This document shows positions 1-64,000 of a stretch of DNA of 64,000 nucleotides, in pieces. The notes under the pieces are model-generated. The model was not told the DNA's origin and made no database searches. It saw nothing but the letters and a program-made list of their open reading frames with translations. The position numbers and the translations under genes are program-made. Positions within the stretch are counted from its first letter, which is position 1; each line of letters starts with the position of its first letter. Origin of the DNA: Prochlorococcus marinus CUG1415 (GTDB taxonomy: Bacteria > Cyanobacteriota > Cyanobacteriia > PCC-6307 > Cyanobiaceae); the NCBI RefSeq assembly GCF_017696015.1, contig NZ_JAAORL010000001.1:1-64000 (forward strand). The letters run 5' to 3'.

Positions 1-14
1 GTATTTAAATTACA

Positions 15-32
15 AATTCCACAGTTTCCACA
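15..32 (+). promoter_or_regulatory. Two tandem DnaA-box-like sites upstream of dnaN
   Basis: Two adjacent nonamers, AATTCCACA (15-23) and GTTTCCACA (24-32), resemble the cyanobacterial DnaA box TTTTCCACA (7/9 and 8/9 matches by eye). They are followed by about 100 bp of almost pure A/T up to dnaN. DnaA boxes beside an AT-rich stretch next to dnaN are a typical replication-origin arrangement. Only the right edge of any origin is visible here because the window starts at base 1. Functional assignment is inference. Confidence 0.5.
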
Positions 33-157
33 GTTACTACTACTATTAATATTTAATTTTATTATTTATTTTTATATTAGAAAAAAAGAATAAAATAACT
101 TATTGAATTTAATTTACGAAAAAAGTATATTGTGTTTGTAAAAAGTTCCAAATTCCG

Positions 158-1315
158 ATGGAAATTATTTGTAATCAAAATGAGTTAAATAATGCTATAC
201 AACTAGTAAGCAAAGCAGTTTCTTCACGACCAACTCATCCAATTCTTGCAAATATACTTTTAACAGCTGACCAAGGAACAAATAAAATTAGCTTGACAGG
301 ATTTGATCTGAATTTAGGAATTCAAACTTCCTTTGATGGAACTGTTAAAAATAGTGGAGCTATTACCATACCTTCAAAACTTTTATCTGAAATAGTCAAT
401 AAATTACCTAATGAAACTCCAGTTTCTTTAGAAGTAGATGAGAATTCAGATAGTATTTTAATAAAAAGTGATAGAGGTTCGTTTAATCTTAAAGGCATAC
501 CCTCTGATGATTATCCCAATTTGCCATTTGTTGAAAGTGGTACTTCTTTAAATATTGATCCTAGTTCTTTTTTAAAAGCTTTAAAATCTACAATTTTTGC
601 TAGTAGTAATGATGACTCAAAGCAATTACTGACAGGTGTCAATTTTACTTTTAAAGAAAAGTATTTAGAGTCGGCTTCCACAGATGGTCATAGATTGGCG
701 GTTGCGTTAATTGGTAACGAAGAACATATCGAAAATAAAGAAAACTTATCTTTAAATGAAGGTGGCTTATCCGTAACTATTCCAACTAGATCATTAAGAG
801 AAATTGAAAAACTAGTATCTTTGAGAACTTCAGAAAATTCAATAAAGCTTTTCTACGATAAAGGTCAGGTTGTTTTTATTTCTTCTAATCAAATAATTAC
901 AACAAGAACCCTTGAAGGCACCTATCCGAATTATTCACAATTAATACCTGATACTTTTTCTAAGAGTTTTAATTTTAATACAAAAAAATTAATTGATGCA
1001 TTAGAAAGAATTGCTGTTTTAGCTGATCAGCAGAGTAGTGTAGTCAAGATTAAATTGGATAATACAGATTTAGCTTTAATAAGTGCAGACGCACAAGATA
1101 TTGGAAACGCAAATGAATCAATACCTGTTTCATACTCTGGAGAAAATTTTGATATTGCATTTAACGTTAGATATCTTTTAGAAGGTTTAAAAGTTATTGC
1201 TTCTGAAAATGTACTCTTAAAGTGTAATCTTGCTACTACTCCTGCTGTTTTTGTTCCAGAAGATAATCTCAATTCTTTTACTTATCTAGTCATGCCTGTA
1301 CAGGTTCGTTCTTAA
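158..1315 (+). CDS. dnaN: DNA polymerase III sliding clamp, beta subunit
   Basis: This 385-residue protein has the length and three-fold domain layout of bacterial beta clamps (roughly residues 1-120, 125-245 and 250-385). It begins MEIICNQNELNNAIQLVSKA and ends in the family-typical YLVMPVQVRS, where the final residues line the cleft that binds polymerase and loader peptides. It forms the dimeric ring that tethers the replicative polymerase to DNA. It is first in an apparent co-directional run with the PRC-barrel gene, purL and purF, with only 1 bp to the next start. The ATG at 158 is the first in-frame start and fits the conserved N-terminus. Confidence 0.98.
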   Translation: MEIICNQNELNNAIQLVSKAVSSRPTHPILANILLTADQGTNKISLTGFDLNLGIQTSFDGTVKNSGAITIPSKLLSEIVNKLPNETPVSLEVDENSDSILIKSDRGSFNLKGIPSDDYPNLPFVESGTSLNIDPSSFLKALKSTIFASSNDDSKQLLTGVNFTFKEKYLESASTDGHRLAVALIGNEEHIENKENLSLNEGGLSVTIPTRSLREIEKLVSLRTSENSIKLFYDKGQVVFISSNQIITTRTLEGTYPNYSQLIPDTFSKSFNFNTKKLIDALERIAVLADQQSSVVKIKLDNTDLALISADAQDIGNANESIPVSYSGENFDIAFNVRYLLEGLKVIASENVLLKCNLATTPAVFVPEDNLNSFTYLVMPVQVRS

Positions 1316-1316
1316 T

Positions 1317-2024
1317 TTGAAATTACCTAAAGAAATTTTATTAAGTGAATTACTAAATTACACTGTTAAGAGTAATATGACTCTTAATTACGGAAATGGT
1401 GAAAATGTGTGGATGCATCCTCCAGTTCATCGAATTTTAGGATGGTACTCTCGTCCTTCAAATTTTGATTTAAAACGAAATGTTTGGCGATTAAATCAAA
1501 TTAGTCAAATAATAGATAATGAAATTTATGTAAAAGGTGATCCAGCTATTTCTGATTTAGCAACTTTAAATAGGTTTCCAACTTTAATACAAGCTAATTT
1601 GATCAATGTTAATGGCTCAAAAATAGGAGTTATTGCAGATTTTTTATTTGAAATGAAAACGGGGAAAATTAAATATTATTTAGTTTCTCGATCGAATCCC
1701 AAGATTCCAGGTTCTAGTAGGTGGAAATTAAATATTGAAAATATTAATGATCAACAACCTGGCTTAGTATTTTGTGAAAGCAATTCTTTAGATGATTTAT
1801 CTTTAATAAAATCAAGTATTAAAAATGAATTTTTCCAAAAAGGAAAAAAAATTTTTGATAAATTTGACGATATGAAAAATATAGCTTCTAATAGATTAGA
1901 GGATTGGCTTGAAGAAGATGAAGATATCAACCAAAATTTAGATTTTAAACAAAAAAGTTTTTATAATGAAGATAGAAAATCAAGATCTTTTAGTGATAAA
2001 AAAGAAGATGACCCTTGGATATAA
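1317..2024 (+). CDS. PRC-barrel domain protein, conserved hypothetical
   Basis: This 235-residue protein starts at a TTG one base after the dnaN stop, so translational coupling is likely. Residues about 10-80 and 85-165 read like two PRC-barrel-type beta modules, for example GSKIGVIADFLFEMKTGKIK followed by YYLV. The C-terminal 60 residues are charged and low complexity (acidic and lysine-rich), probably disordered. PRC barrels occur in RNA-processing and photosystem-assembly proteins, but nothing here fixes a partner. It sits between dnaN and purL in the same direction. No signal peptide or membrane segment is visible, so it should be cytoplasmic. Function unknown; the domain call is moderately sure. 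Confidence 0.75.
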   Translation: MKLPKEILLSELLNYTVKSNMTLNYGNGENVWMHPPVHRILGWYSRPSNFDLKRNVWRLNQISQIIDNEIYVKGDPAISDLATLNRFPTLIQANLINVNGSKIGVIADFLFEMKTGKIKYYLVSRSNPKIPGSSRWKLNIENINDQQPGLVFCESNSLDDLSLIKSSIKNEFFQKGKKIFDKFDDMKNIASNRLEDWLEEDEDINQNLDFKQKSFYNEDRKSRSFSDKKEDDPWI

Positions 2025-2027
2025 AGA

Positions 2028-4367
2028 ATGATAAATCCTCAAAATAATGATCCATATGATCTTAATGAAGCACTAAAAGTTGAAAATTTAACAAGTAATG
2101 ATTACGAAGAAATATGCACAAGATTAAAGAGAAAACCAAATAGGACTGAACTTGGAATGTTTGGTGTTATGTGGTCTGAACATTGTTGTTATAGAAATTC
2201 AAAACCTTTATTATCTAAGTTTCCTACTAAAGGAAAAAATGTTTTGCTTGGTCCTGGAGAAAATGCTGGCGTTATTGATGTTGGAAATAATCAAAAACTT
2301 GTTTTTAAAATAGAAAGTCATAATCATCCTTCTGCTATTGAACCTTTTCAAGGAGCTGCAACAGGTGTAGGAGGAATATTAAGAGATATTTTTACAATGG
2401 GAGCAAGGCCAATTGCAGTCTTGAATTCATTGAGATTTGGAAATCTTGATAAACCATCAAATGTAGATTTGCTTAGAGGAGTTGTATCTGGCATAGCACA
2501 TTATGGGAATTGTGTTGGTGTACCTACGGTTGGAGGTGAAATTGACTTTGATAATAGTTATTCTGGAAATCCTTTAGTCAATGTTATGGCTTTAGGACTT
2601 TTAGAGACAAATGAAATCGTTTGTTCTGGAGCTAAAAATGTAGGATCACCAGTACTATATGTTGGTAATACTACAGGTAGAGATGGAGTTGGTGGTGCTA
2701 GTTTCGCAAGTTCGGAATTAACTAGTACTTCATTGGATGACAGACCTGCAGTTCAAGTAGGCGATCCATTTCTAGAGAAAAGTCTTATAGAAGCCTGTTT
2801 AGATGCTTTTAAGACAGGAGATGTAATATCAGCTCAAGATATGGGTGCAGCAGGCTTAACGTGTAGTAGTGCAGAAATGGCTGCAAATGGAAATTTAGGC
2901 ATATCTATTGATTTAGATTTGGTTCCTTCTAGAGAAGATAATATGTCTTCATACCAATATTTATTATCTGAATCACAGGAGAGAATGTTATTTGTTGTAA
3001 AAAAAGAAAAAATTAATAACCTTATTGAAAAATTTAATAAATGGGGATTATATGCCAAAGTAATTGGTGAAGTAATAGATACTAATGAGGTAATTATTTC
3101 TCATAAAAATAAAATTGTTGCTCAAATCCCTACTTCTGCTTTATCTGATGATACTCCTATAAATGTTCATAATGTTAATAATAATCCACCTGATTATTTG
3201 TTAAAGAAATGGGAATGGAAAGAAAATAATTTACCAGAAATTTATGAGCAAAAAATATTTTCATTAAGGGAAAATAAGAGTTTTTCTTATACACAAATTA
3301 TTTTCAAACTTCTCTCTAATCCTTCAATAGCTTCTAAAAGATGGATATATAAGCAATACGATTCTCAAGTTCAGGCAAATACAGTTTTTAAACCTGGAGA
3401 ATCCGATGCAGCTGTAATAAGACTAAGAGATCAAAATGAAAAAAATAAAAATAAACAATTTTCTGGGGTTGCTGCTTCAGTAGACTGTAATAGTAGATGG
3501 GTATCTCTCGATCCTTTTAGAGGAAGTATTGCTGCGGTTGCAGAATCTGCAAGAAACGTTAGTTGTGTTGGGGCTGAACCAGTAGCAATTACTAATAACT
3601 TGAATTTTTCTTCTCCTGAGAATGAAATAGGATATTGGCAACTTGCGTCTTCATGCAATGGTATTTCTGAAGCCTGTAAAGCTTTAGAAACTCCTGTTAC
3701 AGGAGGAAATGTTTCCTTATACAATGAATCAAAAAATAAAAATAATGAAGTTACTCCTATTAATCCTACTCCAGTAATTGGTATGGTTGGGAAGTTAGAT
3801 AATGTTGAAAAAGCTATAAGTACTGAATGGAAAAATTTTCATGATCAAATTTGGGTAATTGGTTCTTATAAATCGGAAACAACTATTGCAGCTAGTTCTT
3901 ATTTGGAATATTTTCATGGAGAAATTACAGGCAGGCCTCCAAAAATAGATTTGCTAGATGAAAAGTTTTGCCAGAGTTTTTTAAGAAATGCGATTTTAAA
4001 AAGTTTTGTAGTTTCTTCTCACGATATTAGTGATGGAGGTTTGGCTATAGCTTTATCAGAGTGTTGTATTTTGTCTGCAAAAGGTGCAACGATAGAATTA
4101 CAGAAAGATGTTAATCGAGATGATAATTTATTGTTTGCAGAGGGCGGTTCTAGAATAATTTTTTCAATAGATAAAACGAAAGAAAAAGAATGGCTTAATT
4201 ACCTAAAAAAAATTCAAATAAATTCTCATTCAAGTGTTTATTTAAAAAAAATAGGATATGTTTCTAGTGGAAATCTTAAGATAAAAATTCAAGATGAAAA
4301 TATCTGCAATATTAGGGTTGAGGAATTAACAGAAAAATTTAATAATAGTATTTCAGGTCACTTTTAA
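2028..4367 (+). CDS. purL: Phosphoribosylformylglycinamidine synthase II (FGAM synthase, PurL)
   Basis: At 779 residues this is the small-type PurL, which works with separate PurQ and PurS subunits to convert FGAR to FGAM in purine synthesis using ATP and glutamine-derived ammonia. Visible signatures are WSEHCCYRNSK (about residues 49-59), the nucleotide-binding ESHNHPSA segment near residue 96, GPGENAGV, and the second-half motifs SHDISDGGLA and FAEGGSR of the AIRS/PurM fold duplicated in this family. It begins 3 bp after the preceding stop and is followed 47 bp later by purF, so purine genes cluster here. Confidence 0.97.
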   Translation: MINPQNNDPYDLNEALKVENLTSNDYEEICTRLKRKPNRTELGMFGVMWSEHCCYRNSKPLLSKFPTKGKNVLLGPGENAGVIDVGNNQKLVFKIESHNHPSAIEPFQGAATGVGGILRDIFTMGARPIAVLNSLRFGNLDKPSNVDLLRGVVSGIAHYGNCVGVPTVGGEIDFDNSYSGNPLVNVMALGLLETNEIVCSGAKNVGSPVLYVGNTTGRDGVGGASFASSELTSTSLDDRPAVQVGDPFLEKSLIEACLDAFKTGDVISAQDMGAAGLTCSSAEMAANGNLGISIDLDLVPSREDNMSSYQYLLSESQERMLFVVKKEKINNLIEKFNKWGLYAKVIGEVIDTNEVIISHKNKIVAQIPTSALSDDTPINVHNVNNNPPDYLLKKWEWKENNLPEIYEQKIFSLRENKSFSYTQIIFKLLSNPSIASKRWIYKQYDSQVQANTVFKPGESDAAVIRLRDQNEKNKNKQFSGVAASVDCNSRWVSLDPFRGSIAAVAESARNVSCVGAEPVAITNNLNFSSPENEIGYWQLASSCNGISEACKALETPVTGGNVSLYNESKNKNNEVTPINPTPVIGMVGKLDNVEKAISTEWKNFHDQIWVIGSYKSETTIAASSYLEYFHGEITGRPPKIDLLDEKFCQSFLRNAILKSFVVSSHDISDGGLAIALSECCILSAKGATIELQKDVNRDDNLLFAEGGSRIIFSIDKTKEKEWLNYLKKIQINSHSSVYLKKIGYVSSGNLKIKIQDENICNIRVEELTEKFNNSISGHF

Positions 4368-4414
4368 ATATGAAAAACATTTTTCAACTATCAAAATTTT
4401 TAAGAAATTAAGTT

Positions 4415-5875
4415 ATGTGTGGAATAGTTGGAATCGTTTCTTCTGATGATGTAAATCAACAAATTTACGATAGTCTTTTGCTTTTACAGCATAGAGGACA
4501 AGACTCAACAGGTATAGCTACAATGGAAAATACCATTTTCCATATACATAAGGCCAAAGGTCAGGTTAATACTGCTTATAGAACCAGAGATATGAGGAAT
4601 TTAATAGGCAAAATTGGCTTAGGTCACGTTAGGTATGCAACAAAGGGATCAGCAGAAAGTGTAGAGGAAGCACAGCCCTTTTACGTTAATGCTCCTTATG
4701 GAATTGTTTTGATACATAATGGAAATTTGACTAATACCAGAGATTTAGAAAAACAATTATTTAATATTGATAAGCGGCATACAAACTCTTCAAGTGATAC
4801 TGAAATGCTATTAAATGTATTTGCGACAGAATTACAAGAACAAATTCATAATCAAGAATTAGAACCTGATATTATTTTTGGTGCTGTCAAATCTTTACAT
4901 AAAAGAATTCAGGGATCATATGCTTCAATTGCATTAATTTCAGGTCATGGATTATTAGCATTCAGAGATCCTTTTGGAATTAGACCTTTGGTTATAGGAA
5001 AAAGACTTTCTTTAACTACAAAAAAAGAAGAGTGGATGGTTGCTAGCGAATCTTTAGTGCTTGAGAATAACGATTATCAAGTAGTAAGAGATGTAGATCC
5101 TGGAGAAGCTATTTTTATAAATCTTAATGGCGAGTTTTTTGCAAAGCAATGTTCTGAAAATCCAATTTTATGTCCATGTGCTTTTGAATATGTTTATTTA
5201 GCTAGGCCAGATTCAATTATGAATGGAATTTCCGTGTATAAAGCTCGTTTAAAAATGGGAGATTATTTGTCTGAAACCATAAAAGAAACAATTAACTCTG
5301 GAGATGTTGATGTTGTAATGCCTATTCCTGATTCTTCTCGACCTGCCGCTATGCAAGTTGCAAGACAGTTAGGTATAGAATATAGAGAAGGTTTTTTTAA
5401 AAACAGATATGTTGGTAGAACATTCATAATGCCTGGTCATCAGAAACGTAAGAAATCTGTAAGACAAAAATTAAATGCTATGAGTGCAGAGTTTAAAAAT
5501 AAAAATGTATTAATTGTTGATGATTCTATAGTAAGAGGTACTACGTCAAAAGAAATTGTACAAATGGCTAAAGATGCAGGAGCAAATAAAGTTTTTTTTA
5601 CATCAGCAGCACCTCCTGTTCGTTTTCCACATGTGTATGGAATTAATATGCCTAATAGAGATGAATTAATAGCTTACGATAGAACAATAAGTGAAATTGC
5701 TGATCACCTTGAAATTGATAATCTCGTTTATCAAAGCGTTGAAAATTTACGCAAATCTATAATAAGTGATTCGATTATTGAAGATTTGGAGATGAGTTGT
5801 TTTACTGGTACTTATGTAACAGGAACAGTAAATCAAGAGTATTTAAATTGGGTTGAAAATGAATATAAATCTTAG
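4415..5875 (+). CDS. purF: Amidophosphoribosyltransferase (glutamine PRPP amidotransferase)
   Basis: This 486-residue enzyme catalyses the first committed step of purine synthesis, making 5-phosphoribosylamine from PRPP and glutamine. The start MCGIVGIVS places the catalytic Cys2 at the N-terminus with no propeptide, so it belongs to the class processed only by methionine removal. The N-terminal Ntn glutaminase covers about residues 1-230. The phosphoribosyltransferase PRPP loop [14 protein letters not shown] lies near residue 365. Its stop overlaps by 4 bp the end of the convergent topoisomerase gene. Confidence 0.97.
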
Positions 5876-8313
5876 TCGAGAAAGTTTTCGAGTCGAAAAC
5901 AATTTTCTAGATGTTCCCCATTATCTAATTTTAAAAAGTCAATTAAAAAATTTGTTTTATTGGATTTGAAATTTAATTTTTTGAAGTCTAACCTAGCTGA
6001 TTTATTTTTATTGGTTTCAATATCAAGGTAATGATTACTTGGCAATATTTTGATAAAGTAATCGTTTTTAAGTTGGGTTCTTTCATTTAAATATCCTAAA
6101 CTGTATTCACTCGCATTATAAATTTCATTGCTATTTATACAAAAGATTTTCCCTTGCTTAGAAACTAAATAAATATTCTCTCCATGTTGATATGGACAAC
6201 AAGAAACTAGCTTTTCAGTTGGCAAAAGTTTTACAAGCATTAATCCCTGAGATTGTTTACTAGTTGGTATTAACAATTTATTTGATAAATTAAATTTAAA
6301 AATTCTTCCTATTGACGTTAATATTATTAAATTTTTTTCTTCATAAGAAATAAATGAATCAATTGTCTTAATATTATTTTTTAATTTTGTAATTGAGAAA
6401 GATCGATTGCTTTTGATCATATCTTCATCAAATAAAACTTTCTTAAACCTTCCATCTGAATTTAAGATACATAAATAATTTTCAATTCCTTTTGTAATTG
6501 AATGAAAATTGATTATTTCATTAGGATCGATACTCCCAAGGATTTTATTATCTATTTTATAGTCATTATTAATATTCGATTCCCAATCAACGTGAAAAAC
6601 TTTTCCTGTAACAGTGATTCCAATTATTTTTAAATTTTTATCAATATTACATATAAATTTTTGAATATTTCTATTATCTATAATTTTATTTCCATCATCA
6701 AACGATTTCTTATAATTATTTGAAATCATTTTCCTTAAATATAGTCTATTATCTATACATAATTTAGTTTGTTTATTTATATAGTTTTCTAATATTTGGT
6801 TATTAATTGTTTCTAGTTCTTCATTTTGATCAATATTTTTAAGTAATTTTGTTTTTCTTTTAACATTATATTTTTTCTTTAATATTAATAATTCTTCTAT
6901 TAGTAATTTAAGTAATAATTTTCTATCATTTAATAACTTTTGAAAATAATTCTTTTTTTCTTGAAATTTTTTTATATCATCATCTATTTGATATCTTTCT
7001 AGATTTGTTAATTTTTTAAGTGGCATATCCAAAACAGAATTTGCTTGTTTTTCACTTATGAAAAAGTTATCAATTAATTTTGTTTTAGCTTCTATAGGAT
7101 TTTCTGACTCTTGGATAATTTCGATAACTTTTTTTATATCTTTTGTTGCCTTAGATAAACCTTCTAAGATTTCTAGTTTTTCAAGAGTGTTTTTTAGAAA
7201 ATAATTAGTTCTTTTTCGAATTGTTTCTTCTCTAAACTCAATAAAGTAATTAAGATATTGTTTTAGATTTAGTTGAATTGGCTTGCCTTTAATTAAAGCT
7301 AAAAATATTGCACCAAAATTTGTTTGTAGAGTTGTTTTTTTATATAAATTAGAAATTACAATTTCAGCATTAGAATCTTTTTTTAATTCTATTACAATTC
7401 TCATACCATCTCTATCGCTCTCATCTCTAATATCAGAGATCCCATTAATTTTTCCTGCATTAATAAGTTCTGCTAATTTTTCTATCCAGCTCGCTTTACT
7501 TATCTGATAGGGAAGTTCTGAAATGATTAATGCATTTCTTTTATGTTTACCTTTGCCTAAATTTAACTCTTCTGTTTTTATAACTCCTCTTATTGTTATT
7601 GATCCTTTTCCAGTTTCGTAAAGTTCCTCTATTGCGCGATTATAAATTAATTCTCCACCTGTAGGGAAATCAGGTCCCTTAATAATGTTAGACAGTTTTT
7701 TATCACTTACATCTTTATTTTCTACTAATGCAACTAACCCATCTACAATTTCTCCTAAGTTGTGAGGGGGAATGTTTGTTGCCATTCCAACAGCAATTCC
7801 TGATGATCCGTTCAATAATAAAAATGGAAGTTGGGCTGGAAGAACATCTGGTTCTTTTTGTGAACCATCAAAGTTATTTGAAAAATTTACTGTTTCTGAT
7901 CCAATTTCTTCAAGAAATGCTTTGTGTGCTATTGGCGCTAATCTTGTCTCAGTGTATCTCATTGCTGCTGGTGGATCATTATCTACTGATCCAAAATTTC
8001 CATGCCCATCTAGAGTTGGATATTTAGTTGAAAAATTTTGTACTAGCCTTACTAGTGCATCATATACTGCTTGATCTCCATGAGGATGGTACTTACCAAG
8101 TACATCTCCAACAACTCTGGCACACTTCCTAAATGGTCTGTCTGGTGTTAAACCTAATTCGTACATTGCAAATAATATTCTCCTCTGGACAGGCTTAAGG
8201 CCGTCTCTTGCATCGGGAAGAGCACGACCAACTATTACACTCATTGCATACTCCAGATAAGAACGTTGCATTTCTTCTTGAAGAGAGATAGAAGTGAATT
8301 TGTTCTTATCCAT
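5872..8313 (-). CDS. gyrA: Type IIA DNA topoisomerase subunit A (GyrA/ParC family)
   Basis: The 813-residue protein carries the GyrA/ParC breakage-reunion core: [18 protein letters not shown] (about 30-47), [18 protein letters not shown] (73-90) and the active-site tyrosine in AAMRYTE (Tyr120). A long lysine- and leucine-rich coiled coil at about 400-500 matches the tower and coiled-coil region. The C-terminal beta-pinwheel is divergent and poorly conserved, so gyrase versus topoisomerase IV subunit A cannot be decided from this sequence. The canonical GyrA-box was not seen. It converges on purF with a 4 bp overlap. Confidence 0.88.
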
Positions 8314-8390
8314 TAGAGTTCAAAAATAAATATTTATTGATTAACTAAATTAAGACTAATAGGTAAACAAATATTTACCAGTATTGAAAA

Positions 8391-9254
8391 TTAAGAAGAT
8401 GCATTTATTTTCGATTCTGCCAATATTACATCTGTTTGCAGCTGATCATTTTGTAAAAGGATTTCTGTTGATCTTTGCAATTTTTCCCCCCACAACTGTT
8501 CTTTTCTATAATCATAATCAACATAGTTAGGATCTTTAGTTAAGGCTTTTTTTGCGAGCTGAAGAGCTAATTGTATATCCGTTATTCTTAAACATGAAGC
8601 AAGTCCTAGTAATGGTTCAGCATTGTCTTGAATTGAGATTGCTTTTTCAAAAAGTTTGATTGAAAGATTTATGTTGTTTTTTTCGTAATAAGCTAAACCC
8701 TGATTATTTATTGCTTGCCAGAAATCAGGTTTAATTTTTACAGATTTATCAAATAACTTAATAGCTTCTGAGTAATTTTTTTCCATTAATAAAATATTCC
8801 CTAATTGAAAAATAGCTTTATGGTTATTTGGTTCAATACTTAATCCTGTTTCTAAAGCAGTTTTTGCATTTTGTAGTTGTGAAATTTTAAAATAAATATT
8901 ACTTTTAGCAAAGTATATTTCGCTAAGATTTGAATTAATTTTTTGTGCTTTATTTAGAGAATTTAATGCTTTTTTGTATAGCTTATTAGCTACCTGCGCT
9001 TCAGATAAAATCAACCATAGTTTTTCATCAGTTTGATTTATTTTTACAGCTAATTTTGCTAAGTTAAGGCTTTGTTCGTATTGTCCAAAATATAAAAGTT
9101 GATATGCATTTTTGCCAATAGATGAACTTTCTTTTTTTAAATTACTAATTGTTGGGAAATAATAATATGGTACTAATGATTGAACCTTTTCTACTTTTAA
9201 AAAGCAAAACATGATTAAAGAGAAAGAAATTATGTTTTTAAAAAAGGTTTCCAT
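8391..9254 (-). CDS. Tetratricopeptide repeat protein, exported or membrane anchored
   Basis: The longest frame begins at 9308 inside queG, but the ATG at 9254 lies 8 bp after the queG stop and gives METFFKNIISFSLIMFCFLK, a good signal or anchor sequence, so I prefer it (287 residues). The body is a chain of TPR units such as EIYFAKSNIYFKISQLQNAK and KAIFQLGNILLMEKNYSEAI, about six repeats, forming a helical protein-binding scaffold. It is probably co-transcribed with queG. The partner is unknown. In cyanobacteria such proteins often act in photosystem or pigment assembly, but nothing here shows that. Confidence 0.8.
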   Translation of the reverse strand: METFFKNIISFSLIMFCFLKVEKVQSLVPYYYFPTISNLKKESSSIGKNAYQLLYFGQYEQSLNLAKLAVKINQTDEKLWLILSEAQVANKLYKKALNSLNKAQKINSNLSEIYFAKSNIYFKISQLQNAKTALETGLSIEPNNHKAIFQLGNILLMEKNYSEAIKLFDKSVKIKPDFWQAINNQGLAYYEKNNINLSIKLFEKAISIQDNAEPLLGLASCLRITDIQLALQLAKKALTKDPNYVDYDYRKEQLWGEKLQRSTEILLQNDQLQTDVILAESKINASS

Positions 9255-9262
9255 ATATTTGT

Positions 9263-10216
9263 TCAATACTGCTCCAAATTTGCTTTTATGTTTCTTCTCC
9301 ACATCCATGGTTTAATTCTTTTTAATGTAGTTCCTTTTAGCTTTTCTTCCCAAGTTTCATCATCCCAGCTTAATGATTCAATATTAAGATTTTTAATCCA
9401 TTCTTTTGGAGTATTTTCAAAAGTATTGTTGTATGGCACTGATTTATTCCAAGGGCATACATCTTGACATATATCACATCCTGCAACCCATCCATTTAAA
9501 CTGTGTTTTATGTTTTTTGGAATAGTTTGTTGTCTACTTTCTATTGTGTGATAAGCAATGCATAGATCTGATTTTATTACAAAGGGTTCTACGATTGCAT
9601 TTGTGGGACAATCTTCAATACATTTATCACATTTACCGCAAAGTGATTGATGAGGGTTATCTGGTACTAAATCCTTTGTAAGGATAATAAAACCTAAAGT
9701 CAACCAAGAACCATTTTTTTTTGTTATTAAATTGCTATTTTTACCTATCCAACCAAGACCTGATTCTTCAGCCCATGCTTTTTCAAGAAGTGGTGATGTG
9801 TCAACACATATCTTCCATTTACAATCAGGAATTTCAAGGTTAATCCATCGACCAATATTCTTTAATTTTTTATAGATTACTTGATGATAATCTTCTCCTT
9901 GACCAAATTTACCTACCTTAAAGATGTTGTTGTTGTTGATGTTGTTGTTCTGATCACTAATGTAAGTAAATCCAACGCTTAAAACACTTTTTGCTCCTTT
10001 TAAAAGTGACCCTATGTTTTTCCGTCTTTCTGCTTCCATCCATTTCATGTCACTATGATGATTATTTGATAACCATCGGTCTAATGCATTAGTTCTTAAT
10101 TTTAAGCGCGAACTCCCTGGTATTGAAGCAATTCCAGACATTGTAAAACCTTCATTAATTGCTCTATCTTTTAATTTTTTACTTATTTCTTTTTTTTCTT
10201 GAAGAGTACTTATCAT
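9263..10216 (-). CDS. queG: Epoxyqueuosine reductase
   Basis: This 317-residue protein performs the last step of queuosine tRNA modification, reducing epoxyqueuosine with a cobalamin cofactor and two [4Fe-4S] clusters. The clusters are visible as Cys193, 196, 199 and 203 (CGKCDKCIEDCP) and Cys247, 250 and 254 (CDICQDVCP). The catalytic Asp is in CVDTSP (Asp139). Length is normal for cyanobacterial QueG. The ATG at 10216 is preceded by about 140 bp of AT-rich non-coding DNA shared with the divergent gene at 10355. A corrinoid need fits the cbiD gene elsewhere in the window. Confidence 0.95.
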   Translation of the reverse strand: MISTLQEKKEISKKLKDRAINEGFTMSGIASIPGSSRLKLRTNALDRWLSNNHHSDMKWMEAERRKNIGSLLKGAKSVLSVGFTYISDQNNNINNNNIFKVGKFGQGEDYHQVIYKKLKNIGRWINLEIPDCKWKICVDTSPLLEKAWAEESGLGWIGKNSNLITKKNGSWLTLGFIILTKDLVPDNPHQSLCGKCDKCIEDCPTNAIVEPFVIKSDLCIAYHTIESRQQTIPKNIKHSLNGWVAGCDICQDVCPWNKSVPYNNTFENTPKEWIKNLNIESLSWDDETWEEKLKGTTLKRIKPWMWRRNIKANLEQY

Positions 10217-10354
10217 TTCTTTATTATGTATGTAATTGCATTTAAAAGTTATTTTTTGGGGAAGAAACTAATAAATAATTTTAATTTATTAAAAAAAAAT
10301 ATATCCTAATTAATTAAAAACAGTTAAATTATTAGTAAAGTTAAAAACGTTATT

Positions 10355-11089
10355 TTGGTTGAGTCTAATCAAAATCAAGATTCGAACCTAGGATCTAGGC
10401 TCCAACAGGATCTAAAAAATGATCTGATAGCTGGTTTGTTGGTTGTAATACCATTAGCAACAACTATCTGGCTTTCATCATTAGTAAGTAAATTTGTTTT
10501 AACGTTAGTTACATCTGTTCCTAAACAATTAAATCCATTTATTACTTTAAATCCTTTATTACAAGATTTAATTAATCTTAGTTTGGGGTTAACTGTCCCC
10601 TTGTTAGCTATTTTGCTTATAGGCTTAATGGCTAGAAACTTTGTAGGAAGATGGTTATTAGAATTTGGAGAAGGTACCTTGTCAAAAATTCCAGTAGCAG
10701 GGGCAGTGTATAAAACTCTGAAACAATTGCTCGAAACTTTTTTAAGTAATAAATCTAATCGATTTAGAAGAGTTGTATTAGTTCAATATCCACGTGAGGG
10801 ACTATATAGCGTAGGCTTCGTAACTGGTGATGTTGGACCCTCCCTGCAGCCAGATTTAGAAGAAAAGTTGTTAAGTGTTTTTATACCTACAGCACCAAAT
10901 CCAACTACTGGTTGGTATACTTTGGTTCCCGAGTCCTCTGTTAAGGATTTGAATATTTCTGTTGAAGATGCTTTTAGAACAATAATTTCGGCTGGGATAG
11001 TTAATCCAGATGAAAAAAATAATACTACAAATCCAACATTTTCAAAATTATTTTCTCAATTACGTGCCTCTACTAATACTTCTTCTTAA
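10355..11089 (+). CDS. DUF502 family membrane protein
   Basis: The 244-residue protein starts with TTG (VESNQNQDS follows) after an AT-rich intergenic region. Two hydrophobic helices are visible: about 25-50 (DLIAGLLVVIPLATTIWLSS) and about 70-95 (LGLTVPLLAILLIGLMARNF). The central conserved block GEGTLSKIPVAGAVYKTLKQ and a later FIPTAPNPTTGWYTLVP are hallmarks of the DUF502 (COG2928) family found in bacteria and plant plastids. Function is unestablished. It lies 3 bp before nusB, suggesting an operon with nusB and ftsY. Family assignment is fairly firm from these motifs. Confidence 0.85.
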   Translation: MVESNQNQDSNLGSRLQQDLKNDLIAGLLVVIPLATTIWLSSLVSKFVLTLVTSVPKQLNPFITLNPLLQDLINLSLGLTVPLLAILLIGLMARNFVGRWLLEFGEGTLSKIPVAGAVYKTLKQLLETFLSNKSNRFRRVVLVQYPREGLYSVGFVTGDVGPSLQPDLEEKLLSVFIPTAPNPTTGWYTLVPESSVKDLNISVEDAFRTIISAGIVNPDEKNNTTNPTFSKLFSQLRASTNTSS

Positions 11090-11092
11090 TTC

Positions 11093-11722
11093 ATGCATAA
11101 AAATAGATCCCTATCTAGAGAATTATCTTTAATTTCTCTAGGCTTGATAAAAGATAAAGGTGATTTCAAATTAAATAAATTTCAGATAGAAGAGATTTTT
11201 GAATCTGCTTTGGATACTCTCATAAATCATTGCAGAGATGAATTAGATAATTGCGAATTAGAGTTAGAAAATGCATCACAAAAAATATTAGACAGTGAAT
11301 TGCAGGAAGGGGTTCATTCTTCTTTCTCAAATGTTAGAGAAGATTTAAAAAAATCTCTAAAAAAAATTGAAACTGTAATGAATACTCTCTCAGTAACTTT
11401 GGACTTTCCAAGATTAATAGTTTCTAGTGGACAAATTGATATTAGAGAGGATGTGAATCAGAGGATTAGTAATATTATTAATAACATTACAATTATTGAT
11501 TCTGATATTGATCAAGCCATGGATGGTTGGAGATTAAAAAGACTACCAAGAATTGATCGAGATATTTTGCGTTTAGCTTATGTGGATATTAATTTTTTGA
11601 ACACACCTTTTGCTGTTTCTTGTGATGAGGCAGTAAATCTAGCCAATAAATATAGTGATATTCAAGGAAGAAAATTTATTAATGGTGTTTTAAGGAGATT
11701 ACAAACAGTAAAATTGCAATAG
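11093..11722 (+). CDS. nusB: Transcription antitermination factor NusB
   Basis: The 209-residue protein has a C-terminal NusB helical domain with the signature DGWRLKRLPRIDRDILRLAY and a following DEAVNLANKYSDIQGRKFING block. NusB binds boxA RNA with NusE (S10) and supports rRNA transcription antitermination. The first 90 residues are longer than in E. coli NusB, as is common in cyanobacteria. It follows the DUF502 gene by 3 bp and is 57 bp before ftsY. Confidence 0.93.
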   Translation: MHKNRSLSRELSLISLGLIKDKGDFKLNKFQIEEIFESALDTLINHCRDELDNCELELENASQKILDSELQEGVHSSFSNVREDLKKSLKKIETVMNTLSVTLDFPRLIVSSGQIDIREDVNQRISNIINNITIIDSDIDQAMDGWRLKRLPRIDRDILRLAYVDINFLNTPFAVSCDEAVNLANKYSDIQGRKFINGVLRRLQTVKLQ

Positions 11723-11779
11723 TTATTTGATATTTATGAATAATATTTTAAAATTATTAAAAACGAATCATAAATATCA

Positions 11780-13024
11780 ATGACAAATACCGATTCTGAT
11801 AATTCTCTAGAGTGGGCTGCCCAAGCTTATGCACTCTTAAAAAAACGACAAGAAGAACAGAATCAACAAGAACAGAATCAACAAGAACAGAATCAACAAG
11901 AACAGAATCAACAAGAACAGAATCAACAAGAACAAAAAGAAGCTTTGATTGATAGTGCTAGTGAAGAAAATCTCTCTCAAAAGACTAAAACTGTTCCTGA
12001 AGCTGAATTAGGAGAATTTGATGATAATTTTACTTGGTCGGCAATGGTATTAGCCGCTCAAGGAAAAAAAATAAATCAAATATCGATAGATGAAATTGAC
12101 TGGTTAACTAAATTAAGAAGAGGATTAGAGGAAACACGTAAAGGGTTTGTTACTGAATTATTGGATAGATTGGGAGATGATCCTCTTACTCCTGAATCTC
12201 TAGATGATTTAGAGACCCTATTAATAAGAGCTGATGTTGGTATTGATTCAACCGATAAAGTTATAAATTCTCTCAGAAAAAAATTAAATGAGGAAGTTGT
12301 TGGTGGAGAAGCAGGAATAAAATTCTTAAAGAAAGAATTAAAATCAATTATAGATAAACCTATACAAAGTTCAGGCACTAATATTTTAGTGCCTAAAAAG
12401 GGTAATTTAAATGTCTGGTTATTAGTAGGAGTTAATGGCGTTGGTAAAACGACTACTTTAGGAAAATTAGCATATTTGTCATCTAGAAGTAATTATAAAA
12501 CCTTGATAGCTGCAGCTGATACTTTTAGAGCTGCGGCAGTAGAACAATTAAAAGTATGGGGTGAGAGGAGTAATGTTGATGTCATATCTAATCAATCAAA
12601 AAATGCTGATCCAGCTGCTGTAGTATTTGATGCAATTAATTCTGCAACAAAAAGAAATGTTGACTTATTACTAGTTGATACAGCAGGGAGATTGCAAACA
12701 AAAAATAATTTGATGGATGAATTAGCAAAAATAAAAAAAATTATTGATAAAAAGGTTCCAGATGCAATTGTTGAATCATTATTAGTTTTAGATGCAAGTC
12801 AGGGTCAAAATGGCTTAAAGCAAGCAAAAAGTTTTGCAAAATCAGCAAATTTAAGTGGAGCAATTATTACTAAATTAGATGGCACTTCAAGAGGAGGAGT
12901 CTCTTTAGCTGTTTCTCAAGAAGTTAATTTGCCTATAAGATTTATTGGAGCTGGAGAAGGTATTCAAGATTTGAGACCTTTTAATAGTTATGAATTTGTA
13001 GAAGCTATGCTTGCAGATAAATAA
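11780..13024 (+). CDS. ftsY: Signal recognition particle receptor FtsY
   Basis: The 414-residue SRP receptor GTPase docks ribosome-SRP complexes at the membrane. The C-terminal NG domain is complete: G1 GVNGVGKTTTLGKLA (about 217-231), DTAGRLQ near residue 300, TKLDGTSRGG near 362 and GAGEGIQDLRPF at the end. The acidic N-terminal A region contains five perfect EQNQQ pentapeptides (residues 26-50), a low-complexity linker likely tolerant of length change. No transmembrane helix is present, so membrane association would be peripheral. Confidence 0.96.
   Translation: MTNTDSDNSLEWAAQAYALLKKRQEEQNQQEQNQQEQNQQEQNQQEQNQQEQKEALIDSASEENLSQKTKTVPEAELGEFDDNFTWSAMVLAAQGKKINQISIDEIDWLTKLRRGLEETRKGFVTELLDRLGDDPLTPESLDDLETLLIRADVGIDSTDKVINSLRKKLNEEVVGGEAGIKFLKKELKSIIDKPIQSSGTNILVPKKGNLNVWLLVGVNGVGKTTTLGKLAYLSSRSNYKTLIAAADTFRAAAVEQLKVWGERSNVDVISNQSKNADPAAVVFDAINSATKRNVDLLLVDTAGRLQTKNNLMDELAKIKKIIDKKVPDAIVESLLVLDASQGQNGLKQAKSFAKSANLSGAIITKLDGTSRGGVSLAVSQEVNLPIRFIGAGEGIQDLRPFNSYEFVEAMLADK
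11855..11929 (+). repeat. 15-bp tandem repeat within ftsY
   Basis: Five head-to-tail copies of the 15-mer GAACAGAATCAACAA encode five EQNQQ units in the FtsY A domain. The copies look identical at the DNA level, which suggests slipped-strand expansion and a copy number that could vary between strains. The reading frame is preserved because the unit is a multiple of three. Confidence 0.95.
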
Positions 13025-13092
13025 AAATTTAATTAAAAATTTTTTAAAAATATAAATTTAATGTTAAAACATATTTATCTATTAGATTTGTT

Positions 13093-14436
13093 GTGAAAAC
13101 TAATCAAAAAGAAAAATTATTTTCAAGCAAATTTATTCAAAAATTTTTAGATAATGAATCTAAAGCATCTTTAAGCAATAAATATAAGATTACTGAAATT
13201 GCATCTTCATTAGCATATTACTTAAAATCTTTTTCCAATATAAATAAATTATTGGATTATATTTGTTTAATTTTTAAACATATTTTTAAAGAAAAAATAA
13301 TATTAATTATTCCTTTAAATTATGAGGGAGAAATATGGAATGAAAACATAAAAATTTCTGCTAATAATGACTGTTTAAAAATTCAAGAAGAAATTAATAG
13401 TTTTTTGAATAAATTTAATTTTTCTAAAAATTTTAAAATAAAACAGATTCTAAATTTTGAAAATGCTTTAAGAAATAATTTCAAAGAATATAAAATTGAA
13501 ACAGACAAAATATTATCTAGAGGGAAATGCAGAGGATTTATTTATATTTTTAGCGATAATTTAGCTGGTGATTCCATCACTGATGATTCAAATTTTAATT
13601 TTATTCAAAATTGTCTTGCTGTTGGATTAGAAAATTACTGCTTGATAAAAACAAAGAAAAAGCATGAGAATGTTGATAGAGAAATTTCTACCGGTGCAGA
13701 AATACAATCTCAATTGCTCCCAGATTATTGTCCAGTTATTTATGGGGTAGACCTTGCTGCACATTGTAGGCCTGCTCTCCAGTTAGGCGGAGATTATTAT
13801 GATTTTATGTGTTTAAAGACGAATATCTCAGAAAAAAGAAAAGAAAAAGCTAGATGGGCTTTAGTAATTGGTGATGTTATGGGCAAAGGTATTCCCGCGG
13901 GTCTGCTAATGACTATGCTAAGAGGAATGTTACGTGCAGAGGTTCTTACAGGATTACCGCCAGATAGAATTTTGCATGATTTGAATCAATTAGCAATAAA
14001 TGATTTAGATCAATCACATAGATTTGTGACATTATTTTATTCAGATTATGACCCTAGAACCAGAAAATTGAGATTTGCTAATGCAGCTCATAATCCCCCT
14101 TTGCTTTGGAAAAGCTCAGATCAGAAAATTATAAAATTAGATGCAGAAGGATTGGTACTTGGATTACAAAAAGAAGCTGAATATCATTGTGGTGAAATCA
14201 AGCTGAATGAAAATGATTTAGTGCTTTATTACACTGATGGTGTAATCGATACTGCTAATTGTCTAGGCGAAAGATTTGATGAGGAAAGGTTAATTAAAAC
14301 CCTTACAAAATTATGTAAGCAATCCTATACATCACAAGAGATCTTAAATAAAATATTTAAAAAATTAGATGACTTTACTGGACAAAATAGACATTTAGAA
14401 GATGATGCATCTATGGTTATTTTGCAATTGAAATAG
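13093..14436 (+). CDS. PP2C-type serine phosphatase (SpoIIE/RsbU-like)
   Basis: The 447-residue protein starts with GTG. Residues about 30-195 are an AT-rich-coded, weakly conserved GAF-like sensor region. Residues about 200-447 are a SpoIIE/RsbU PP2C phosphatase: GAEIQSQLLPDYCP linker, metal-binding GGDYYDF (about 232-238), GDVMGKGIPAGLLMTMLRG (about 259-277), FVTLFYSDYDP, NAAHNPPLLW, YYTDGVIDT and DDASMVILQL. These enzymes dephosphorylate anti-sigma antagonists or other serine sites in response to signals. Target and stimulus are unknown here. It sits alone between ftsY and argH. Confidence 0.88.
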   Translation: MKTNQKEKLFSSKFIQKFLDNESKASLSNKYKITEIASSLAYYLKSFSNINKLLDYICLIFKHIFKEKIILIIPLNYEGEIWNENIKISANNDCLKIQEEINSFLNKFNFSKNFKIKQILNFENALRNNFKEYKIETDKILSRGKCRGFIYIFSDNLAGDSITDDSNFNFIQNCLAVGLENYCLIKTKKKHENVDREISTGAEIQSQLLPDYCPVIYGVDLAAHCRPALQLGGDYYDFMCLKTNISEKRKEKARWALVIGDVMGKGIPAGLLMTMLRGMLRAEVLTGLPPDRILHDLNQLAINDLDQSHRFVTLFYSDYDPRTRKLRFANAAHNPPLLWKSSDQKIIKLDAEGLVLGLQKEAEYHCGEIKLNENDLVLYYTDGVIDTANCLGERFDEERLIKTLTKLCKQSYTSQEILNKIFKKLDDFTGQNRHLEDDASMVILQLK

Positions 14437-14498
14437 ATATTTTTTGTCACCGATATAAAAAAATGCTTTATTAGAGATATCTAAAGCTAATAATTTAT

Positions 14499-15878
14499 AT
14501 GGCAAAAGTTTGGAGTAAAAGATTTGATAATACACTTAACCCGTTCATTGAAAAGTTTAATGCTTCAATTGGTTTTGACAGAAAACTTATTTTAGAAGAC
14601 TTAGATTGCTCGATTGCACATGCAAAAATGCTTGGTAAAACAAAGGTTTTATCTTCTTCTGAAACTCTTCAGATTATTAATGCTTTAGAGAAAATAAAAG
14701 TTGATTATTTGGAAGGTGAATTTACGCCTAGTCCTCCTTCTGAAGATATTCACTATAGTATTGAAGAAAAACTTATTAGTTTAATTGGTGAAACTGGAAA
14801 AAAATTGCATACAGGTAGAAGTAGAAATGATCAAGTTGGTACAGATATAAGATTGTGGCTAAGAAAAGAGATTGACAATCTTGAAACTTTAATAATTGAT
14901 TTGCAAAAATCCTTCTTAAATCTCGCGAAATCTAATATTTATACCTTAATTCCTGGATATACACATATGCAAAGAGCACAACCATTATCTTTGGCTCATC
15001 ATTTATTGGCTTATTTAGAAATGTTCCAAAGAGACCGCGAAAGGTTTAAAGAAGTAAGATCGAGAGTGAATACTTCACCATTAGGAGCTGCAGCATTAGC
15101 CGGCACAAAAATAAAAATAGATAGGAACTTTACAGCTTCAGAACTGGGTTTTGAAAAGATTTATAAAAATAGTATTGATGCTGTAAGTGATAGAGATTTT
15201 TGTATAGAGTTTGTGTCTGCATCTGCTTTGGCAATGTCTCATTTGAGTAAAATTTCGGAAGAAATAATTTTATGGGTAACTGATGAATTTTCTTTTGCAA
15301 AATTAACAGACAAATGTGCTACTGGTAGTAGCTTAATGCCGCAGAAAAAAAATCCGGATGTTCCAGAATTGATAAGAGGTAAAACAGGAAGAGTGTATGG
15401 ACATCTGCAAGCTTTGTTAACGATGGTTAAAGGGGTACCACTTGCATATAATAAAGATTTTCAAGAGGATAAAGAGCCAATATTTGATACTGCAGAGACT
15501 ATATCTTCTTGCATTAAAGCAATGACTATTTTAATTAATGAAGGGATAGAATTTAATATTAAAAAATTATCTGATTCCGTAGAAAATGACTTTTCTAATG
15601 CTACTGATTTGGCAGATTACTTAGTTGGTAAACAGGTCCCCTTTAGGACCGCTTATCAAGTTGTGGGTGAAATTGTTAAGTATTGCTTAGAGAGAAAAAT
15701 ATTGTTTAAAAATCTTAAAATTGATGAATTTAAAAAATTTCATCCCGAATTTGATGAGGATGTTTTTGTGGATCTTGAACCTCTTAATGTAGTGAAGTCA
15801 AGAACTAGTGAGGGTGGAACAGGTTTTAAGCAGGTAGAAAAGGAGGTAAATAACTGGCAGAAAAAATTGTTGCTCTGA
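14499..15878 (+). CDS. argH: Argininosuccinate lyase
   Basis: The 459-residue enzyme cleaves argininosuccinate to arginine and fumarate, the last step of arginine synthesis. The fumarase/aspartase superfamily signature [15 protein letters not shown] is near residues 275-289. [13 protein letters not shown] and [11 protein letters not shown] mark the other two active-site regions. Length is typical. The ATG at 14499 begins MAKVWSKRF, the usual cyanobacterial start. argJ later in the window belongs to the same pathway but is not linked. Confidence 0.97.
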
Positions 15879-15988
15879 ATTTGACTTATTTTTCTACAAT
15901 AAAGGTATGCTTTGAAGTAGAATAATAAGGTAATGTTATAGAACTACTTAATGTAGTTTTTATTAGGTTTTTCTTTGTTGATTTTAAA

Positions 15989-16567
15989 GTGAGTATTTTT
16001 GTTGGCAATTTGCCTTTCCGCGCAGAGCGTGAAGATGTTTTACAGTTATTTGCCCCTTTTGGTGAAGTTTTAAATTGTTCTCTTCCTCTTGAAAGGGATA
16101 CTGGAAGAAAAAGAGGATTTGCATTTGTTGAGATGGCAGATGCAGCAATTGAGTCAACAGCTATTGATGGTTTGCAAGGCACAGAGCTTATGGGTAGACC
16201 ATTAAGAATTAATAAGGCAGAGCCAAGAGGTTCTGGAGGATCTCGTAGAGGAGGCAGAGGAGGCGGCGGCTATGGCGGTGGCGGCTATGGCGGTGGAAAT
16301 AATGGCGGCGGCGGCTATGGCGGTGGCGGCTATGGCGGTGGAAATAATGGTGGCGGCGGCTATGGCGGTGGCGGCTATGGCGGTGGAAATAATGGTGGTG
16401 GAAATTCTGAATCTAAAACTTCTTATACGAATAAATCCTCTGGAGCAGAAGGTTGGGAAGATAGAAGTTATGGAAACTCTTCTGAAAACTCTGAATATGA
16501 AAGTGGTAGAAGTAGAAGAAAAAGAGGACTTTCAAATGAAGATAATGTATCAAATGAGGAGAACTAA
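15989..16567 (+). CDS. Glycine-rich RNA-binding protein with one RRM
   Basis: The 192-residue protein starts with GTG (MSIFVGNLPF). An RRM covers residues 1-80, with RNP2 IFVGNL (3-8) and RNP1 KRGFAFVEM (41-49). It is followed by an RGG/GGYGG low-complexity tail (about 85-140) and an Arg/Ser/Glu-rich end. This is the cyanobacterial Rbp architecture; such proteins bind mRNA and are often cold responsive. The tail is encoded by a GC-rich tandem repeat unlike the rest of this AT-rich DNA. The last 4 bp overlap the convergent dus gene. Confidence 0.93.
   Translation: MSIFVGNLPFRAEREDVLQLFAPFGEVLNCSLPLERDTGRKRGFAFVEMADAAIESTAIDGLQGTELMGRPLRINKAEPRGSGGSRRGGRGGGGYGGGGYGGGNNGGGGYGGGGYGGGNNGGGGYGGGGYGGGNNGGGNSESKTSYTNKSSGAEGWEDRSYGNSSENSEYESGRSRRKRGLSNEDNVSNEEN
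16262..16399 (+). repeat. GC-rich 45-bp tandem repeat in the RNA-binding protein tail
   Basis: Three near-identical copies of a roughly 45 bp unit built from GGCGGCTATGGCGGT blocks encode a GGGYGGGGYGGGNNG period. Differences are mainly GGC/GGT synonymous changes. The block is strikingly GC-rich against the surrounding A/T-rich coding DNA because it is almost all glycine codons. It should be prone to length variation. Confidence 0.9.
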
Positions 16568-17568
16568 GAACCCATTTCTTTAAGCTTAGAAGTTAATTTA
16601 AAAAGGTAATCGATATCTAATTCCTTTTTTATAGATTTAAGTGATATTTGATTTCTCCAAATTTTTGCTTTTGGAATACCTTCAACTAAATTTATAAGAT
16701 GTTTACAAATATCCCAAGATTTGCCTCCATTAGTTAAATGCTCTTCTATGTATGGAATTAACGAGAAGATAATATCTGAAGCAGATTTGGGTTTTGTATT
16801 GATTCCATAGACTTTTTGATCAATTTCAGACCATCTTAAGGGATGTTTATATGCTGATCTTCCAATCATTACACCATCAAAATCATTTAGGGCTTTTAAT
16901 GATTCATTGATATTTGTGAAACCTCCATTGATTTCTATTAATAATTTTGGATTTAATTTTTTTAATTTTTTTACTACATCGTACTTCAGTGGAGGTATAG
17001 TTCTATTTTGTTTTGGATTTAGACCTTTTAATATGGCTTTCCTCGCATGAACTGTAAATCTGTCAGCACCGGCATTTGCAATATACCTCACAAAATTATT
17101 CAAATTGATGAAACTATCGTCTTCGTCTACACCTATTCTGTGTTTAATCGTAACAGGTAAGCTACAGCTATTTTTTAACGATTCTATACATTTTGCTACT
17201 TTTTCAGGATCTTTCATAAGTGAAGCGCCAAAATTTCCTGAACAGACTCTTGGACTTGGACAACCAACATTAAAGTTTATTTCGTCATAACCCCAATCCT
17301 GTGCCATGCGGGCAGCCTCTTTAAGGATTTCAGGATTGTCCCCACCAAATTGAATGGATATTGGGTGTTCTTCATTATTAAAATCTAAAAAATTTTCTTT
17401 TTTGTTCGTATAAACTAAACTTTGGGCCACAATCATTTCCGTATACAAGAGAGCTTCAGTACTTATTTTTCTCATTATCATTCTGAAATGTTTATCAGTA
17501 CAATCCATCATTGGAGCAATACTTAATTTATGAATATTTTTAATAGAATTAGTTTGAATAGAACTCAT
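16564..17568 (-). CDS. dusA: tRNA-dihydrouridine synthase (DusA-like)
   Basis: The 334-residue FMN enzyme reduces specific uridines in tRNA D-loops. Family motifs are LSIAPMMDCTDKHFRMI (residues 15-31), QFGGDNP (73-79), INFNVGCPSPRV with the conserved Cys103, VTIKHRIGVD, FTVHAR and GVMIGRSAY. The MMDxTDRHFR start and the GCPSPRVCSGNFGASLM block fit DusA better than DusB or DusC. It is convergent with the RRM gene and divergent from msrB, with only 23 bp separating the two starts. Confidence 0.92.
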   Translation of the reverse strand: MSSIQTNSIKNIHKLSIAPMMDCTDKHFRMIMRKISTEALLYTEMIVAQSLVYTNKKENFLDFNNEEHPISIQFGGDNPEILKEAARMAQDWGYDEINFNVGCPSPRVCSGNFGASLMKDPEKVAKCIESLKNSCSLPVTIKHRIGVDEDDSFINLNNFVRYIANAGADRFTVHARKAILKGLNPKQNRTIPPLKYDVVKKLKKLNPKLLIEINGGFTNINESLKALNDFDGVMIGRSAYKHPLRWSEIDQKVYGINTKPKSASDIIFSLIPYIEEHLTNGGKSWDICKHLINLVEGIPKAKIWRNQISLKSIKKELDIDYLFKLTSKLKEMGS

Positions 17569-17591
17569 TACTTTTTATGTGATTTAAAAAT

Positions 17592-18086
17592 ATGAATCAA
17601 TTCCTATCAAGAAGAACTTTTATTTTAATTCCTACAATGTCAATCTTAAAACTAATCTTTAAGCCTATGCAAGTATTAGCCTCATCACTTGCTTCTAAAG
17701 AAGATTGGAATTTATCAAAAGAGGAATGGAAGTCTAGGCTTAGTCAGGAATCCTACTATATTTTGAGGGAGGAAGGAACTGAAAGGGCTTTCAGTAGTCA
17801 ATTAAGTAATGAGAAAAGAAAAGGGGTTTTTTACTGCGCTGGATGTGATTTACCGCTTTTTCTATCAGATAAAAAGTATGATAGTGGTACAGGATGGCCA
17901 AGCTTTTGGGATTCGATTCAAGGATCAGTTCAGACAAAGGTTGATTTCAAGTTAATTGTCCCAAGAACCGAATATCATTGTTCAAGATGCGGTGGACATC
18001 AAGGACATGTCTTTAATGATGGCCCACTTCCAACTGGCAAAAGATACTGTAATAACGGGCTAGCATTAAGGTTTGTTCCTGAGTAA
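17592..18086 (+). CDS. msrB: Peptide methionine-(R)-S-oxide reductase MsrB, probably exported
   Basis: The 164-residue protein has a complete MsrB domain (about 37-164). Zinc-binding Cys pairs are Cys82/Cys85 and Cys130/Cys133, and the catalytic Cys153 is in RYCNNG. The first 35 residues contain SRRTF (6-10) followed by a hydrophobic stretch, which looks like a twin-arginine signal peptide, so the enzyme may repair oxidised methionine outside the cytoplasm. The signal call is inference. An alternative internal start would give a cytoplasmic form. Confidence 0.93.
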   Translation: MNQFLSRRTFILIPTMSILKLIFKPMQVLASSLASKEDWNLSKEEWKSRLSQESYYILREEGTERAFSSQLSNEKRKGVFYCAGCDLPLFLSDKKYDSGTGWPSFWDSIQGSVQTKVDFKLIVPRTEYHCSRCGGHQGHVFNDGPLPTGKRYCNNGLALRFVPE

Positions 18087-18093
18087 AAATTTG

Positions 18094-18107
18094 TGCGGCC
18101 TTCCGCA
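18094..18107 (+). terminator. Short hairpin downstream of msrB
   Basis: TGCGG-CCTT-CCGCA forms a 5 bp GC-rich stem with a 4 nt loop, 8 bp after the msrB stop, followed by ACTTGTTTT. It is a plausible weak intrinsic terminator separating msrB from grpE. The T-tract is imperfect. Confidence 0.5.
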
Positions 18108-18161
18108 ACTTGTTTTGTGCATCACTTTAATGGAAAATAGTTTTAATAAATTTTTAGAAAA

Positions 18162-18881
18162 ATGATTGAAAAGCAATCAGACAATATTGATAATAAAGAA
18201 AATGATCTTTCTAATCAGGATAATGCTCCTGATAATACTTTACCTTTAGAGGATCAAATAACTGAAAATGATAAATCATCCTCTCAAAAAACAGAAGAAA
18301 TAAATACTGAAGAATTAAAAAATACTATTTCAAATAATGATGCAAGGTTAGAACAGTTAGAAAAAGAGCATGAAACATTAAAAAATCAATATGTAAGAAT
18401 TTCAGCAGATTTTGAAAATTTTAGAAAAAGACAGTCTAGAGATCAGGATGATTTAAAAATCCAACTTGTTACTAAGTCTTTAACTGCAATTCTCCCTATT
18501 GTCGATAATTTTGAGAGAGCAAGACAACAACTTAAACCTGAAAGTGAAGAAGCTCAAGTACTTCATAGAAGTTATCAAGGATTGTATAAACAATTAGTAG
18601 AAGTTTTAAAACAACAAGGTATTGCACCCATGAGAGTTGTTGGTCAGCAATTTGATCCAAATTTACATGAAGCTGTATTAAGAGAGCCTAGTGAAGAGTT
18701 TAAAGAAGATTTTATTGTAGAAGAATTGCAGCGAGGATATCATTTGGAAGGCAAGGTTTTAAGACATGCTTTGGTTAAAGTTTCTATGGGACCTGGTAAA
18801 CAAAATTCACAAGAGGAAGTAGAAAAGGATAAAGTTGAAGGGGATATTGATTCTGAGGAGAATACTTCCGAAGATGTATAG
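18162..18881 (+). CDS. grpE: Nucleotide exchange factor GrpE
   Basis: The 239-residue protein is the DnaK nucleotide exchange factor. The N-terminal 60 residues are acidic and disordered, then a long coiled coil ([28 protein letters not shown]) leads to the beta-wing region with [20 protein letters not shown] and [11 protein letters not shown]. It is 29 bp upstream of dnaJ in the same direction, a conserved chaperone pair. Confidence 0.96.
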
Positions 18882-18910
18882 ACCCCAAATTTTTAGTTGA
18901 GCATTATTTA

Positions 18911-20035
18911 ATGGCTGATTTTTACCAAATACTTGGAGTTTCAAGAGATGCTGATGCTGATACCTTAAAAAGGGCTTATAGAAAATTAGCAAGACAATAT
19001 CATCCTGATGTTAATAAAGAACCTGGCGCTGAAGATAAATTTAAAGAAATCGGCAAGGCTTATGAAGCATTAGCGGATCCCGAAACTAGAGCTAGATATG
19101 ATCAATTTGGAGAGGCTGGCCTTGGAGGTGCTGCTGGAATGCCTGATATGGGTGATATGGGGGGCTTTGCAGATTTATTTGAAACTTTTTTTAATGGATT
19201 TGGTGGACAAAATCCACAAGGAGGTAGGACTCAAAGAAGAGGTCCTCAACAAGGTGATGATTTAAGATATGACCTTAATGTTGATTTTAAGGATGCAATA
19301 TTTGGCCAACAAAGAGAAATTAAAATTCCGCATTTAGAGACCTGTGAAGTGTGTAGGGGAACAGGTGCTAAGCCAGGCACAGGACCAAAAACTTGTACAA
19401 CATGTGGAGGAAGTGGCCAAGTCAGAAGAGCCACAAGAACTCCATTTGGTAATTTCACACAAGTAGCTGAATGTCCTTCATGTAATGGAGCTGGTCAAAT
19501 AATTGCGGATCCATGTATAAGTTGCGGAGGCAATGGAGTAAAGCAAGTTAGAAAAAAATTAAGAATTAATATTCCTGCAGGAGTTGATACTGGTACCAAA
19601 TTAAGAGTTTCTGGAGAAGGTAATGTTGGTTTGAAAGGGGGCCCACCAGGAGATCTTTATGTTTTTATCAAGGTGAAGAATGATTCAAAATTAAAAAGAG
19701 ATGGTGTTACTATCTATTCAGAAATAGCTGTAAGTTATTTACAGGCTATTTTAGGAGATACTGTTCAAATTATTACAGTTGATGGCAAGGTTAATTTAAA
19801 CATCCCAAGTGGTACTCAACCTAATACAACTCTTTCTCTTGAGAATAAAGGCGTGCCTAGACTTGGTAATCCAGTTGCAAGAGGAAATCATGAAGTTTTA
19901 GTAAAGGTAAAATTACCAACTCGTATAACTGAGGAAGAACGCAAGCTTTTAGAGGGCCTAGCTTCTCAATATTCAGATAAAAATATCAATTCAAGTAGTG
20001 GACTGTTTAGTAAATTATTTGGTAAAGAATCTTAA
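18911..20035 (+). CDS. dnaJ: Chaperone protein DnaJ
   Basis: The 374-residue type I J-protein has all domains: the J domain with HPD (about residues 1-70), a G/M-rich linker ([19 protein letters not shown]), four CxxCxGxG zinc motifs (about 145-215, beginning CEVCRGTGA) and the C-terminal substrate-binding region. It stimulates DnaK ATPase. The stop codon overlaps the start of the next gene by one base (TAATG), indicating translational coupling. Confidence 0.97.
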
Positions 20036-20265
20036 TGACTGCTTTAAAGTATTTGGATCTTAAATCGGTTCCATGCCCTTTAAATCTTGTCAAAATTAAA
20101 TTAGCTTTAGAGAAATTATCCAACAATGAAGAACTTATTGTAGACATAGATAAAGGTGAACCAGAAGAAATGGTATTCAATAATTTAAAAGAGATGGGAT
20201 GTTGCTTTACACAAATAAAAGAATATGAAAAATTCTTAAAAATAAAAATTTTGAATGAAAACTGA
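20035..20265 (+). CDS. TusA/SirA-like small protein
   Basis: The 76-residue protein has the TusA/SirA fold signature near the N-terminus: LDLKSVPCPLNLVKIKLAL. The family motif is CPxP; here it reads CPLN, so the second proline is replaced while the cysteine is kept. TusA-family proteins carry persulfide sulfur, for example in tRNA thiolation. Start overlaps the dnaJ stop by 1 base and its end overlaps the rsgA start by 11, so dnaJ, this gene and rsgA are tightly coupled. Confidence 0.82.
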   Translation: MTALKYLDLKSVPCPLNLVKIKLALEKLSNNEELIVDIDKGEPEEMVFNNLKEMGCCFTQIKEYEKFLKIKILNEN

Positions 20266-21172
20266 TAGTAAACATTTAGGTTTAGTTACAAAAAAATTTA
20301 ATGAATTTTTTTTAGTTGACTTAATAAATCAAGAAAAATGTTCACATTGTAAGAGGTTTTTATGTAAGGTTAGGAAGTCTATAAATTTCAAAGATCAATT
20401 AATTTATGTTGGAGATCAAGTAGTAATCGATCATATTGATTTCAGAAGCAAGCGAGCAGTAATAATAAGTTTAAAAAAAAGAAATAATTTATTAATTAGA
20501 CCATCAGTTGCAAACATTTCAAACATATACATTGTTTGTTCTGTTGAAGAGCCAAAATTGAATTTATCTCAAGTCAATAAGTTTTTGATATCAGCAGAAT
20601 CGATGGGTGTGGAAGTTTCATTACTTTTAACAAAGTGCGATTTAATTACAGACAAAAGAAGATCTTTTTTACTTGATAAATTTAGGAAATGGGGTTATCA
20701 AGCAATTACTTTAAATTTACAGAACCCTGATTACTTGAAGAATTTAGTAGCCGATTTAAAGCAAAAAACGTGTTCGATATTTATGGGCCCATCTGGCGTT
20801 GGTAAAACTACTTTGCTAAATAAGATAATTCCAGGTCTCCAAAATGATACCGCCCCTGTTTCCCATAAAATTAAGAGAGGGAAAAATACCACTAGAAATG
20901 TTGAGTTATTTTCTCTTTCAAATAATCATTATATTGTTGATACGCCTGGGTTTAATATACAAACTCTAGAAGTTGATATTAGATTGTTACCAACCCTCTA
21001 TCCGGAAATATATACACAATTAATGGATGAAGGAATTAGGTGTAAATTTCGTAACTGCTTACATTTGAATGATGAGGGCTGTAATTTAAATAAATCTTTT
21101 GAAAGATATACTTTTTATAAAGAAATGATCGAGTCTTCTAAGAATCATTATTCTCAAACCCAGGAAGATTAA
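20255..21172 (+). CDS. rsgA: Ribosome small subunit-dependent GTPase A
   Basis: The 305-residue circularly permuted GTPase assists late 30S subunit maturation. An N-terminal OB fold (about 1-80) precedes the GTPase domain with the permuted motif order: TKCD (G4, near 128), [13 protein letters not shown] (G1, near 177), then DTPGF (G3, near 229). A C-terminal zinc finger with Cys and His ligands lies near 263-279. Its 3' end overlaps the convergent EbfC gene by 35 bp. Confidence 0.95.
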
Positions 21173-21488
21173 GATTTAATCCGCCAGTCAAATCATTCAT
21201 TCTTTCTTTCATAGTTGTAGTAGATAATTCATGAGCTTTTTGAATAGCTTGTAAAATGTTTTGCTCTATTGTTTCTTTTTCTGAATTTAAAATATTTTCT
21301 TGAACTTCTACCCTTAAAGGCAGTTGATTGCCACTTATCCAGACTTTTATCATTTCATCATCACTTTTCCCTTCAATCTCCATATTTTCAAGTTCATCCT
21401 GTAATTTTTGAGCATCTTGTTGAATTTGTTTAGCTTTTTTAAAAGCTTCTGTAAGTTGTCCAAAGTTAGGAAGTCCAAAACCAGCCAT
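21138..21488 (-). CDS. YbaB/EbfC family nucleoid-associated protein
   Basis: The 116-residue protein has the YbaB/EbfC pattern: an N-terminal charged helix ([20 protein letters not shown]), a central beta sheet ([20 protein letters not shown]) and a C-terminal helix with [18 protein letters not shown]. Family members form tweezer-like dimers that bind DNA. It is probably co-transcribed with murC and murB, 17 bp after murB. Confidence 0.9.
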
Positions 21489-21505
21489 TTTATAAAACAG
21501 TTACT

Positions 21506-22399
21506 TTAATTAGGATAGTCAAAACCAATCATTCTTACTTCCGGTTGCAAATAAATCCCTTTTTTTTGTAGTACTTTTTGTTGAATTAAAGTTATTAATT
21601 CATAAATATCTTTTGAACTTGCTGAAGAATTGTTAATTATAAAATTTGAATGCATTGTAGAAATTTCTGCACCGCCAATTTTAAATCCCTTTAAACCCAT
21701 CTCATCAATTAATTTTGCTGCATAACTATTTTCAGGATTTTTAAAAACACTACCGAAACTTGGTAGATGATATGGCTGTGTTTCTGTTTTTAATTTTAGG
21801 TTATTTTTGGTTGCTTGAATTAATTGTTCGAGGTTCCCATTAGGCTCAAAATGTAGTTTTGCACTAATAATTACCAAATCATTACTTTGAAAAGAGCTAA
21901 ATCTATATTCAAAATTGATATCTTTTTTTTCAATTTCAAGTTTTTCATGAGTTTTATTATTAATAACATTCACAGAAATAAGATTTTTTGCGAGTGATAA
22001 ATTACCTGTACCAGCATTCATATAAATTGCTCCTCCTACAGTTCCTGGAATTCCGACAGCCCATTCTCCTCCTTGTAACCCATTTTTAGCGAGAGAATTA
22101 GATAATGTTGGGAGCATTACACCTGCTTCTGCTTCAACAATTCCTGAATATGGCTCTATTGTTAATGACTTCATTTTTTTTGTACATATAACTAAACCTT
22201 TTATGAAAATATTATTTATTAATAGATTTGAACCTGCGCCAATTATTTGGCATCTTTGATTGTTTAAATTAGACCATTGCATTAGATATGAAAATTCGTC
22301 AATATTTCTTGGTTCAGCAAAGTATTCAGCTACTCCACCAACTTTTATAGTTGTATAACTACTCAGATTGCAGTTCACAGAAAAAATTTTATTATTCAT
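21506..22399 (-). CDS. murB: UDP-N-acetylenolpyruvoylglucosamine reductase
   Basis: The 297-residue FAD enzyme makes UDP-MurNAc from enolpyruvyl-UDP-GlcNAc. Signatures include the FAD-binding IIGAGSNLLINN, the GIPGTVGGAIYMNAG block, the catalytic serine region LPSFGSVFKNPEN and LIDEMGLKGFKIGGAEIS. It lies 17 bp downstream of murC in the same direction, forming a two-gene peptidoglycan precursor operon. Confidence 0.95.
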   Translation of the reverse strand: MNNKIFSVNCNLSSYTTIKVGGVAEYFAEPRNIDEFSYLMQWSNLNNQRCQIIGAGSNLLINNIFIKGLVICTKKMKSLTIEPYSGIVEAEAGVMLPTLSNSLAKNGLQGGEWAVGIPGTVGGAIYMNAGTGNLSLAKNLISVNVINNKTHEKLEIEKKDINFEYRFSSFQSNDLVIISAKLHFEPNGNLEQLIQATKNNLKLKTETQPYHLPSFGSVFKNPENSYAAKLIDEMGLKGFKIGGAEISTMHSNFIINNSSASSKDIYELITLIQQKVLQKKGIYLQPEVRMIGFDYPN

Positions 22400-22416
22400 A
22401 AATTAATTAAAATAAT

Positions 22417-23826
22417 TTAATTGTTTTTGCTATTTAAAATTGACCAGAAATTATGACAATCACCAGCTCCCATATTCAAAATTAAATCCCCTTGTTGAGT
22501 CAATTTGTAAAAGTTATTTGTAATTTCATAATAATTATTTATGTAAATAACATTTTTGTTTTGTTCATAAATTAGATCAGTAATAATTGTGGAATTGATT
22601 TTATCCTTGTTTCCTTCTCCTGCTCCATAAATACTAGTTACGTAAATAACATCTGCTTTTGATAATTCTTCAGCAAATTCTTTTGCAAATTGCTTTACTC
22701 TAGAGTATCTATGAGGTTGAAATATGGCTATTAATCTACTATTTTGAAATTCATTATTACTTTTTTGCTTAATAAATAATCTTCCTAATTTAATCGTTTC
22801 TTTTATTTCGTTGGGGTGATGTGCATAATCATCATATATATTTCTTTCATCTATTTGGCCTCTGAATTCAAATCTTTTTTTTGGCAGTTTAAGGTATTTA
22901 ATATTTTTCTTAATTTCTATAAAATTTACACCTACCATTCTTGAAGCTCCTATTGCAGCAGTGATATTAGATAAGTTGTGTAATCCTGGGATTGGAATAT
23001 TTAAACTACTAATGAAATTTCCATTTTCATAATATTTTCCAATAGTATGACTTTTATTTATTTCAGTTGGGATTAAGGCATAAGATACATTGATTGGTGT
23101 TTTGTTTGACCACTTACTATCAGAATAAAAATTTTTTCTCGTGATTTCACAATCAAAATTAAGCAATAATTTTTTAGAATTTGAAGCAAAATCTTTAAAA
23201 GAAGATATGACTTCACCTAAATGAGAAAAATGATCGCAATGATCAAAATCAATGTTATTAATTATTCCAATATCAGATTTATATTTATTTATTGTCCCAT
23301 CAGATTCGTCAACTTCAGCTACTAAGAATTTTGTATTGTCTAAATGACAATTAGAGTTGTAAATAGGAATTATTCCTCCAGTTATTGAAGAAGAATTATG
23401 CGTACATAACTCAAGTAGTGTAGAAAGAAATGTACTGGTCGATGTTTTCCCATGGCTGCCTGCTACGGCTAATGTAGTGTAAGACTGCATTAACAGTGCA
23501 AGAATCTCTGAACGATGTTTTATTGTTAAATTTTTTTTCCTACAGTAAGATAATTCTTCATTTTCTGGCTTAATCGCTGAACTTACAACAAAATTAATCA
23601 ATTTGTTAGTAAATTTTGAAGTTACTAATTCAATATTTTGTTTAATTTGAGAAGTAAAGATAATTGCTCCTAGATATTCTAATTGATTAGTTTCGTTGTT
23701 TTTAATTAAATCAGATCCTGAAACTGAACAACCTTTCTTAAGTAAACCCATTGCTAATGCTGACATTCCAATACCTCCAATCCCAATAAAATGAAAATGA
23801 CTTTTAGGCAGTAATTCTTTATCCAA
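22417..23826 (-). CDS. murC: UDP-N-acetylmuramate--L-alanine ligase
   Basis: The 469-residue Mur ligase adds L-alanine to UDP-MurNAc with ATP. It has the N-terminal Rossmann motif HFIGIGGIGMSALA, the ATP-binding P loop AGSHGKTSTSTFLSTLLE near residue 117, and the ligase DDYAHHPNEIKET and FQPHRYSRVKQF blocks. It heads the murC-murB-ebfC run and is divergent from gap2, sharing a 192 bp AT-rich intergenic region. Confidence 0.95.
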   Translation of the reverse strand: MDKELLPKSHFHFIGIGGIGMSALAMGLLKKGCSVSGSDLIKNNETNQLEYLGAIIFTSQIKQNIELVTSKFTNKLINFVVSSAIKPENEELSYCRKKNLTIKHRSEILALLMQSYTTLAVAGSHGKTSTSTFLSTLLELCTHNSSSITGGIIPIYNSNCHLDNTKFLVAEVDESDGTINKYKSDIGIINNIDFDHCDHFSHLGEVISSFKDFASNSKKLLLNFDCEITRKNFYSDSKWSNKTPINVSYALIPTEINKSHTIGKYYENGNFISSLNIPIPGLHNLSNITAAIGASRMVGVNFIEIKKNIKYLKLPKKRFEFRGQIDERNIYDDYAHHPNEIKETIKLGRLFIKQKSNNEFQNSRLIAIFQPHRYSRVKQFAKEFAEELSKADVIYVTSIYGAGEGNKDKINSTIITDLIYEQNKNVIYINNYYEITNNFYKLTQQGDLILNMGAGDCHNFWSILNSKNN

Positions 23827-23954
23827 TGTTTATTTTGTACTTAAAATCAAAATAACTTCTAAGTAAAATTTTGGTATTTTTTCTTAAAAAAAAATGTTTT
23901 TTTTTCTGGAATTAATACAAAAAATACTTATTTGCTTAATAAATCAAAAAATAC

Positions 23955-23983
23955 TTACGTTATTGCAAAAAATTCAGTATGAT
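23955..23983 (+). promoter_or_regulatory. Candidate sigma70-type promoter for gap2
   Basis: TTACGT (23955-23960) and TATGAT (23978-23983) are separated by 17 bp and lie about 35 bp upstream of the gap2 ATG. The -10 element matches the consensus at five of six positions. The assignment is by pattern and position only. Confidence 0.4.
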
Positions 23984-24018
23984 CAGCAACTTAGGTTAAT
24001 CATTAGAAATTATCAGTT

Positions 24019-25041
24019 ATGACTTTGCGTGTTGCTATTAATGGGTTTGGCAGAATTGGTCGAAACTTTATGCGTTGTTGGCTTAGTAGAGGTGCTTACA
24101 CCAATATTGAGGTTGTTGGAATTAACGTAACTTCCGATCCTAAAACCAATGCCCACCTCCTTAAATATGATTCAGTATTAGGACAGCTGGATGGGGTTGA
24201 TATTAAATATACTGATGACACTTTTGTAATAAATAACAAAACAATTAAGTGTTTCTCTGATAGAAACATAATGAATCTTCCATGGAAAGATTGGGGAGTT
24301 GATTTGGTCATTGAGTCAACTGGTGTTTTTAATACAGATGTTGCTGCAAGTAAACACCTAGAAGTAGGAGCTAAGAAAGTAATTCTTACTGCCCCTGGGA
24401 AAGGTGATGGTGTGGGTACTTATGTTGTAGGAGTCAACGCTGATACTTATAAACATAAAGATTTCGATATTTTAAGTAATGCAAGTTGCACTACAAACTG
24501 CTTGGCCCCAGTAGTGAAGGTTTTAGATCAAACTTTTGGCATAAACAAAGGTTTGATGACTACAATTCATAGTTACACTGGTGATCAAAGGATTTTGGAC
24601 AATAGTCATAGAGACTTAAGGAGAGCTAGAGCAGCAGCAACAAATATTGTTCCTACTTCAACAGGTGCTGCTAAAGCAGTTGCTTTGGTTTACCCAGAAA
24701 TGAAAGGCAAACTAACTGGTATAGCAATGAGAGTGCCTACCCCGAATGTTTCGGCAGTTGATTTAGTCTTTGAATCTTCGAAATCTGTCACAAGTGAGGA
24801 AGTTAATTATGCTCTTAAAGAAGCTTCTTTAGGTTCAATGAAGGGAATTATTAAGTATGGTGATGAACCATTAGTTTCCAGCGATTATGCAGGCACTAAT
24901 GAATCATCAATTGTCGATACTGATCTTACTATGTGTATTGGTGATAACCTTGTTAAGGTCGTTGCATGGTATGACAATGAGTGGGGTTACAGCCAAAGGG
25001 TCGTAGATTTAGCCGAGATTGTTGCTAAAAAATGGGAATAA
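24019..25041 (+). CDS. gap2: Glyceraldehyde-3-phosphate dehydrogenase, Calvin-cycle type
   Basis: The 340-residue enzyme interconverts 1,3-bisphosphoglycerate and glyceraldehyde 3-phosphate. NAD(P)-binding [11 protein letters not shown] is at the N-terminus, the catalytic cysteine is in [12 protein letters not shown] near residue 155, and the S-loop is [18 protein letters not shown]. The sequence matches the cyanobacterial Gap2 form used in carbon fixation and gluconeogenesis, which accepts NADPH. Its stop directly abuts the end of the convergent thiL gene. Confidence 0.96.
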
Positions 25042-26028
25042 TTAAAAGTGTTTGAAAGGTGCATTGTTCAATAATTTATTTTGCTTATTATCTTTAAATT
25101 CTATTGAAGGTTCACCGTTAGTAAAAAAACCAATCTCGTTAATATTTTTATCTATTTTATATAAATTCATTGCCCATTTTTTGGGCAATGAGAAAACTAA
25201 TTCGTAATCTTCACCTCCAAAAAAATAATATTCATCCCATTTATCTCCTTTTGGCCAATCCTTATCTTTGGGTATTTTATCGTAATTCATAATTGCTTTA
25301 CAGTTGCTAGCGATTGCTAAATCTTGTACTGCTTGAAATAGACCATCACTACTATCAGTACATCCTATTTTCGTAATTTTTTTATTGGAGCGAGTTTTAA
25401 GGAGATTATTTAGAAAATTTGGGTAAACTTCAGGCCGACAAAAATGTTCAATGGACTTTCTGATTAATCTTTCATTTAGAAAAACATTTTTATCAAAATT
25501 ACTTTTATTTTGTATCATAAATCCTAGTTTGCTAAGACCATGAATTCCTGTGGTTAAGATGATTTCTCCTGGTTTACATGCGTTTCTTCTTAATTCAAGT
25601 TCCCCTTGAATGCCAAGGGCTGTAATTGATATAGTTTTTTGATTTCCCTTTGAGCAATCTCCTCCAAGAATTATTCCACCATATTCTTTTAAAGCTTGAT
25701 TTATTCCTTTATATAACTCTTCAACCCAAATCCACTCAGTTTTCGCAGGTAAAATCAGACTTATTGTAATTCCTATAGTTTTTTTGCTACCACTGGATAA
25801 TAAGTCAGAGATGTTGCTCACAACTGCTTTCCATCCAAGGTCTTGAGGGCAAATAGTAAGGTCATTGAAATGAACATTTTCTACCAAAGAATCATTATTA
25901 ACAAGTAAGTTTTCATGTTTAGCTTTGATTAAAGCGCAATCATCTGAAACTTGATTTTCAGGCATAAATTTTCCAAGCCTATTTATTAATTCTTTTTCCC
26001 CTATATCTTCTAATAATTCTTTATGCAT
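25042..26028 (-). CDS. thiL: Thiamine-monophosphate kinase
   Basis: The 328-residue ATP-dependent kinase makes thiamine diphosphate. It belongs to the AIRS/PurM-like fold: DDCALI near residue 29, NDSLVENVHF metal-binding block, GGDCSKGN and the late GGEDYELVFSLP motif are characteristic. The start overlaps the end of the upstream cyclophilin gene by 8 bp, so the two are co-translated. Confidence 0.94.
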   Translation of the reverse strand: MHKELLEDIGEKELINRLGKFMPENQVSDDCALIKAKHENLLVNNDSLVENVHFNDLTICPQDLGWKAVVSNISDLLSSGSKKTIGITISLILPAKTEWIWVEELYKGINQALKEYGGIILGGDCSKGNQKTISITALGIQGELELRRNACKPGEIILTTGIHGLSKLGFMIQNKSNFDKNVFLNERLIRKSIEHFCRPEVYPNFLNNLLKTRSNKKITKIGCTDSSDGLFQAVQDLAIASNCKAIMNYDKIPKDKDWPKGDKWDEYYFFGGEDYELVFSLPKKWAMNLYKIDKNINEIGFFTNGEPSIEFKDNKQNKLLNNAPFKHF

Positions 26029-27112
26029 TTAATTTGAGGTTTTCAATCCCTTCTAAAACATCAATGGAGACAATTTTATCTTCTTTGGTTAGTTCTTCTA
26101 ATACATTAAATCCATCTATAACATAGCCAAAGGCTGCATTCCTTCCATCAATTAAATTCCGACCTGCTGGGTTTAATTCTGCTTCATATAAAAAGAAGAA
26201 AAATTGCGATGAGCCATCATCAACAGCAGTATTTGAGTGGGACCACCCAAGTGTTCCAAGAGTTGCGAAAGGTAATGTTGGTGTCTCTGTGTAAAGGCCT
26301 AAATCTTCAAAAGTTTGATTATAAAAAGTATCCTTTTCATTAGGGATTCTAATTTCGAGAGGAACGTGACGTTCTTCATTTGTTTCAGGATCTAAATAAC
26401 CAATTGCTTCTCCAATTGGATCACCTGTTTGCAGAACAAAAAATTCTTCTGCTCTGTTAATGGGTAAATCTGTATAGAAATTTTTTGAAGATAAATCTAT
26501 AAATGCTCCTGATGTAAGGGGAGCATTATATCCATCTATAATTGCTTTCATGTCTCCTTTGGACGTTTTTATATTAACTTTTGCTCGTCCAAGTAATCTT
26601 GGTAGATTATCAAATTCTGCTGGAATAGAGTAAGGAAATTGATTTGGTAGAAAAAATTCTTCCAATCCACCAATTTTATCTAAAGTATCTTTTCGGGTTG
26701 CCACAAATGAGTTCTTATCCTTTGATTTGGCATGAGCGTTAAGGCTATCAAAATTATCTTTGAGTTCTAAGAATATTGTTTCAGCAATTTTCCGTTTATC
26801 ATTCGGTAATTCTTGAATAATTCGACTTTGGTATTTTTTTAGTAAAGATTGACATTTTGTAACAGTTTTCGTTAGAGCTGGCCATCTTCCTCCTCTGATA
26901 AAGTTACTAGTTTCTTCCAATTTATGTTGAATTTCTTGTAACTCAACTTGCTTGATAGGCAGTGCGTTTCTGAGGATTGCGTTAGGGTCTTTTACCGCAT
27001 TTCCAGTAGGTAAATCAGCTAGAACTTGAATTGGTTTAAATAGAAAAACCTGTAAAATTATGATTGATAGAATCAAGAAAAGTTTGTTCTGATTTGATAA
27101 GAATTTTTGCAT
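26021..27112 (-). CDS. Cyclophilin-type peptidyl-prolyl isomerase, lumenal or periplasmic
   Basis: The 363-residue protein begins with a signal peptide (hydrophobic [22 protein letters not shown], positions about 11-32). A helical N-terminal region resembles the TLP40/cyclophilin-38 class of thylakoid-lumen proteins. The C-terminal cyclophilin domain (about 190-363) contains the [20 protein letters not shown] and AFGYVIDG blocks. The classical FxxQGGDP catalytic segment is replaced by [13 protein letters not shown]. The plant homologue acts in photosystem II assembly. Divergent from efp. Confidence 0.88.
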
Positions 27113-27155
27113 AGCACTCTTGCAGGTTTATGATCCTTGGGGATGTAATACAGGA

Positions 27156-27716
27156 ATGATTTCCAGTAACGATTTTCGCACAGGTACTACCATCGAATTG
27201 GATGGACAGGTTTGGCGTGTTGTAGAATTTCTACATGTCAAGCCTGGTAAGGGTTCTGCTTTTGTGCGAACAAAATTAAAATCAGTTCAAAGCGGCAACG
27301 TGGTTGAAAAAACTTTTCGAGCCGGAGAATCAGTACAACAGGCTATCCTTGAGAAGTCTAACCTGCAACACACGTATGTGGAGTCTGGAGATTATGTTTT
27401 TATGGATATGACAAGTTTTGAAGAGACACGCCTTTCTGTTGACCAAATTGGTAAAGGTGCGAAGTATCTGAAAGAAGGTATGGAGGTTAATGTTATTTTC
27501 CATAATGGTAAGGTTTTAGAAGTGGAACTTCCTATAACTATCACTTTAAAAGTTACAGAAACTGATCCTGGAGTTAAAGGTGATACTGCTAGTGGTGGCA
27601 CAAAACCAGCTATTCTAGAAACAGGTGCTCAAGTTATGGTTCCTTTATTTATTTCTGTGGGGGAAATTATTAAAGTTGATACTCGTAACGATAGTTATCT
27701 TGGACGTGAAAATTAA
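27156..27716 (+). CDS. efp: Translation elongation factor P
   Basis: I choose the ATG at 27156 ([18 protein letters not shown]), the universal EF-P start, giving 186 residues. An upstream in-frame TTG at 27120 would add 12 unconserved residues. EF-P relieves ribosome stalling at polyproline. Lys32 in the KPGKGSAF loop is the position modified in other bacteria. The stop overlaps the accB start by one base, a conserved efp-accB arrangement. Confidence 0.97.
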
Positions 27717-28222
27717 TGGCTATGAAATTAGATCATGAAGACTTAAATCGCTTAATAGAAAAAATCTCAACAAGCGATATTCAAGAATTCTCTCTAGAGG
27801 GAGAAGACTTTAAACTTGAAATAAAACGGAATTTATTTGATCAGAACCAATTTACTAAGAATTTAGTCTCTAATAATTCGTTTGATAGGCAATCAAATGC
27901 TAATCAAATATCCATCAATGATAATGTATCAACAGTTAATGAGCCTGAGGCCCCTCAAGTATCCCCTCCTGGACGCTCAGATCTGACCGATATTACATCT
28001 CCTATGGTTGGAACCTTTTATAGGGCTTCAGCCCCTGGGGAGGATCCATTCGTTGAATTAGGTAACAACGTTAAGGTCGGGCAAACTATTTGTATTTTGG
28101 AAGCTATGAAATTAATGAATGAAATCGAATCTGAATTTAACGCTGAAATAGTAGAGATTCTCGTTGAAAATGGAACTCCAGTTGAATTTGGTCAAGTTCT
28201 AATGCGTGTTAAGCAGGTTTGA
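27716..28222 (+). CDS. accB: Biotin carboxyl carrier protein of acetyl-CoA carboxylase
   Basis: The 168-residue protein carries the biotin prosthetic group for fatty acid synthesis. The C-terminal biotinyl domain (about 90-168) includes the biotin-accepting lysine in EAMKLMNEIES near residue 133. A proline-rich linker (PEAPQVSPPGR) precedes it. It is translationally coupled to efp and overlaps the convergent pdxA by 24 bp. Confidence 0.97.
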   Translation: MAMKLDHEDLNRLIEKISTSDIQEFSLEGEDFKLEIKRNLFDQNQFTKNLVSNNSFDRQSNANQISINDNVSTVNEPEAPQVSPPGRSDLTDITSPMVGTFYRASAPGEDPFVELGNNVKVGQTICILEAMKLMNEIESEFNAEIVEILVENGTPVEFGQVLMRVKQV

Positions 28223-29233
28223 ATTTTTAGTCATATCAATTGCAGTTTTTATAGCCTCAATCATGCTTTGAGATTGAGCTATTCCTTTGCCAGCAATATC
28301 AAAGCCTGTGCCATGATCCGGAGATGTTCTGATGAAAGGTAAGCCTATTGTCGTATTTACTGAGTAGTTATGAGCTATAACCTTCATTGGTATTAATCCT
28401 TGATCATGATACATTGCAAGAATGCCATCATGCTTGTCGGTATTTTTGTGTGTCCAAGCTTTGGCTGAAGAATTCCAACAACTATCTGGCGATAAAGGGC
28501 CTAGTAATTTAATATCTTTATTTTTTTTATTCCAAGTAATCAATGAATCATTAAGCCAATCTCTTTCTTCATTACCCAAAATACCTTCTTCTCCAGCATG
28601 AGGGTTTAATCCCGCAACTTTTAAAATAGGGTTTTCAGAATATGTATTACAAAAATTTTTGAAAAGATCTAATTTTGAATGAATCAGTCTTGTATTTAGA
28701 CTCTTTGGAACCTCACTAAGTGCTATGTGGGTTGTGGCTAGTAAGGTATTGAATCTCCAACCTGTAAATGGCGATTTAGCTGTGAATAACATTCCAACAT
28801 TTTTTACTCCACACGATTTAGCTAATACTTCAGTCTGTCCAGAGAAATAATGACCTGCAAGTGACCATGATTTCTTACAAATTGGTCCAGTTACTAGAGC
28901 TGACATAGGCAATTGTTTAACAATTTCAATTGCTTTGGTCAAGTAATAGAAGCTTGAATTACCATAACTTGCTTGAGATTGATTATCAGATGAACAAATT
29001 TCGATATCATGGATTTCTAAACTATTTGGATTGGCTAGGTTTTCCAATCCTAAAGATCTAAGATGCATATATGTATTCTGTAGATTTATTTTTGAACCAA
29101 CTAATATAAATTCGATATTCCTTGGTAACTCATTAGAACAAAGAGCTTTTAAAATTATTTCAGGTCCTATTCCAGACTCATCTCCAACGCTTAATACTAT
29201 TTTAAATTTATTGTTTGTAATTTTAAAATTCAT
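28199..29233 (-). CDS. pdxA: 4-hydroxythreonine-4-phosphate dehydrogenase
   Basis: The 344-residue metal- and NAD-dependent enzyme acts in pyridoxal phosphate synthesis. Motifs visible are GDESGIGPEIILKAL at the N-terminus, ALVTGPICKKSW, AGLNPHAGEEGILGNEE and MYHDQGLIPMKV, plus GLPFIRTSPDHGTGFDIAG near the C-terminus; these hold the metal-binding histidines. The 25 bp gap from the upstream epimerase gene suggests an operon. Confidence 0.95.
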   Translation of the reverse strand: MNFKITNNKFKIVLSVGDESGIGPEIILKALCSNELPRNIEFILVGSKINLQNTYMHLRSLGLENLANPNSLEIHDIEICSSDNQSQASYGNSSFYYLTKAIEIVKQLPMSALVTGPICKKSWSLAGHYFSGQTEVLAKSCGVKNVGMLFTAKSPFTGWRFNTLLATTHIALSEVPKSLNTRLIHSKLDLFKNFCNTYSENPILKVAGLNPHAGEEGILGNEERDWLNDSLITWNKKNKDIKLLGPLSPDSCWNSSAKAWTHKNTDKHDGILAMYHDQGLIPMKVIAHNYSVNTTIGLPFIRTSPDHGTGFDIAGKGIAQSQSMIEAIKTAIDMTKNSNLLNTH

Positions 29234-29258
29234 AAAAAGATTTTAAATTTATTTATTT

Positions 29259-30137
29259 TTAACTATTTAAAAAGCAATTTTTTAAGCCTGTTTTATAGTT
29301 TTTATAAATTAGTTTATATCCAAGTGTTTTGCATAATAGTTTATTAGAAACTCTTCTATTTTCCATCCAAAAAGATTGAGCGATGGGTGATAATTCTTTT
29401 TTTGCATCCTCAAATAAAATTGGATTTGGCATTTTTAAGCCAAGAAGATCGTAGCAATATTGAATAACTTCTATTTGGGAACTGGGTTCATCATCTGCAA
29501 TATTAATAATTTGGTGAAACTTTAAACAATCTTTATTCTGTAATAGATAGATAATTGCATTTGTAATGTCCGCAACATGAATTCTTGAAAATACTTGATC
29601 TTTTTTTGAGATAACGCGAATTTTTTGATTTCTTATTGCTTCAAAAGTGGATCTTCCAGGTCCATAAATGCCGGGTAATCTAAAAATTTGTATTGGTAAA
29701 CCAGATTCAATCCATTCTCTTTCGCAATTTAATCTCTTGTGACTTCTTTTCTGAAAAGGGTTCGGGTTATCAATCTCAGATACCCAATCACCTTTGGTGT
29801 TGCCATATACTCCTGTGGTAGATAAATATCCAACCCATTCAAGTGATAAATTTTCTAGCATACTTTTAAGACTTCCTAAGACTGGATCTTTCCCATTTTT
29901 GTCCGGAGGAATGCAACTAAGAATATGCGTGACTCCATCAAAAATTTTTTCATCAGGAACTTTACCGTTTTCACTGTTAAACACAAAATTATTGGGATCT
30001 TTTTTTTCAGATCTAGAACTGGTTAAAACAGTGCAACCAATTTGTTTGATGGTTTTTGCAAAGAAACTACCTGTAAAACCACATCCTAAGATTAAAAATT
30101 TATTTTTATTGTTTAGTGAACTTGCGATATTATTCAT
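29259..30137 (-). CDS. NAD-dependent epimerase/dehydratase family protein
   Basis: The 292-residue protein begins with a Rossmann dinucleotide motif LGCGFTGSFFAKTI, close to GxxGxxG with one cysteine. An extended-SDR body follows, with STTGVYGNTKGDWVSE and FRLPGIYGPGRST blocks. The substrate is probably a nucleotide sugar or similar, but the active-site YxxxK is not obvious, so it may be an atypical (YeeZ-like) member. Co-directional with pdxA. Confidence 0.82.
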   Translation of the reverse strand: MNNIASSLNNKNKFLILGCGFTGSFFAKTIKQIGCTVLTSSRSEKKDPNNFVFNSENGKVPDEKIFDGVTHILSCIPPDKNGKDPVLGSLKSMLENLSLEWVGYLSTTGVYGNTKGDWVSEIDNPNPFQKRSHKRLNCEREWIESGLPIQIFRLPGIYGPGRSTFEAIRNQKIRVISKKDQVFSRIHVADITNAIIYLLQNKDCLKFHQIINIADDEPSSQIEVIQYCYDLLGLKMPNPILFEDAKKELSPIAQSFWMENRRVSNKLLCKTLGYKLIYKNYKTGLKNCFLNS

Positions 30138-30157
30138 AATGTATTATTGTAGTACAA

Positions 30158-30400
30158 ATGTATTATTTAATGATGGAGACAACTGTTAAATCTAGCGATA
30201 AATCAAAAACTTTCTGCAATAGCAAAATTTATACTCCCAGCAGAGAAAAAGAAATAAGATTATTTGATTTTAAATTCTACCAAAAATTATTTATTGTTCT
30301 CATTGCATTGTGCACAATTTTAATATTCCCAGAATCGCCAAAAGAAATGGAAACAATATGTGAAAATTATCACTCTAGAAAATTATGTAAAGTTTGGTAG
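30158..30400 (+). CDS. Small conserved-looking membrane protein, hypothetical
   Basis: The 80-residue frame starts ATG at 30158. Two further in-frame ATGs at 30170 and 30173 (METTVKSSDKS) are equally plausible. There is one hydrophobic segment (LFIVLIALCTILIFPES, about residues 48-64) and two cysteines in the tail (CENYHSRKLC). It is divergent from the epimerase gene and convergent, end to end, with the HNH gene. No family recognised. Confidence 0.6.
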   Translation: MYYLMMETTVKSSDKSKTFCNSKIYTPSREKEIRLFDFKFYQKLFIVLIALCTILIFPESPKEMETICENYHSRKLCKVW

Positions 30401-30802
30401 TCAAGCTGCTCTATATTTTGATTCACCTTGCTCGTAATCTTTATTTCTTATCTTAAAATTAGGATTAGCCCATTGCAATAATCTTACAGCTAATCGTAAA
30501 TCTCCTTCAAGCCATGCTCTTATAGCCATTGCTCTTCTTGGATCATAAAATTTTTGTCTTCTATACCAATACAAAGCATTTTCATCTGATTTATCCCCAT
30601 TACAAGAAAGACATGCAGGGACACAGTTTTCTGTGGTACTTAAGCCACCTTGACTACGGGGTAATACATGGTCAATGGATTCCGATGGTTTGCCGCAATA
30701 TATACAACTTTTTCCTGTAAATCTATGAATTGATTTTCGCCATTGTCTGAATCTGAACTTAGGACATAAATCCTCTAAAAACACCGCATCATTAATATGC
30801 AT
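30401..30802 (-). CDS. HNH endonuclease family protein
   Basis: The 133-residue protein contains a canonical HNH core: CIYCGKPSESIDHVLPRSQG, then NCVPACLSCNGDKSD, with two CxxC zinc pairs flanking the DHV and N-containing catalytic helix. The C-terminal 40 residues are helical (RRAMAIRAWLEGDLRLAVRL). Small stand-alone HNH proteins of this type are widespread in cyanobacteria; the substrate is not known. Backbone location suggests a housekeeping rather than mobile role. Confidence 0.88.
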   Translation of the reverse strand: MHINDAVFLEDLCPKFRFRQWRKSIHRFTGKSCIYCGKPSESIDHVLPRSQGGLSTTENCVPACLSCNGDKSDENALYWYRRQKFYDPRRAMAIRAWLEGDLRLAVRLLQWANPNFKIRNKDYEQGESKYRAA

Positions 30803-30969
30803 TCAGAATATTTAGTTAAATAAATAATGGCTTGAATATATCAAAAGTCAATATTGATTTATAATTTTTTATCCAAAATTCGCACCTAAAATATAATTTA
30901 GTGTTGACAGATACAAAATAAAATATATTACATAATTACTCAAAAGTATTTTAAAAACTCAGAATTTTA

Positions 30970-31389
30970 TTAATAGCTGTATCTTTCAATTGTTTCTTCT
31001 GGAAAGTCTTCATTTCTGTCTTCTAATTCTTTTTTTAACTTTTCTTTTCTTTTTGCTTCTTTTTGTAACTCTCTTTGTAGTTTTCTATTTGGATGAAGAT
31101 TATCTAGATATTCAACACAATAGCTATATTTTTCTCTATCTCTTATGACTGATTCAGTAATTTGAGATGCTGCTTGTTTAGGTGATACTTTGAAAAACCC
31201 TCCTTTTTGTTTTTTTATATATGTATATGCTGCATCCCAACTACTTTCATGATCATTTCCTCCATCTCTCATAGTACAGAAAATTTCAGCTCCAAATGAT
31301 CCAGCATTAACTTTGGATATTTGAATGCATAGAGGAGTGATTATTCCTAAAGTTAATAATATTATTTTTTTCAGCTTGAATCTTTGCAT
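30970..31389 (-). CDS. Secreted hypothetical protein with charged C-terminal helix
   Basis: The 139-residue protein has a clear signal peptide (KKIILLTLGIITPLCIQISKVNA, cleavage expected near residue 29). A small domain with two cysteines (FCTMRDGG and YSYCVEYL) follows, then a long Lys/Glu helix (about 98-130). It likely acts in the periplasm or thylakoid lumen. No family could be named with confidence. It stands alone between the HNH gene and the AbrB-like gene. Confidence 0.72.
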   Translation of the reverse strand: MQRFKLKKIILLTLGIITPLCIQISKVNAGSFGAEIFCTMRDGGNDHESSWDAAYTYIKKQKGGFFKVSPKQAASQITESVIRDREKYSYCVEYLDNLHPNRKLQRELQKEAKRKEKLKKELEDRNEDFPEETIERYSY

Positions 31390-31445
31390 TAAACTTTTTT
31401 CTTCTATTTAAAAGTATCTTTTATTGAGAATATGTCTATAGAAAT

Positions 31446-31958
31446 TTAAGATTTTATTAGTCCAAATAAGTTCAGGCATTTCACAACTAGGGGAAGAATT
31501 AAAAGGACGGTAATTAATCTTACTGCGTGTAGAGTTGCAACTGCAGGGCCAACTCCATATTCTGAACCTACTAAACTCATACCGCTAATACCTCCTGGCG
31601 CAGCTCCTAGAATTGTTGTAATCAAATCTATATTAAGTAATCTGCTTGTCCATAACCCAATTGCTAATCCGGTAATAACTAAAGTAAAAGTTATTAAGAT
31701 AGCCGGCCTCCATAAGCTTTGAAGGTCAACTAATGAGTCTTTAGTTAAAGATGTGCCAATAACTGTCCCAATTCCAATTTCTAATAATGTTCTTGTTCCA
31801 ATTGGCCACTCTGCTATATCCACTTTGCCACTTATGCTTAGTATGCTTGCACCTATTAAAGCGCCTGCAAGAGGAGCAGCAGGGATACCAGTTTTTAGAG
31901 CTAAGGCTCCAAAAATTCCACCTGCAAGTAGATAATAGATTAGATTTATGTTTGGCAT
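31446..31958 (-). CDS. AbrB-family (COG3180) integral membrane protein, half-length
   Basis: The 170-residue protein is very hydrophobic, with about five membrane helices and glycine-rich turns (GIPAAPLAGALIGASILS, LGAAPGGISGMSLVGSEYGV). That is the pattern of the AbrB-duplication membrane family, whose members normally have two such units; here there is only one. A transport role is assumed for the family but is not demonstrated. It is divergent from the gene at 31978. Confidence 0.78.
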   Translation of the reverse strand: MPNINLIYYLLAGGIFGALALKTGIPAAPLAGALIGASILSISGKVDIAEWPIGTRTLLEIGIGTVIGTSLTKDSLVDLQSLWRPAILITFTLVITGLAIGLWTSRLLNIDLITTILGAAPGGISGMSLVGSEYGVGPAVATLHAVRLITVLLILPLVVKCLNLFGLIKS

Positions 31959-31977
31959 AAATTATGAAAGATGTTTG

Positions 31978-32289
31978 GTGACAATATTAGAAAAAATTTT
32001 TTTTGATTGGGTTGATAGTCAAATTATATTTTTGTTTTATCTACTAATGTTCCCTTTTGTTGGCATAATATTATTTAAAGCATTAATTTTTATGTCTTCA
32101 CAAGTTTCATACAGAGCTAATAAAAGCTATGTAAAGAAAAAATTATCTTTTTTTGAGGGCGGCCACCAGCTTGAAAAATTAGAATTCGCTCTTGCAATAG
32201 CTCAAACTAAGGGGGATACAAAAAAATCAATAATTCTTAGAAAAAAAATTTTTGAATTAGGTGGAAATGTTGAAGAGCCAGGCACTTAA
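31978..32289 (+). CDS. Small membrane-anchored hypothetical protein
   Basis: The frame is open from an ATG at 31948, but that start lies inside the 5' end of the divergent AbrB-like gene. The GTG at 31978 (VTILEKIFFDWVDSQ) avoids the overlap and gives 103 residues. One strong hydrophobic helix (IIFLFYLLMFPFVGIILFKA) is followed by a cytosolic basic helix. The last bases lie 1 bp from the convergent aminotransferase. Function unknown. Confidence 0.62.
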   Translation: MTILEKIFFDWVDSQIIFLFYLLMFPFVGIILFKALIFMSSQVSYRANKSYVKKKLSFFEGGHQLEKLEFALAIAQTKGDTKKSIILRKKIFELGGNVEEPGT

Positions 32290-32290
32290 C

Positions 32291-33454
32291 TCAATTTCCC
32301 TCAAGATATTTAGATGCCACTAATAATGCTTCACCAGCTTGTTGAGCTGTTATTTTGCCTAGATCAAGCAGTGAATTACTGATAGCAGAAATTACTGTAA
32401 TGATATCTCTATCATTTACATATCCTAGGTGACCAACTCTAAATATTTTCCCCTTCAAGTGATCTTGACCACCAGCAAGTAGGATATCAAACTTATTTTT
32501 TATTGTCTTTCTAAATTCTTCAGCATCCATTTCTCCAGTTTTTATTGCAGTAATTGAAGGGCTTAAGAATCTTTCATCAGCAAATAATTGTAGATTTAGA
32601 GCCTTTACAGCATTGCTCATTGCTAATTTATGTTTATTATGTCTATGGAAAATATTTTCTAAGCCTTCTGCTCGCATCATTTTCAAAGCTTCATCTAAAG
32701 CAAAAACTAAATTAACTGCCGGGGTATATGGATTACTGTTACTTAAAAGACTCTTTTTATAGGATTTTAAATTTAAATAAAATTTTGGTAAATTCGATTT
32801 CTCACAAGCTACCCATGCTTTTTGACTCATTGCTATGAAACTTAGTCCTGGTGGTATCATGTAGCCCTTTTGTGATCCTGAAGCAACAATATCTAGTTGC
32901 CATTTATCTACTGGTACATTGCAAGCTCCAAGACTTGTTACGCAGTCAACAATAGATAATGCTGTGTTGTGTTCCCGAATATATGAGCTTATAGTTTCTA
33001 GATCATTAATTACACCTGTTGAGGTTTCAGAATGAGTTAAGATAACTGCCTTTATTTCTTTTTGTTTATCTTCTTCTAATATTTTTTTGAATTCTTCTGG
33101 ATTCAGGGGAGTACCCCATTGGGAATCAATTTTTATTACTTCTAATCCAAATTCTTTGGCAACTTTTACCCATCTTTCGCCAAATTTTCCATTTTCTCCA
33201 CAAATTACTTTATCGCCTTTACTTAAGGTGTTTATTATGCCAGCTTCCATTGCGGCAGTACCACTTCCTGTAATTGTTAGAACATCATTTTGAGTTTGAT
33301 GAAGCCATTGTAAATTTTTAGTAGTACTCTCTACGAGCTCTTGGAATTCCTTACTACGATGACCTATTGGATGCTTACTTAATGCTTGTAAAACTTTTTC
33401 TGGAACTGGTGTAGGTCCAGGAATCATCAATGATAATTTTTGTTGTATGGCCAC
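32291..33454 (-). CDS. Class V aminotransferase (alanine--glyoxylate / serine--glyoxylate type)
   Basis: The 387-residue PLP enzyme opens with the family signature LMIPGPTPVPEKVLQALSKH, with GHRSKEF next. The PLP-binding lysine is in VASGSQKGYMIPPG near residue 195, and the aspartate of SIVDCVTSLG precedes it. Homologues are serine/alanine-glyoxylate aminotransferases of photorespiration; in cyanobacteria they are often labelled soluble hydrogenase small subunit, a historic misannotation. It is divergent from cbiD. Confidence 0.9.
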   Translation of the reverse strand: MAIQQKLSLMIPGPTPVPEKVLQALSKHPIGHRSKEFQELVESTTKNLQWLHQTQNDVLTITGSGTAAMEAGIINTLSKGDKVICGENGKFGERWVKVAKEFGLEVIKIDSQWGTPLNPEEFKKILEEDKQKEIKAVILTHSETSTGVINDLETISSYIREHNTALSIVDCVTSLGACNVPVDKWQLDIVASGSQKGYMIPPGLSFIAMSQKAWVACEKSNLPKFYLNLKSYKKSLLSNSNPYTPAVNLVFALDEALKMMRAEGLENIFHRHNKHKLAMSNAVKALNLQLFADERFLSPSITAIKTGEMDAEEFRKTIKNKFDILLAGGQDHLKGKIFRVGHLGYVNDRDIITVISAISNSLLDLGKITAQQAGEALLVASKYLEGN

Positions 33455-33514
33455 TTTTTATTAAATAGGTCATTCTTAGATTAGTTCTCATTATATATTT
33501 TTCAATTACTTGAT

Positions 33515-34633
33515 TTGAAAAAAGGATTTTCTTTACCAATATGGGTTGCTGGAGCTGCTAGGTCAGCATTAAAAAAATTAATAGGTTTTTCATTTGACAA
33601 TTTTGAACTAATAAAAATTCCTAATGAAACAAAAGAAATAAAAATCGAGATTCATTCTGTTGGTTTAATTAAAGGTGATTCGCATTCATTAGGAATTACC
33701 TTTGCAAAGTCTGGCTTAGATCTTGACATTACACAAAACTTAGAAATATGGACGATAGCCTCTTTAGAAAAAATTTCTCTTAACAATCCTAATAAAACAA
33801 ATCAAATCAATATTATTGCAGGATCTGGTGTTGGTATTAAAGAGAACACATCAGAAATATGTATTTCTGATTTTGCTAAAGAAGTTTTATGTGCAAACTT
33901 ATTGGATATTATTCCAGAGGGTTTTAAATTGAATTTAGAAATTATTTTCCCAAATGGGGAGTTTTTAGCAGAAAGAACTAGTAATAAGTCATTTGGTATT
34001 GTGGATGGATTATCTATTATCGGAACTTCTGCTGAGACTTATTCGAGTGCTTCACCAGGTCAATTAGAAAAGGCTAAAACTAAGTTAGCAAAGTTAATTA
34101 AAAATGATTCTCAAGGGAAAGTTGTTTTTGTTATTGGTCAAAATGGTTTAAATTTGGCAAAAACTTGTAATTTTAAGTTTCCAATTATAAAAGTTGGTAA
34201 CTGGATAGGACCATTAATAGTTGATGCTGCAATAAAAAATGTTAAAACTGTAATTCTTTTTGGTTATCACGGAAAATTAATTAAATTAGCAGGCGGCATT
34301 TTTCACACACATAATCACTTGGCTGATGGAAGAATTGAGATTCTTGTTTATTTAGCCGTTCAAGAAAAATTACCGCCCGAAATAATAGTCAAATTATCTC
34401 ACTTAAATACACTTGAGGATGCCTTATTATTTCTTGAAAGATTTAATAAATCTATAGCTGATAAATTATTCCAAAATTTATCAAATACGATTGAAAAGCG
34501 TTCTTTTGCTTATGTCAATAGGTATGTCACAACGGATATGGAAATTGCAGCAATTATTTTTGATAGAAAAAGGGAAATAAGGTGGGCAGGAATAAACGGT
34601 AAAGATTATATTTCTTATTTTCAATGCGATTAA
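33515..34633 (+). CDS. cbiD: Cobalt-precorrin-5B (C1)-methyltransferase
   Basis: The 372-residue protein of anaerobic cobalamin (pseudocobalamin) synthesis methylates C1 of the corrin ring. It starts with TTG (KKGFSLPIWVAGAARSALKK). Family blocks are GSGVGIKEN, IVDGLSIIGTSAETYSSASP and LFGYHGKLIKLAGGIFHTHN. It is 48 bp upstream of guaA in the same direction. The product supports cobalamin-dependent enzymes such as QueG in this window. Confidence 0.93.
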   Translation: MKKGFSLPIWVAGAARSALKKLIGFSFDNFELIKIPNETKEIKIEIHSVGLIKGDSHSLGITFAKSGLDLDITQNLEIWTIASLEKISLNNPNKTNQINIIAGSGVGIKENTSEICISDFAKEVLCANLLDIIPEGFKLNLEIIFPNGEFLAERTSNKSFGIVDGLSIIGTSAETYSSASPGQLEKAKTKLAKLIKNDSQGKVVFVIGQNGLNLAKTCNFKFPIIKVGNWIGPLIVDAAIKNVKTVILFGYHGKLIKLAGGIFHTHNHLADGRIEILVYLAVQEKLPPEIIVKLSHLNTLEDALLFLERFNKSIADKLFQNLSNTIEKRSFAYVNRYVTTDMEIAAIIFDRKREIRWAGINGKDYISYFQCD

Positions 34634-34681
34634 TTTTTGCTTGATTATGCTTTTGTAAATAAATTGAGCTAACTTTTATAC

Positions 34682-36268
34682 ATGAGTCAAAAATCTTTAA
34701 CAAAAGAACGAGATCCTTCAATATTAATTTTAGATTTCGGATCTCAATATTCTGAATTAATTGCAAGAAGAATAAGAGAAACTAATGTTTTTTCTCTTGT
34801 AGTAAGTAACTGTATTTCAATTAAGGATATTAAAAATATTAATCCTAATGGAATAATTTTGAGTGGAGGACCAAATTCTGTATATGACCAAAATGCGCCT
34901 AAATGTGATGAAAAAATTTTTGATTTAGGAATTCCTATTCTTGGCATATGCTATGGAATGCAATTAATGGTAAAAGAACTTGGAGGATCTGTAACTTTAG
35001 CAACTAAAAAAGCTGAGTATGGGAGAGCTCCAATAAATATAGATTTCGAATGTGATCTTTTTTCTGATGTAGTAGATAAATCTATAATGTGGATGAGTCA
35101 TGGCGATTCAATTAATTGTTTGCCAGATGGATTTAATAAAATTGCTCATACAGAGAATACACTTCATGCAGCAATTTCAAATGATACAAAAAAATTATTT
35201 GGCGTACAATTTCATCCTGAAGTAGTGCATTCAGAGTATGGGATGACGATAATTAAAAATTTTGTTTATAAAATTTCTTGTTGCGAATCTGATTGGACAA
35301 CTGAAACTTTTTTAGAGGAGACAATTCCCAGGATAAGAGAGCAAGTTGGCAATAAGAAAGTTTTACTTGCCTTGTCAGGAGGAGTTGATTCTTCAACTCT
35401 TGCTTTTCTACTCAATAAAGCAATTGGCAATCAGCTTACATGCATGTTTATAGACCAAGGGTTTATGAGAAAAGGTGAACCGGAATTCCTAATGAATTTT
35501 TTTGATAATAAATTTCATATAAAGGTTGAATATATTAACGCTAGGGAAAGGTTTATTGCAAAATTAAAAGGGATTACTGATCCAGAACAAAAAAGGAAAA
35601 TCATTGGTGAAGAATTTATTAGAGTATTTGAAGAAGAAAGTAATAGACTGGGACCTTTTCATTATTTAGCGCAAGGTACTCTTTATCCTGATGTTATTGA
35701 AAGTGCTGGTACTAATATTGATCCTAAGACAGGTGAGAGAATAGCTGTAAAAATAAAAAGTCATCACAACGTAGGTGGATTGCCTAAAGATTTACAATTT
35801 AAATTAGTTGAGCCATTAAGAAAACTTTTTAAGGATGAAGTACGCAAAGTAGGTACTGCTTTAGGTTTGCCGGATGAAATTATCAAACGGCATCCATTTC
35901 CTGGGCCTGGGCTAGCGATAAGAATTTTGGGAGAAGTGACCAATGAAAAACTAGATTGTTTAAGAGATGCAGACTGGATAGTGAGAGACGAAATTAAAAA
36001 AGCTGGTCTTTATAATGATATTTGGCAAGCTTTCGCAGTATTGTTACCCGTTAAAACGGTAGGAGTTATGGGTGATAAAAGGACTTATGCATGGCCCATA
36101 GTTTTACGTTGTGTATCCAGTGAAGATGGTATGACAGCAGACTGGTCAAAAATTCCTTTTCATATTCTAGAGAGAATCTCAAATCGAATCGTTAATGAAG
36201 TGATTTCTGTTAATAGGGTTGTTTATGATATTACAAGCAAACCTCCTGGAACTATTGAGTGGGAATAG
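34682..36268 (+). CDS. guaA: GMP synthase (glutamine-hydrolysing)
   Basis: The 528-residue enzyme converts XMP to GMP. The N-terminal class I glutaminase has the nucleophile elbow GICYGMQ and QFHPEV. The ATP-pyrophosphatase P loop [16 protein letters not shown] starts near residue 228. The C-terminal dimerisation domain ends in the universal KPPGTIEWE. The 3' ends of guaA genes are known insertion hotspots for genomic islands, and accessory genes begin right after the stop at 36268. Confidence 0.97.
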
Positions 36269-36306
36269 TCAAAGGCGTATAAAGTCAGTTATAGTCTAAA
36301 AAAGTT

Positions 36307-36327
36307 GGTTACACGTGGGTTACACGT
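36307..36327 (+). repeat. 11-bp-phased direct repeat pair (GGTTACACGT), copy 1
   Basis: GGTTACACGT occurs at 36307-36316 and 36318-36327, an exact 11 bp period. It lies 38 bp after the guaA stop. Its geometry is like the other phased pairs in this window, which flank accessory cassettes, and it may be a recombinase arm-binding site. The repeat is directly visible; its role is inference. Confidence 0.8.
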
Positions 36328-36367
36328 GAGAATCTGTTATCCTATTTGCAATGGATCTCAACAGCGA

Positions 36368-36388
36368 GGTTACACGTAGGTTACACGT
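36368..36388 (+). repeat. 11-bp-phased direct repeat pair (GGTTACACGT), copy 2
   Basis: GGTTACACGT occurs again at 36368-36377 and 36379-36388, with the same 11 bp period and the same flanking GTGAG as copy 1. It starts 61 bp after copy 1 starts. Two identical pairs so close together could be the two arm sites of an emptied or collapsed element beside guaA. That reading is inference. Confidence 0.8.
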
Positions 36389-36411
36389 GAGGGTAAAATC
36401 TCATCTCTATA

Positions 36412-36424
36412 GAGAAATCGTATA
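36412..36424 (+). repeat. 13-bp direct repeat left of the TPR-protease gene
   Basis: GAGAAATCGTATA is found here and again at 37821-37833, so the pair brackets the TPR-matrixin gene almost exactly. This may be the footprint of the gene's insertion. Confidence 0.6.
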
Positions 36425-36473
36425 AAGAGCATTTTCTCTACAGTTGGTATATTTAAAAAAAGTAAATTTTGAT

Positions 36474-37808
36474 ATGAAAAAAAGGACTGCTTTTTTTGGA
36501 GCAATATTATCTTTAATGCCTATTGGTCAACCATTTTTAGTTAAAGGAGGTGTCAGTCTGGTAACTTCCGCAATTATCTTTCATAATAAAAAAATTAACG
36601 CAGAAAGCGCAGAATTTTATAATAATCGTGGCATTGATAAGTTAGACGCAGAAGATTATGAAGGAGCAATATCTGACTTTACAGAGGCAATAAAAATCAA
36701 TCCAAAACATAAATATGCTTACTATAACCGTGGAATTGCAAAAGAAGATTTAGAAGATTACAAAGGAGCGATATCTGACTATACAGAAGCAATAAAAATT
36801 AATCCATGGTATGCCGATGCCTACAATAATCGTGGAAATGCAAAATTAAATTTAGAAGATTATAAAGGAGCGATATCTGATTTTACAGAAGCAATAAAAA
36901 TTAATCCAAAACATGAATTTGCATATTCTAATCGTGGAATTGCAAAAGAAAATTTAGAAGATTATAAAGGAGCGATATCTGACTATACAGAAGCAATAAA
37001 AATTAATCCAAAAGATGGTTATAGTTATTTGGATCGTAGTTTCAATAAAGTATCTATAGGAGATATTAAAGGTGCAGTATTTGACAAAAATAAAGGACTA
37101 GAAATATTTGAGAAAAATATTAGAAATAAAGTTAAGTTATCTACTAAAGATATACTTTATACCGACGTTTCATCTGACCCTTTATTCAGAGGTTTTAATA
37201 AATATGCTGGATTTGATGGTAATACTTATACAAGACCAATTACTTATTACCTTCACGATAAAAACGGCAAACTAAATTCTAAATTGTTGCCAAAACATTT
37301 TAAGAAAACATATGAACACTCTTTAGATGAAGAGAAATTCATTGTAAATTTTATTTCTAAGATTGATAAATATATTGACCTCGATTTTAAAAGAGTTTAT
37401 TCAAAGACTGACGCAATGATAAGAATATATAAAACTAATATACATGAGGATAACTACGGAGCGGCGTATGATAATGGAGATAATGTTCCAGATAAATGGT
37501 TTCGATTAGATGTCGCATGGGGTGACCCTCCAATGGATATTCCAAAATTAAAAAAATATCCTACTTTATCCGTAGACAGTGCCTATACAATAGTTCATGA
37601 ATTAGGACATGCCCTTGGTTTGGCACATTTTGATGAGGGTTGTGGAAAATATTGTAAATCTAATTTTGATCCCGAAGATATGAGAATTAATAGCAAGAAG
37701 ACAGTGATGTCTTACAATAATTTTCTATATCCAGTAGATGATATGTTTGTCACAGAATTTGATTTAAAAGCATTAAGAAAAGTATGGGGTGTTGAAAAAG
37801 GGAATTAA
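36474..37808 (+). CDS. TPR-repeat protein with matrixin-like zinc metalloprotease domain
   Basis: I start at the ATG at 36474 (MKKRTAFFGAILSL), which gives an N-terminal signal or anchor, rather than the upstream TTG at 36444. That leaves 444 residues. Four to five TPR units follow (about 45-195), with very similar DNA in units such as EDYKGAISDYTEAIKINP. The C-terminal half carries the zinc site HELGHALGLAHFDEGC, with ligands His375, His379 and His385 and catalytic Glu376. A matrixin or astacin-like fold with SYNNF after the site (a Met-turn-like VMSYNN) fits. Probably an exported protease. Island gene next to guaA. Confidence 0.82.
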   Translation: MKKRTAFFGAILSLMPIGQPFLVKGGVSLVTSAIIFHNKKINAESAEFYNNRGIDKLDAEDYEGAISDFTEAIKINPKHKYAYYNRGIAKEDLEDYKGAISDYTEAIKINPWYADAYNNRGNAKLNLEDYKGAISDFTEAIKINPKHEFAYSNRGIAKENLEDYKGAISDYTEAIKINPKDGYSYLDRSFNKVSIGDIKGAVFDKNKGLEIFEKNIRNKVKLSTKDILYTDVSSDPLFRGFNKYAGFDGNTYTRPITYYLHDKNGKLNSKLLPKHFKKTYEHSLDEEKFIVNFISKIDKYIDLDFKRVYSKTDAMIRIYKTNIHEDNYGAAYDNGDNVPDKWFRLDVAWGDPPMDIPKLKKYPTLSVDSAYTIVHELGHALGLAHFDEGCGKYCKSNFDPEDMRINSKKTVMSYNNFLYPVDDMFVTEFDLKALRKVWGVEKGN

Positions 37809-37820
37809 TTTTTTCTTGTT

Positions 37821-37833
37821 GAGAAATCGTATA
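37821..37833 (+). repeat. 13-bp direct repeat right of the TPR-protease gene
   Basis: Second copy of GAGAAATCGTATA (first at 36412-36424). It is immediately followed by ATCACT and, 11 bp later, AGTGAT, a potential hairpin between two convergent genes that could serve as a bidirectional terminator. Confidence 0.6.
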
Positions 37834-38260
37834 TCACTGACTTTTAAAAAGTGATTCTTGCAAATCGGAAAAATGATTATAAGGCGCAGTTAATGTATCT
37901 TCTCCACCACCACCACCTGTTGAATTACTCCAACTAGTTCCTTTTAAAAAATCATCTAAAAATATTGAGTCCCATTTTATAAAGCCTCTGTCTTCTCGAT
38001 TATCAATTTGTCTAACGCTGTATAACACTCTCCATCCAATTTTTTCTTGCACCCCATGTTGTCTTGTTGCTAGTGAAATTTTTACATTCGTAACCCCAAA
38101 AATCTGCTTCATTTGAAGCATCTGGTGTTTTCCCAAGTTTTTTTTCTAACCAATGCCCTTTCACTCCAGCATGCTTTTTGTCATAACCTTCAATATTTGG
38201 TGATAAACCATATACATTTTTAAAAAATAATTCCTTTATTTTTTCTTTAACTGCATCCAT
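37834..38260 (-). pseudogene. Frameshifted PD-(D/E)XK restriction-endonuclease-like gene
   Basis: Two overlapping frames read as one gene. Frame A (38260 down to 38012) starts MDAVKEKIKELFFKN and has GVKGHWLEKKLG, then EADFWGYECKN, a PD-(D/E)XK-type D...ExK motif, then SNKTTWG. Frame B (to 37834) continues IGWRVLYSVRQIDNREDRGF. Removing one A from a run of six (38040-38045) joins them into about 141 residues. The KGxxLE, ExK and KTT-G spacing recalls MvaI/BcnI-like or MutH/Sau3AI-like type II enzymes, which are longer, so it is probably also 3'-truncated. It could instead be a sequencing error in a homopolymer. No partner methylase seen. Confidence 0.65.
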
Positions 38261-38344
38261 ACATACTTTTCAAGTAATGAAAATTACAGTAGCGGAATTT
38301 AATTACAAAGACAAATCAAATTAGAGATTGCCAGTTCTAGTGAA

Positions 38345-39199
38345 TTAGAAAAGATTGCCTTGGATTTCTTCATCATGAACTGTCACAGGGTTATAAACTA
38401 ATTTTGCATATTGTTCAGAATAAGCACAGTTTTTACATGATGAATTAGGTTCTGGTATTCGGTGATTATTGATTAAAGAAATCATTTCATCTATTTTGTT
38501 TTCAATCCAATCAGAATGCCAATTGTAAGGAACTAAATATTCATCAAAATTCATTCTTTTTTTAAATTCACCATCATCTCTTTTTGCGTTGCAGACTAAA
38601 AAATAAGATGTTTGGTGAACATCAAATCCCATTCCTCTTAGAAGATATGCATAAAAATCCATCTGGATTTTATATCCCTCATGATAAGGATCATCTAGAT
38701 AGTCTTGTTTATCTACTTTCCCAAGTTTTGCCTGTGATTTGTAATCAACAACTATTAATTGCTTAGTAATTTTGTGCTGCCAAATATCATCAACTCCGCC
38801 TGTCAATATTATGTTTGTATCTTTATGTCTCAGCATCAATCCTTTGTGTAGAGAATTTCGCCAATCATCAATTTCTGGATGATCAAAAGGAACTAGATGA
38901 CTTAAATCATTTTCAATAAATAACCGATGAGGTATTTGTCTTTCTCGACAATAATCAAATTCTTTTTTTAAAAGTAAATCTGTGGTCTCATTTAAAGTCC
39001 ATCCTGGCGTTCCTGGTGGATCTAATCCTTTAACCCGATCTAGATAAAAACATCTTTTGCAGGTTAAAAAATTAGAAAATCTTCCTCGACTTATTTTAAA
39101 ATCTTCTTTTTGATTAGGAGAATAAGAAGAAGAAGCTCTAGTCCTTAATCCAGTTGCTTTAACAGGTTCTTTTTTACTATTTCTCTTTAGATCAATCAT
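38345..39199 (-). CDS. Cas4/RecB-like PD-(D/E)XK nuclease with Fe-S cysteines (copy 1)
   Basis: The 284-residue protein has the full RecB/Cas4-type nuclease layout: Cys47 and Cys50 (CKRCFY), GGVDDIW with Asp137, VDYKSQ with Asp152 and Lys154, the QxxxY helix with Gln179 and Tyr183, and Cys255 and Cys258 (CKNCAY). The four cysteines fit a [4Fe-4S] cluster. Such enzymes resect or cleave DNA ends in phage, repair and CRISPR contexts; no cas genes or arrays are nearby. A paralogue lies at 58867. Island gene; the structured RNA at 39294 lies just upstream on the same strand. Confidence 0.85.
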   Translation of the reverse strand: MIDLKRNSKKEPVKATGLRTRASSSYSPNQKEDFKISRGRFSNFLTCKRCFYLDRVKGLDPPGTPGWTLNETTDLLLKKEFDYCRERQIPHRLFIENDLSHLVPFDHPEIDDWRNSLHKGLMLRHKDTNIILTGGVDDIWQHKITKQLIVVDYKSQAKLGKVDKQDYLDDPYHEGYKIQMDFYAYLLRGMGFDVHQTSYFLVCNAKRDDGEFKKRMNFDEYLVPYNWHSDWIENKIDEMISLINNHRIPEPNSSCKNCAYSEQYAKLVYNPVTVHDEEIQGNLF

Positions 39200-39293
39200 T
39201 ACATTATTAAATCCAGCAAGAGAGATTCCTCATTCATAGATTATCTAAATTGAAACTATTAACAAAATTTTTTATTAAAGATTACTCAAATTA

Positions 39294-39441
39294 GAAAAAA
39301 TAAGAGGGCATTTGCTTGCCCTCTTCGAGTCGTATGCACCTCCCGGTCCACAAAGTCGATGAAGTGCTTTTGACTCCTGAATTATTTCTATTCCTAGTGA
39401 ATGGGAAAAGATAGTCGTGACAACCACAAAGCACTTCTACT
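39294..39441 (-). ncRNA. Putative structured small RNA, copy A (minus strand)
   Basis: About 150 nt are conserved with an inverted copy at 62311-62462. A -10-like TATTAT (39448-39453) precedes the predicted 5' end. The 3' end is a clear intrinsic terminator: AGAGGGCA/TGCCCTCT stem (39303-39310 with 39317-39324) and an A-run on the plus strand that is a T-tract in the RNA. Two helices are possible: 39361-39370 with 39428-39437, and GAGTC 39327-39331 with 39372-39376. They cross, so they form a pseudoknot or alternatives. No known cyanobacterial RNA family was matched by eye. Confidence 0.7.
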
Positions 39442-39509
39442 CGGGTAATAATACTCTATGAATTTCAAGTTAATAGGAGGACAATATAGATATAGATCTA
39501 GGAGGTCTT

Positions 39510-39692
39510 ATGAAACTATTCAATCAATTTAACATTCTTCCAAGATATTTAACTGTGTTTAATTATGCAGGAATAAATCTAAACGAAACCCCAAAAGAAC
39601 TTGAGAAATGCATTCCTGAGTTTCAAAACTTTTGGGAGAAAGAATGTAGAGAACATCCAACAAATCAAAATTGTTTAATTTACTGCGACTGA
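39510..39692 (+). CDS. Small hypothetical protein, 60 residues
   Basis: A near-perfect Shine-Dalgarno AGGAGGT (39500-39506) lies 3 bp before the ATG, unusual in this genome and strong support for translation. The protein starts MKLFNQFNILPRYLTVFN and ends with a cysteine-containing tail (CIPEF..., ECREHPTNQNCLIYCD). Its first residues share the pattern MKLxxxFxILxR with the small protein at 39731. No membrane segment. Function unknown. Confidence 0.6.
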   Translation: MKLFNQFNILPRYLTVFNYAGINLNETPKELEKCIPEFQNFWEKECREHPTNQNCLIYCD

Positions 39693-39730
39693 GTTTTTAA
39701 TTTTTAGTCTTTATTAAAAAAGGAGGTTTT

Positions 39731-39898
39731 ATGAAACTAACTACTCCATTCACCATTCTCAATCGAACATTCAATGAGATGGATGTAATCAGAGATGCAA
39801 TGAAGAAAAGAAAATTGGCAACTGAAAGATTGCATGATGATTATAGAAAAATGTTCAAAAACAAAGAATATCCAACCATAGTTAATGGATATGTTTAA
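39731..39898 (+). CDS. Small hypothetical protein, 55 residues
   Basis: AGGAGGT at 39721-39727 precedes the ATG at 39731. The product begins MKLTTPFTILNRTFNEMDVI, is rich in Lys, Arg and Asp, and ends IVNGYV. It follows the 60-residue gene by 38 bp in the same direction and shares its MKLxxxFxILxR start, so the two may be distant duplicates. No known family. Confidence 0.6.
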   Translation: MKLTTPFTILNRTFNEMDVIRDAMKKRKLATERLHDDYRKMFKNKEYPTIVNGYV

Positions 39899-39944
39899 CC
39901 TAGTACGACTAAATTAAATTAGTCATAATAAGTCCTAATTTAAT

Positions 39945-39963
39945 GTAAGCAGACCGTAAGCAA
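39945..39963 (+). repeat. 11-bp-phased repeat pair (GTAAGCAR/GTAAGCAA)
   Basis: GTAAGCAG (39945-39952) and GTAAGCAA (39956-39963) are 11 bp apart. The pair ends 45 bp before the argJ-like core at 40009. An 18-of-20 match to this pair, on the opposite strand, is found at 63102-63120. Proposed recombinase arm site of the element whose other end is at 63181. Confidence 0.8.
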
Positions 39964-40008
39964 CATATTAATAATCTTCAAATCTATTGATATAACTACG
40001 TTTTAGCG

Positions 40009-40035
40009 TTAAGTCGTATAGTCGCTATTGATTTC
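40009..40035 (-). repeat. Displaced argJ 3'-end copy (putative attachment core) 1
   Basis: Read on the minus strand these 27 bases encode E-I-N-S-D-Y-T-T-stop, matching the argJ terminus E-I-N-S-E-Y-T-T-stop at 42082-42108 with four base changes over 27. It is outside any gene. It is best explained as an att core left by integration into the argJ 3' end. Confidence 0.8.
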
Positions 40036-40085
40036 TATATAAAGATATAAATCAAGTTATAACTGGAATCTCAAGGATTTAACTA

Positions 40086-40102
40086 GTGTCATATTGGTGT
40101 CA
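40086..40102 (+). repeat. 11-bp-phased repeat pair (GTGTCA/GTGTCA)
   Basis: GTGTCA at 40086-40091 and 40097-40102. This is the left arm-like site of the small cassette, 50 bp from the core at 40009-40035. It also resembles a bacterial Pho box, but its pairing with the site at 40564 and its position favour a recombination role. Confidence 0.75.
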
Positions 40103-40131
40103 GAAAGATAAGATAAGTAGTAAATAATTTA

Positions 40132-40542
40132 ATGATGATGTTAAAAATAAATAATTTACCGTGTGTTTTATATATATTTTTCTTTTTCTCATTCAATTCA
40201 AGTGCTTACTCAAAAGAGTTTCTTTTGACTTGTCTCAACCCACAAAATAATAATTTTCAGACCACCTATAAAATTAAAGATGATTTACTTAGTCGAATCC
40301 TAGGTAAATCAGTTTTTCATGTCAGTTCTTATGACCCTTTAAGAGATAAAAAATTCGTTGTTAATAAGTATGAAAAAGTTATAAATTTCAAAAATAAAAA
40401 AATTACCACAACCATATCTTCTAATAATAGGCGAATCATAAACTTTAAAATATATGATCTTGAAAATAAAAACTACACCCAAAGCGGTCATTATTTAAAT
40501 GATTCCATCAAACCATTTTCGCAATATTTTTCTTGTTTTTAA
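40132..40542 (+). CDS. Secreted hypothetical protein, sole cargo of the small cassette
   Basis: The 136-residue frame starts ATG-ATG-ATG; the third ATG (40138) is also possible. It has a strong signal peptide (LPCVLYIFFFFSFNSSAYS, expected cleavage near residue 28). The mature part is basic, beta-rich by pattern, and has two cysteines (LLTCLNPQN and the C-terminal SCF) that could form a disulfide. No family recognised. It lies exactly between two phased repeat pairs and two argJ-like cores. Probably exported. Confidence 0.62.
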   Translation: MMMLKINNLPCVLYIFFFFSFNSSAYSKEFLLTCLNPQNNNFQTTYKIKDDLLSRILGKSVFHVSSYDPLRDKKFVVNKYEKVINFKNKKITTTISSNNRRIINFKIYDLENKNYTQSGHYLNDSIKPFSQYFSCF

Positions 40543-40563
40543 AGAAAATTATTAAATTTATTA

Positions 40564-40581
40564 CTGTCATATTAGCGTCAT
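40564..40581 (+). repeat. 11-bp-phased repeat pair (CTGTCAT/GCGTCAT)
   Basis: CTGTCAT (40564-40570) and GCGTCAT (40575-40581) have an 11 bp period. They lie 48 bp before the argJ-like core at 40630. This is the right arm-like site of the small cassette. Confidence 0.75.
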
Positions 40582-40629
40582 ATGAATTATCAAAACACTG
40601 ACTTCAGTTGTGCCGCAGCGGATCTAGAC

Positions 40630-40656
40630 TTATGTAGTATATTCGCTATTTATATA
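40630..40656 (-). repeat. Displaced argJ 3'-end copy (putative attachment core) 2
   Basis: On the minus strand these bases encode Y-I-N-S-E-Y-T-T-stop. The 20 bp between 40634 and 40653 match argJ at 19 positions. It forms the boundary between the 0.62-kb cassette and the next accessory block. Confidence 0.85.
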
Positions 40657-40756
40657 TACTAATTTTGCTAAACCCCCTATAGAGTGTTTTTTTCTTTAAT
40701 TGAAGAAATCCATTATGTTTAATATCTAGTAAAAGAATAAAATTTAAAATGAAATA

Positions 40757-41428
40757 CTAAATGCAATAACCATTTTTATTGTAATCAAGATGAATATCAT
40801 GAGTCCATCCAGACTGACTTAGAAGCGAAAAATTACATGGCAAATTATTTTTTTCTAGGCTCTCACATATAGAAATAAATACTTCGCAATCCCGCTGAAT
40901 TCCAATCGCAATTTCAGAATTAATTCTCTTAATATTTTTAGTCTGAGAAGATTCGATAAAATCAACAATTGAATTTTTTATGTATAACAATGTATTGATA
41001 CATTCCTTCGGGTCATGCCATTGGGGATTTTTTGAGTCTTCATAAAAATAAGAAAACCTCCTAATTCCTTTCGGTAAGGATATAGATTCAATTAATTGAA
41101 TATTATTTAGCAAGAAAAAACCTGCTGAAAAATCTGTAAATACATTTATTGTTTTAGAAAAATCAGAAAGGTACAAACTTCTATTAGTACGAACGACTAT
41201 TCTTTCATATTCGCCTCTATATTCCTCTAAAAAAATTTGAAAAAACCAGTAAATAACTAAGCAAGAAACTGGTAATCCAACTACTAATTGCCCTATAGAA
41301 AGTGCAGACAAATAAGCAAAAGTCAATATAATTACTGCCATAAAAGAAGCAATTAGTAATATAGGATTCATTAGAGCACAAATAATTCTTATAGTTCTTC
41401 TTCTATGCTTATTAAGAGGATGTATCAC
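40757..41428 (-). CDS. Membrane-anchored hypothetical protein
   Basis: The 223-residue protein has two N-terminal transmembrane helices (about 14-38, ALMNPILLIASFMAVIILTF, and 44-66, IGQLVVGLPVSCLVIYWFFQ) followed by a soluble domain of about 150 residues with several cysteines. No family recognised. It is 38 bp downstream of the gene at 41467 on the same strand, so the two are probably one transcription unit. Cargo of the accessory block adjoining argJ. Confidence 0.6.
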   Translation of the reverse strand: MIHPLNKHRRRTIRIICALMNPILLIASFMAVIILTFAYLSALSIGQLVVGLPVSCLVIYWFFQIFLEEYRGEYERIVVRTNRSLYLSDFSKTINVFTDFSAGFFLLNNIQLIESISLPKGIRRFSYFYEDSKNPQWHDPKECINTLLYIKNSIVDFIESSQTKNIKRINSEIAIGIQRDCEVFISICESLEKNNLPCNFSLLSQSGWTHDIHLDYNKNGYCI

Positions 41429-41466
41429 TTTATTACTTGAAAGTTTTTTATATATTAATCAAATAA

Positions 41467-41871
41467 TCAATCTTGCTTATATATATCCTCACATCCAGTA
41501 GTTCCTTTAGGGCATAGATGACAATTAGGTCCATCTGGTCCAGGCGGATTACAACCGCCGGTTGGGTCATAAAAAGAGTTAAACGTAAAAGTAACCATAG
41601 CAATAATAATCCAAAACAAATGAGGATATATAACTGAATATTTAAAAGTTTTTATTTGATTTTTTCTCGAATTGATACTAAAAATCTTTACCAGAGCAAA
41701 GAAGAGAATAACTATTACTAGTACATAAAGTAAAAAAAAATCTATCGAGGGTATCCACAAATTAATGTAAATAGTAAAAACAAGCAGAAAATAAGGAATG
41801 GTAATTCCTAACAGAAAAAAAAAGAAATATTTAATAAATCTTTGTATCCTTAAATGAATAGATTTACTCAC
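41467..41871 (-). CDS. Small polytopic membrane protein with Cys/Pro/Gly-rich tail
   Basis: The 134-residue protein has three hydrophobic helices (about 13-34, 42-63 and 82-100). They are followed by a loop GGCNPPGPDGPNCHLCPKGT with four cysteines over about 20 residues, which could bind a metal or form disulfides. Probably transcribed with the gene at 40757. No family recognised. It may be part of a paired membrane system of unknown purpose. Confidence 0.6.
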   Translation of the reverse strand: MSKSIHLRIQRFIKYFFFFLLGITIPYFLLVFTIYINLWIPSIDFFLLYVLVIVILFFALVKIFSINSRKNQIKTFKYSVIYPHLFWIIIAMVTFTFNSFYDPTGGCNPPGPDGPNCHLCPKGTTGCEDIYKQD

Positions 41872-42015
41872 TACAAAGCCTTTTTATAATTTGATTTGAT
41901 TTATCTAAAAAATATAAATTAATTATCTCTGAATATTAATCAAAAAATAATGTTCTTATGTTTTGTAACATTGCATAATATCAAAAAATAACTTTAAAAA
42001 TTAAAAAAAAATCAA

Positions 42016-42033
42016 GTGGTATTTTAGTGGTAT
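42016..42033 (+). repeat. 11-bp-phased repeat pair (GTGGTAT/GTGGTAT)
   Basis: GTGGTAT at 42016-42022 and 42027-42033. The pair ends 48 bp before the argJ stop at 42082, the same distance as in the cassette at 40564-40630. Proposed arm site of the element adjoining native argJ; no matching left pair was found after 40656. Confidence 0.75.
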
Positions 42034-42081
42034 CTTGATTTTTATAATGCTCAAATGCATTGCTATAACTGGGGTTTTAGG

Positions 42082-43344
42082 TTAGGTGGTATATTCGCTA
42101 TTTATTTCAACATACTTTTTAGAAAGATCACATCCCCAAGCTGTCCCTTTCGATTCGCCAGAATTTAGATTGATCATAATTTTTACAATATCATCCACTA
42201 AATATGCACCATTCATTTTGGACTTAATATAGTCGGTAACTTTTTTCGAATCATATTGATTTAACTTACCCTGTTCCAAAATCTGATCATTACCTATATA
42301 CAAGTCAACGTCATTTAGGTTGAAATGAACCCCAGAATTACCTGCAGCAGAAATGATTCTTCCCCAATTAGGATCACACCCATGTATCGCAGTTTTTACC
42401 AATGAGGAATTACATATTGATTTAGCAACCATAATTGCATCATCATTATTTCTTGCTCCTTCAACTAAAACTTCTAATAAACAATTTGCCCCCTCTCCAT
42501 CTCTCGCAATATTTTTTGCCAAGTTTTGACATACAATATCAATACCTTTTTGGATAATTGGCAAAAATCTTTTCTCAATTTTATTGCCTGAATTTATTGC
42601 AACGAAAGAATCGTTTGTACTTGTTTCTCCATCAACTGATATTGCGTTAAAAGATTTTTTAACCGCAATAGAAATTATTTGGTCCCATTCTTCTTTCTCA
42701 ATGCCGGCATCACAGGTTAGGAAAGCAAGCATTGTGGCCATATTGGGATAAATCATTCCTGATCCTTTTGCCAACCCTGCTATTTTTATCTTTCTACCTT
42801 CAATAATCGTCTCTATTAAAACTGTTTTCACAGTCAAATCAGTAGTTAAAATTGCTTCTGCTGCATTTTGAAAGTTATTAACTTTTAAATCAATCACTAA
42901 ATTCGGTAAATTTTTTACTAAATCTTTGATTTGTATAGGAACACCAATTACACCAGTTGAGCACATTAAAACTTCTTCTTCTTTTATTCCTAAAAGTTCT
43001 GCAATCTTTGAAGTAGCAATTTGAAAATGTTGAATTCCAAGATTTCCTGTACATGCATTTGCTTGACCAGAATTAATTAGTATTGCTCGTACAAAACCTG
43101 AAGATTGCTTAATCCTTTCCTCACAAATATCTATACAAGAAGCGCGAACTATTGATTGGGTAAACATCCCACTAAAAATACTTCCTTCTGGAGCGAGTAT
43201 AAGTGCTAAATCTTTCTTATTAGAAGCTTTTAATCCAGCTGAAATCCCAGCAAAAAGAAAACCGTTAGGTGTTTCATTACCTTCATCAACAAACGACCAA
43301 GTGGAATCAAACTGGCTCAATCTTTTTTTATCTTTGTAATTCAT
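42082..43344 (-). CDS. argJ: Glutamate N-acetyltransferase / amino-acid acetyltransferase
   Basis: The 420-residue bifunctional enzyme recycles the acetyl group in arginine synthesis. It self-cleaves at the threonine in the conserved KGSGMIYPNMATMLAFLTCD block (Thr near residue 203) to give alpha and beta chains. The protein ends E-I-N-S-E-Y-T-T, a strongly conserved ArgJ tail. The DNA of this tail (42082-42108) is repeated elsewhere in the window, consistent with use as an integration target that is restored after insertion. It is divergent from coaE with 53 bp between starts. Confidence 0.96.
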   Translation of the reverse strand: MNYKDKKRLSQFDSTWSFVDEGNETPNGFLFAGISAGLKASNKKDLALILAPEGSIFSGMFTQSIVRASCIDICEERIKQSSGFVRAILINSGQANACTGNLGIQHFQIATSKIAELLGIKEEEVLMCSTGVIGVPIQIKDLVKNLPNLVIDLKVNNFQNAAEAILTTDLTVKTVLIETIIEGRKIKIAGLAKGSGMIYPNMATMLAFLTCDAGIEKEEWDQIISIAVKKSFNAISVDGETSTNDSFVAINSGNKIEKRFLPIIQKGIDIVCQNLAKNIARDGEGANCLLEVLVEGARNNDDAIMVAKSICNSSLVKTAIHGCDPNWGRIISAAGNSGVHFNLNDVDLYIGNDQILEQGKLNQYDSKKVTDYIKSKMNGAYLVDDIVKIMINLNSGESKGTAWGCDLSKKYVEINSEYTT

Positions 43345-43397
43345 ACTAACTTCTCTTTAATACTAAAGAAATAGATAATTAGATTATTATTAACTAT

Positions 43398-44015
43398 ATG
43401 GATATTATTCACAAATTAAAAAATAACCAAAGAAGAATTGGTTTAACAGGAGGTATTGCAAGTGGCAAGACAACTATAACTAATTACATTAGAAAACATA
43501 AAAAAATTCCGATATTAGATGCAGATAATTTATCAAGAGAATTAATCAAACCAAACACATATGGATATCAAAAAATTTTAGACTATTTTGGAAATCAAAT
43601 AATTGATAATAAGAACAATTCAGAGAAAGCAATAAATAGAAAACTTTTAAGAAACATTATTTTTAAAAATTCAGAAAGTAAAGAATGGATTGAAAAACTA
43701 CTTCACCCCTTAATTAAAGAAAAAATGATTCACGAATGCAGTCAATTCAAAAATAATCAAACTATAGTAATGGTTATTCCATTATTATTTGAAGCAAAAT
43801 TTGAAGATATTTGCACTGAAATATGGTTAGTTAAATGTCCTAGAGAACTACAACAAAAAAGACTTATTACACGAGATAAAATTAGCGAAAAAGAAGCATT
43901 TGAAACCATAAATCTTCAATTAAGTTTTGAACAAAAAAACAAACTTTCAGATATTATTTTAGATAATTCAGATGATCAAAATAAATGGATCAATACTATA
44001 AGAGAACTTCTTTGA
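43398..44015 (+). CDS. coaE: Dephospho-CoA kinase
   Basis: The 205-residue kinase performs the last step of coenzyme A synthesis. The P loop GLTGGIASGKTT is near residue 15, DADNLSRELI follows, and the lid region contains QQKRLITRD. Length is typical. It is convergent with gatB with 4 bp between ends. Confidence 0.95.
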   Translation: MDIIHKLKNNQRRIGLTGGIASGKTTITNYIRKHKKIPILDADNLSRELIKPNTYGYQKILDYFGNQIIDNKNNSEKAINRKLLRNIIFKNSESKEWIEKLLHPLIKEKMIHECSQFKNNQTIVMVIPLLFEAKFEDICTEIWLVKCPRELQQKRLITRDKISEKEAFETINLQLSFEQKNKLSDIILDNSDDQNKWINTIRELL

Positions 44016-44019
44016 GCTT

Positions 44020-45492
44020 TTAGCTATTCAACTTTTCTGCAAGAAGTGTATTTGCAAGTTTAGGATCAGCCTTACCTTTCGTTCTTTTCATAAGTTGACC
44101 AACAAAAAAACCAAGTAATTTAGTTTTACCATTTCTAAATGCTTTAACTTCATTTGGATGTTCAGTAATCAGTTCATTGATTATTGGTAAAATACTTGAA
44201 GAATCAGATATCATAGCCAACCCTTTTTCTTCAACTAATTTTTCGGGAGAAATATTTTTTTGAATTAATTCAGGTAAAATTTCTTTTGCAATTTTTCCAC
44301 TAATAGTATTTTTTGAAATCATATTAATCATTTCAGCAAGATTCTCGGGACTAAGATTTAATTCACTAAAACTAAGTTTGTTTGCTTTTAAATAGCCCAC
44401 AAGATCACTTGTTACCCAATTTGAAGCTAGTTTGGCATCAGCACCATTAGTTACTGTTGCTTCAAAAAAATTTGCCATGTTAATTTCATCAGAAATTACC
44501 CTTGCATCATATGCAGATAACCCAAATTCACTTACATATTTATTTCTTTTCTTTGCAGGTAGTTCTGGTAGTTCTTTAAACCATATTTGTTTTTGGGCTT
44601 GTGTTATTTCAATTGGTCCTAAGTCAGGATCAGGGAAATATCTATAGTCACTACTACCTTCTTTTAGTCTCATACTTTTTGTTAATTGCTTAGCTTCATC
44701 CCATAATCTTGTTTCTTGGAAAATTTCTCCTCCATTTTCATAAACTTCTATTTGTCTGGCTATTTCATAATCACAAGCCTTTTGAATTGCAGAAAATGAA
44801 TTCATATTCTTAATTTCCACTTTGGTACCAAAAGGAGCATTAGGTCCTTTTCTCACTGAAATATTGACATCACATCTTAATGAACCCTCCTGCATATTTC
44901 CATCTGATACTCCTAGATATCTAACTGTTCTTCTAATCTCAGAAGCATATTCAGATGCCTCTTTACCTGTTCTAATATCTGGTTTACTTACAATTTCACA
45001 AAGCGCTATTCCAGCACGATTGTAATCAACTAAGGAATACTTAGAACCAGCCAATCTGTCACTGCCTGAATGAACTAATTTACCGGCGTCTTCTTCCATA
45101 TGTAGCCTTTCTATACCAATTTTTTTAATATAAGATTTTTTGTCTTTTTCTATTATTTCAACTTCTAGCCAGCCATTCTCAGCTAGTGGTTCATCAAATT
45201 GTGAAATTTGATAATTTTTGGGCAGATCAGGATAAAAATATTGTTTTCTATCAAATTTACAATGTTCTGCAACATTTAAATTTAATGCCAAAGAAGTTTT
45301 TACAGCGTACTCAAGAACAGTCTCATTCAAAACTGGAAGTGTTCCTGGTAACCCACAAACTACAGGATCTATATGTGTATTAGGTGCATCACCAAAAGCT
45401 GTTGACGCAGATGTAAATATTTTACTTTTCGTATTAAGCTGTACATGAGTTTCCAATCCAATCACAGCTTCCCAAGATTCCAAATTTTTCAT
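44020..45492 (-). CDS. gatB: Aspartyl/glutamyl-tRNA amidotransferase subunit B
   Basis: The frame is open from 45549, but the ATG at 45492 (MKNLESWEAVIGLETHVQLN) matches the universal GatB start, giving 490 residues. The amidotransferase corrects misacylated Glu-tRNA(Gln) and Asp-tRNA(Asn). Visible blocks are HVQLNTKSKIF, YFYPDLPKNYQISQFD, EEDAGKLVHS, DYNRAGIALCEIVSKPD and the tRNA-sensing YqeY tail ending in FVGQLMKRTKGKADPKL. Confidence 0.96.
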   Translation of the reverse strand: MKNLESWEAVIGLETHVQLNTKSKIFTSASTAFGDAPNTHIDPVVCGLPGTLPVLNETVLEYAVKTSLALNLNVAEHCKFDRKQYFYPDLPKNYQISQFDEPLAENGWLEVEIIEKDKKSYIKKIGIERLHMEEDAGKLVHSGSDRLAGSKYSLVDYNRAGIALCEIVSKPDIRTGKEASEYASEIRRTVRYLGVSDGNMQEGSLRCDVNISVRKGPNAPFGTKVEIKNMNSFSAIQKACDYEIARQIEVYENGGEIFQETRLWDEAKQLTKSMRLKEGSSDYRYFPDPDLGPIEITQAQKQIWFKELPELPAKKRNKYVSEFGLSAYDARVISDEINMANFFEATVTNGADAKLASNWVTSDLVGYLKANKLSFSELNLSPENLAEMINMISKNTISGKIAKEILPELIQKNISPEKLVEEKGLAMISDSSSILPIINELITEHPNEVKAFRNGKTKLLGFFVGQLMKRTKGKADPKLANTLLAEKLNS

Positions 45493-45571
45493 TATTAAAA
45501 GTTTCTTTATTAATATTATTGGATATAAGGTAAAAGAGGACCAAAACACAAATAAAAATATTAAATATTAA

Positions 45572-46681
45572 ATGACTCAAGAAACAAAAAATTCAATTTT
45601 AATTATTGGCGGTGGACTAATAGGGTTATCTATTGCTTATGAATTTGCTAGAAATAATTTCAAAGTTTTAGTTTTAAGCAAAAACAGAAATGAATCAGCT
45701 GGATTTGTAGCTGCAGGAATGTTAGCTACTCATTCCGAAGGGCTCAAAGAGGAATTACTAAAATTTGGACAAGAAAGCCAAAGTTTAATTCCAAAATGGA
45801 TAAAAAGTATTGAAGAAGATAGTAAGATGCAATGTGGTTTAAAAAAATGTGGAATAGTAGTTCCTTTCAAAAATAAAGAAGATCTTGAAAAATTTCCTAC
45901 TTATGAATATGGAAGGTATTTAAATCAAAAAGATCTTCAAACAGAAATTAATGGAATAAATTCTATTTGGAAACATGGTTTACTGTTTAAACAGGATGGT
46001 CAGATAGATAATCGAAGAAGACTGATGCGTGCTCTGGAGAGAGCATGCTCCTTGCATGGAGTCGAATTTCAAGAAGGATCAGAAGTCAAGGATTTGACAG
46101 TAGAAAAAAACAAAATTACTGGTGCAACAGTTTTATGTGCCACAGGGCAATTGAAAAAAATTAATTGTGAAAAAGCAATTCTATGCAGTGGTGCTTGGAG
46201 TAAAAAAATTTACAAAAAGATTCCAGTTTTTCCTGTAAAGGGACAAATGCTATCAATACAAGGTCCATCAAATTTTCTGAGGAGAGTTATTTTTGGGCCA
46301 AAAACCTATCTAGTGCCTCGTGATGATGGACTTATTATCGTTGGCGCAACAGTTGAAAAAGATTCAAAATTTAATCAGGGAAATACTCCGAATGGTATAA
46401 ATCAACTGCAAGAAGGTATTCGATCTTTATTACCTGAAGCCATTAATTGGCCACAAATGGAACATTGGTGGGGATTTAGACCTTGTACACCAGATTTCAA
46501 ACCAATACTAGGTAAATCTAAAATTGAAAATCTTTTTTTAGCTACTGGACATTATAGAAATGGGGTTTTATTTTCTGCAATAACAAGTGATCTTATTTTT
46601 AAATTAGTTCAAAATAAAAGTCTCAAAGAAATAGAAATAAGCTTTTTAGAAAAATTTAGTTTAGATAGATTTGAGATTTAA
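45572..46681 (+). CDS. thiO: FAD-dependent glycine oxidase ThiO / D-amino-acid oxidase family
   Basis: The 369-residue flavoprotein starts with an FAD-binding motif IIGGGLIGLSIAYEFARNN and has the C-terminal GHYRNGVLFSAITSD block typical of ThiO, which oxidises glycine to iminoglycine for thiazole synthesis. FVAAGMLATHSEG is also a ThiO-like segment. Cyanobacterial thiO is often fused to thiG; here it is not. Divergent from gatB with 79 bp, convergent with ndk. Confidence 0.87.
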   Translation: MTQETKNSILIIGGGLIGLSIAYEFARNNFKVLVLSKNRNESAGFVAAGMLATHSEGLKEELLKFGQESQSLIPKWIKSIEEDSKMQCGLKKCGIVVPFKNKEDLEKFPTYEYGRYLNQKDLQTEINGINSIWKHGLLFKQDGQIDNRRRLMRALERACSLHGVEFQEGSEVKDLTVEKNKITGATVLCATGQLKKINCEKAILCSGAWSKKIYKKIPVFPVKGQMLSIQGPSNFLRRVIFGPKTYLVPRDDGLIIVGATVEKDSKFNQGNTPNGINQLQEGIRSLLPEAINWPQMEHWWGFRPCTPDFKPILGKSKIENLFLATGHYRNGVLFSAITSDLIFKLVQNKSLKEIEISFLEKFSLDRFEI

Positions 46682-46684
46682 ATT

Positions 46685-47143
46685 TTAATTTTCAGATCGC
46701 CATTTCCAATCAGAAGTTTCCCACTCACATAATTCCTTTTCGTTAAACCATAGATTAATTTCAAATTTTGCTGTGTCTTCTCCATCAGAACCATGAATTA
46801 TATTCCTCCCAATATCAATAGCTAGATCCCCCCTAATTGTTCCAGGCTCTGCTTCTAGCGGTTTTGTTGCACCTATTAATTTTCTAGCACTCAAAATAAC
46901 CCCATCGCCTTCCCAAACCATGGCAACAACCGGACCACTTGAAATAAAATCAACTAAATCGCCAAAAAAAGGTCTTTCTTTATGTACTCCATAATGATTT
47001 TGGGCAAGATCTTTTGATGGGATTAATTGTTTTAAACCAACCAACTTAAATCCTTTTTTTTCAAATCTGCCAATAATCTCAGCAACATATCCTCTTTGCA
47101 CTCCGTCTGGTTTAATTGCAACAAAAGTTCTCTCTTTGGTCAT
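46685..47143 (-). CDS. ndk: Nucleoside diphosphate kinase
   Basis: The 152-residue kinase balances nucleoside triphosphate pools. It has [15 protein letters not shown] at the N-terminus and the catalytic histidine in [16 protein letters not shown] near residue 118. Length is standard. The start is separated from speA by a 122 bp divergent intergenic region. Confidence 0.97.
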
Positions 47144-47265
47144 TTAATTAATAATCACTCTATGTATATTCAACTTTTGGGTGGTAACTTGGCAAGTAAT
47201 CATTAAAATAAAAGATATTGTTTTGAGTTTTTTTCAAAAACATTTCTTAATTACTAAAACATAAA

Positions 47266-49212
47266 TTGACCAATTTTGAGCCAAAAAAATTACAGAAAAA
47301 TTGGACTATTGAGGATAGTATTGCGACTTACAACATTGACAAATGGGGGGATAAATATTTTTCTATTAATTCCAAAGGAAATATATCAGTAACAAAAGAT
47401 ATAAAATCAGAAAAAAAGATTGATCTTTTTAAGCTTGTCAAAGAACTCAAAAGCAGAGAAATAAATACACCATTAATCATAAGATTTAACGATATCTTGA
47501 AAGATCGAATAAATGCATTACATGAAGCTTTTTTAAAAGCAATAACAACCTATAAATATAAGAATATTTATCAAGGCGTTTTTCCTGTTAAATGTAATCA
47601 ACAGAAAAATGTACTGGAAAAGATAATAGAGTTTGGAAGCCCATGGAATTTTGGTTTAGAAGTAGGAAGTAAATCAGAACTATTAATTGGCCTTGCACTG
47701 CTTGAAAACCAAAATTCATTATTGATATGCAACGGATATAAAGATAAAAAATATATTGAGATTGCTACTTTGGCTAGAAAACTCGGCAAAAATCCAATAA
47801 TAGTTATTGAACAAAGGGATGAAGTCAAAAGAATTATTCAAGCAGTTCAGGATCTTAAAGCGACTCCATTGATAGGTATTAGAGCAAAGTTATCAAGTAA
47901 AAGCAGCGGTAGGTGGAGCAAATCTATTGGAGATAATTCCAAATTTGGATTATCAATCCCAGAAATTATGTCAACAATAAAAGAACTTAAAGAAGCAAAT
48001 CTGATAAACGAAATGAAATTGCTTCACTTTCATATAGGAAGTCAAATAAGTGATATTGCCGTGATCAAAGACGCATTACAAGAAGCTAGTCAAATATATG
48101 TTGAACTATGCAAACTAGGGGCCCCAATGAAATATATCGACGTTGGGGGGGGGTTAGGGATAGATTTTGATGGAACTAAAACTTCCTCCAACACTTCTAC
48201 AAATTATTCTCTTCAAAATTATGCTAACGATGTCATTGCAACCGTAAAGGATTCCTGTGAATTAAACAATATTGAGCATCCAACTATAATCTCAGAAAGC
48301 GGAAGAGCAATAATTAGTCATTGTTCAGTTTTAATTTTTAATGTCTTAGGAACAAGCCATGTAAGCTCCAAACTAAAAATTGATGATGAAAAAAATCAAT
48401 CATTAATCATTTCAAATCTACTTGAAACTTTCTATGAATTAAAAAAACTTACAAATAAAAAGATAAATTTATCTCAAATAATTGAGCTATGGAACGATGC
48501 AAAAAAGTTTAAAGAAGATTGCTTAGTCGCTTTTAGATTAGGATTTTTAAGTTTGGCAGAAAGAGCTTATGCCGAAGAAATTACCTGGGCTTGCGCAAAA
48601 GAAATTGCTAATAACCTGAATAATAATGAAATCAATCATCCTGATTTGTTTGAAATTACAGAAACTCTTGCAGCAACTTATTATGCAAATTTATCTATCT
48701 TTAAATCTATTCCCGATAGCTGGGCAATCAATCAGATTTTTCCAACAGCACCAATTCATAGGCACTTAGAAGAGCCATTCTGCAAAGGAAACTTTGCAGA
48801 TTTAACTTGTGATTCAGATGGGAAACTAAATAATTTTTTTGATAATGGGAAAATTAAATCATTACTAAATTTACATATGCCAGAGCAAGATCAAGATTAT
48901 CTAATTGGAATTTTCATGACTGGAGCCTATCAAGAAGCATTAGGAAACTTGCACAATTTATTCGGCAATACAAACGTTGTTCATATTGATATGAATCCAG
49001 ATGATTCATATAAGGTCAAAAATATTATTAAAGAGGACAGTAAATCTGAAATTTTGCAATTATTGGATTACAGTCCTGCTTCTTTGGTTGAATCTATAAG
49101 AATTAATACTGAATCAGCAATTGATCAAAAAAAATTAACTATTGAAGAAGCAAGAAAATTAATTGATCAAATCGAGATAAGTCTCAGAAAAAGTAGTTAT
49201 TTATCAGAATAA
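47266..49212 (+). CDS. speA: Biosynthetic arginine decarboxylase
   Basis: The 648-residue PLP enzyme of the alanine-racemase-fold decarboxylases makes agmatine for polyamine synthesis. The PLP lysine is in [15 protein letters not shown] near residue 108, with [24 protein letters not shown] and [12 protein letters not shown] following. It starts with TTG at 47266, the first codon giving the conserved [17 protein letters not shown]. It overlaps the convergent alaS by 16 bp. Confidence 0.95.
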
Positions 49213-51857
49213 CTTTCTAATGTTTTTTGCAAATAATTTTTTGCATAATTTAATGCAATATTTAACTGATCAATATCTTTAGCACCTGCTTGAGCAAAGT
49301 TAGGTTTTCCTCCTCCCCCTCCCGAACAAATTCTTGCAATCTCGTTAATTAATACACCTGCATGCAATCCTATTTTTACTGCATCATCACCAAAAGAAAC
49401 TACAAATAACAACTTTTTGTTTCCTGGATTTGGTATTCCCCCAAGAATAACTATTGCTTTATTTCCTAAATGAGAAGTCAAATTAAGTGCTGCAGATTGC
49501 AAAGAATTTCCATCTAAGCCATCAATCTGATTTACTAATATTGAAAAAGAATTTACTATTTCTGCGGATGATTTTAGAGAAGAGTATTTAAAATATGCAA
49601 TTTCATCTTTCATTTTTTGTATCTCTTTATTCTTATTTATAAGTTCTGCCTGCAAATTATTAACCCTTTCAAAGAGTTGATTAGGATTTGCTTTTAACAA
49701 ATCACTTAGTTGATTTACTAAAGAATTTCTGTCACTAAAATAGTCGAAGGCTGATTGGCCTGATAATGCTTCGATTCTTCTTACTCCAGCTGAAATTCCT
49801 TCCTCACTAATTATTTTGAAAGAACCTAATTCAGATGTAGTTTTAACATGTGTTCCGCCACATAGTTCCATTGAAATTCCTGGCACATTAACAACACGGA
49901 CTTCGTTATCATATTTTTCTCCAAACATGGCCACTGCTCCCATTTCAAGAGCCTCAGTCTTAGACATATTTTTTATTTCTAGGACATGATTTTCCATAAT
50001 CCAAGAGTTAACGAGAGTCTCAATCTTAGAAATTTGATCTTTAGAAATAGGATTAGAAGAATTAAAGTCAAATCGTAATTTATTAAAGGCTACTAATGAA
50101 CCTTTTTGGCCAACACTTTCATTAACAACTGATTTGAGAGCAGATTGCAACAAATGGGTGGCTGTATGATTTGCAGCAGCTTTAGCTCTTTTAGAGGATT
50201 TAACATTAGTCTTAACTTTTTGTCCAATAGTTAATATTCCTTTTTTTATTGTTCCATAATGTAAAAAAACATCTTTCTTTCGAATGACATTATCAACTGA
50301 GACCTCTACATCTTTTGAAAAAATCGTTCCAATATCACCAACTTGACCGCCAGATTCTCCATAAAAAGTTGTTTGATCAAGAACAATTAAAACTTTCTGA
50401 CCTTCACTTGCTTGCTTAACTAATGTTGAATCCAGAAATATACCTTTTATTTCAGCTTCCGAAAGAAGTGAATCATAACCATTAAAAATAGTTTTATTAA
50501 ATAAATCTATTTCTCGTTCTAATGATCCCTCTAATGTCAAATCAATATTACTTGAAGCAGCTTTAGCTCTCTCTTTTTGTGCATGCATTTCTTTCTCAAA
50601 ACCATTTATATCTACATTGATACTATTTTCTTCAGCAATTTCTACAGTAAGTTCTAGAGGAAATCCATAAGTATCATAAAGTTCAAAGGCTTTAAAACCA
50701 GAAATTAATTTCTGCCCTGAAGAAATCAACTCATCAAGCAATTTTTCCCCCCTATCAAGCGTTTCCCTAAACCTTAACTCTTCAATTTTTATCTCATTCA
50801 AAATTAAATTATTATTATTTTTTAAATCAGGATAATTCTTTTGCATTAAATTGATCCCCACAGAAGCAATGTTCGGTAAAAATTCATTTTTTATGCCTAA
50901 TAACCTCCCATGTCTGACCATTCTTCTAATAAGCCTTCTTAATATATACCCCCTGCCGAGATTACTTGCTGCTACTCCATCAGATATTAAATGAATCACA
51001 GCTCTAGTATGATCTCCAATAATTTTTAAGGAAATATTGTTTTTTTCATCTGAAGAAAAATAATCAATATTTGCAATCTCACAAGTTTTTTGAATAATAG
51101 GAAAAATTAAATCTGTCTCATAATTATTTTTCTTTTTTTGCAATATTTGAGCCATTCTCTCAAGGCCCATTCCTGTATCAATATTTTTGAATTTTAAATC
51201 TGTCAATTTTCCACTAGAGTCGCGATTATATTGCATAAATACAAGATTATAAAATTCAATAAAACGATCTCCATCTTCTAAATCAATATTCTGCAGACCT
51301 TTTTCCGGATTAAAATCATAATAAAGTTCTGAACAAGGACCACATGGACCTGTTTTCCCAGAAGACCAAAAATTATCTTTCTCACCTAGTTTCACTATTC
51401 TATCTGGATGAATACCAATTTCATCTCTCCAAATTTTTGCAGACTCTTCGTCTTCATGAAAGACACTCACAATTATATTTTCAGCAGATATTTGATAAAT
51501 CTTAGTAACTAATTCCCAAGCCCAATGAATGGCCTCGCGTTTAAAATAATCTCCAAAAGAGAAATTACCAAGCATTTCAAAAAATGTATGGTGTCTAGCT
51601 GTAACTCCAACGTTTTCTATATCGTTTGTTCTGATGCACTTTTGACTAGATGTGGCCCTTTTTGATGGTCTTTCTTTTAAACCTAAAAAAACTGGTTTAA
51701 AAGGTAGCATTCCAGCGATTGTGAGCATAACCGTTGGATCATCAGGAATTAAAGATGCACTTGGAATGATTTTATGTAATTTTTCACTGTAAAATTTTAA
51801 AAAAGCATTTCTTATCTCATCTCCAGTAATTATTTTTTTTATTAATTGAGATGTCAT
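49197..51857 (-). CDS. alaS: Alanyl-tRNA synthetase
   Basis: I choose the ATG at 51857 ([20 protein letters not shown]); an upstream in-frame ATG at 51884 adds nine unconserved residues. The product has 886 residues. Catalytic class II core: FTSEKLHK-type start, [19 protein letters not shown] and [11 protein letters not shown]. The editing domain has zinc-binding NHTATHLLQ and [11 protein letters not shown]. The C-Ala glycine-rich end [18 protein letters not shown] is intact. Divergent from the flavodiiron genes with 105 bp between starts. Confidence 0.96.
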
Positions 51858-51962
51858 AAGAATACAAATTAAAGAAAAGCGCAATTTCGGTTATTTCGCA
51901 AAAATAATCACGCTGATTTATATTCTATATAACTAAAGTTAATTGATAAAGCGAATTATTCT

Positions 51963-53738
51963 ATGATAGCCTCTGCCCAGACAAGTAATTCTAAATTGGC
52001 ACAAATAAATAACAAGTTAACAGTTCAATCTCACAACTTCGCTGATGATTCTTGTGCCATAAGATCTTTGGATTGGGATCGCAGTAGATTTGATATTGAA
52101 TTTGGTTTAAGAAATGGAACTACTTACAATAGTTTTATTATTAAAGGAGAAAAGCTAGCAATTATTGATACTAGTCACGCAAAGTTCGAAGAATTATGGT
52201 TTGAAGCATTACTGAAAGAGCTAAATCCTCAAGAAATTGATTATCTAATTACAAGCCATACAGAACCTGATCATTCTGGTTTAATAGGCCATCTTTTAGA
52301 ATTAAACCAAAATATCACAGTAGTAGGTTCAAAATTAGCCCTTAAATTCATTGAAGACCAAATACACATTCCCTTTAAGCGTTTAGAAGTGAAGAGTGGA
52401 GAATTTTTAAATCTAGGAACTAATCATAATAGCGGTTTAGAACACAATATTGAATTTATAAGCGCACCAAATTTACATTGGCCAGATACAATTTTTTCAT
52501 ATGATCACAGCACACATGTTCTCTACACATGCGATGCATTTGGATTACATTATTGTTCTGAAGAATTTTTTGACGCTGATCAAAAAGAAATATATGATGA
52601 TTTCCGTTTTTATTACGATTGCCTAATGGGTCCAAACGCTAGAAGCGTTCTACAAGCAATTAAAAGAATAGATAAGCTACCTGAATTAAAAACAATAGCT
52701 GTTGGTCATGGGCCTTTGCTTCATAATCAAGTCAATTTTTGGAAAGGAAAATATCTAGAATGGAGTAGCAATAAAAGCAAAGGAAATGAATTTGTATCAG
52801 TCTGCTATATAAGCGACTATGGATTTTGTGATCGACTAAGCCAAGCTATATCGCATGGAATAAGTAAAGCAGATGCTCAGGTTCAATTAATTGATTTAAG
52901 ATCTTCTGACTCCCAAGAATTAACAAGTTTAATTTCTGACTCAAAAGCAGTAGTGATACCCACATGGCCAGTAGATTCAGATAATGAATTAAAAGAATCT
53001 CTTGGCACTTTGTTTGCAGCATTAAAACCAAAACAATTTACGGCTGTCTATGATGCATTTGGCGGAAATGACGAACCAATAGATTCTTTAGCAAATAAAT
53101 TAAGAGCACTAGGTCAAAAAGAAGCTTTCTCTCCTTTAAGAGTGAAAAATATTCCTGATCCCATTGTTTATCAACAATTCGAAGAAGCTGGAACTGACTT
53201 GGGTCAATTGATCAACAAAAAGAAAAATATTGCCTCAATGAAAAGCCTTGATTCCAATTTAGATAAAGCTTTAGGTAGGTTAAGTGGAGGATTATATGTA
53301 GTTACAGCTAGCCAAGGTGAAGGTTCTACATTTAGACAAAGTGCAATGGTCGCGAGTTGGGTTAGTCAAGCAAGTTTTTCTCCACCAGGTATTACAGTTG
53401 CAGTAGCAAAAGATAGAGCTATTGAATCATATATGCAAGTTGGAAAAGGTTTTGTTGTGAATATCTTGCGAGAAGATAACTATCAAAAAATGTTCAGACA
53501 TTTTTTAAAAAGATTTGCTCCTGGAGCTGATAGATTTGCAGATGTAGATGTAATTAGCAACATCGCAGAAGGAGGACCAGTTCTGTCAGATTCACTCGCT
53601 TTTTTAGATTGTAAAGTGAGTTCCAGACTGGAGACTCCAGATCATTGGATAATTTACGGAATTGTTGAAAATGGTAATGTCTCTGACTTATCATGCAAGA
53701 CAGCTGTTCATCACAGGAAGGTTGCTAATCACTATTAG
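51963..53738 (+). CDS. flv3: Flavodiiron protein, Flv3-like (canonical diiron ligands)
   Basis: The 591-residue protein has three modules: a metallo-beta-lactamase-type diiron domain (about 35-270) with the canonical HTEPDH ligand motif near residue 99, a flavodoxin domain (about 275-420) and a C-terminal NAD(P)H:flavin reductase domain (about 435-591) beginning LGRLSGGLYVVTASQGEG. Cyanobacterial A-type flavodiirons reduce oxygen to water downstream of photosystem I. Intact ligands favour the Flv3/Flv2 type over Flv1/Flv4. Paired with the gene at 53755, 16 bp away. Confidence 0.88.
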   Translation: MIASAQTSNSKLAQINNKLTVQSHNFADDSCAIRSLDWDRSRFDIEFGLRNGTTYNSFIIKGEKLAIIDTSHAKFEELWFEALLKELNPQEIDYLITSHTEPDHSGLIGHLLELNQNITVVGSKLALKFIEDQIHIPFKRLEVKSGEFLNLGTNHNSGLEHNIEFISAPNLHWPDTIFSYDHSTHVLYTCDAFGLHYCSEEFFDADQKEIYDDFRFYYDCLMGPNARSVLQAIKRIDKLPELKTIAVGHGPLLHNQVNFWKGKYLEWSSNKSKGNEFVSVCYISDYGFCDRLSQAISHGISKADAQVQLIDLRSSDSQELTSLISDSKAVVIPTWPVDSDNELKESLGTLFAALKPKQFTAVYDAFGGNDEPIDSLANKLRALGQKEAFSPLRVKNIPDPIVYQQFEEAGTDLGQLINKKKNIASMKSLDSNLDKALGRLSGGLYVVTASQGEGSTFRQSAMVASWVSQASFSPPGITVAVAKDRAIESYMQVGKGFVVNILREDNYQKMFRHFLKRFAPGADRFADVDVISNIAEGGPVLSDSLAFLDCKVSSRLETPDHWIIYGIVENGNVSDLSCKTAVHHRKVANHY

Positions 53739-53754
53739 AAAATAAATCTTTAAA

Positions 53755-55557
53755 ATGTCAGAAATTACTATAAGCTTACTTTCAACAAATCACAACTTAT
53801 CAAAATTTGAAATTACTGATAATTTTACTTGTATCAGATTTCTTGATAAAAATAAAGAAAGATTTGAACTTGAGTTTAATCTCGAAAAAGGAACCTCTTT
53901 TAATACTTTTTTAATTAGAAATAATGAAGAACTTTTTATTATTCATCCACCCGAAAAACAAAATTTAAATTCATTTAATGAGGTAATAGCTAACTTTTTT
54001 GATCAATTTAAATTAAATAAAATTAACGTCATTTCTGGCCATATCAATCCCCAAATTATAGAAACTATAAAAAACATTAGTACGCAATATAAGAACGTAA
54101 CTATTACTTGCTCTAATCCTGGCTTTAAACTTATTTCGGAACTTTGGTATCAAAAAAATCCTAACTTAGAAAACTTTGATGAAGTTCAATTACCCACAAT
54201 AAACATAATCAAAAAGGAACTTAATTTAGAATTAAATAACATTTATCTAGAGTTAATTCCTATTCCAACAGCACGTTGGCCTGGAGGACTAATAGTTTAT
54301 GAACGCAATCAAGAAATACTTCTAAGTGAAAAAATTTTCTCTGCACACATCGCATCTGAATCTTGGTCTGAGACAAATCGAGTTAGTACAGAAATTGATA
54401 GAAAACACTTTTATGATTGCTTGATGGCACCAATGTCTAATCAAGTAGTATCAATAACTGAAAAAATTGCAGATTATGAAATTAAAACTATTGCTCCATT
54501 ACACGGTCCGGCTATCGAATATAGCTTAAAAAGCTTTTTAAATGATTACATAAGATGGGGAGAAAATTTCTCAACAAATAATCCTAAAATCGCTTTAATT
54601 TATGCCAGTGCATATGGAAATACAGCCTCCATAGGAGATGCGTTGGCTAAAGGAATAAATAGAACTTCAGTTGAAGTTGAAAGTATTAATTGTGAATTTA
54701 CATCCAATGATTTACTTATAAAATCTATCCAAAATGCTGATGGATATTTAATCGGATCTCCCACTTTAGGCGGTCACGCACCAACTCCTATAGTAAGTGC
54801 ACTTGGAACATTGTTATCTGAAGGTAATAGAGATAAACCAGTAGGAATTTTTGGTAGTTTTGGATGGAGCGGAGAAGCAATAGATTTACTTGAATCAAAA
54901 TTAAAAGACGGTGGTTTTAAGTTTAGTTTTGACCCTATAAGAATTAAATTCAGTCCAAATAAACCAAAGATTAAAGAGCTAGAAGAAATAGGGACTCACT
55001 TTGGGAGAAAAATTTTAAAAAAAGCAAACAAAAAACCCAGAAAATCAGATACAGGAATGATTACAAGTAAAACGGATCCAAAGTTACAAGCACTTGGAAG
55101 AGTTATTGGTTCACTTTGTGTTCTCACTGCATCTAAAGGAAAAGATGAAAATAATATCAAAGGAGCTATGCTTGCATCGTGGGTTAGTCAAGCAAGTTTT
55201 TCTCCACCGGGATTAAGTATCGCAGTAGCAAAAGATAGATCGGTAGAATCTCTTCTTCAAATTGGAGATTCATTCGCATTAAACATTCTAAGTGAAAAAG
55301 ATTTTAAAGAACCTCTAAAAAGATTCACAAAACCCTTTGCACCAGGAGAAAATAGATTTGAAGGTTTAGATATGGAATTTACTCCTAATGAACAAATAAT
55401 TATTCCTGAATCTTTAGCATGGTTAGACGCTTCTGTAAAAGAGAGAATGGAATGTGGAGATCATTGGGTAATATACGCCGAAGTACTACACGGTAATATA
55501 CTAAAATCCGATTGTCTAACAGCAGTTCATCACCGTAAAAGTGGTGCCAACTACTAA
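53755..55557 (+). CDS. flv1: Flavodiiron protein, Flv1-like (degenerate diiron ligands)
   Basis: The 600-residue protein has the same three-module layout as its neighbour, but the canonical HTEPDH motif is replaced by GHINPQII, so the diiron site is degraded. This is the pattern of Flv1/Flv4-type subunits that work as heteromers with Flv3/Flv2. The flavodoxin (ALIYASAYGNTASIGDALAK near 278) and flavin reductase (LGRVIGSLCVLTASKGKD) parts are conserved. The cluster suggests a light-protection oxygen-reducing heteromer. Confidence 0.87.
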   Translation: MSEITISLLSTNHNLSKFEITDNFTCIRFLDKNKERFELEFNLEKGTSFNTFLIRNNEELFIIHPPEKQNLNSFNEVIANFFDQFKLNKINVISGHINPQIIETIKNISTQYKNVTITCSNPGFKLISELWYQKNPNLENFDEVQLPTINIIKKELNLELNNIYLELIPIPTARWPGGLIVYERNQEILLSEKIFSAHIASESWSETNRVSTEIDRKHFYDCLMAPMSNQVVSITEKIADYEIKTIAPLHGPAIEYSLKSFLNDYIRWGENFSTNNPKIALIYASAYGNTASIGDALAKGINRTSVEVESINCEFTSNDLLIKSIQNADGYLIGSPTLGGHAPTPIVSALGTLLSEGNRDKPVGIFGSFGWSGEAIDLLESKLKDGGFKFSFDPIRIKFSPNKPKIKELEEIGTHFGRKILKKANKKPRKSDTGMITSKTDPKLQALGRVIGSLCVLTASKGKDENNIKGAMLASWVSQASFSPPGLSIAVAKDRSVESLLQIGDSFALNILSEKDFKEPLKRFTKPFAPGENRFEGLDMEFTPNEQIIIPESLAWLDASVKERMECGDHWVIYAEVLHGNILKSDCLTAVHHRKSGANY

Positions 55558-55574
55558 ATCTATGTATCAAATGT

Positions 55575-56099
55575 ATGACTGAATCAAAAGATCTAATAAT
55601 CATTACAGCTAGTTGTGGAAAAAATCTAGAACTTGCTGAAAAATTCCTTGAAAAAAGTAATGAAAATCAAATAAGTTCTGAAATTTTAGATCTTACCACT
55701 CTTGATATTCCACTATTTAATCCACGAATTCATAACAAAGAGAATATTCCAGTTGAAATACAAGAAATTAAAAAAAAGCTTTTCTCAATAGAAAAATGGG
55801 TGATTTGTGCTCCTGAATATAATGGATCTATACCTCCTATTCTCTCCAACTTAATAGCATGGCTTTCTATTTCTGGAGATGACTTTAGGAATTTATTTAA
55901 TGGTCAACCAATTGCAATTGCAACATTCTCTGGGGGCATAGGCTTAGAACTACTTACCTCATTACGTATTCAATTAGTGCATTTAGGAAGTCAGGTATTA
56001 GGGCGACAACTTTTGTCCTCATATAGTAAACCTATAGATGTCAAAACTATTGAAGATATTATTCAAAGACTTTTACAGATGAAAAAATTAAAAATATAA
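55575..56099 (+). CDS. NADPH-dependent FMN reductase family protein
   Basis: The 174-residue flavodoxin-fold protein has an N-terminal phosphate-binding segment ITASCGKNLELAEKFLEK and the family-typical APEYNGSIPPILSNLIAWLS and TFSGGIGLE blocks. Such proteins reduce FMN or quinones with NAD(P)H. It follows the flavodiiron pair by 17 bp in the same direction, so it may feed electrons to, or be co-regulated with, that system; this is inference from position. Confidence 0.85.
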   Translation: MTESKDLIIITASCGKNLELAEKFLEKSNENQISSEILDLTTLDIPLFNPRIHNKENIPVEIQEIKKKLFSIEKWVICAPEYNGSIPPILSNLIAWLSISGDDFRNLFNGQPIAIATFSGGIGLELLTSLRIQLVHLGSQVLGRQLLSSYSKPIDVKTIEDIIQRLLQMKKLKI

Positions 56100-56121
56100 A
56101 CTTTAAAACTAAAAATTAATA

Positions 56122-57912
56122 TCATTTTTTTTCATTCCAAACTTTTAAAATTTCTCTTGCCATAGGAAGTGCATGAACAGAGCCACCACCGGGAGTATTT
56201 TGTGCAAAAGCCACTACAAGTAACTCACTCTTTTCAAAAGGAGTAAAGCAAACAAACCAAGCATGATCTAAACCACCTTCGCCATCTTCAGCAGTTCCAG
56301 TTTTACCTGACACTGGAGGTAAATTCGAAACTCCATAATTAATTGATACTCCAGTACCTGACTCTACTACTTTCCTGAGACCGCGTTTTATCAACTGGAT
56401 ATTATTTGGATCAATGTCAATTTTAATACTTTTTGTTTCTGAAAGATTTACTTGACCTTTTTTAGCTAAATGGGGAGTCACCAGATAACCTCCATTTGCA
56501 ATCGCAGCATATGCTCTAGCTATTTGCATAGGAGTAACTTGTACAACAAATTGTCCAATAGACATACTCGCAATATCTTCGGGAACCCAAGGAGTTCTAC
56601 CTGGTTGGCCCCATCCTCTACCTTCTTTAGCCCATGCGCTACTAGCTACTAATCCTATATTTTCTTGTTCAGAAATTTCAATTCCAGATAAAGAATTAAA
56701 ACCAAGCTTTTTGGACACCTTATGAATTTCATCAACTCCTACACCATATCCGACTTGATAAAAAAATGTATTGCTTGAAACTCTTAAAGCATCTTCATAA
56801 CCTATAGCCCCAAAGCCTAAATCATTGTGTTCCCTAAAACATTGACTCCCATAAGTGATACATGGTTTTGTATCTAGAATAGTATCACTAGGAAATTTGC
56901 CACTTTCTAAGCCAGCTAAAGCAGTTACAATTTTCCAAACACTGCCTGGATCATAAGCATTTAATGCTCTATTAAAAAGAGGTTTTTCAGGAGAATTAAA
57001 TATCTTATTATATTCTTTTTCAGGCTTAAAATCCTTTGAAAAGAAATTCAAATCAAAAGTAGGCTTACTTGACATCGCTCTTATTGCACCATCTCTTGGA
57101 TCCATAACTATTATCGCTCCAGCTTTTTTGTCTTTAAGAACTTCATCAGCAACTAATTGCAAATTTATATCAATTGTCAATTCAATATCATTACCTTGTT
57201 GTGATCGTTTTATACCCAATGATCTTTGAAATTTGCCTAAAGAATTTACTTCAACCATTTCTCCTCCCCATTCACCTCTTATGAAATCTTCGTAAACATA
57301 TTCAATGCCAGTTCTCCCTATTAAGTCATTTAATTTATAACCCTTCTCAGATAAAAATTTATATTCTGCTTCAGTGATTGGCTGAGTATAACCAATTACA
57401 TGCGCAGCAACAGATTGATAAGGATAATTTCTAATTAATTTCGTCGCTATTTCAAAACTAAATAAATTATCTTCATTTTCCTTAAATTTTATTAATTGAT
57501 CTACATTTAAATCATCAAGAATAGTTACTGCAAGTTTTTGATTTTTTAGGCCCTCATAATATTTTTTTTGAATTAAATTACTATCAATATTTAATAAATG
57601 AGCAATACTTAATTTATGCTGTGCCCAATTGCTTTTATTTACAGATTGAGGCTTTATTATTAAAGAATATTTAACTCTACTATCTGCTAAAACATAACCA
57701 TTTTTATCCAATATTCTTCCGCGTATTGGTTGAGAAGCAATAAGTCTAATCCTATTCTCATCAGACATTTTTTTAAAAGATTCATAATTGAAAAGTTGTA
57801 AAAAAATTAATCTAAATAAAATCAATAAAAACGAAATAGAAGAAAAAATAAATAGGACTAAAGGTTGTCTCTTTAATGAAATACGTTTTGTATTAGGGCT
57901 GGTTTTTATCAA
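56122..57912 (-). CDS. mrdA: Penicillin-binding protein 2 (elongation transpeptidase)
   Basis: The 596-residue class B PBP has an N-terminal membrane anchor (PLVLFIFSSISFLLILFRLI, about 18-37), a dimerisation domain with RGRILDKNGYVLAD, and a transpeptidase domain with the catalytic serine in PGSVWKI near residue 324, SSNTF and KTGTAEDG near 537. These are the SxxK, SxN and KTG motifs. It crosslinks peptidoglycan during cell elongation. Probably co-transcribed with the 47-residue gene just upstream. Confidence 0.92.
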   Translation of the reverse strand: MIKTSPNTKRISLKRQPLVLFIFSSISFLLILFRLIFLQLFNYESFKKMSDENRIRLIASQPIRGRILDKNGYVLADSRVKYSLIIKPQSVNKSNWAQHKLSIAHLLNIDSNLIQKKYYEGLKNQKLAVTILDDLNVDQLIKFKENEDNLFSFEIATKLIRNYPYQSVAAHVIGYTQPITEAEYKFLSEKGYKLNDLIGRTGIEYVYEDFIRGEWGGEMVEVNSLGKFQRSLGIKRSQQGNDIELTIDINLQLVADEVLKDKKAGAIIVMDPRDGAIRAMSSKPTFDLNFFSKDFKPEKEYNKIFNSPEKPLFNRALNAYDPGSVWKIVTALAGLESGKFPSDTILDTKPCITYGSQCFREHNDLGFGAIGYEDALRVSSNTFFYQVGYGVGVDEIHKVSKKLGFNSLSGIEISEQENIGLVASSAWAKEGRGWGQPGRTPWVPEDIASMSIGQFVVQVTPMQIARAYAAIANGGYLVTPHLAKKGQVNLSETKSIKIDIDPNNIQLIKRGLRKVVESGTGVSINYGVSNLPPVSGKTGTAEDGEGGLDHAWFVCFTPFEKSELLVVAFAQNTPGGGSVHALPMAREILKVWNEKK

Positions 57913-57923
57913 AAATTTGAAAT

Positions 57924-58067
57924 TTATTTAAATATTGTTTTTTCCAAGAAAGAAATTGTTGTTTTTATCTCTTTAAGTCTAGTTATTAAAGTTTTGTAAT
58001 CAATATCTTCAGTATTAAGATTAAACTCATCATTTTCAATATCTTTTGAAGTCAAATTTTCACTCAT
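57924..58067 (-). CDS. Small hypothetical protein upstream of PBP2, 47 residues
   Basis: An ATG at 58067 opens a 48-codon frame (MSENLTSKDIENDEFNLNTE..., ending TISFLEKTIFK) whose stop lies 11 bp before the PBP2 start on the same strand. The acidic N-terminus followed by a basic amphipathic helix (about 27-47) looks like a real small protein rather than chance. Function unknown; could couple to PBP2 expression. Confidence 0.5.
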   Translation of the reverse strand: MSENLTSKDIENDEFNLNTEDIDYKTLITRLKEIKTTISFLEKTIFK

Positions 58068-58176
58068 AAAACTTATACTTTGTAAAGTCATTATTCCAGT
58101 TAATACAATCTTAAATAAAAAATTTATTTTTTCAAAATAATATTAAGTCCCATACTGATAAAATATCATAAAAAAT

Positions 58177-58785
58177 TTAATTTAATTGATCTATATTTTG
58201 TTCAAAATAAGGATTACAACTATTCTTTGATATTCCTAAAGACCATCCAATGAATGAGGCAATAAATATCGTTACAATGAATGGCACAATAGCTTGTTGA
58301 GTATTTTCAAGACTAAACCAATCCCTCCAACTACTAAAAAATCTTTCTCTTTGAAATTTTCTTTTTTCATTTTCTAATAATCTCGCGTTTTTGGCGAAAG
58401 ATTTTGTAACCCACTTTTCGAAAGGAATCTTTTTTATGATCGCCATTTTTCTCTCAACTTCTAATAGCTGTCCGGAACTAAGATAAGGATGAAATGTACT
58501 TATCAATTCAAGAGTTTTTAAAAACATCTCAACAGTTGCATCTTTTATTAGCTTTTGCTCATGACTTAACTCAGCCCACTCTATTTCTGGATAAAAACGG
58601 TTCCTATTAGGATGAATTTGATCCTCTGACATTTGTCCTGGTTCTCGAAGCCATCTATTAGTATTTTCGTCAATCTTCCGCCAATACAAAAAAGGATTAA
58701 TAAAAATTGTTTTACCAGATACTTTGACTACATCTTGTTGAAGATGATTAGTTATCTTTCTTGCGGAATTTTTTGATGTTATCAA
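58177..58785 (-). CDS. Tail-anchored hypothetical protein
   Basis: The 202-residue protein is a soluble, Trp- and Arg-rich, helical domain (about 1-160) followed by one transmembrane helix near the C-terminus (AIVPFIVTIFIASFIGWSLG, about 164-183) and a short tail. It lies at the left edge of the second accessory region. It is 81 bp from the nuclease gene upstream on the same strand. No family recognised. Confidence 0.62.
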   Translation of the reverse strand: MITSKNSARKITNHLQQDVVKVSGKTIFINPFLYWRKIDENTNRWLREPGQMSEDQIHPNRNRFYPEIEWAELSHEQKLIKDATVEMFLKTLELISTFHPYLSSGQLLEVERKMAIIKKIPFEKWVTKSFAKNARLLENEKRKFQRERFFSSWRDWFSLENTQQAIVPFIVTIFIASFIGWSLGISKNSCNPYFEQNIDQLN

Positions 58786-58866
58786 AAGTCTAAATTAATA
58801 ATCTAATTAAAGATTATCTTTTATTTACTATTTTTTCAGAAATATCAAAACATTGTTCTATGATTA

Positions 58867-59580
58867 TTAATTTATCGATAATTGCCAACGCCTCTTTAAA
58901 TAATTACAATATTCGCAATTGAATGAAGGTTTGGGAAAAATATCCGAACGTAATAAATTGACCGTATCAATTATCTTATGTTCTACCCATGCTGTAGAAC
59001 ACTCTAATCTAATTAGATGTACATCAAAATTTAATTGATTATTAAAAACCTCTTCATTTTTCTTCCCATTAAAATATAAAAGATAAGCTTCTTTTGCAAC
59101 TTTAAAACCATTTTTTTTAAATAACCACTGATACATTTCCAATTGTCTCTTATAAGCTTTTGCATATTCGTATTTATTAAAAGTCTCGGACCAATCAAAA
59201 TTATTTCTTGATGTTGCTTTTACATCAACAATAATGAGATCACCATTTTTTTTCTGCCAAATATCATCGACAGCACCGCCAAAATCATAATGATGTTCAA
59301 TTGACTTATACCTTATCCCTTTAAAATTATTTCTCCAACGCTCTAAATTTTTGTGTTTTAAAGGAACAGCATCAATACAATGTTCAATCAATAAAGGATG
59401 AGGCTCCTGTATTCTTCTGTAATGATCAAATTCATTTTTACATAAATTATCTACAGCTATATTTAAGGTAAATGGTAATGATGGTGGTTTTATTTGATAT
59501 TTTTTATCAAGTACACAACACCTTGGACAACTAAGATATTTTTCGACAGTAGATCGACTTAATTTAATAATCTCGCTCAT
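58867..59580 (-). CDS. Cas4/RecB-like PD-(D/E)XK nuclease with Fe-S cysteines (copy 2)
   Basis: The 237-residue protein is a paralogue of the gene at 38345. It has Cys18 and Cys21 (CPRCC), GGAVDDIW with Asp105, VDVKA with Asp119 and Lys121, the QxxxY helix with Gln146 and Tyr150, and Cys222 and Cys225 (CEYC). All nuclease and iron-sulfur cluster residues are retained. The N-terminus is 29 residues shorter before the first cysteine pair. It may process DNA ends in repair or mobile-element biology; no CRISPR genes are present. Confidence 0.83.
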   Translation of the reverse strand: MSEIIKLSRSTVEKYLSCPRCCVLDKKYQIKPPSLPFTLNIAVDNLCKNEFDHYRRIQEPHPLLIEHCIDAVPLKHKNLERWRNNFKGIRYKSIEHHYDFGGAVDDIWQKKNGDLIIVDVKATSRNNFDWSETFNKYEYAKAYKRQLEMYQWLFKKNGFKVAKEAYLLYFNGKKNEEVFNNQLNFDVHLIRLECSTAWVEHKIIDTVNLLRSDIFPKPSFNCEYCNYLKRRWQLSIN

Positions 59581-59703
59581 CTCGTTTTAAATCTCATTTA
59601 AAAAATTGAATACTTAAAAAAATAGTCTTAAATTTTTTAAAAAATTTGATAACTTACTCCTTCTCAATAGTAACACCAATAATTACAAATCAAAACACAG
59701 TCA

Positions 59704-59880
59704 TTGCAACAAGTTTGAGTATATTATAATGCATGTTTTTACACATGACCTTCTTCTAAAGTCCAGAACGAAGTTTGTACTCTTTTTGGGACTAATAAAT
59801 AGTTCCTTGCAAAGGGATTATTGTTATGACAAGCGTCTGGGAAACATAAATCACAGAACAATCCAGTGACAATCTGAAAA
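59704..59880 (+). other. Unexplained intergenic stretch with a strong TATAAT; candidate transcript
   Basis: The 447 bp between the nuclease and the TPR gene (59581-60027) has no convincing ORF. A consensus TATAAT (59725-59730) has TTGCAA 15 bp upstream (59704-59709). Downstream are small inverted repeats, for example CCTT-GCA-AAGG near 59804-59814 and GTCC...GGGAC near 59761-59792. It could be the 5' leader of the TPR gene or a separate small RNA. No terminator was found. Confidence 0.35.
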
Positions 59881-60027
59881 AGCATTCAAATTCAAAACTT
59901 TAGTTTTATTCTATGAGTGACTTTTATGGATAATCGATAATAGTTGAATAAACAATATTACTTAATCTACATTATTTAAATTTTTATAAAAACTATAATT
60001 TTATAATTAAAACAATTAAGGTTAAAT

Positions 60028-61179
60028 ATGAGAGGTTTTGGAGAAAATTATAAATCTAATAAGAAAACTAATAAGAAAACTAATAAGAAAACTAATAAGA
60101 AAACCAAACCTTCTAAAGAACAATTTATTAATCAGGCTATCAATTTCCATGTGCAAGGAAAAATCTCTGAAGCAACGAAATATTATCAATATTGCCTAGA
60201 TCAAGGTTTTCAAGATTATAGAGTTTTTTCTAATTATGGAGTAATTTTGAGTGAGCTTGGCAAATTAAAAGAAGCAGAAATCTTATACCGCAAAGCAATT
60301 GAAATTAATCCTAATTACGCAGAAGCGCATTCCAATCTGGGAATCATTTTGAGTAAGCTTGGCAAATTAAAAGAAGCAGAAATCTTATACCGCAAAGCAA
60401 TTGAAATTAATCCTAATTACGCAGAAGCGCATTCCAATCTGGGAATCATTTTGAGTAAGCTTGGCAAATTAAAAGAAGCAGAAATCTTATACCGCAAAGC
60501 AATTGAAATTAATCCTAATTACGCAGAAGCGCATTCCAATCTGGGAATCATTTTAAAAGATCTTGGTAAATCAAAAGAAGCAGAAATCTTATACCGCAAG
60601 GCAATTGAAATTAATCCTAATTATGCACAGGCATATTCCAATCTGGGAAACATTTTAAAAGATCTTGGTAAATTAAAAGAAGCAGAAATCTTATACCGCA
60701 AAGCAATTGAAATTAATCCTAATTACGCAGAAGCGCATTCCAATCTGGGAAACATTTTAAAAGATCTTGGTAAATCAAAAGAAGCAGAAATCTTATACCG
60801 CAAAGCAATTGAAATTAATCCTAATTACGCACAGGCATATTCCAATCTGGGAATCATTTTGAGTGAGCTTGGCAAATTAAAAGAAGCAGAAATTCCTTGC
60901 CGCAAAGCAATTGAAATTGATCCTAATTACGCAGAAGCGCATTCCAATCTGGGAATAATATTAAAAGGTCTTGGCAAATTAAAAGAAGCAGAAATCTTAT
61001 ATCGCAAGGCAATTGAAATTAATCCTAATTACGCAGAAGCATATTTAAGCCTGGGAACCATATTGAGAGATCTTGGTAAATCAAAAGAAGCAGAATTATG
61101 TTCAGAAAAAATTATGTCTATTAGGAAATGGTCTATTTTGGGTTCATATAGTTTTAATCGTGCGATGAAATTAGATTGA
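60028..61179 (+). CDS. Tetratricopeptide repeat protein with nearly identical repeats
   Basis: The 383-residue protein starts with a basic low-complexity region of NKKT units (12 bp DNA repeats, residues about 10-25). About nine consecutive 34-residue TPRs of consensus AEAHSNLGIILxxLGKLKEA-EILYRKAIEINPNY follow. The 102 bp units are almost identical in DNA, so they expanded recently or are kept alike by gene conversion. It has no signal peptide. Its end overlaps the convergent SET-domain gene by 26 bp. Likely a protein-binding scaffold; partner unknown. Confidence 0.85.
   Translation: MRGFGENYKSNKKTNKKTNKKTNKKTKPSKEQFINQAINFHVQGKISEATKYYQYCLDQGFQDYRVFSNYGVILSELGKLKEAEILYRKAIEINPNYAEAHSNLGIILSKLGKLKEAEILYRKAIEINPNYAEAHSNLGIILSKLGKLKEAEILYRKAIEINPNYAEAHSNLGIILKDLGKSKEAEILYRKAIEINPNYAQAYSNLGNILKDLGKLKEAEILYRKAIEINPNYAEAHSNLGNILKDLGKSKEAEILYRKAIEINPNYAQAYSNLGIILSELGKLKEAEIPCRKAIEIDPNYAEAHSNLGIILKGLGKLKEAEILYRKAIEINPNYAEAYLSLGTILRDLGKSKEAELCSEKIMSIRKWSILGSYSFNRAMKLD
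60282..61080 (+). repeat. Array of 102-bp TPR-coding tandem repeats
   Basis: About eight head-to-tail 102 bp units, each centred on the string coding EAEILYRKAIEINPNY, differ by only a few bases. Variation is concentrated in two short windows (LSKLGKL / LKDLGKS / LSELGKL). Copy number is likely unstable and assemblies may collapse it. Confidence 0.88.
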
Positions 61180-62149
61180 TTTCATAAAGCATAAGTTTAG
61201 TCAATGTATCTGAGACTTCGTTTTTTATTAACTGAGATTCATCTAAAATTTTTTTTCTAATTGAAATATTTAATTGAAATATTTTTAATAAAAGATCTTG
61301 AGAAATATTAATATGACCTATCTTCCTAATCATCTGATCAAAATAATCATATGGCAATCTAGGGTGATTGACGTCAGCAATAGGCAAACCCTCTAAAATG
61401 ATTTTATTACCAGATCTTTCTATTTTCATAGAATCATTTTTAAGAGCGAGTCCCTTACAAGAAATATAAATGCCAAGATCTTCTATTTTTATTGAAAAAG
61501 GTATAGAAAATACTATGGTTTCTTCAGAAAAAAAACCATAAGAAAAAAAACGATTTAATGAACTCGTATCGCTATATGAAAATCTTATCTCACAGTTGGA
61601 AGCTGGATAATTTGGAGTGCTTACTCCTTCCTTATTAAGGATAAAATTCAAAGATCTTACTTTATGATTGACGAGTTCCCAGATAGGAGCAATAAAAATA
61701 GTCTTCCCAAATGTAACTCCTCTAGCATTCAAGAATTGCTTTTTAACAATTTCATTCCAATCGCCTCTATGCCTAGCATCTAAATCAACTAAAGCATATT
61801 TATTAATTAATTCCTTGATATTTGAATTGAACAAACTTAATCCTTTCTCAAACAATTCTGTTGTTTCTTTCCCACCCGATCCCCACGAAAAATTATCTTG
61901 GTAGAAATTAAAAAAATCTCTAATTTCCTGATTATATTCCTTATCTTTTTTAATTCTTAATTTATTATCTTCTAAATCAATATCGTCTTTTTTGACCATT
62001 AATTTTGATGGAGTAAAAATTCTTGCTCTTATACTTGGATTAACAGGGAAAATACCTCTACCATATTCGCCTTCCTTTTGACATACATTATCTGCTATGC
62101 CGCCAAATCTACGAAATTCAGATAGTAAAAAATTCCAATTATCTTTCAT
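61154..62149 (-). CDS. SET-domain protein (putative protein-lysine methyltransferase)
   Basis: The 331-residue protein shows the split SET pattern of the Rubisco-LSMT/SETD class: N-terminal GRGIF (30-34) after an RRFGGIADNV start, IWELVNHKVRS (156-166) corresponding to the DxxNH core motif, and SYGFFSEE (203-210) corresponding to the catalytic YG turn. A helical C-terminal region (about 250-331) follows, as in substrate-binding domains of that class. The family uses S-adenosylmethionine to methylate lysines. Assignment is by motif only. Convergent with the TPR gene. Confidence 0.68.
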   Translation of the reverse strand: MKDNWNFLLSEFRRFGGIADNVCQKEGEYGRGIFPVNPSIRARIFTPSKLMVKKDDIDLEDNKLRIKKDKEYNQEIRDFFNFYQDNFSWGSGGKETTELFEKGLSLFNSNIKELINKYALVDLDARHRGDWNEIVKKQFLNARGVTFGKTIFIAPIWELVNHKVRSLNFILNKEGVSTPNYPASNCEIRFSYSDTSSLNRFFSYGFFSEETIVFSIPFSIKIEDLGIYISCKGLALKNDSMKIERSGNKIILEGLPIADVNHPRLPYDYFDQMIRKIGHINISQDLLLKIFQLNISIRKKILDESQLIKNEVSDTLTKLMLYEINLISSHD

Positions 62150-62310
62150 AAGAAATATAAACTTTCAAATAATCTAATTAGAAAATGAAAAAAATTATAT
62201 AAATTTTGCAACTTTTTTAAAATTTTGTCTCGCTCATAAAAGTTGAATATTTAGATACTACTTTTGATGATCCTCCTATTAACTTGAAATTCATAGAGTA
62301 TTATTACCCG

Positions 62311-62462
62311 AGTAAAAGTGCTTTGTGCTTGTTACGAATATCTTGTTGTATTCATTTGACTTAAAAATAATACAGGAGTCAAAAGCATTTCATCGACTTT
62401 GTGGACAGCGAGGTGCATGCGACTCGAAGAGGGTAAACAAATGCTCTCTTATTTTATTTTTA
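62311..62462 (+). ncRNA. Putative structured small RNA, copy B (plus strand)
   Basis: This is the inverted homologue of 39294-39441. About 44 bp around the promoter, including the -10 TATTAT (62299-62304), are identical between copies. The terminator stem is AGAGGGTA/TGCTCTCT (62428-62435 with 62442-62449), in which changes relative to copy A leave G-U pairs, and the T-rich tail follows. The AAGTGCTTT/AAAGCATTT helix also keeps pairing by wobble. Pairing-preserving changes support a functional folded RNA. Confidence 0.7.
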
Positions 62463-62552
62463 GTAAACTTTCCCTGATTTTCTGCGTTAAATTTTATTGA
62501 TATTAAGCATTTTGGATATTAATGGTTAGATTTATCAAAATAGGAAAAATTT

Positions 62553-62846
62553 ATGTTTGTAAGTATTGATTTATGCTTAGTCCCTATTGGAGTTGGAACT
62601 TCTCTATCTCCCTATATAAAAGAGTGTCTTGAAGTTATCAAAAATGAAGGACTTAACTATCAATTAGGAGCGAATGGAACTGCAATAGAGGGAGATTGGG
62701 ATAAAGTATTTGAATGTGTTAAAAAGTGCCATAAAAAAATTCATTCAAAAGGTGCTCCTAGAATTTATACAACCATGAAAGTAAATACTAGAACTGATAA
62801 AGAACAAAAATTCTCAGATAAAGTAAAAAGTGTATTAGACAAATAA
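62553..62846 (+). CDS. Thiamine-binding-like protein of the UPF0045/MTH1187 (DUF77) family
   Basis: The 97-residue protein matches the MTH1187/YkoF-like small fold: MFVSIDLCLVPIGVGTSLSP at the start, NYQLGANGTAIEGDWDKVFE in the middle and RIYTTMKVNTRTDK at the end. Family members form tetramers and some bind thiamine or its pyrimidine part. Its stop overlaps the next start by one base. The surrounding structured RNA and att-like repeats suggest it is cargo of an accessory element. Confidence 0.87.
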   Translation: MFVSIDLCLVPIGVGTSLSPYIKECLEVIKNEGLNYQLGANGTAIEGDWDKVFECVKKCHKKIHSKGAPRIYTTMKVNTRTDKEQKFSDKVKSVLDK

Positions 62847-62974
62847 TGGAAAAAGAACGAAATTATGATGATGATGGGTTAGATTCATCCGATGAGTATT
62901 TCAGAAAGAAGAAAAAAGATAAGGATGAGGATATTTACTTTCCAACAGAAGAATCTGAACCACCTCATTATTAA
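62846..62974 (+). CDS. Small acidic/basic hypothetical protein, 42 residues
   Basis: An ATG overlapping the stop of the thiamine-binding-like gene (TAATG) opens a 43-codon frame starting MEKERNYDDDGLDSSDEYFR and ending EESEPPHY. The overlap implies coupled translation. The composition is highly charged and likely disordered. No family recognised. Confidence 0.55.
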   Translation: MEKERNYDDDGLDSSDEYFRKKKKDKDEDIYFPTEESEPPHY

Positions 62975-63101
62975 AAGCATTAGAAACTAAGAAATTCTGT
63001 TTCAACAACCTTGAAGTATAAAAAACAAAATTTACCAACAAAAAATCATGGCAATATCACACATTTTGGTCTAATTTATTTTTTTCAGAAAGCATGTTCT
63101 G

Positions 63102-63120
63102 TTGCTTACCGTTTGCTTAC
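63102..63120 (-). repeat. 11-bp-phased repeat pair (GTAAGC type, inverted)
   Basis: On the plus strand TTGCTTAC lies at 63102-63109 and 63113-63120, an 11 bp period. Its reverse complement matches the pair at 39945 at 18 of 20 positions. It ends 60 bp before the argJ-like core at 63181. Proposed arm site of the other end of the same element. Confidence 0.8.
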
Positions 63121-63180
63121 AGTTGTATTCATTCAAAGAACTTAGTTATTGCAGTCAATTATATTGATTATCTTAATATA

Positions 63181-63207
63181 GAAATGAATAGCGAATATAC
63201 TACTTAA
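63181..63207 (+). repeat. Displaced argJ 3'-end copy (putative attachment core) 3
   Basis: These 27 bases encode E-M-N-S-E-Y-T-T-stop on the plus strand and match the argJ terminus (42082-42108, minus strand) at 24 of 27 positions. It lies 21 kb from argJ and in inverted orientation. It overlaps the stop codon of the small gene at 63200. Confidence 0.85.
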
Positions 63208-63436
63208 GTTTAATTAAATCTATTGGCAGATATTCATTTATATAAAGGAACAATATTGTTAAAGTTCCAATGACAGAACCTATAAAACCACCAAAGAAAT
63301 TAACCAATAATCCAGATTTTGTAATTATTGGTGCTTCGTTGTTTTCTTTCTCAAAATCAGGAGCATCTACTACTTTTAAGCGCTGATTGGTTGTTGGTTG
63401 TTGTTGGTGTCGGATGAGGGCTTCGAAATCAGGCAT
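63200..63436 (-). CDS. Small membrane protein downstream of a ParA-family gene
   Basis: I choose the ATG at 63436 (MPDFEALIRHQQQPTTNQRL), giving 78 residues; an earlier in-frame ATG at 63460 is possible. One C-terminal transmembrane helix (LLVNFFGGFIGSVIGTLTIL) follows a polar N-terminal half. Its 5' end overlaps the 3' end of the ParA-like gene by about 60 bp in another frame, suggesting translational coupling. The stop TAG lies inside the argJ-like core. Confidence 0.65.
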   Translation of the reverse strand: MPDFEALIRHQQQPTTNQRLKVVDAPDFEKENNEAPIITKSGLLVNFFGGFIGSVIGTLTILFLYINEYLPIDLIKLK

Positions 63437-63999
63437 GGAATTTGTGAGGCAATTGAACAATAAGCAGACCAGCCCGTCATTCGACGAGGATCTGATCTAC
63501 CTAAATCGTCTACAGCTTCAAATACAGCATTACCCGAGGCTTCTGCTTTATCGAACGCTGAAAGTAAGGGTATAAATTTATCAAAAACATATAAACCAAA
63601 ATTCTCTAGAGCTGCTTTCGCTTGTTGCGCTGCTTTTTGCTGTCTAAAATCAACTTTTACTATTACTACTGCATGGTTAACTCTTAAGTTGCTTAATAAA
63701 TTAGCCAGTTCAACAGTTAATTCTACGGATCTTGCTTTTGCAGTTGTAGGTAAGATAACTAAATCTGAACCATACGCTAAGTGTTTAAGTTCTTCTTGAT
63801 CACTGCTAGCTTGTCCATCAGTGATTACGATTTCTGATGATCTTGATGCTTTAGCAGCTGAACTGACTGGGAAAACTGGAAATGGAAGATTACCTCTTGA
63901 TGAGTATGCTAATGCTGATCTATTCTTGTCAGCATCGACTATGCAAACCTTTTTACCTTCCGAATGCCAAACACTAGCAAGGTGAATACTTGTGCAGGT
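63376..63999 (-). CDS. ParA/MinD-family ATPase, C-terminal part (cut by window end)
   Basis: Reading the minus strand from the window edge gives an open frame of 207 codons beginning TCTSIHLASVWHSEGKKVCI-VDAD, which is the segment right after a ParA Walker A motif, and continuing through DLVILPTTAKARSVELTVE (Walker-B-like region) to a stop at 63376-63378. The deviant Walker A lysines lie beyond the window. Such ATPases position DNA or protein cargo. The gene overlaps the small membrane-protein gene. Confidence 0.8.
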   Translation of the reverse strand, partial: TCTSIHLASVWHSEGKKVCIVDADKNRSALAYSSRGNLPFPVFPVSSAAKASRSSEIVITDGQASSDQEELKHLAYGSDLVILPTTAKARSVELTVELANLLSNLRVNHAVVIVKVDFRQQKAAQQAKAALENFGLYVFDKFIPLLSAFDKAEASGNAVFEAVDDLGRSDPRRMTGWSAYCSIASQIPCLISKPSSDTNNNQQPISA

Positions 64000-64000
64000 T

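Follow-up and report, generated by a model that had tools for sequence, protein, structure and literature searches.

The question raised by this locus is why the last codons of a single gene, argJ, should occur four times in a 64,000-nucleotide stretch of the Prochlorococcus marinus CUG1415 genome (hereafter the window). Few plasmids or prophages are known in Prochlorococcus, one of the most abundant photosynthetic organisms, which raises the question of how its variable genes move. An earlier note on this DNA had proposed serial integration at the argJ 3' end by elements that carry replacement tails. Comparative sequence analysis makes it very probable that the argJ 3' end is an attachment site (attB) for tyrosine-recombinase elements, whose cassettes stack serially with replacement tails.

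Direct reading confirmed the four tail 27-mers, with their previously reported translations, at 42082-42108 (the end of argJ), 40009-40035, 40630-40656 and 63181-63207. An 18-mer tail core has exactly four matches in the window at three mismatches or fewer, while shuffled windows gave a mean of 0.11 and reached four matches in 0 of 100 shuffles. The whole 1.73-Mb genome contains only two further core matches, both with three mismatches, versus five for a reversed-pattern control. The tail copies therefore cluster at argJ, and the scatter across the genome that the earlier note had proposed checking for is not seen. A genus-wide 16-mer scan, in which the matches listed were near control level, served only to find positions. 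The claim that the extra copies all lie outside genes needs one correction, since the final 8 nt of the copy at 63181-63207 overlap the 3' end of a minus-strand ORF (63200-63460). argJ overlaps this same facing gene, judged by match ends, in 13 of 36 loci with an empty site. The features of the locus are as follows.

34682-36268, plus strand: guaA, with a second, similarly built site at its 3' end; behind the gene, GGTTACACGT occurs at 36307, 36318, 36368 and 36379.
39280-39500, minus strand: copy 1 of a repeated, structured, RNA-like element of ~200 nt, with a minus-strand hairpin resembling a terminator; left boundary of the putative inversion.
39500-40008: cassette C, first part, with small ORFs at 39510-39692 (plus) and 39731-39898 (plus) and an arm-like pair GTAAGCAGACCGTAAGCAA at ~39945-39963.
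40009-40035, minus strand: displaced tail copy 3, inner, GAAATCAATAGCGACTATACGACTTAA.
40036-40629: cassette B, 621 bp, with an ORF at 40132-40542 (plus; no Pfam match) and TGACAC-class arm-like pairs at both ends (40562-40578 and 40084-40100).
40630-40656, minus strand: displaced tail copy 2, inner, TATATAAATAGCGAATATACTACATAA in the argJ sense.
40657-42081: cassette A, 1452 bp tail to tail, with ORFs at 41467-41871 and 40757-41428 (both minus; no Pfam match) and an arm-like pair ATACCAC..ATACCAC at 42015-42035; its far end has no clear pair.
42082-43344, minus strand: argJ, the target gene; its final 27 bases (42082-42108) form the argJ-fused attachment site.
59654-59674, minus strand: degraded guaA-3'-end-like sequence preceding a PDDEXK gene (58867-59580), recognized by eye against the empty site of genome G007 and with more than six mismatches to the window's own guaA tail.
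62271-62455, plus strand: copy 2 of the ~200-nt element, in inverse orientation and 88% identical; right end of the putative inversion.
62471-63180: cassette C, second part, probably split off by inversion, with a thiamine-binding-protein gene at 62553-62846 (plus) and an arm-like pair TTGCTTACCGTTTGCTTACAG at ~63101-63121.
63181-63207, plus strand: displaced tail copy 4, terminal, with native right half CTACTTAA, adjoining the conserved facing gene and inverted relative to the others.
63200-63460, minus strand: conserved facing gene, the right flank of the site, directly facing argJ in empty-site strains (no Pfam match).

The array behind argJ consists of three cassettes of about 1.45, 0.6 and 1.5-1.7 kb. 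The right half of the argJ-fused tail is CCACCTAA instead of the native CTACTTAA, and is therefore read as cassette-derived. Copy 4 lies 21 kb off, on the other side of argJ and in inverted orientation, which fits an inversion, not a separate target. A ~23-kb inversion between the two ~200-nt element copies, which lie in the guaA island and in cassette C, respectively, would have separated argJ and the first cassettes from the last tail; undoing it brings all four argJ tails into tandem. We infer that these two copies provided the mechanism of the inversion. When compared with Rfam, the ~200-nt element gave nothing at gathering scores and otherwise sub-threshold matches only.

We examined 80 Prochlorococcus argJ loci, the closest of 447 to the window argJ and many of them from single-cell assemblies, of which 36 are empty, 40 are filled (with inserts of 0.24-9.1 kb) and 4 lie at a contig edge. 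Forty of the 76 resolvable loci are thus filled, at one nearly base-exact site. The argJ stop is separated from the facing gene by -4 to +29 nt (by match ends) in empty loci, and strains without cassettes show a precise junction at the tail motif, as had been suggested for verification. MIT 9302 (L043) provides an example of an empty site, MIT 9314 (L105) of a filled one. The native right half is found on argJ in 36/36 empty loci but in 1/40 filled ones, the exception being L088. Among displaced copies, by contrast, 24/27 terminal ones have it and 0/19 inner ones (Fisher p 7e-14 for filled argJ versus terminal copies). At the level of sequence, this distribution is the signature of attL and attR. 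A terminal core with at most two mismatches is present in 27 of the 40 filled loci, forming a direct repeat of the gene end at the boundary, while 13 islands have none at this threshold, several of them showing the synonymous AACTCGG form. Across the 80 loci, a search for argJ tails with at most six mismatches yielded 32 further same-strand copies, in 24 loci, and 0 on the opposite strand, whereas the tails of five neighboring genes show 1 same-strand and 4 opposite-strand recurrences in 380 gene-locus tests. The control with letters read backwards gave 3 matches for argJ, 16 for thiO, 1 for speA and 0 for the other three genes.

The replacement tails retain their coding sense. The argJ tail encodes Y-T-T-stop in 40/40 filled loci, and the same holds for 16/19 inner and 19/27 terminal displaced copies. 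When codon entropies were computed on 59 element-derived right halves, third positions gave 0.53, 1.68 and 1.94 for the Y, T and T codons, compared to 0-0.25 for first and second positions. The coding contrast between left and right is not absolute, as 17 of 46 displaced left halves retain E-I-N. The C-terminal NSEYTT is common to ArgJ and the solved ornithine acetyltransferase 1vz6. Serine-codon variants and GAA/GAG variants disagree on a narrower crossover point, perhaps through later recombination. These synonymous tails offer a clean natural record of coding selection on an attachment site.

Comparison of L068, L076 and L105 shows that new elements enter at the gene-proximal att site. The three loci have a common distal cassette (97.8-99.3% identity) and argJ genes 98.9-99.6% identical, but in each the proximal cassette is unrelated to those of the other two, although the junction falls on the same base. 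Median length is 1615 bp for the 46 cassettes bounded by a core on each side (range 152-6493 bp, four being longer than 4 kb). Island genes run in both orientations. Many cassette ends display short repeats: a 9-nt self-match of at least 8 with a period of 10-12 occurs at 51% of left ends and 47% of right ends versus 3.6% of shuffles, about half of the ends failing this test, and the period is 11 in 42 of 44. Left arms fit their own right end better than those of other cassettes (0.699 vs. 0.603; 0/10000 permutations). These arm counts cover 45 of 59 cassettes, 14 segments being excluded because the core is missing at one end or they are shorter than 200 bp. By analogy, the paired 11-bp repeats are like integrase arm sites. 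As for cargo, surface-type proteins come first among the 85 island ORFs, with a YadA_anchor (Pfam) in 14, and neither relaxases nor conjugation families appear in the top 25 Pfam families by frequency, beyond which lie 54 rarer ones.

These comparisons bear on an alternative in which the site-specific site is old and present strain differences mainly reflect homologous recombination between the flanks (argJ and the facing gene), whole arrays being swapped. Several observations are in keeping with such swaps. Of 17 homologous pairs, only 8 have cassettes more alike than their argJ genes, so cassette identity is not systematically higher and does not demonstrate recent transfer; within the genus, few genomes have the argJ-site integrase (3 of 266, each time in an argJ island); and the synonymous tail alleles AACTCGG and AATAGCG are present in empty and filled loci alike. 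However, near-identical argJ backgrounds with one distal cassette have proximal cassettes of three different kinds, all with the junction at one and the same base, which speaks against such swaps, as do the arm repeats that integrase-less cassettes often keep at both ends. We consider array swapping unlikely as the main source of strain differences, while granting it some weight. Recent activity of serial integration, and the route between cells, are things we infer.

Candidate enzymes for site-specific integration are found at argJ itself. Two of the 40 filled islands in the 80-locus set carry a tyrosine recombinase, and the window's own genome contains no integrase of the argJ-site family. 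Among 400 family genomes there are 8 matches below 1e-100, six of which lie behind argJ at 116-136 nt; of the remaining two, one is second in the same island and one lies beside a tail copy at a contig end. Displaced argJ tails are found downstream in 5 of these 6 loci (four at 3-4 mismatches, one at 6), compared to 0 in the reversed-pattern control. In a tree of 34 integrases, which left out L175 (in-frame stop) and L191 (ORF under the length cut), the ten argJ-site members form one clade with support of 100/100. All ten, representing five genera, sit at argJ or its tail copies, and the integrase gene starts about 115-180 nt behind argJ. argJ looks like a newly recognized insertion site with its own family of integration enzymes. 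The earlier note had not recognized argJ as a target from the literature, and among the publications listed in our literature search none names it as an integration site. Empty sites, junctions, tail swap, synonymous tails and integrase clade all bear out the serial integration that had been proposed. The inversion, the arm repeats, the integrases of relatives and the similar sites at guaA and fdp1 go beyond what that note had described.

Not every integrase here belongs to the clade: that of L094 lies in an argJ island but outside the clade, at the far end of its element. The L061 and L126 integrases match PF00589 below the curated cut-off only; two integrases tested match PHROG integrase families, and that of L061 is supported by a PHROG integrase. 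A search of the phage collection with the L061 integrase yielded nothing, and viral contigs contained neither relatives of the integrase nor, in a 20-mer search, an attP. Two exact 17-mer matches in viral contigs were attributed to chance, their ORFs having no argJ-like context. The motif TGTGA(T/C) marks the left end in 7/7 clade elements examined and both ends in 5. Of 45 integrase-less cassettes, 11 have it at both ends and 29 at neither; a recount put the former at 10 of 44, versus a shuffled mean of 0.53 and maximum of 3. Since the motif is common to both groups, it suggests that integrase-less cassettes are mobilized in trans. The arm classes in the window (ATACCAC, TGACAC and TTGCTTAC) are not of the TGTGAT class, and the arms of the L094 element, TTGTTCACAG, merely resemble those of cassette C.

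Might the argJ islands be tycheposons, or remnants of them, at a new address? The organisms and the island cargo are the same, tyrosine recombinases occur in some argJ islands, and two of the three genus integrase elements (L061 and L126) also carry a serine resolvase, which recalls other picocyanobacterial integrases in the excerpted account of PMC10187409. However, no tRNA is present in the window, in L126-L128 or in the argJ integrase loci L164-L170, and the median cassette measures 1.6 kb (46 cassettes) versus the 4-200 kb quoted in an excerpt of PMC10872708. The likeness to tycheposons drawn in the earlier note is hence a loose one, in view of the target and of the size of most cassettes, and we regard this origin as rather improbable. 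An integron-like array, with a single array integrase storing promoterless cassettes, would share the small stacked cassettes, newest at a fixed end and mostly without integrase; the genes in both orientations, the phage-type paired arm repeats at both ends of many cassettes and the PHROG matches of the two tested integrases make it highly implausible. Chance resemblance or unequal crossing-over of argJ ends, for which only the shortness of the common block (14 bp) speaks, can be dismissed together with genome-wide scatter, in view of the shuffled expectation for the window, the whole-genome count, the exact junctions and a recurrence confined to one strand and nearly missing from the five control genes.

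Serial integration at argJ most likely proceeds as follows. An incoming circle would recombine with the 14-bp block AATAGCGAATATAC, a coding part of the conserved ArgJ end, strand exchange presumably taking place inside this block. The element's own codon-synonymous tail would become the new end of argJ, and the old tail would be displaced to the far end. Later elements would insert at the argJ-fused copy, leaving the newest cassette nearest argJ and tail copies between cassettes. Most cassettes in the Prochlorococcus set, which have no integrase but a core at both ends and often paired 11-bp arms, were probably moved in trans.

argJ may have company. Sister sites seem to exist at guaA and at the flavodiiron gene fdp1; displaced 3' ends are seen at both, and fdp1 has its own integrase clade. 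A broader possibility, which we put forward tentatively, is that several integrase lineages of unrelated origin, including at least the argJ clade and the L094 type, use argJ as a common docking port and act as helpers that move a pool of integrase-free mini-cassettes according to their arm repeats, and that together with guaA and fdp1 this gene supports an integron-like cassette economy. If true, core protein genes of picocyanobacteria would host this economy at their 3' ends, replacement tails preserving their codons. Cassette movement is directly open to testing, given the named strains with empty and filled sites, the candidate integrases and the arm repeats.

Several known systems invite comparison. 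SCC elements use Ccr large serine recombinases, CcrB being a serine recombinase, at rlmH; the target at argJ differs, and serine resolvases occur there in two elements. In the portion of PMC3146451 that describes them, the Dehalococcoides ssrA islands are serial, separated by 3'-end repeats and partly without an integration module. Like the argJ cassettes they stand serially behind one gene, but their target is a tmRNA, and their integrase DsiB is compared there with CcrB of SCCmec (PMC3146451). Tycheposons of Prochlorococcus, on the second-hand and partial account in PMC10872708, are also picocyanobacterial islands with tyrosine recombinases, but they target tRNAs and span 4-200 kb, whereas argJ is a protein gene with cassettes of 0.15-6.5 kb. 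The additive genomic islands of Methylophilaceae, excerpted from the same source, contain repeated 3' ends of tRNA-Lys; here too the last bases of a gene recur at a variable island, but a tRNA target entails no codon-preserving tail (PMC10872708). Picocyanobacterial integrases near tRNA-Phe or tRNA-Cys are accompanied by a small serine recombinase; by this excerpt's description they share with the argJ elements a tyrosine integrase and, in two of three genus elements, a serine resolvase, and differ in target (PMC10187409). The 3' end of guaA is a known attB according to table entries of PMC5704250, which makes it a protein-gene target like argJ, and the guaA islands here are similar in design. 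Those entries mention no stacking of small cassettes such as that at argJ. Elsewhere in its excerpted text, PMC5704250 describes tandem accretion of ICEs, IMEs and CIMEs at gene 3' ends in Streptococcus and others, where decayed elements retain attL and attR and stack as others insert at the gene-end site. The argJ cassettes resemble this CIME accretion, so far as it is described there, in their tyrosine recombinases, their use of protein-gene 3' ends and a direct repeat that restores the gene (PMC5704250). They differ from it in their tiny size (median 1.6 kb), in their argJ target, in their population-wide codon-synonymous tails and in that the 25 commonest Pfam families of argJ islands include none for conjugation.

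The 3′ end of argJ is a general, nearly base-exact site of serial integration, for which an integrase clade is identified in relatives. The earlier note had reported that the last 27 bases of the gene (its tail) recur three times with their coding sense retained, and re-reading the window bore out the positions and translations of all four 27-mers. The relevant features are the following.

42082-42108: argJ tail
40630: displaced copy of the tail
40009: displaced copy of the tail
63181: displaced copy of the tail
63200-63460, minus strand: conserved ORF, right flank of the site (facing gene)
34682-36268, plus strand: guaA
39280-39500 and 62271-62455: two copies of a ~200-nt element, in inverse orientation, at the two inversion ends; 88% identity
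G000:C1:634654, C1:134079, C2:120343, and C2:16636: other genome matches of the ~200-nt element

The window contains four matches to the 18-mer core of the tail, and no more, at ≤3 mismatches, compared with 0.11 expected. The motif is not scattered over the genome: there are two matches beyond these four, each with three mismatches, which is fewer than the five counted in the control. ARAGORN found no tRNA in the window.

A scan for ArgJ in named genomes gave 447 relatives, the best 80 of which were used. In all 76 loci with both flanks, a homolog of the facing gene lies opposite argJ; 36 loci are empty, 40 are filled (i.e., carry an insert between the two genes), and four are at a contig edge. 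The empty loci have the precise junctions that the earlier note proposed to look for, argJ and the facing gene touching in all 36, with the match ending at -4 (13 loci), +23 (21), or +29 (2). In the filled loci, the two genes are 240-9066 bp apart (n = 40), and a core copy sits beside the facing gene in 27 of the 40 at ≤2 mismatches; of the 13 without such a terminal core, several are decayed or have the synonymous form AACTCGG. At ≤6 mismatches, 32 same-strand and no opposite-strand recurrences of argJ tails were counted (24/80 loci); 380 control tests with the tails of five neighboring genes gave one and four recurrences, respectively. Backward-letter controls returned 3 for argJ, 16 for thiO, 1 for speA, and 0 for the remaining three genes.

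The distribution of the two tail halves shows that a filled argJ bears the tail of the element and that the far end is where the old tail is found. The native right half, CTACTT(A/G)A, is present on argJ in 36/36 empty and 1/40 filled sites, and on 24/27 terminal and 0/19 inner displaced copies (filled argJ versus terminal copies, Fisher p = 7e-14). The left half, GAAATA, is found on argJ in 71/80 loci and on 3/46 displaced copies. Y-T-T-stop is retained in all 40 filled argJ, in 16/19 inner copies, and in 19/27 terminal copies. The entropy profile of the 59 element-derived right halves is a codon pattern, with 0, 0, and 0.53 bits for Y, 0, 0.21, and 1.68 for the first T, 0.12, 0.25, and 1.94 for the second, and 0.12, 0.76, and 0.98 for the stop codon. 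In displaced copies, the left half, which argJ does not need, varies more at codon 1 (1.24, 1.57, and 1.37 bits), although E-I-N is still read in 17/46. The ArgJ end NSEYTT is shared with a solved ornithine acetyltransferase from Streptomyces, 1vz6. Some argJ alleles (8/36 empty, 5/40 filled) encode the same serine by TCN instead of AGC/AGT, which alters the att block and leaves the protein unaltered.

Cutting the islands at core copies gave 59 segments, 46 of them bounded by cores on both sides (152-6493 bp, median 1615 bp). Three loci (L068, L076, and L105), with argJ 98.9-99.6% identical, have a common distal cassette (97.8-99.3%) and unrelated proximal cassettes, encoding a Z1-domain ATPase, a YadA-anchor protein, and a methyltransferase, joined at the same base. 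Three different proximal cassettes with one distal cassette indicate that insertion took place beside argJ after the distal cassette had settled. Among the 85 ORFs of ≥95 aa in the 40 islands, the Pfam tally (most frequent 25 of 79 families) includes YadA_anchor (14), TPR_1 (9), Thiamine_BP (6), PBP (3), and PDDEXK_1 (3), and the YadA-like cargo (14/85) suggests surface variation. The commonest cargo is a secreted-type family with a YadA-like anchor (cluster c0, 15 ORFs). A TPR gene of the window (60028-61179) is built up of 102-bp repeats that resemble one another, with 78-94% identity to the reference copy.

The cassette ends carry arm repeats. In the 45/59 segments of ≥200 bp with both cores present, a 9-nt self-match of ≥8 at a period of 10-12 occurs in 51% of left ends and 47% of right ends, compared with 3.6% of shuffles, the period being 11 in 42/44 cases. 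Left arms resemble the right end of their own cassette (0.699) more than those of others (0.603), a value reached by 0/10000 permutations, and arm classes vary (TGACAC, ACCACT, AACACT, CTTAC, and TGTGAT). The motif GTnATnnCA is present in 25/45 right ends (~1 expected from plain letter shuffles only), where its distance to the core is mostly 34 or 55 nt; 8/45 left ends also have it.

As for the window, one end of a ~23-kb inversion (39.3-62.4 kb) lies in the guaA island and the other in the argJ island. The gene order in ten relatives is guaA, island, PDDEXK gene, pbp2, further genes, argJ, island or nothing, and facing gene (guaA being inside the fetched stretch in eight), and the inverted argJ-to-PDDEXK segment is absent from all ten. 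A small ORF at 39510, neighboring the ~200-nt element, has opposite orientations in guaA versus argJ islands of relatives. When the inversion between the two elements is undone, the tails at 42082, 40630, 40009, and 63181 line up one after another, the last of them, with the native half, lying at the facing gene, and would delimit cassettes A (1452 bp), B (621 bp), and C (about 1.5-1.7 kb). That the inversion is an assembly error is unlikely, since identity of 88% over about 200 nt speaks against it. Arm pairs are found at both ends of cassettes B and C and at one end of A, none being of the TGTGAT class. A search of this genome returned no member of the argJ-integrase family, its two PF00589 matches lying elsewhere, one adjoining tRNA genes. 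The ~200-nt element looks like an undescribed, cassette-borne small RNA. It is structured and dispersed, one of its strands having a terminator-like hairpin (fold z -3.4); it has six genome matches counting the query, the weaker ones partial, and matches no Rfam family at gathering score.

A tyrosine recombinase was recognized in 2/40 islands (L061 and L094), at most one further PF00589 match being possible. A profile of these two (A3; cut-off 1e-8) matched 3/266 genomes of the genus, all within argJ islands. The integrase starts 141 nt behind argJ in L061; in L094 it occupies the distal end of the island. In L126, it starts 178 nt behind argJ and is followed by a serine resolvase and a cassette with a YadA-type gene, whose match is slightly under the curated cut-off; argJ there (9466-10705) is in two reading frames in the assembly, an error or a pseudogene. 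A profile of three sequences (A4; cut-off 1e-4) matched 88/400 genomes of the family. Eight matches below 1e-100, in seven genomes of four other genera, are all at the argJ site: six start 116-136 nt behind an argJ that shares 48-52% identity with that of the window, a seventh comes second in the same island (+6157), and the eighth adjoins a tail copy where a contig ends. Displaced argJ tails follow four of the six integrases at +6011, +17551, +7468, and +6664 (3-4 mismatches each) and, weakly, a fifth at +7762 (6 mismatches), with another such match at +8571; none was found downstream of the sixth, and the reversed pattern gave 0 in each of the six loci.

Of the 34 integrases in a maximum-likelihood tree, the ten from the argJ site group as a single clade (100/100), and three from the site behind fdp1, a flavodiiron gene, group as a separate one (99/98). 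The L094 integrase is outside the argJ clade, on a long branch whose placement the program flagged as unsure. Assignment as tyrosine recombinases is by sequence, because of matches to a PHROG integrase (L061, L094), to PF00589 (above cut-off L094; below it L061, L126, L166), and to a SAM-like integrase domain (above cut-off L126, L164; below it L061, L166). TGTGA(T/C) is present at the left end of seven argJ-clade elements and at both ends of five of these, and in 45 integrase-less cassettes it is at both ends of 11, one end of 5, and neither end of 29. Without the L126 cassette, both ends are counted in 10/44 (shuffled mean 0.53, maximum 3 in 100). Since the motif is common to clade elements and integrase-less cassettes, the cassettes bearing it may be moved in trans by the argJ integrase.

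The guaA site resembles that of argJ in design, having repeats downstream of the gene as well as displaced copies of its 3′ end. Copies of the guaA tail (≤6 mismatches) are found in the island of 4/8 genomes, on the same strand only; reversed and shuffled controls gave no copies. Two genomes have them 73 and 76 nt ahead of the PDDEXK gene, a distance that is 76 nt in the empty site. The remaining genomes are one empty site and three islands without tail copies at ≤6 mismatches. Repeats of GGTTACACGT lie behind guaA in the window (36268-39300), where a degraded sequence at 59654-59674 resembles a displaced guaA end. At fdp1, three genomes (L201, L202, L203) have integrases 348-416 nt downstream of the gene, with displaced tails in two (+5800, 5 mismatches; +4775, 4 mismatches) and none found in L202.

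The earlier note knew of no literature on argJ as an integration target, and our literature search, with most subscription papers outside it, likewise gave no paper naming argJ as a site; papers on argJ with genomic islands or insertion, judged by titles and abstract starts, do not treat argJ as one. Accretion at the 3′ end of a gene is a known kind (ICE/IME accretion, PMC5704250; ssrA islands, PMC3146451), and related systems are tycheposons and Methylophilaceae islands (PMC10872708) and picocyanobacterial integrases (PMC10187409). As far as our searches go, the new features are argJ as the address, cassettes of minimal size, tails that preserve the coding sense, and shared arms.
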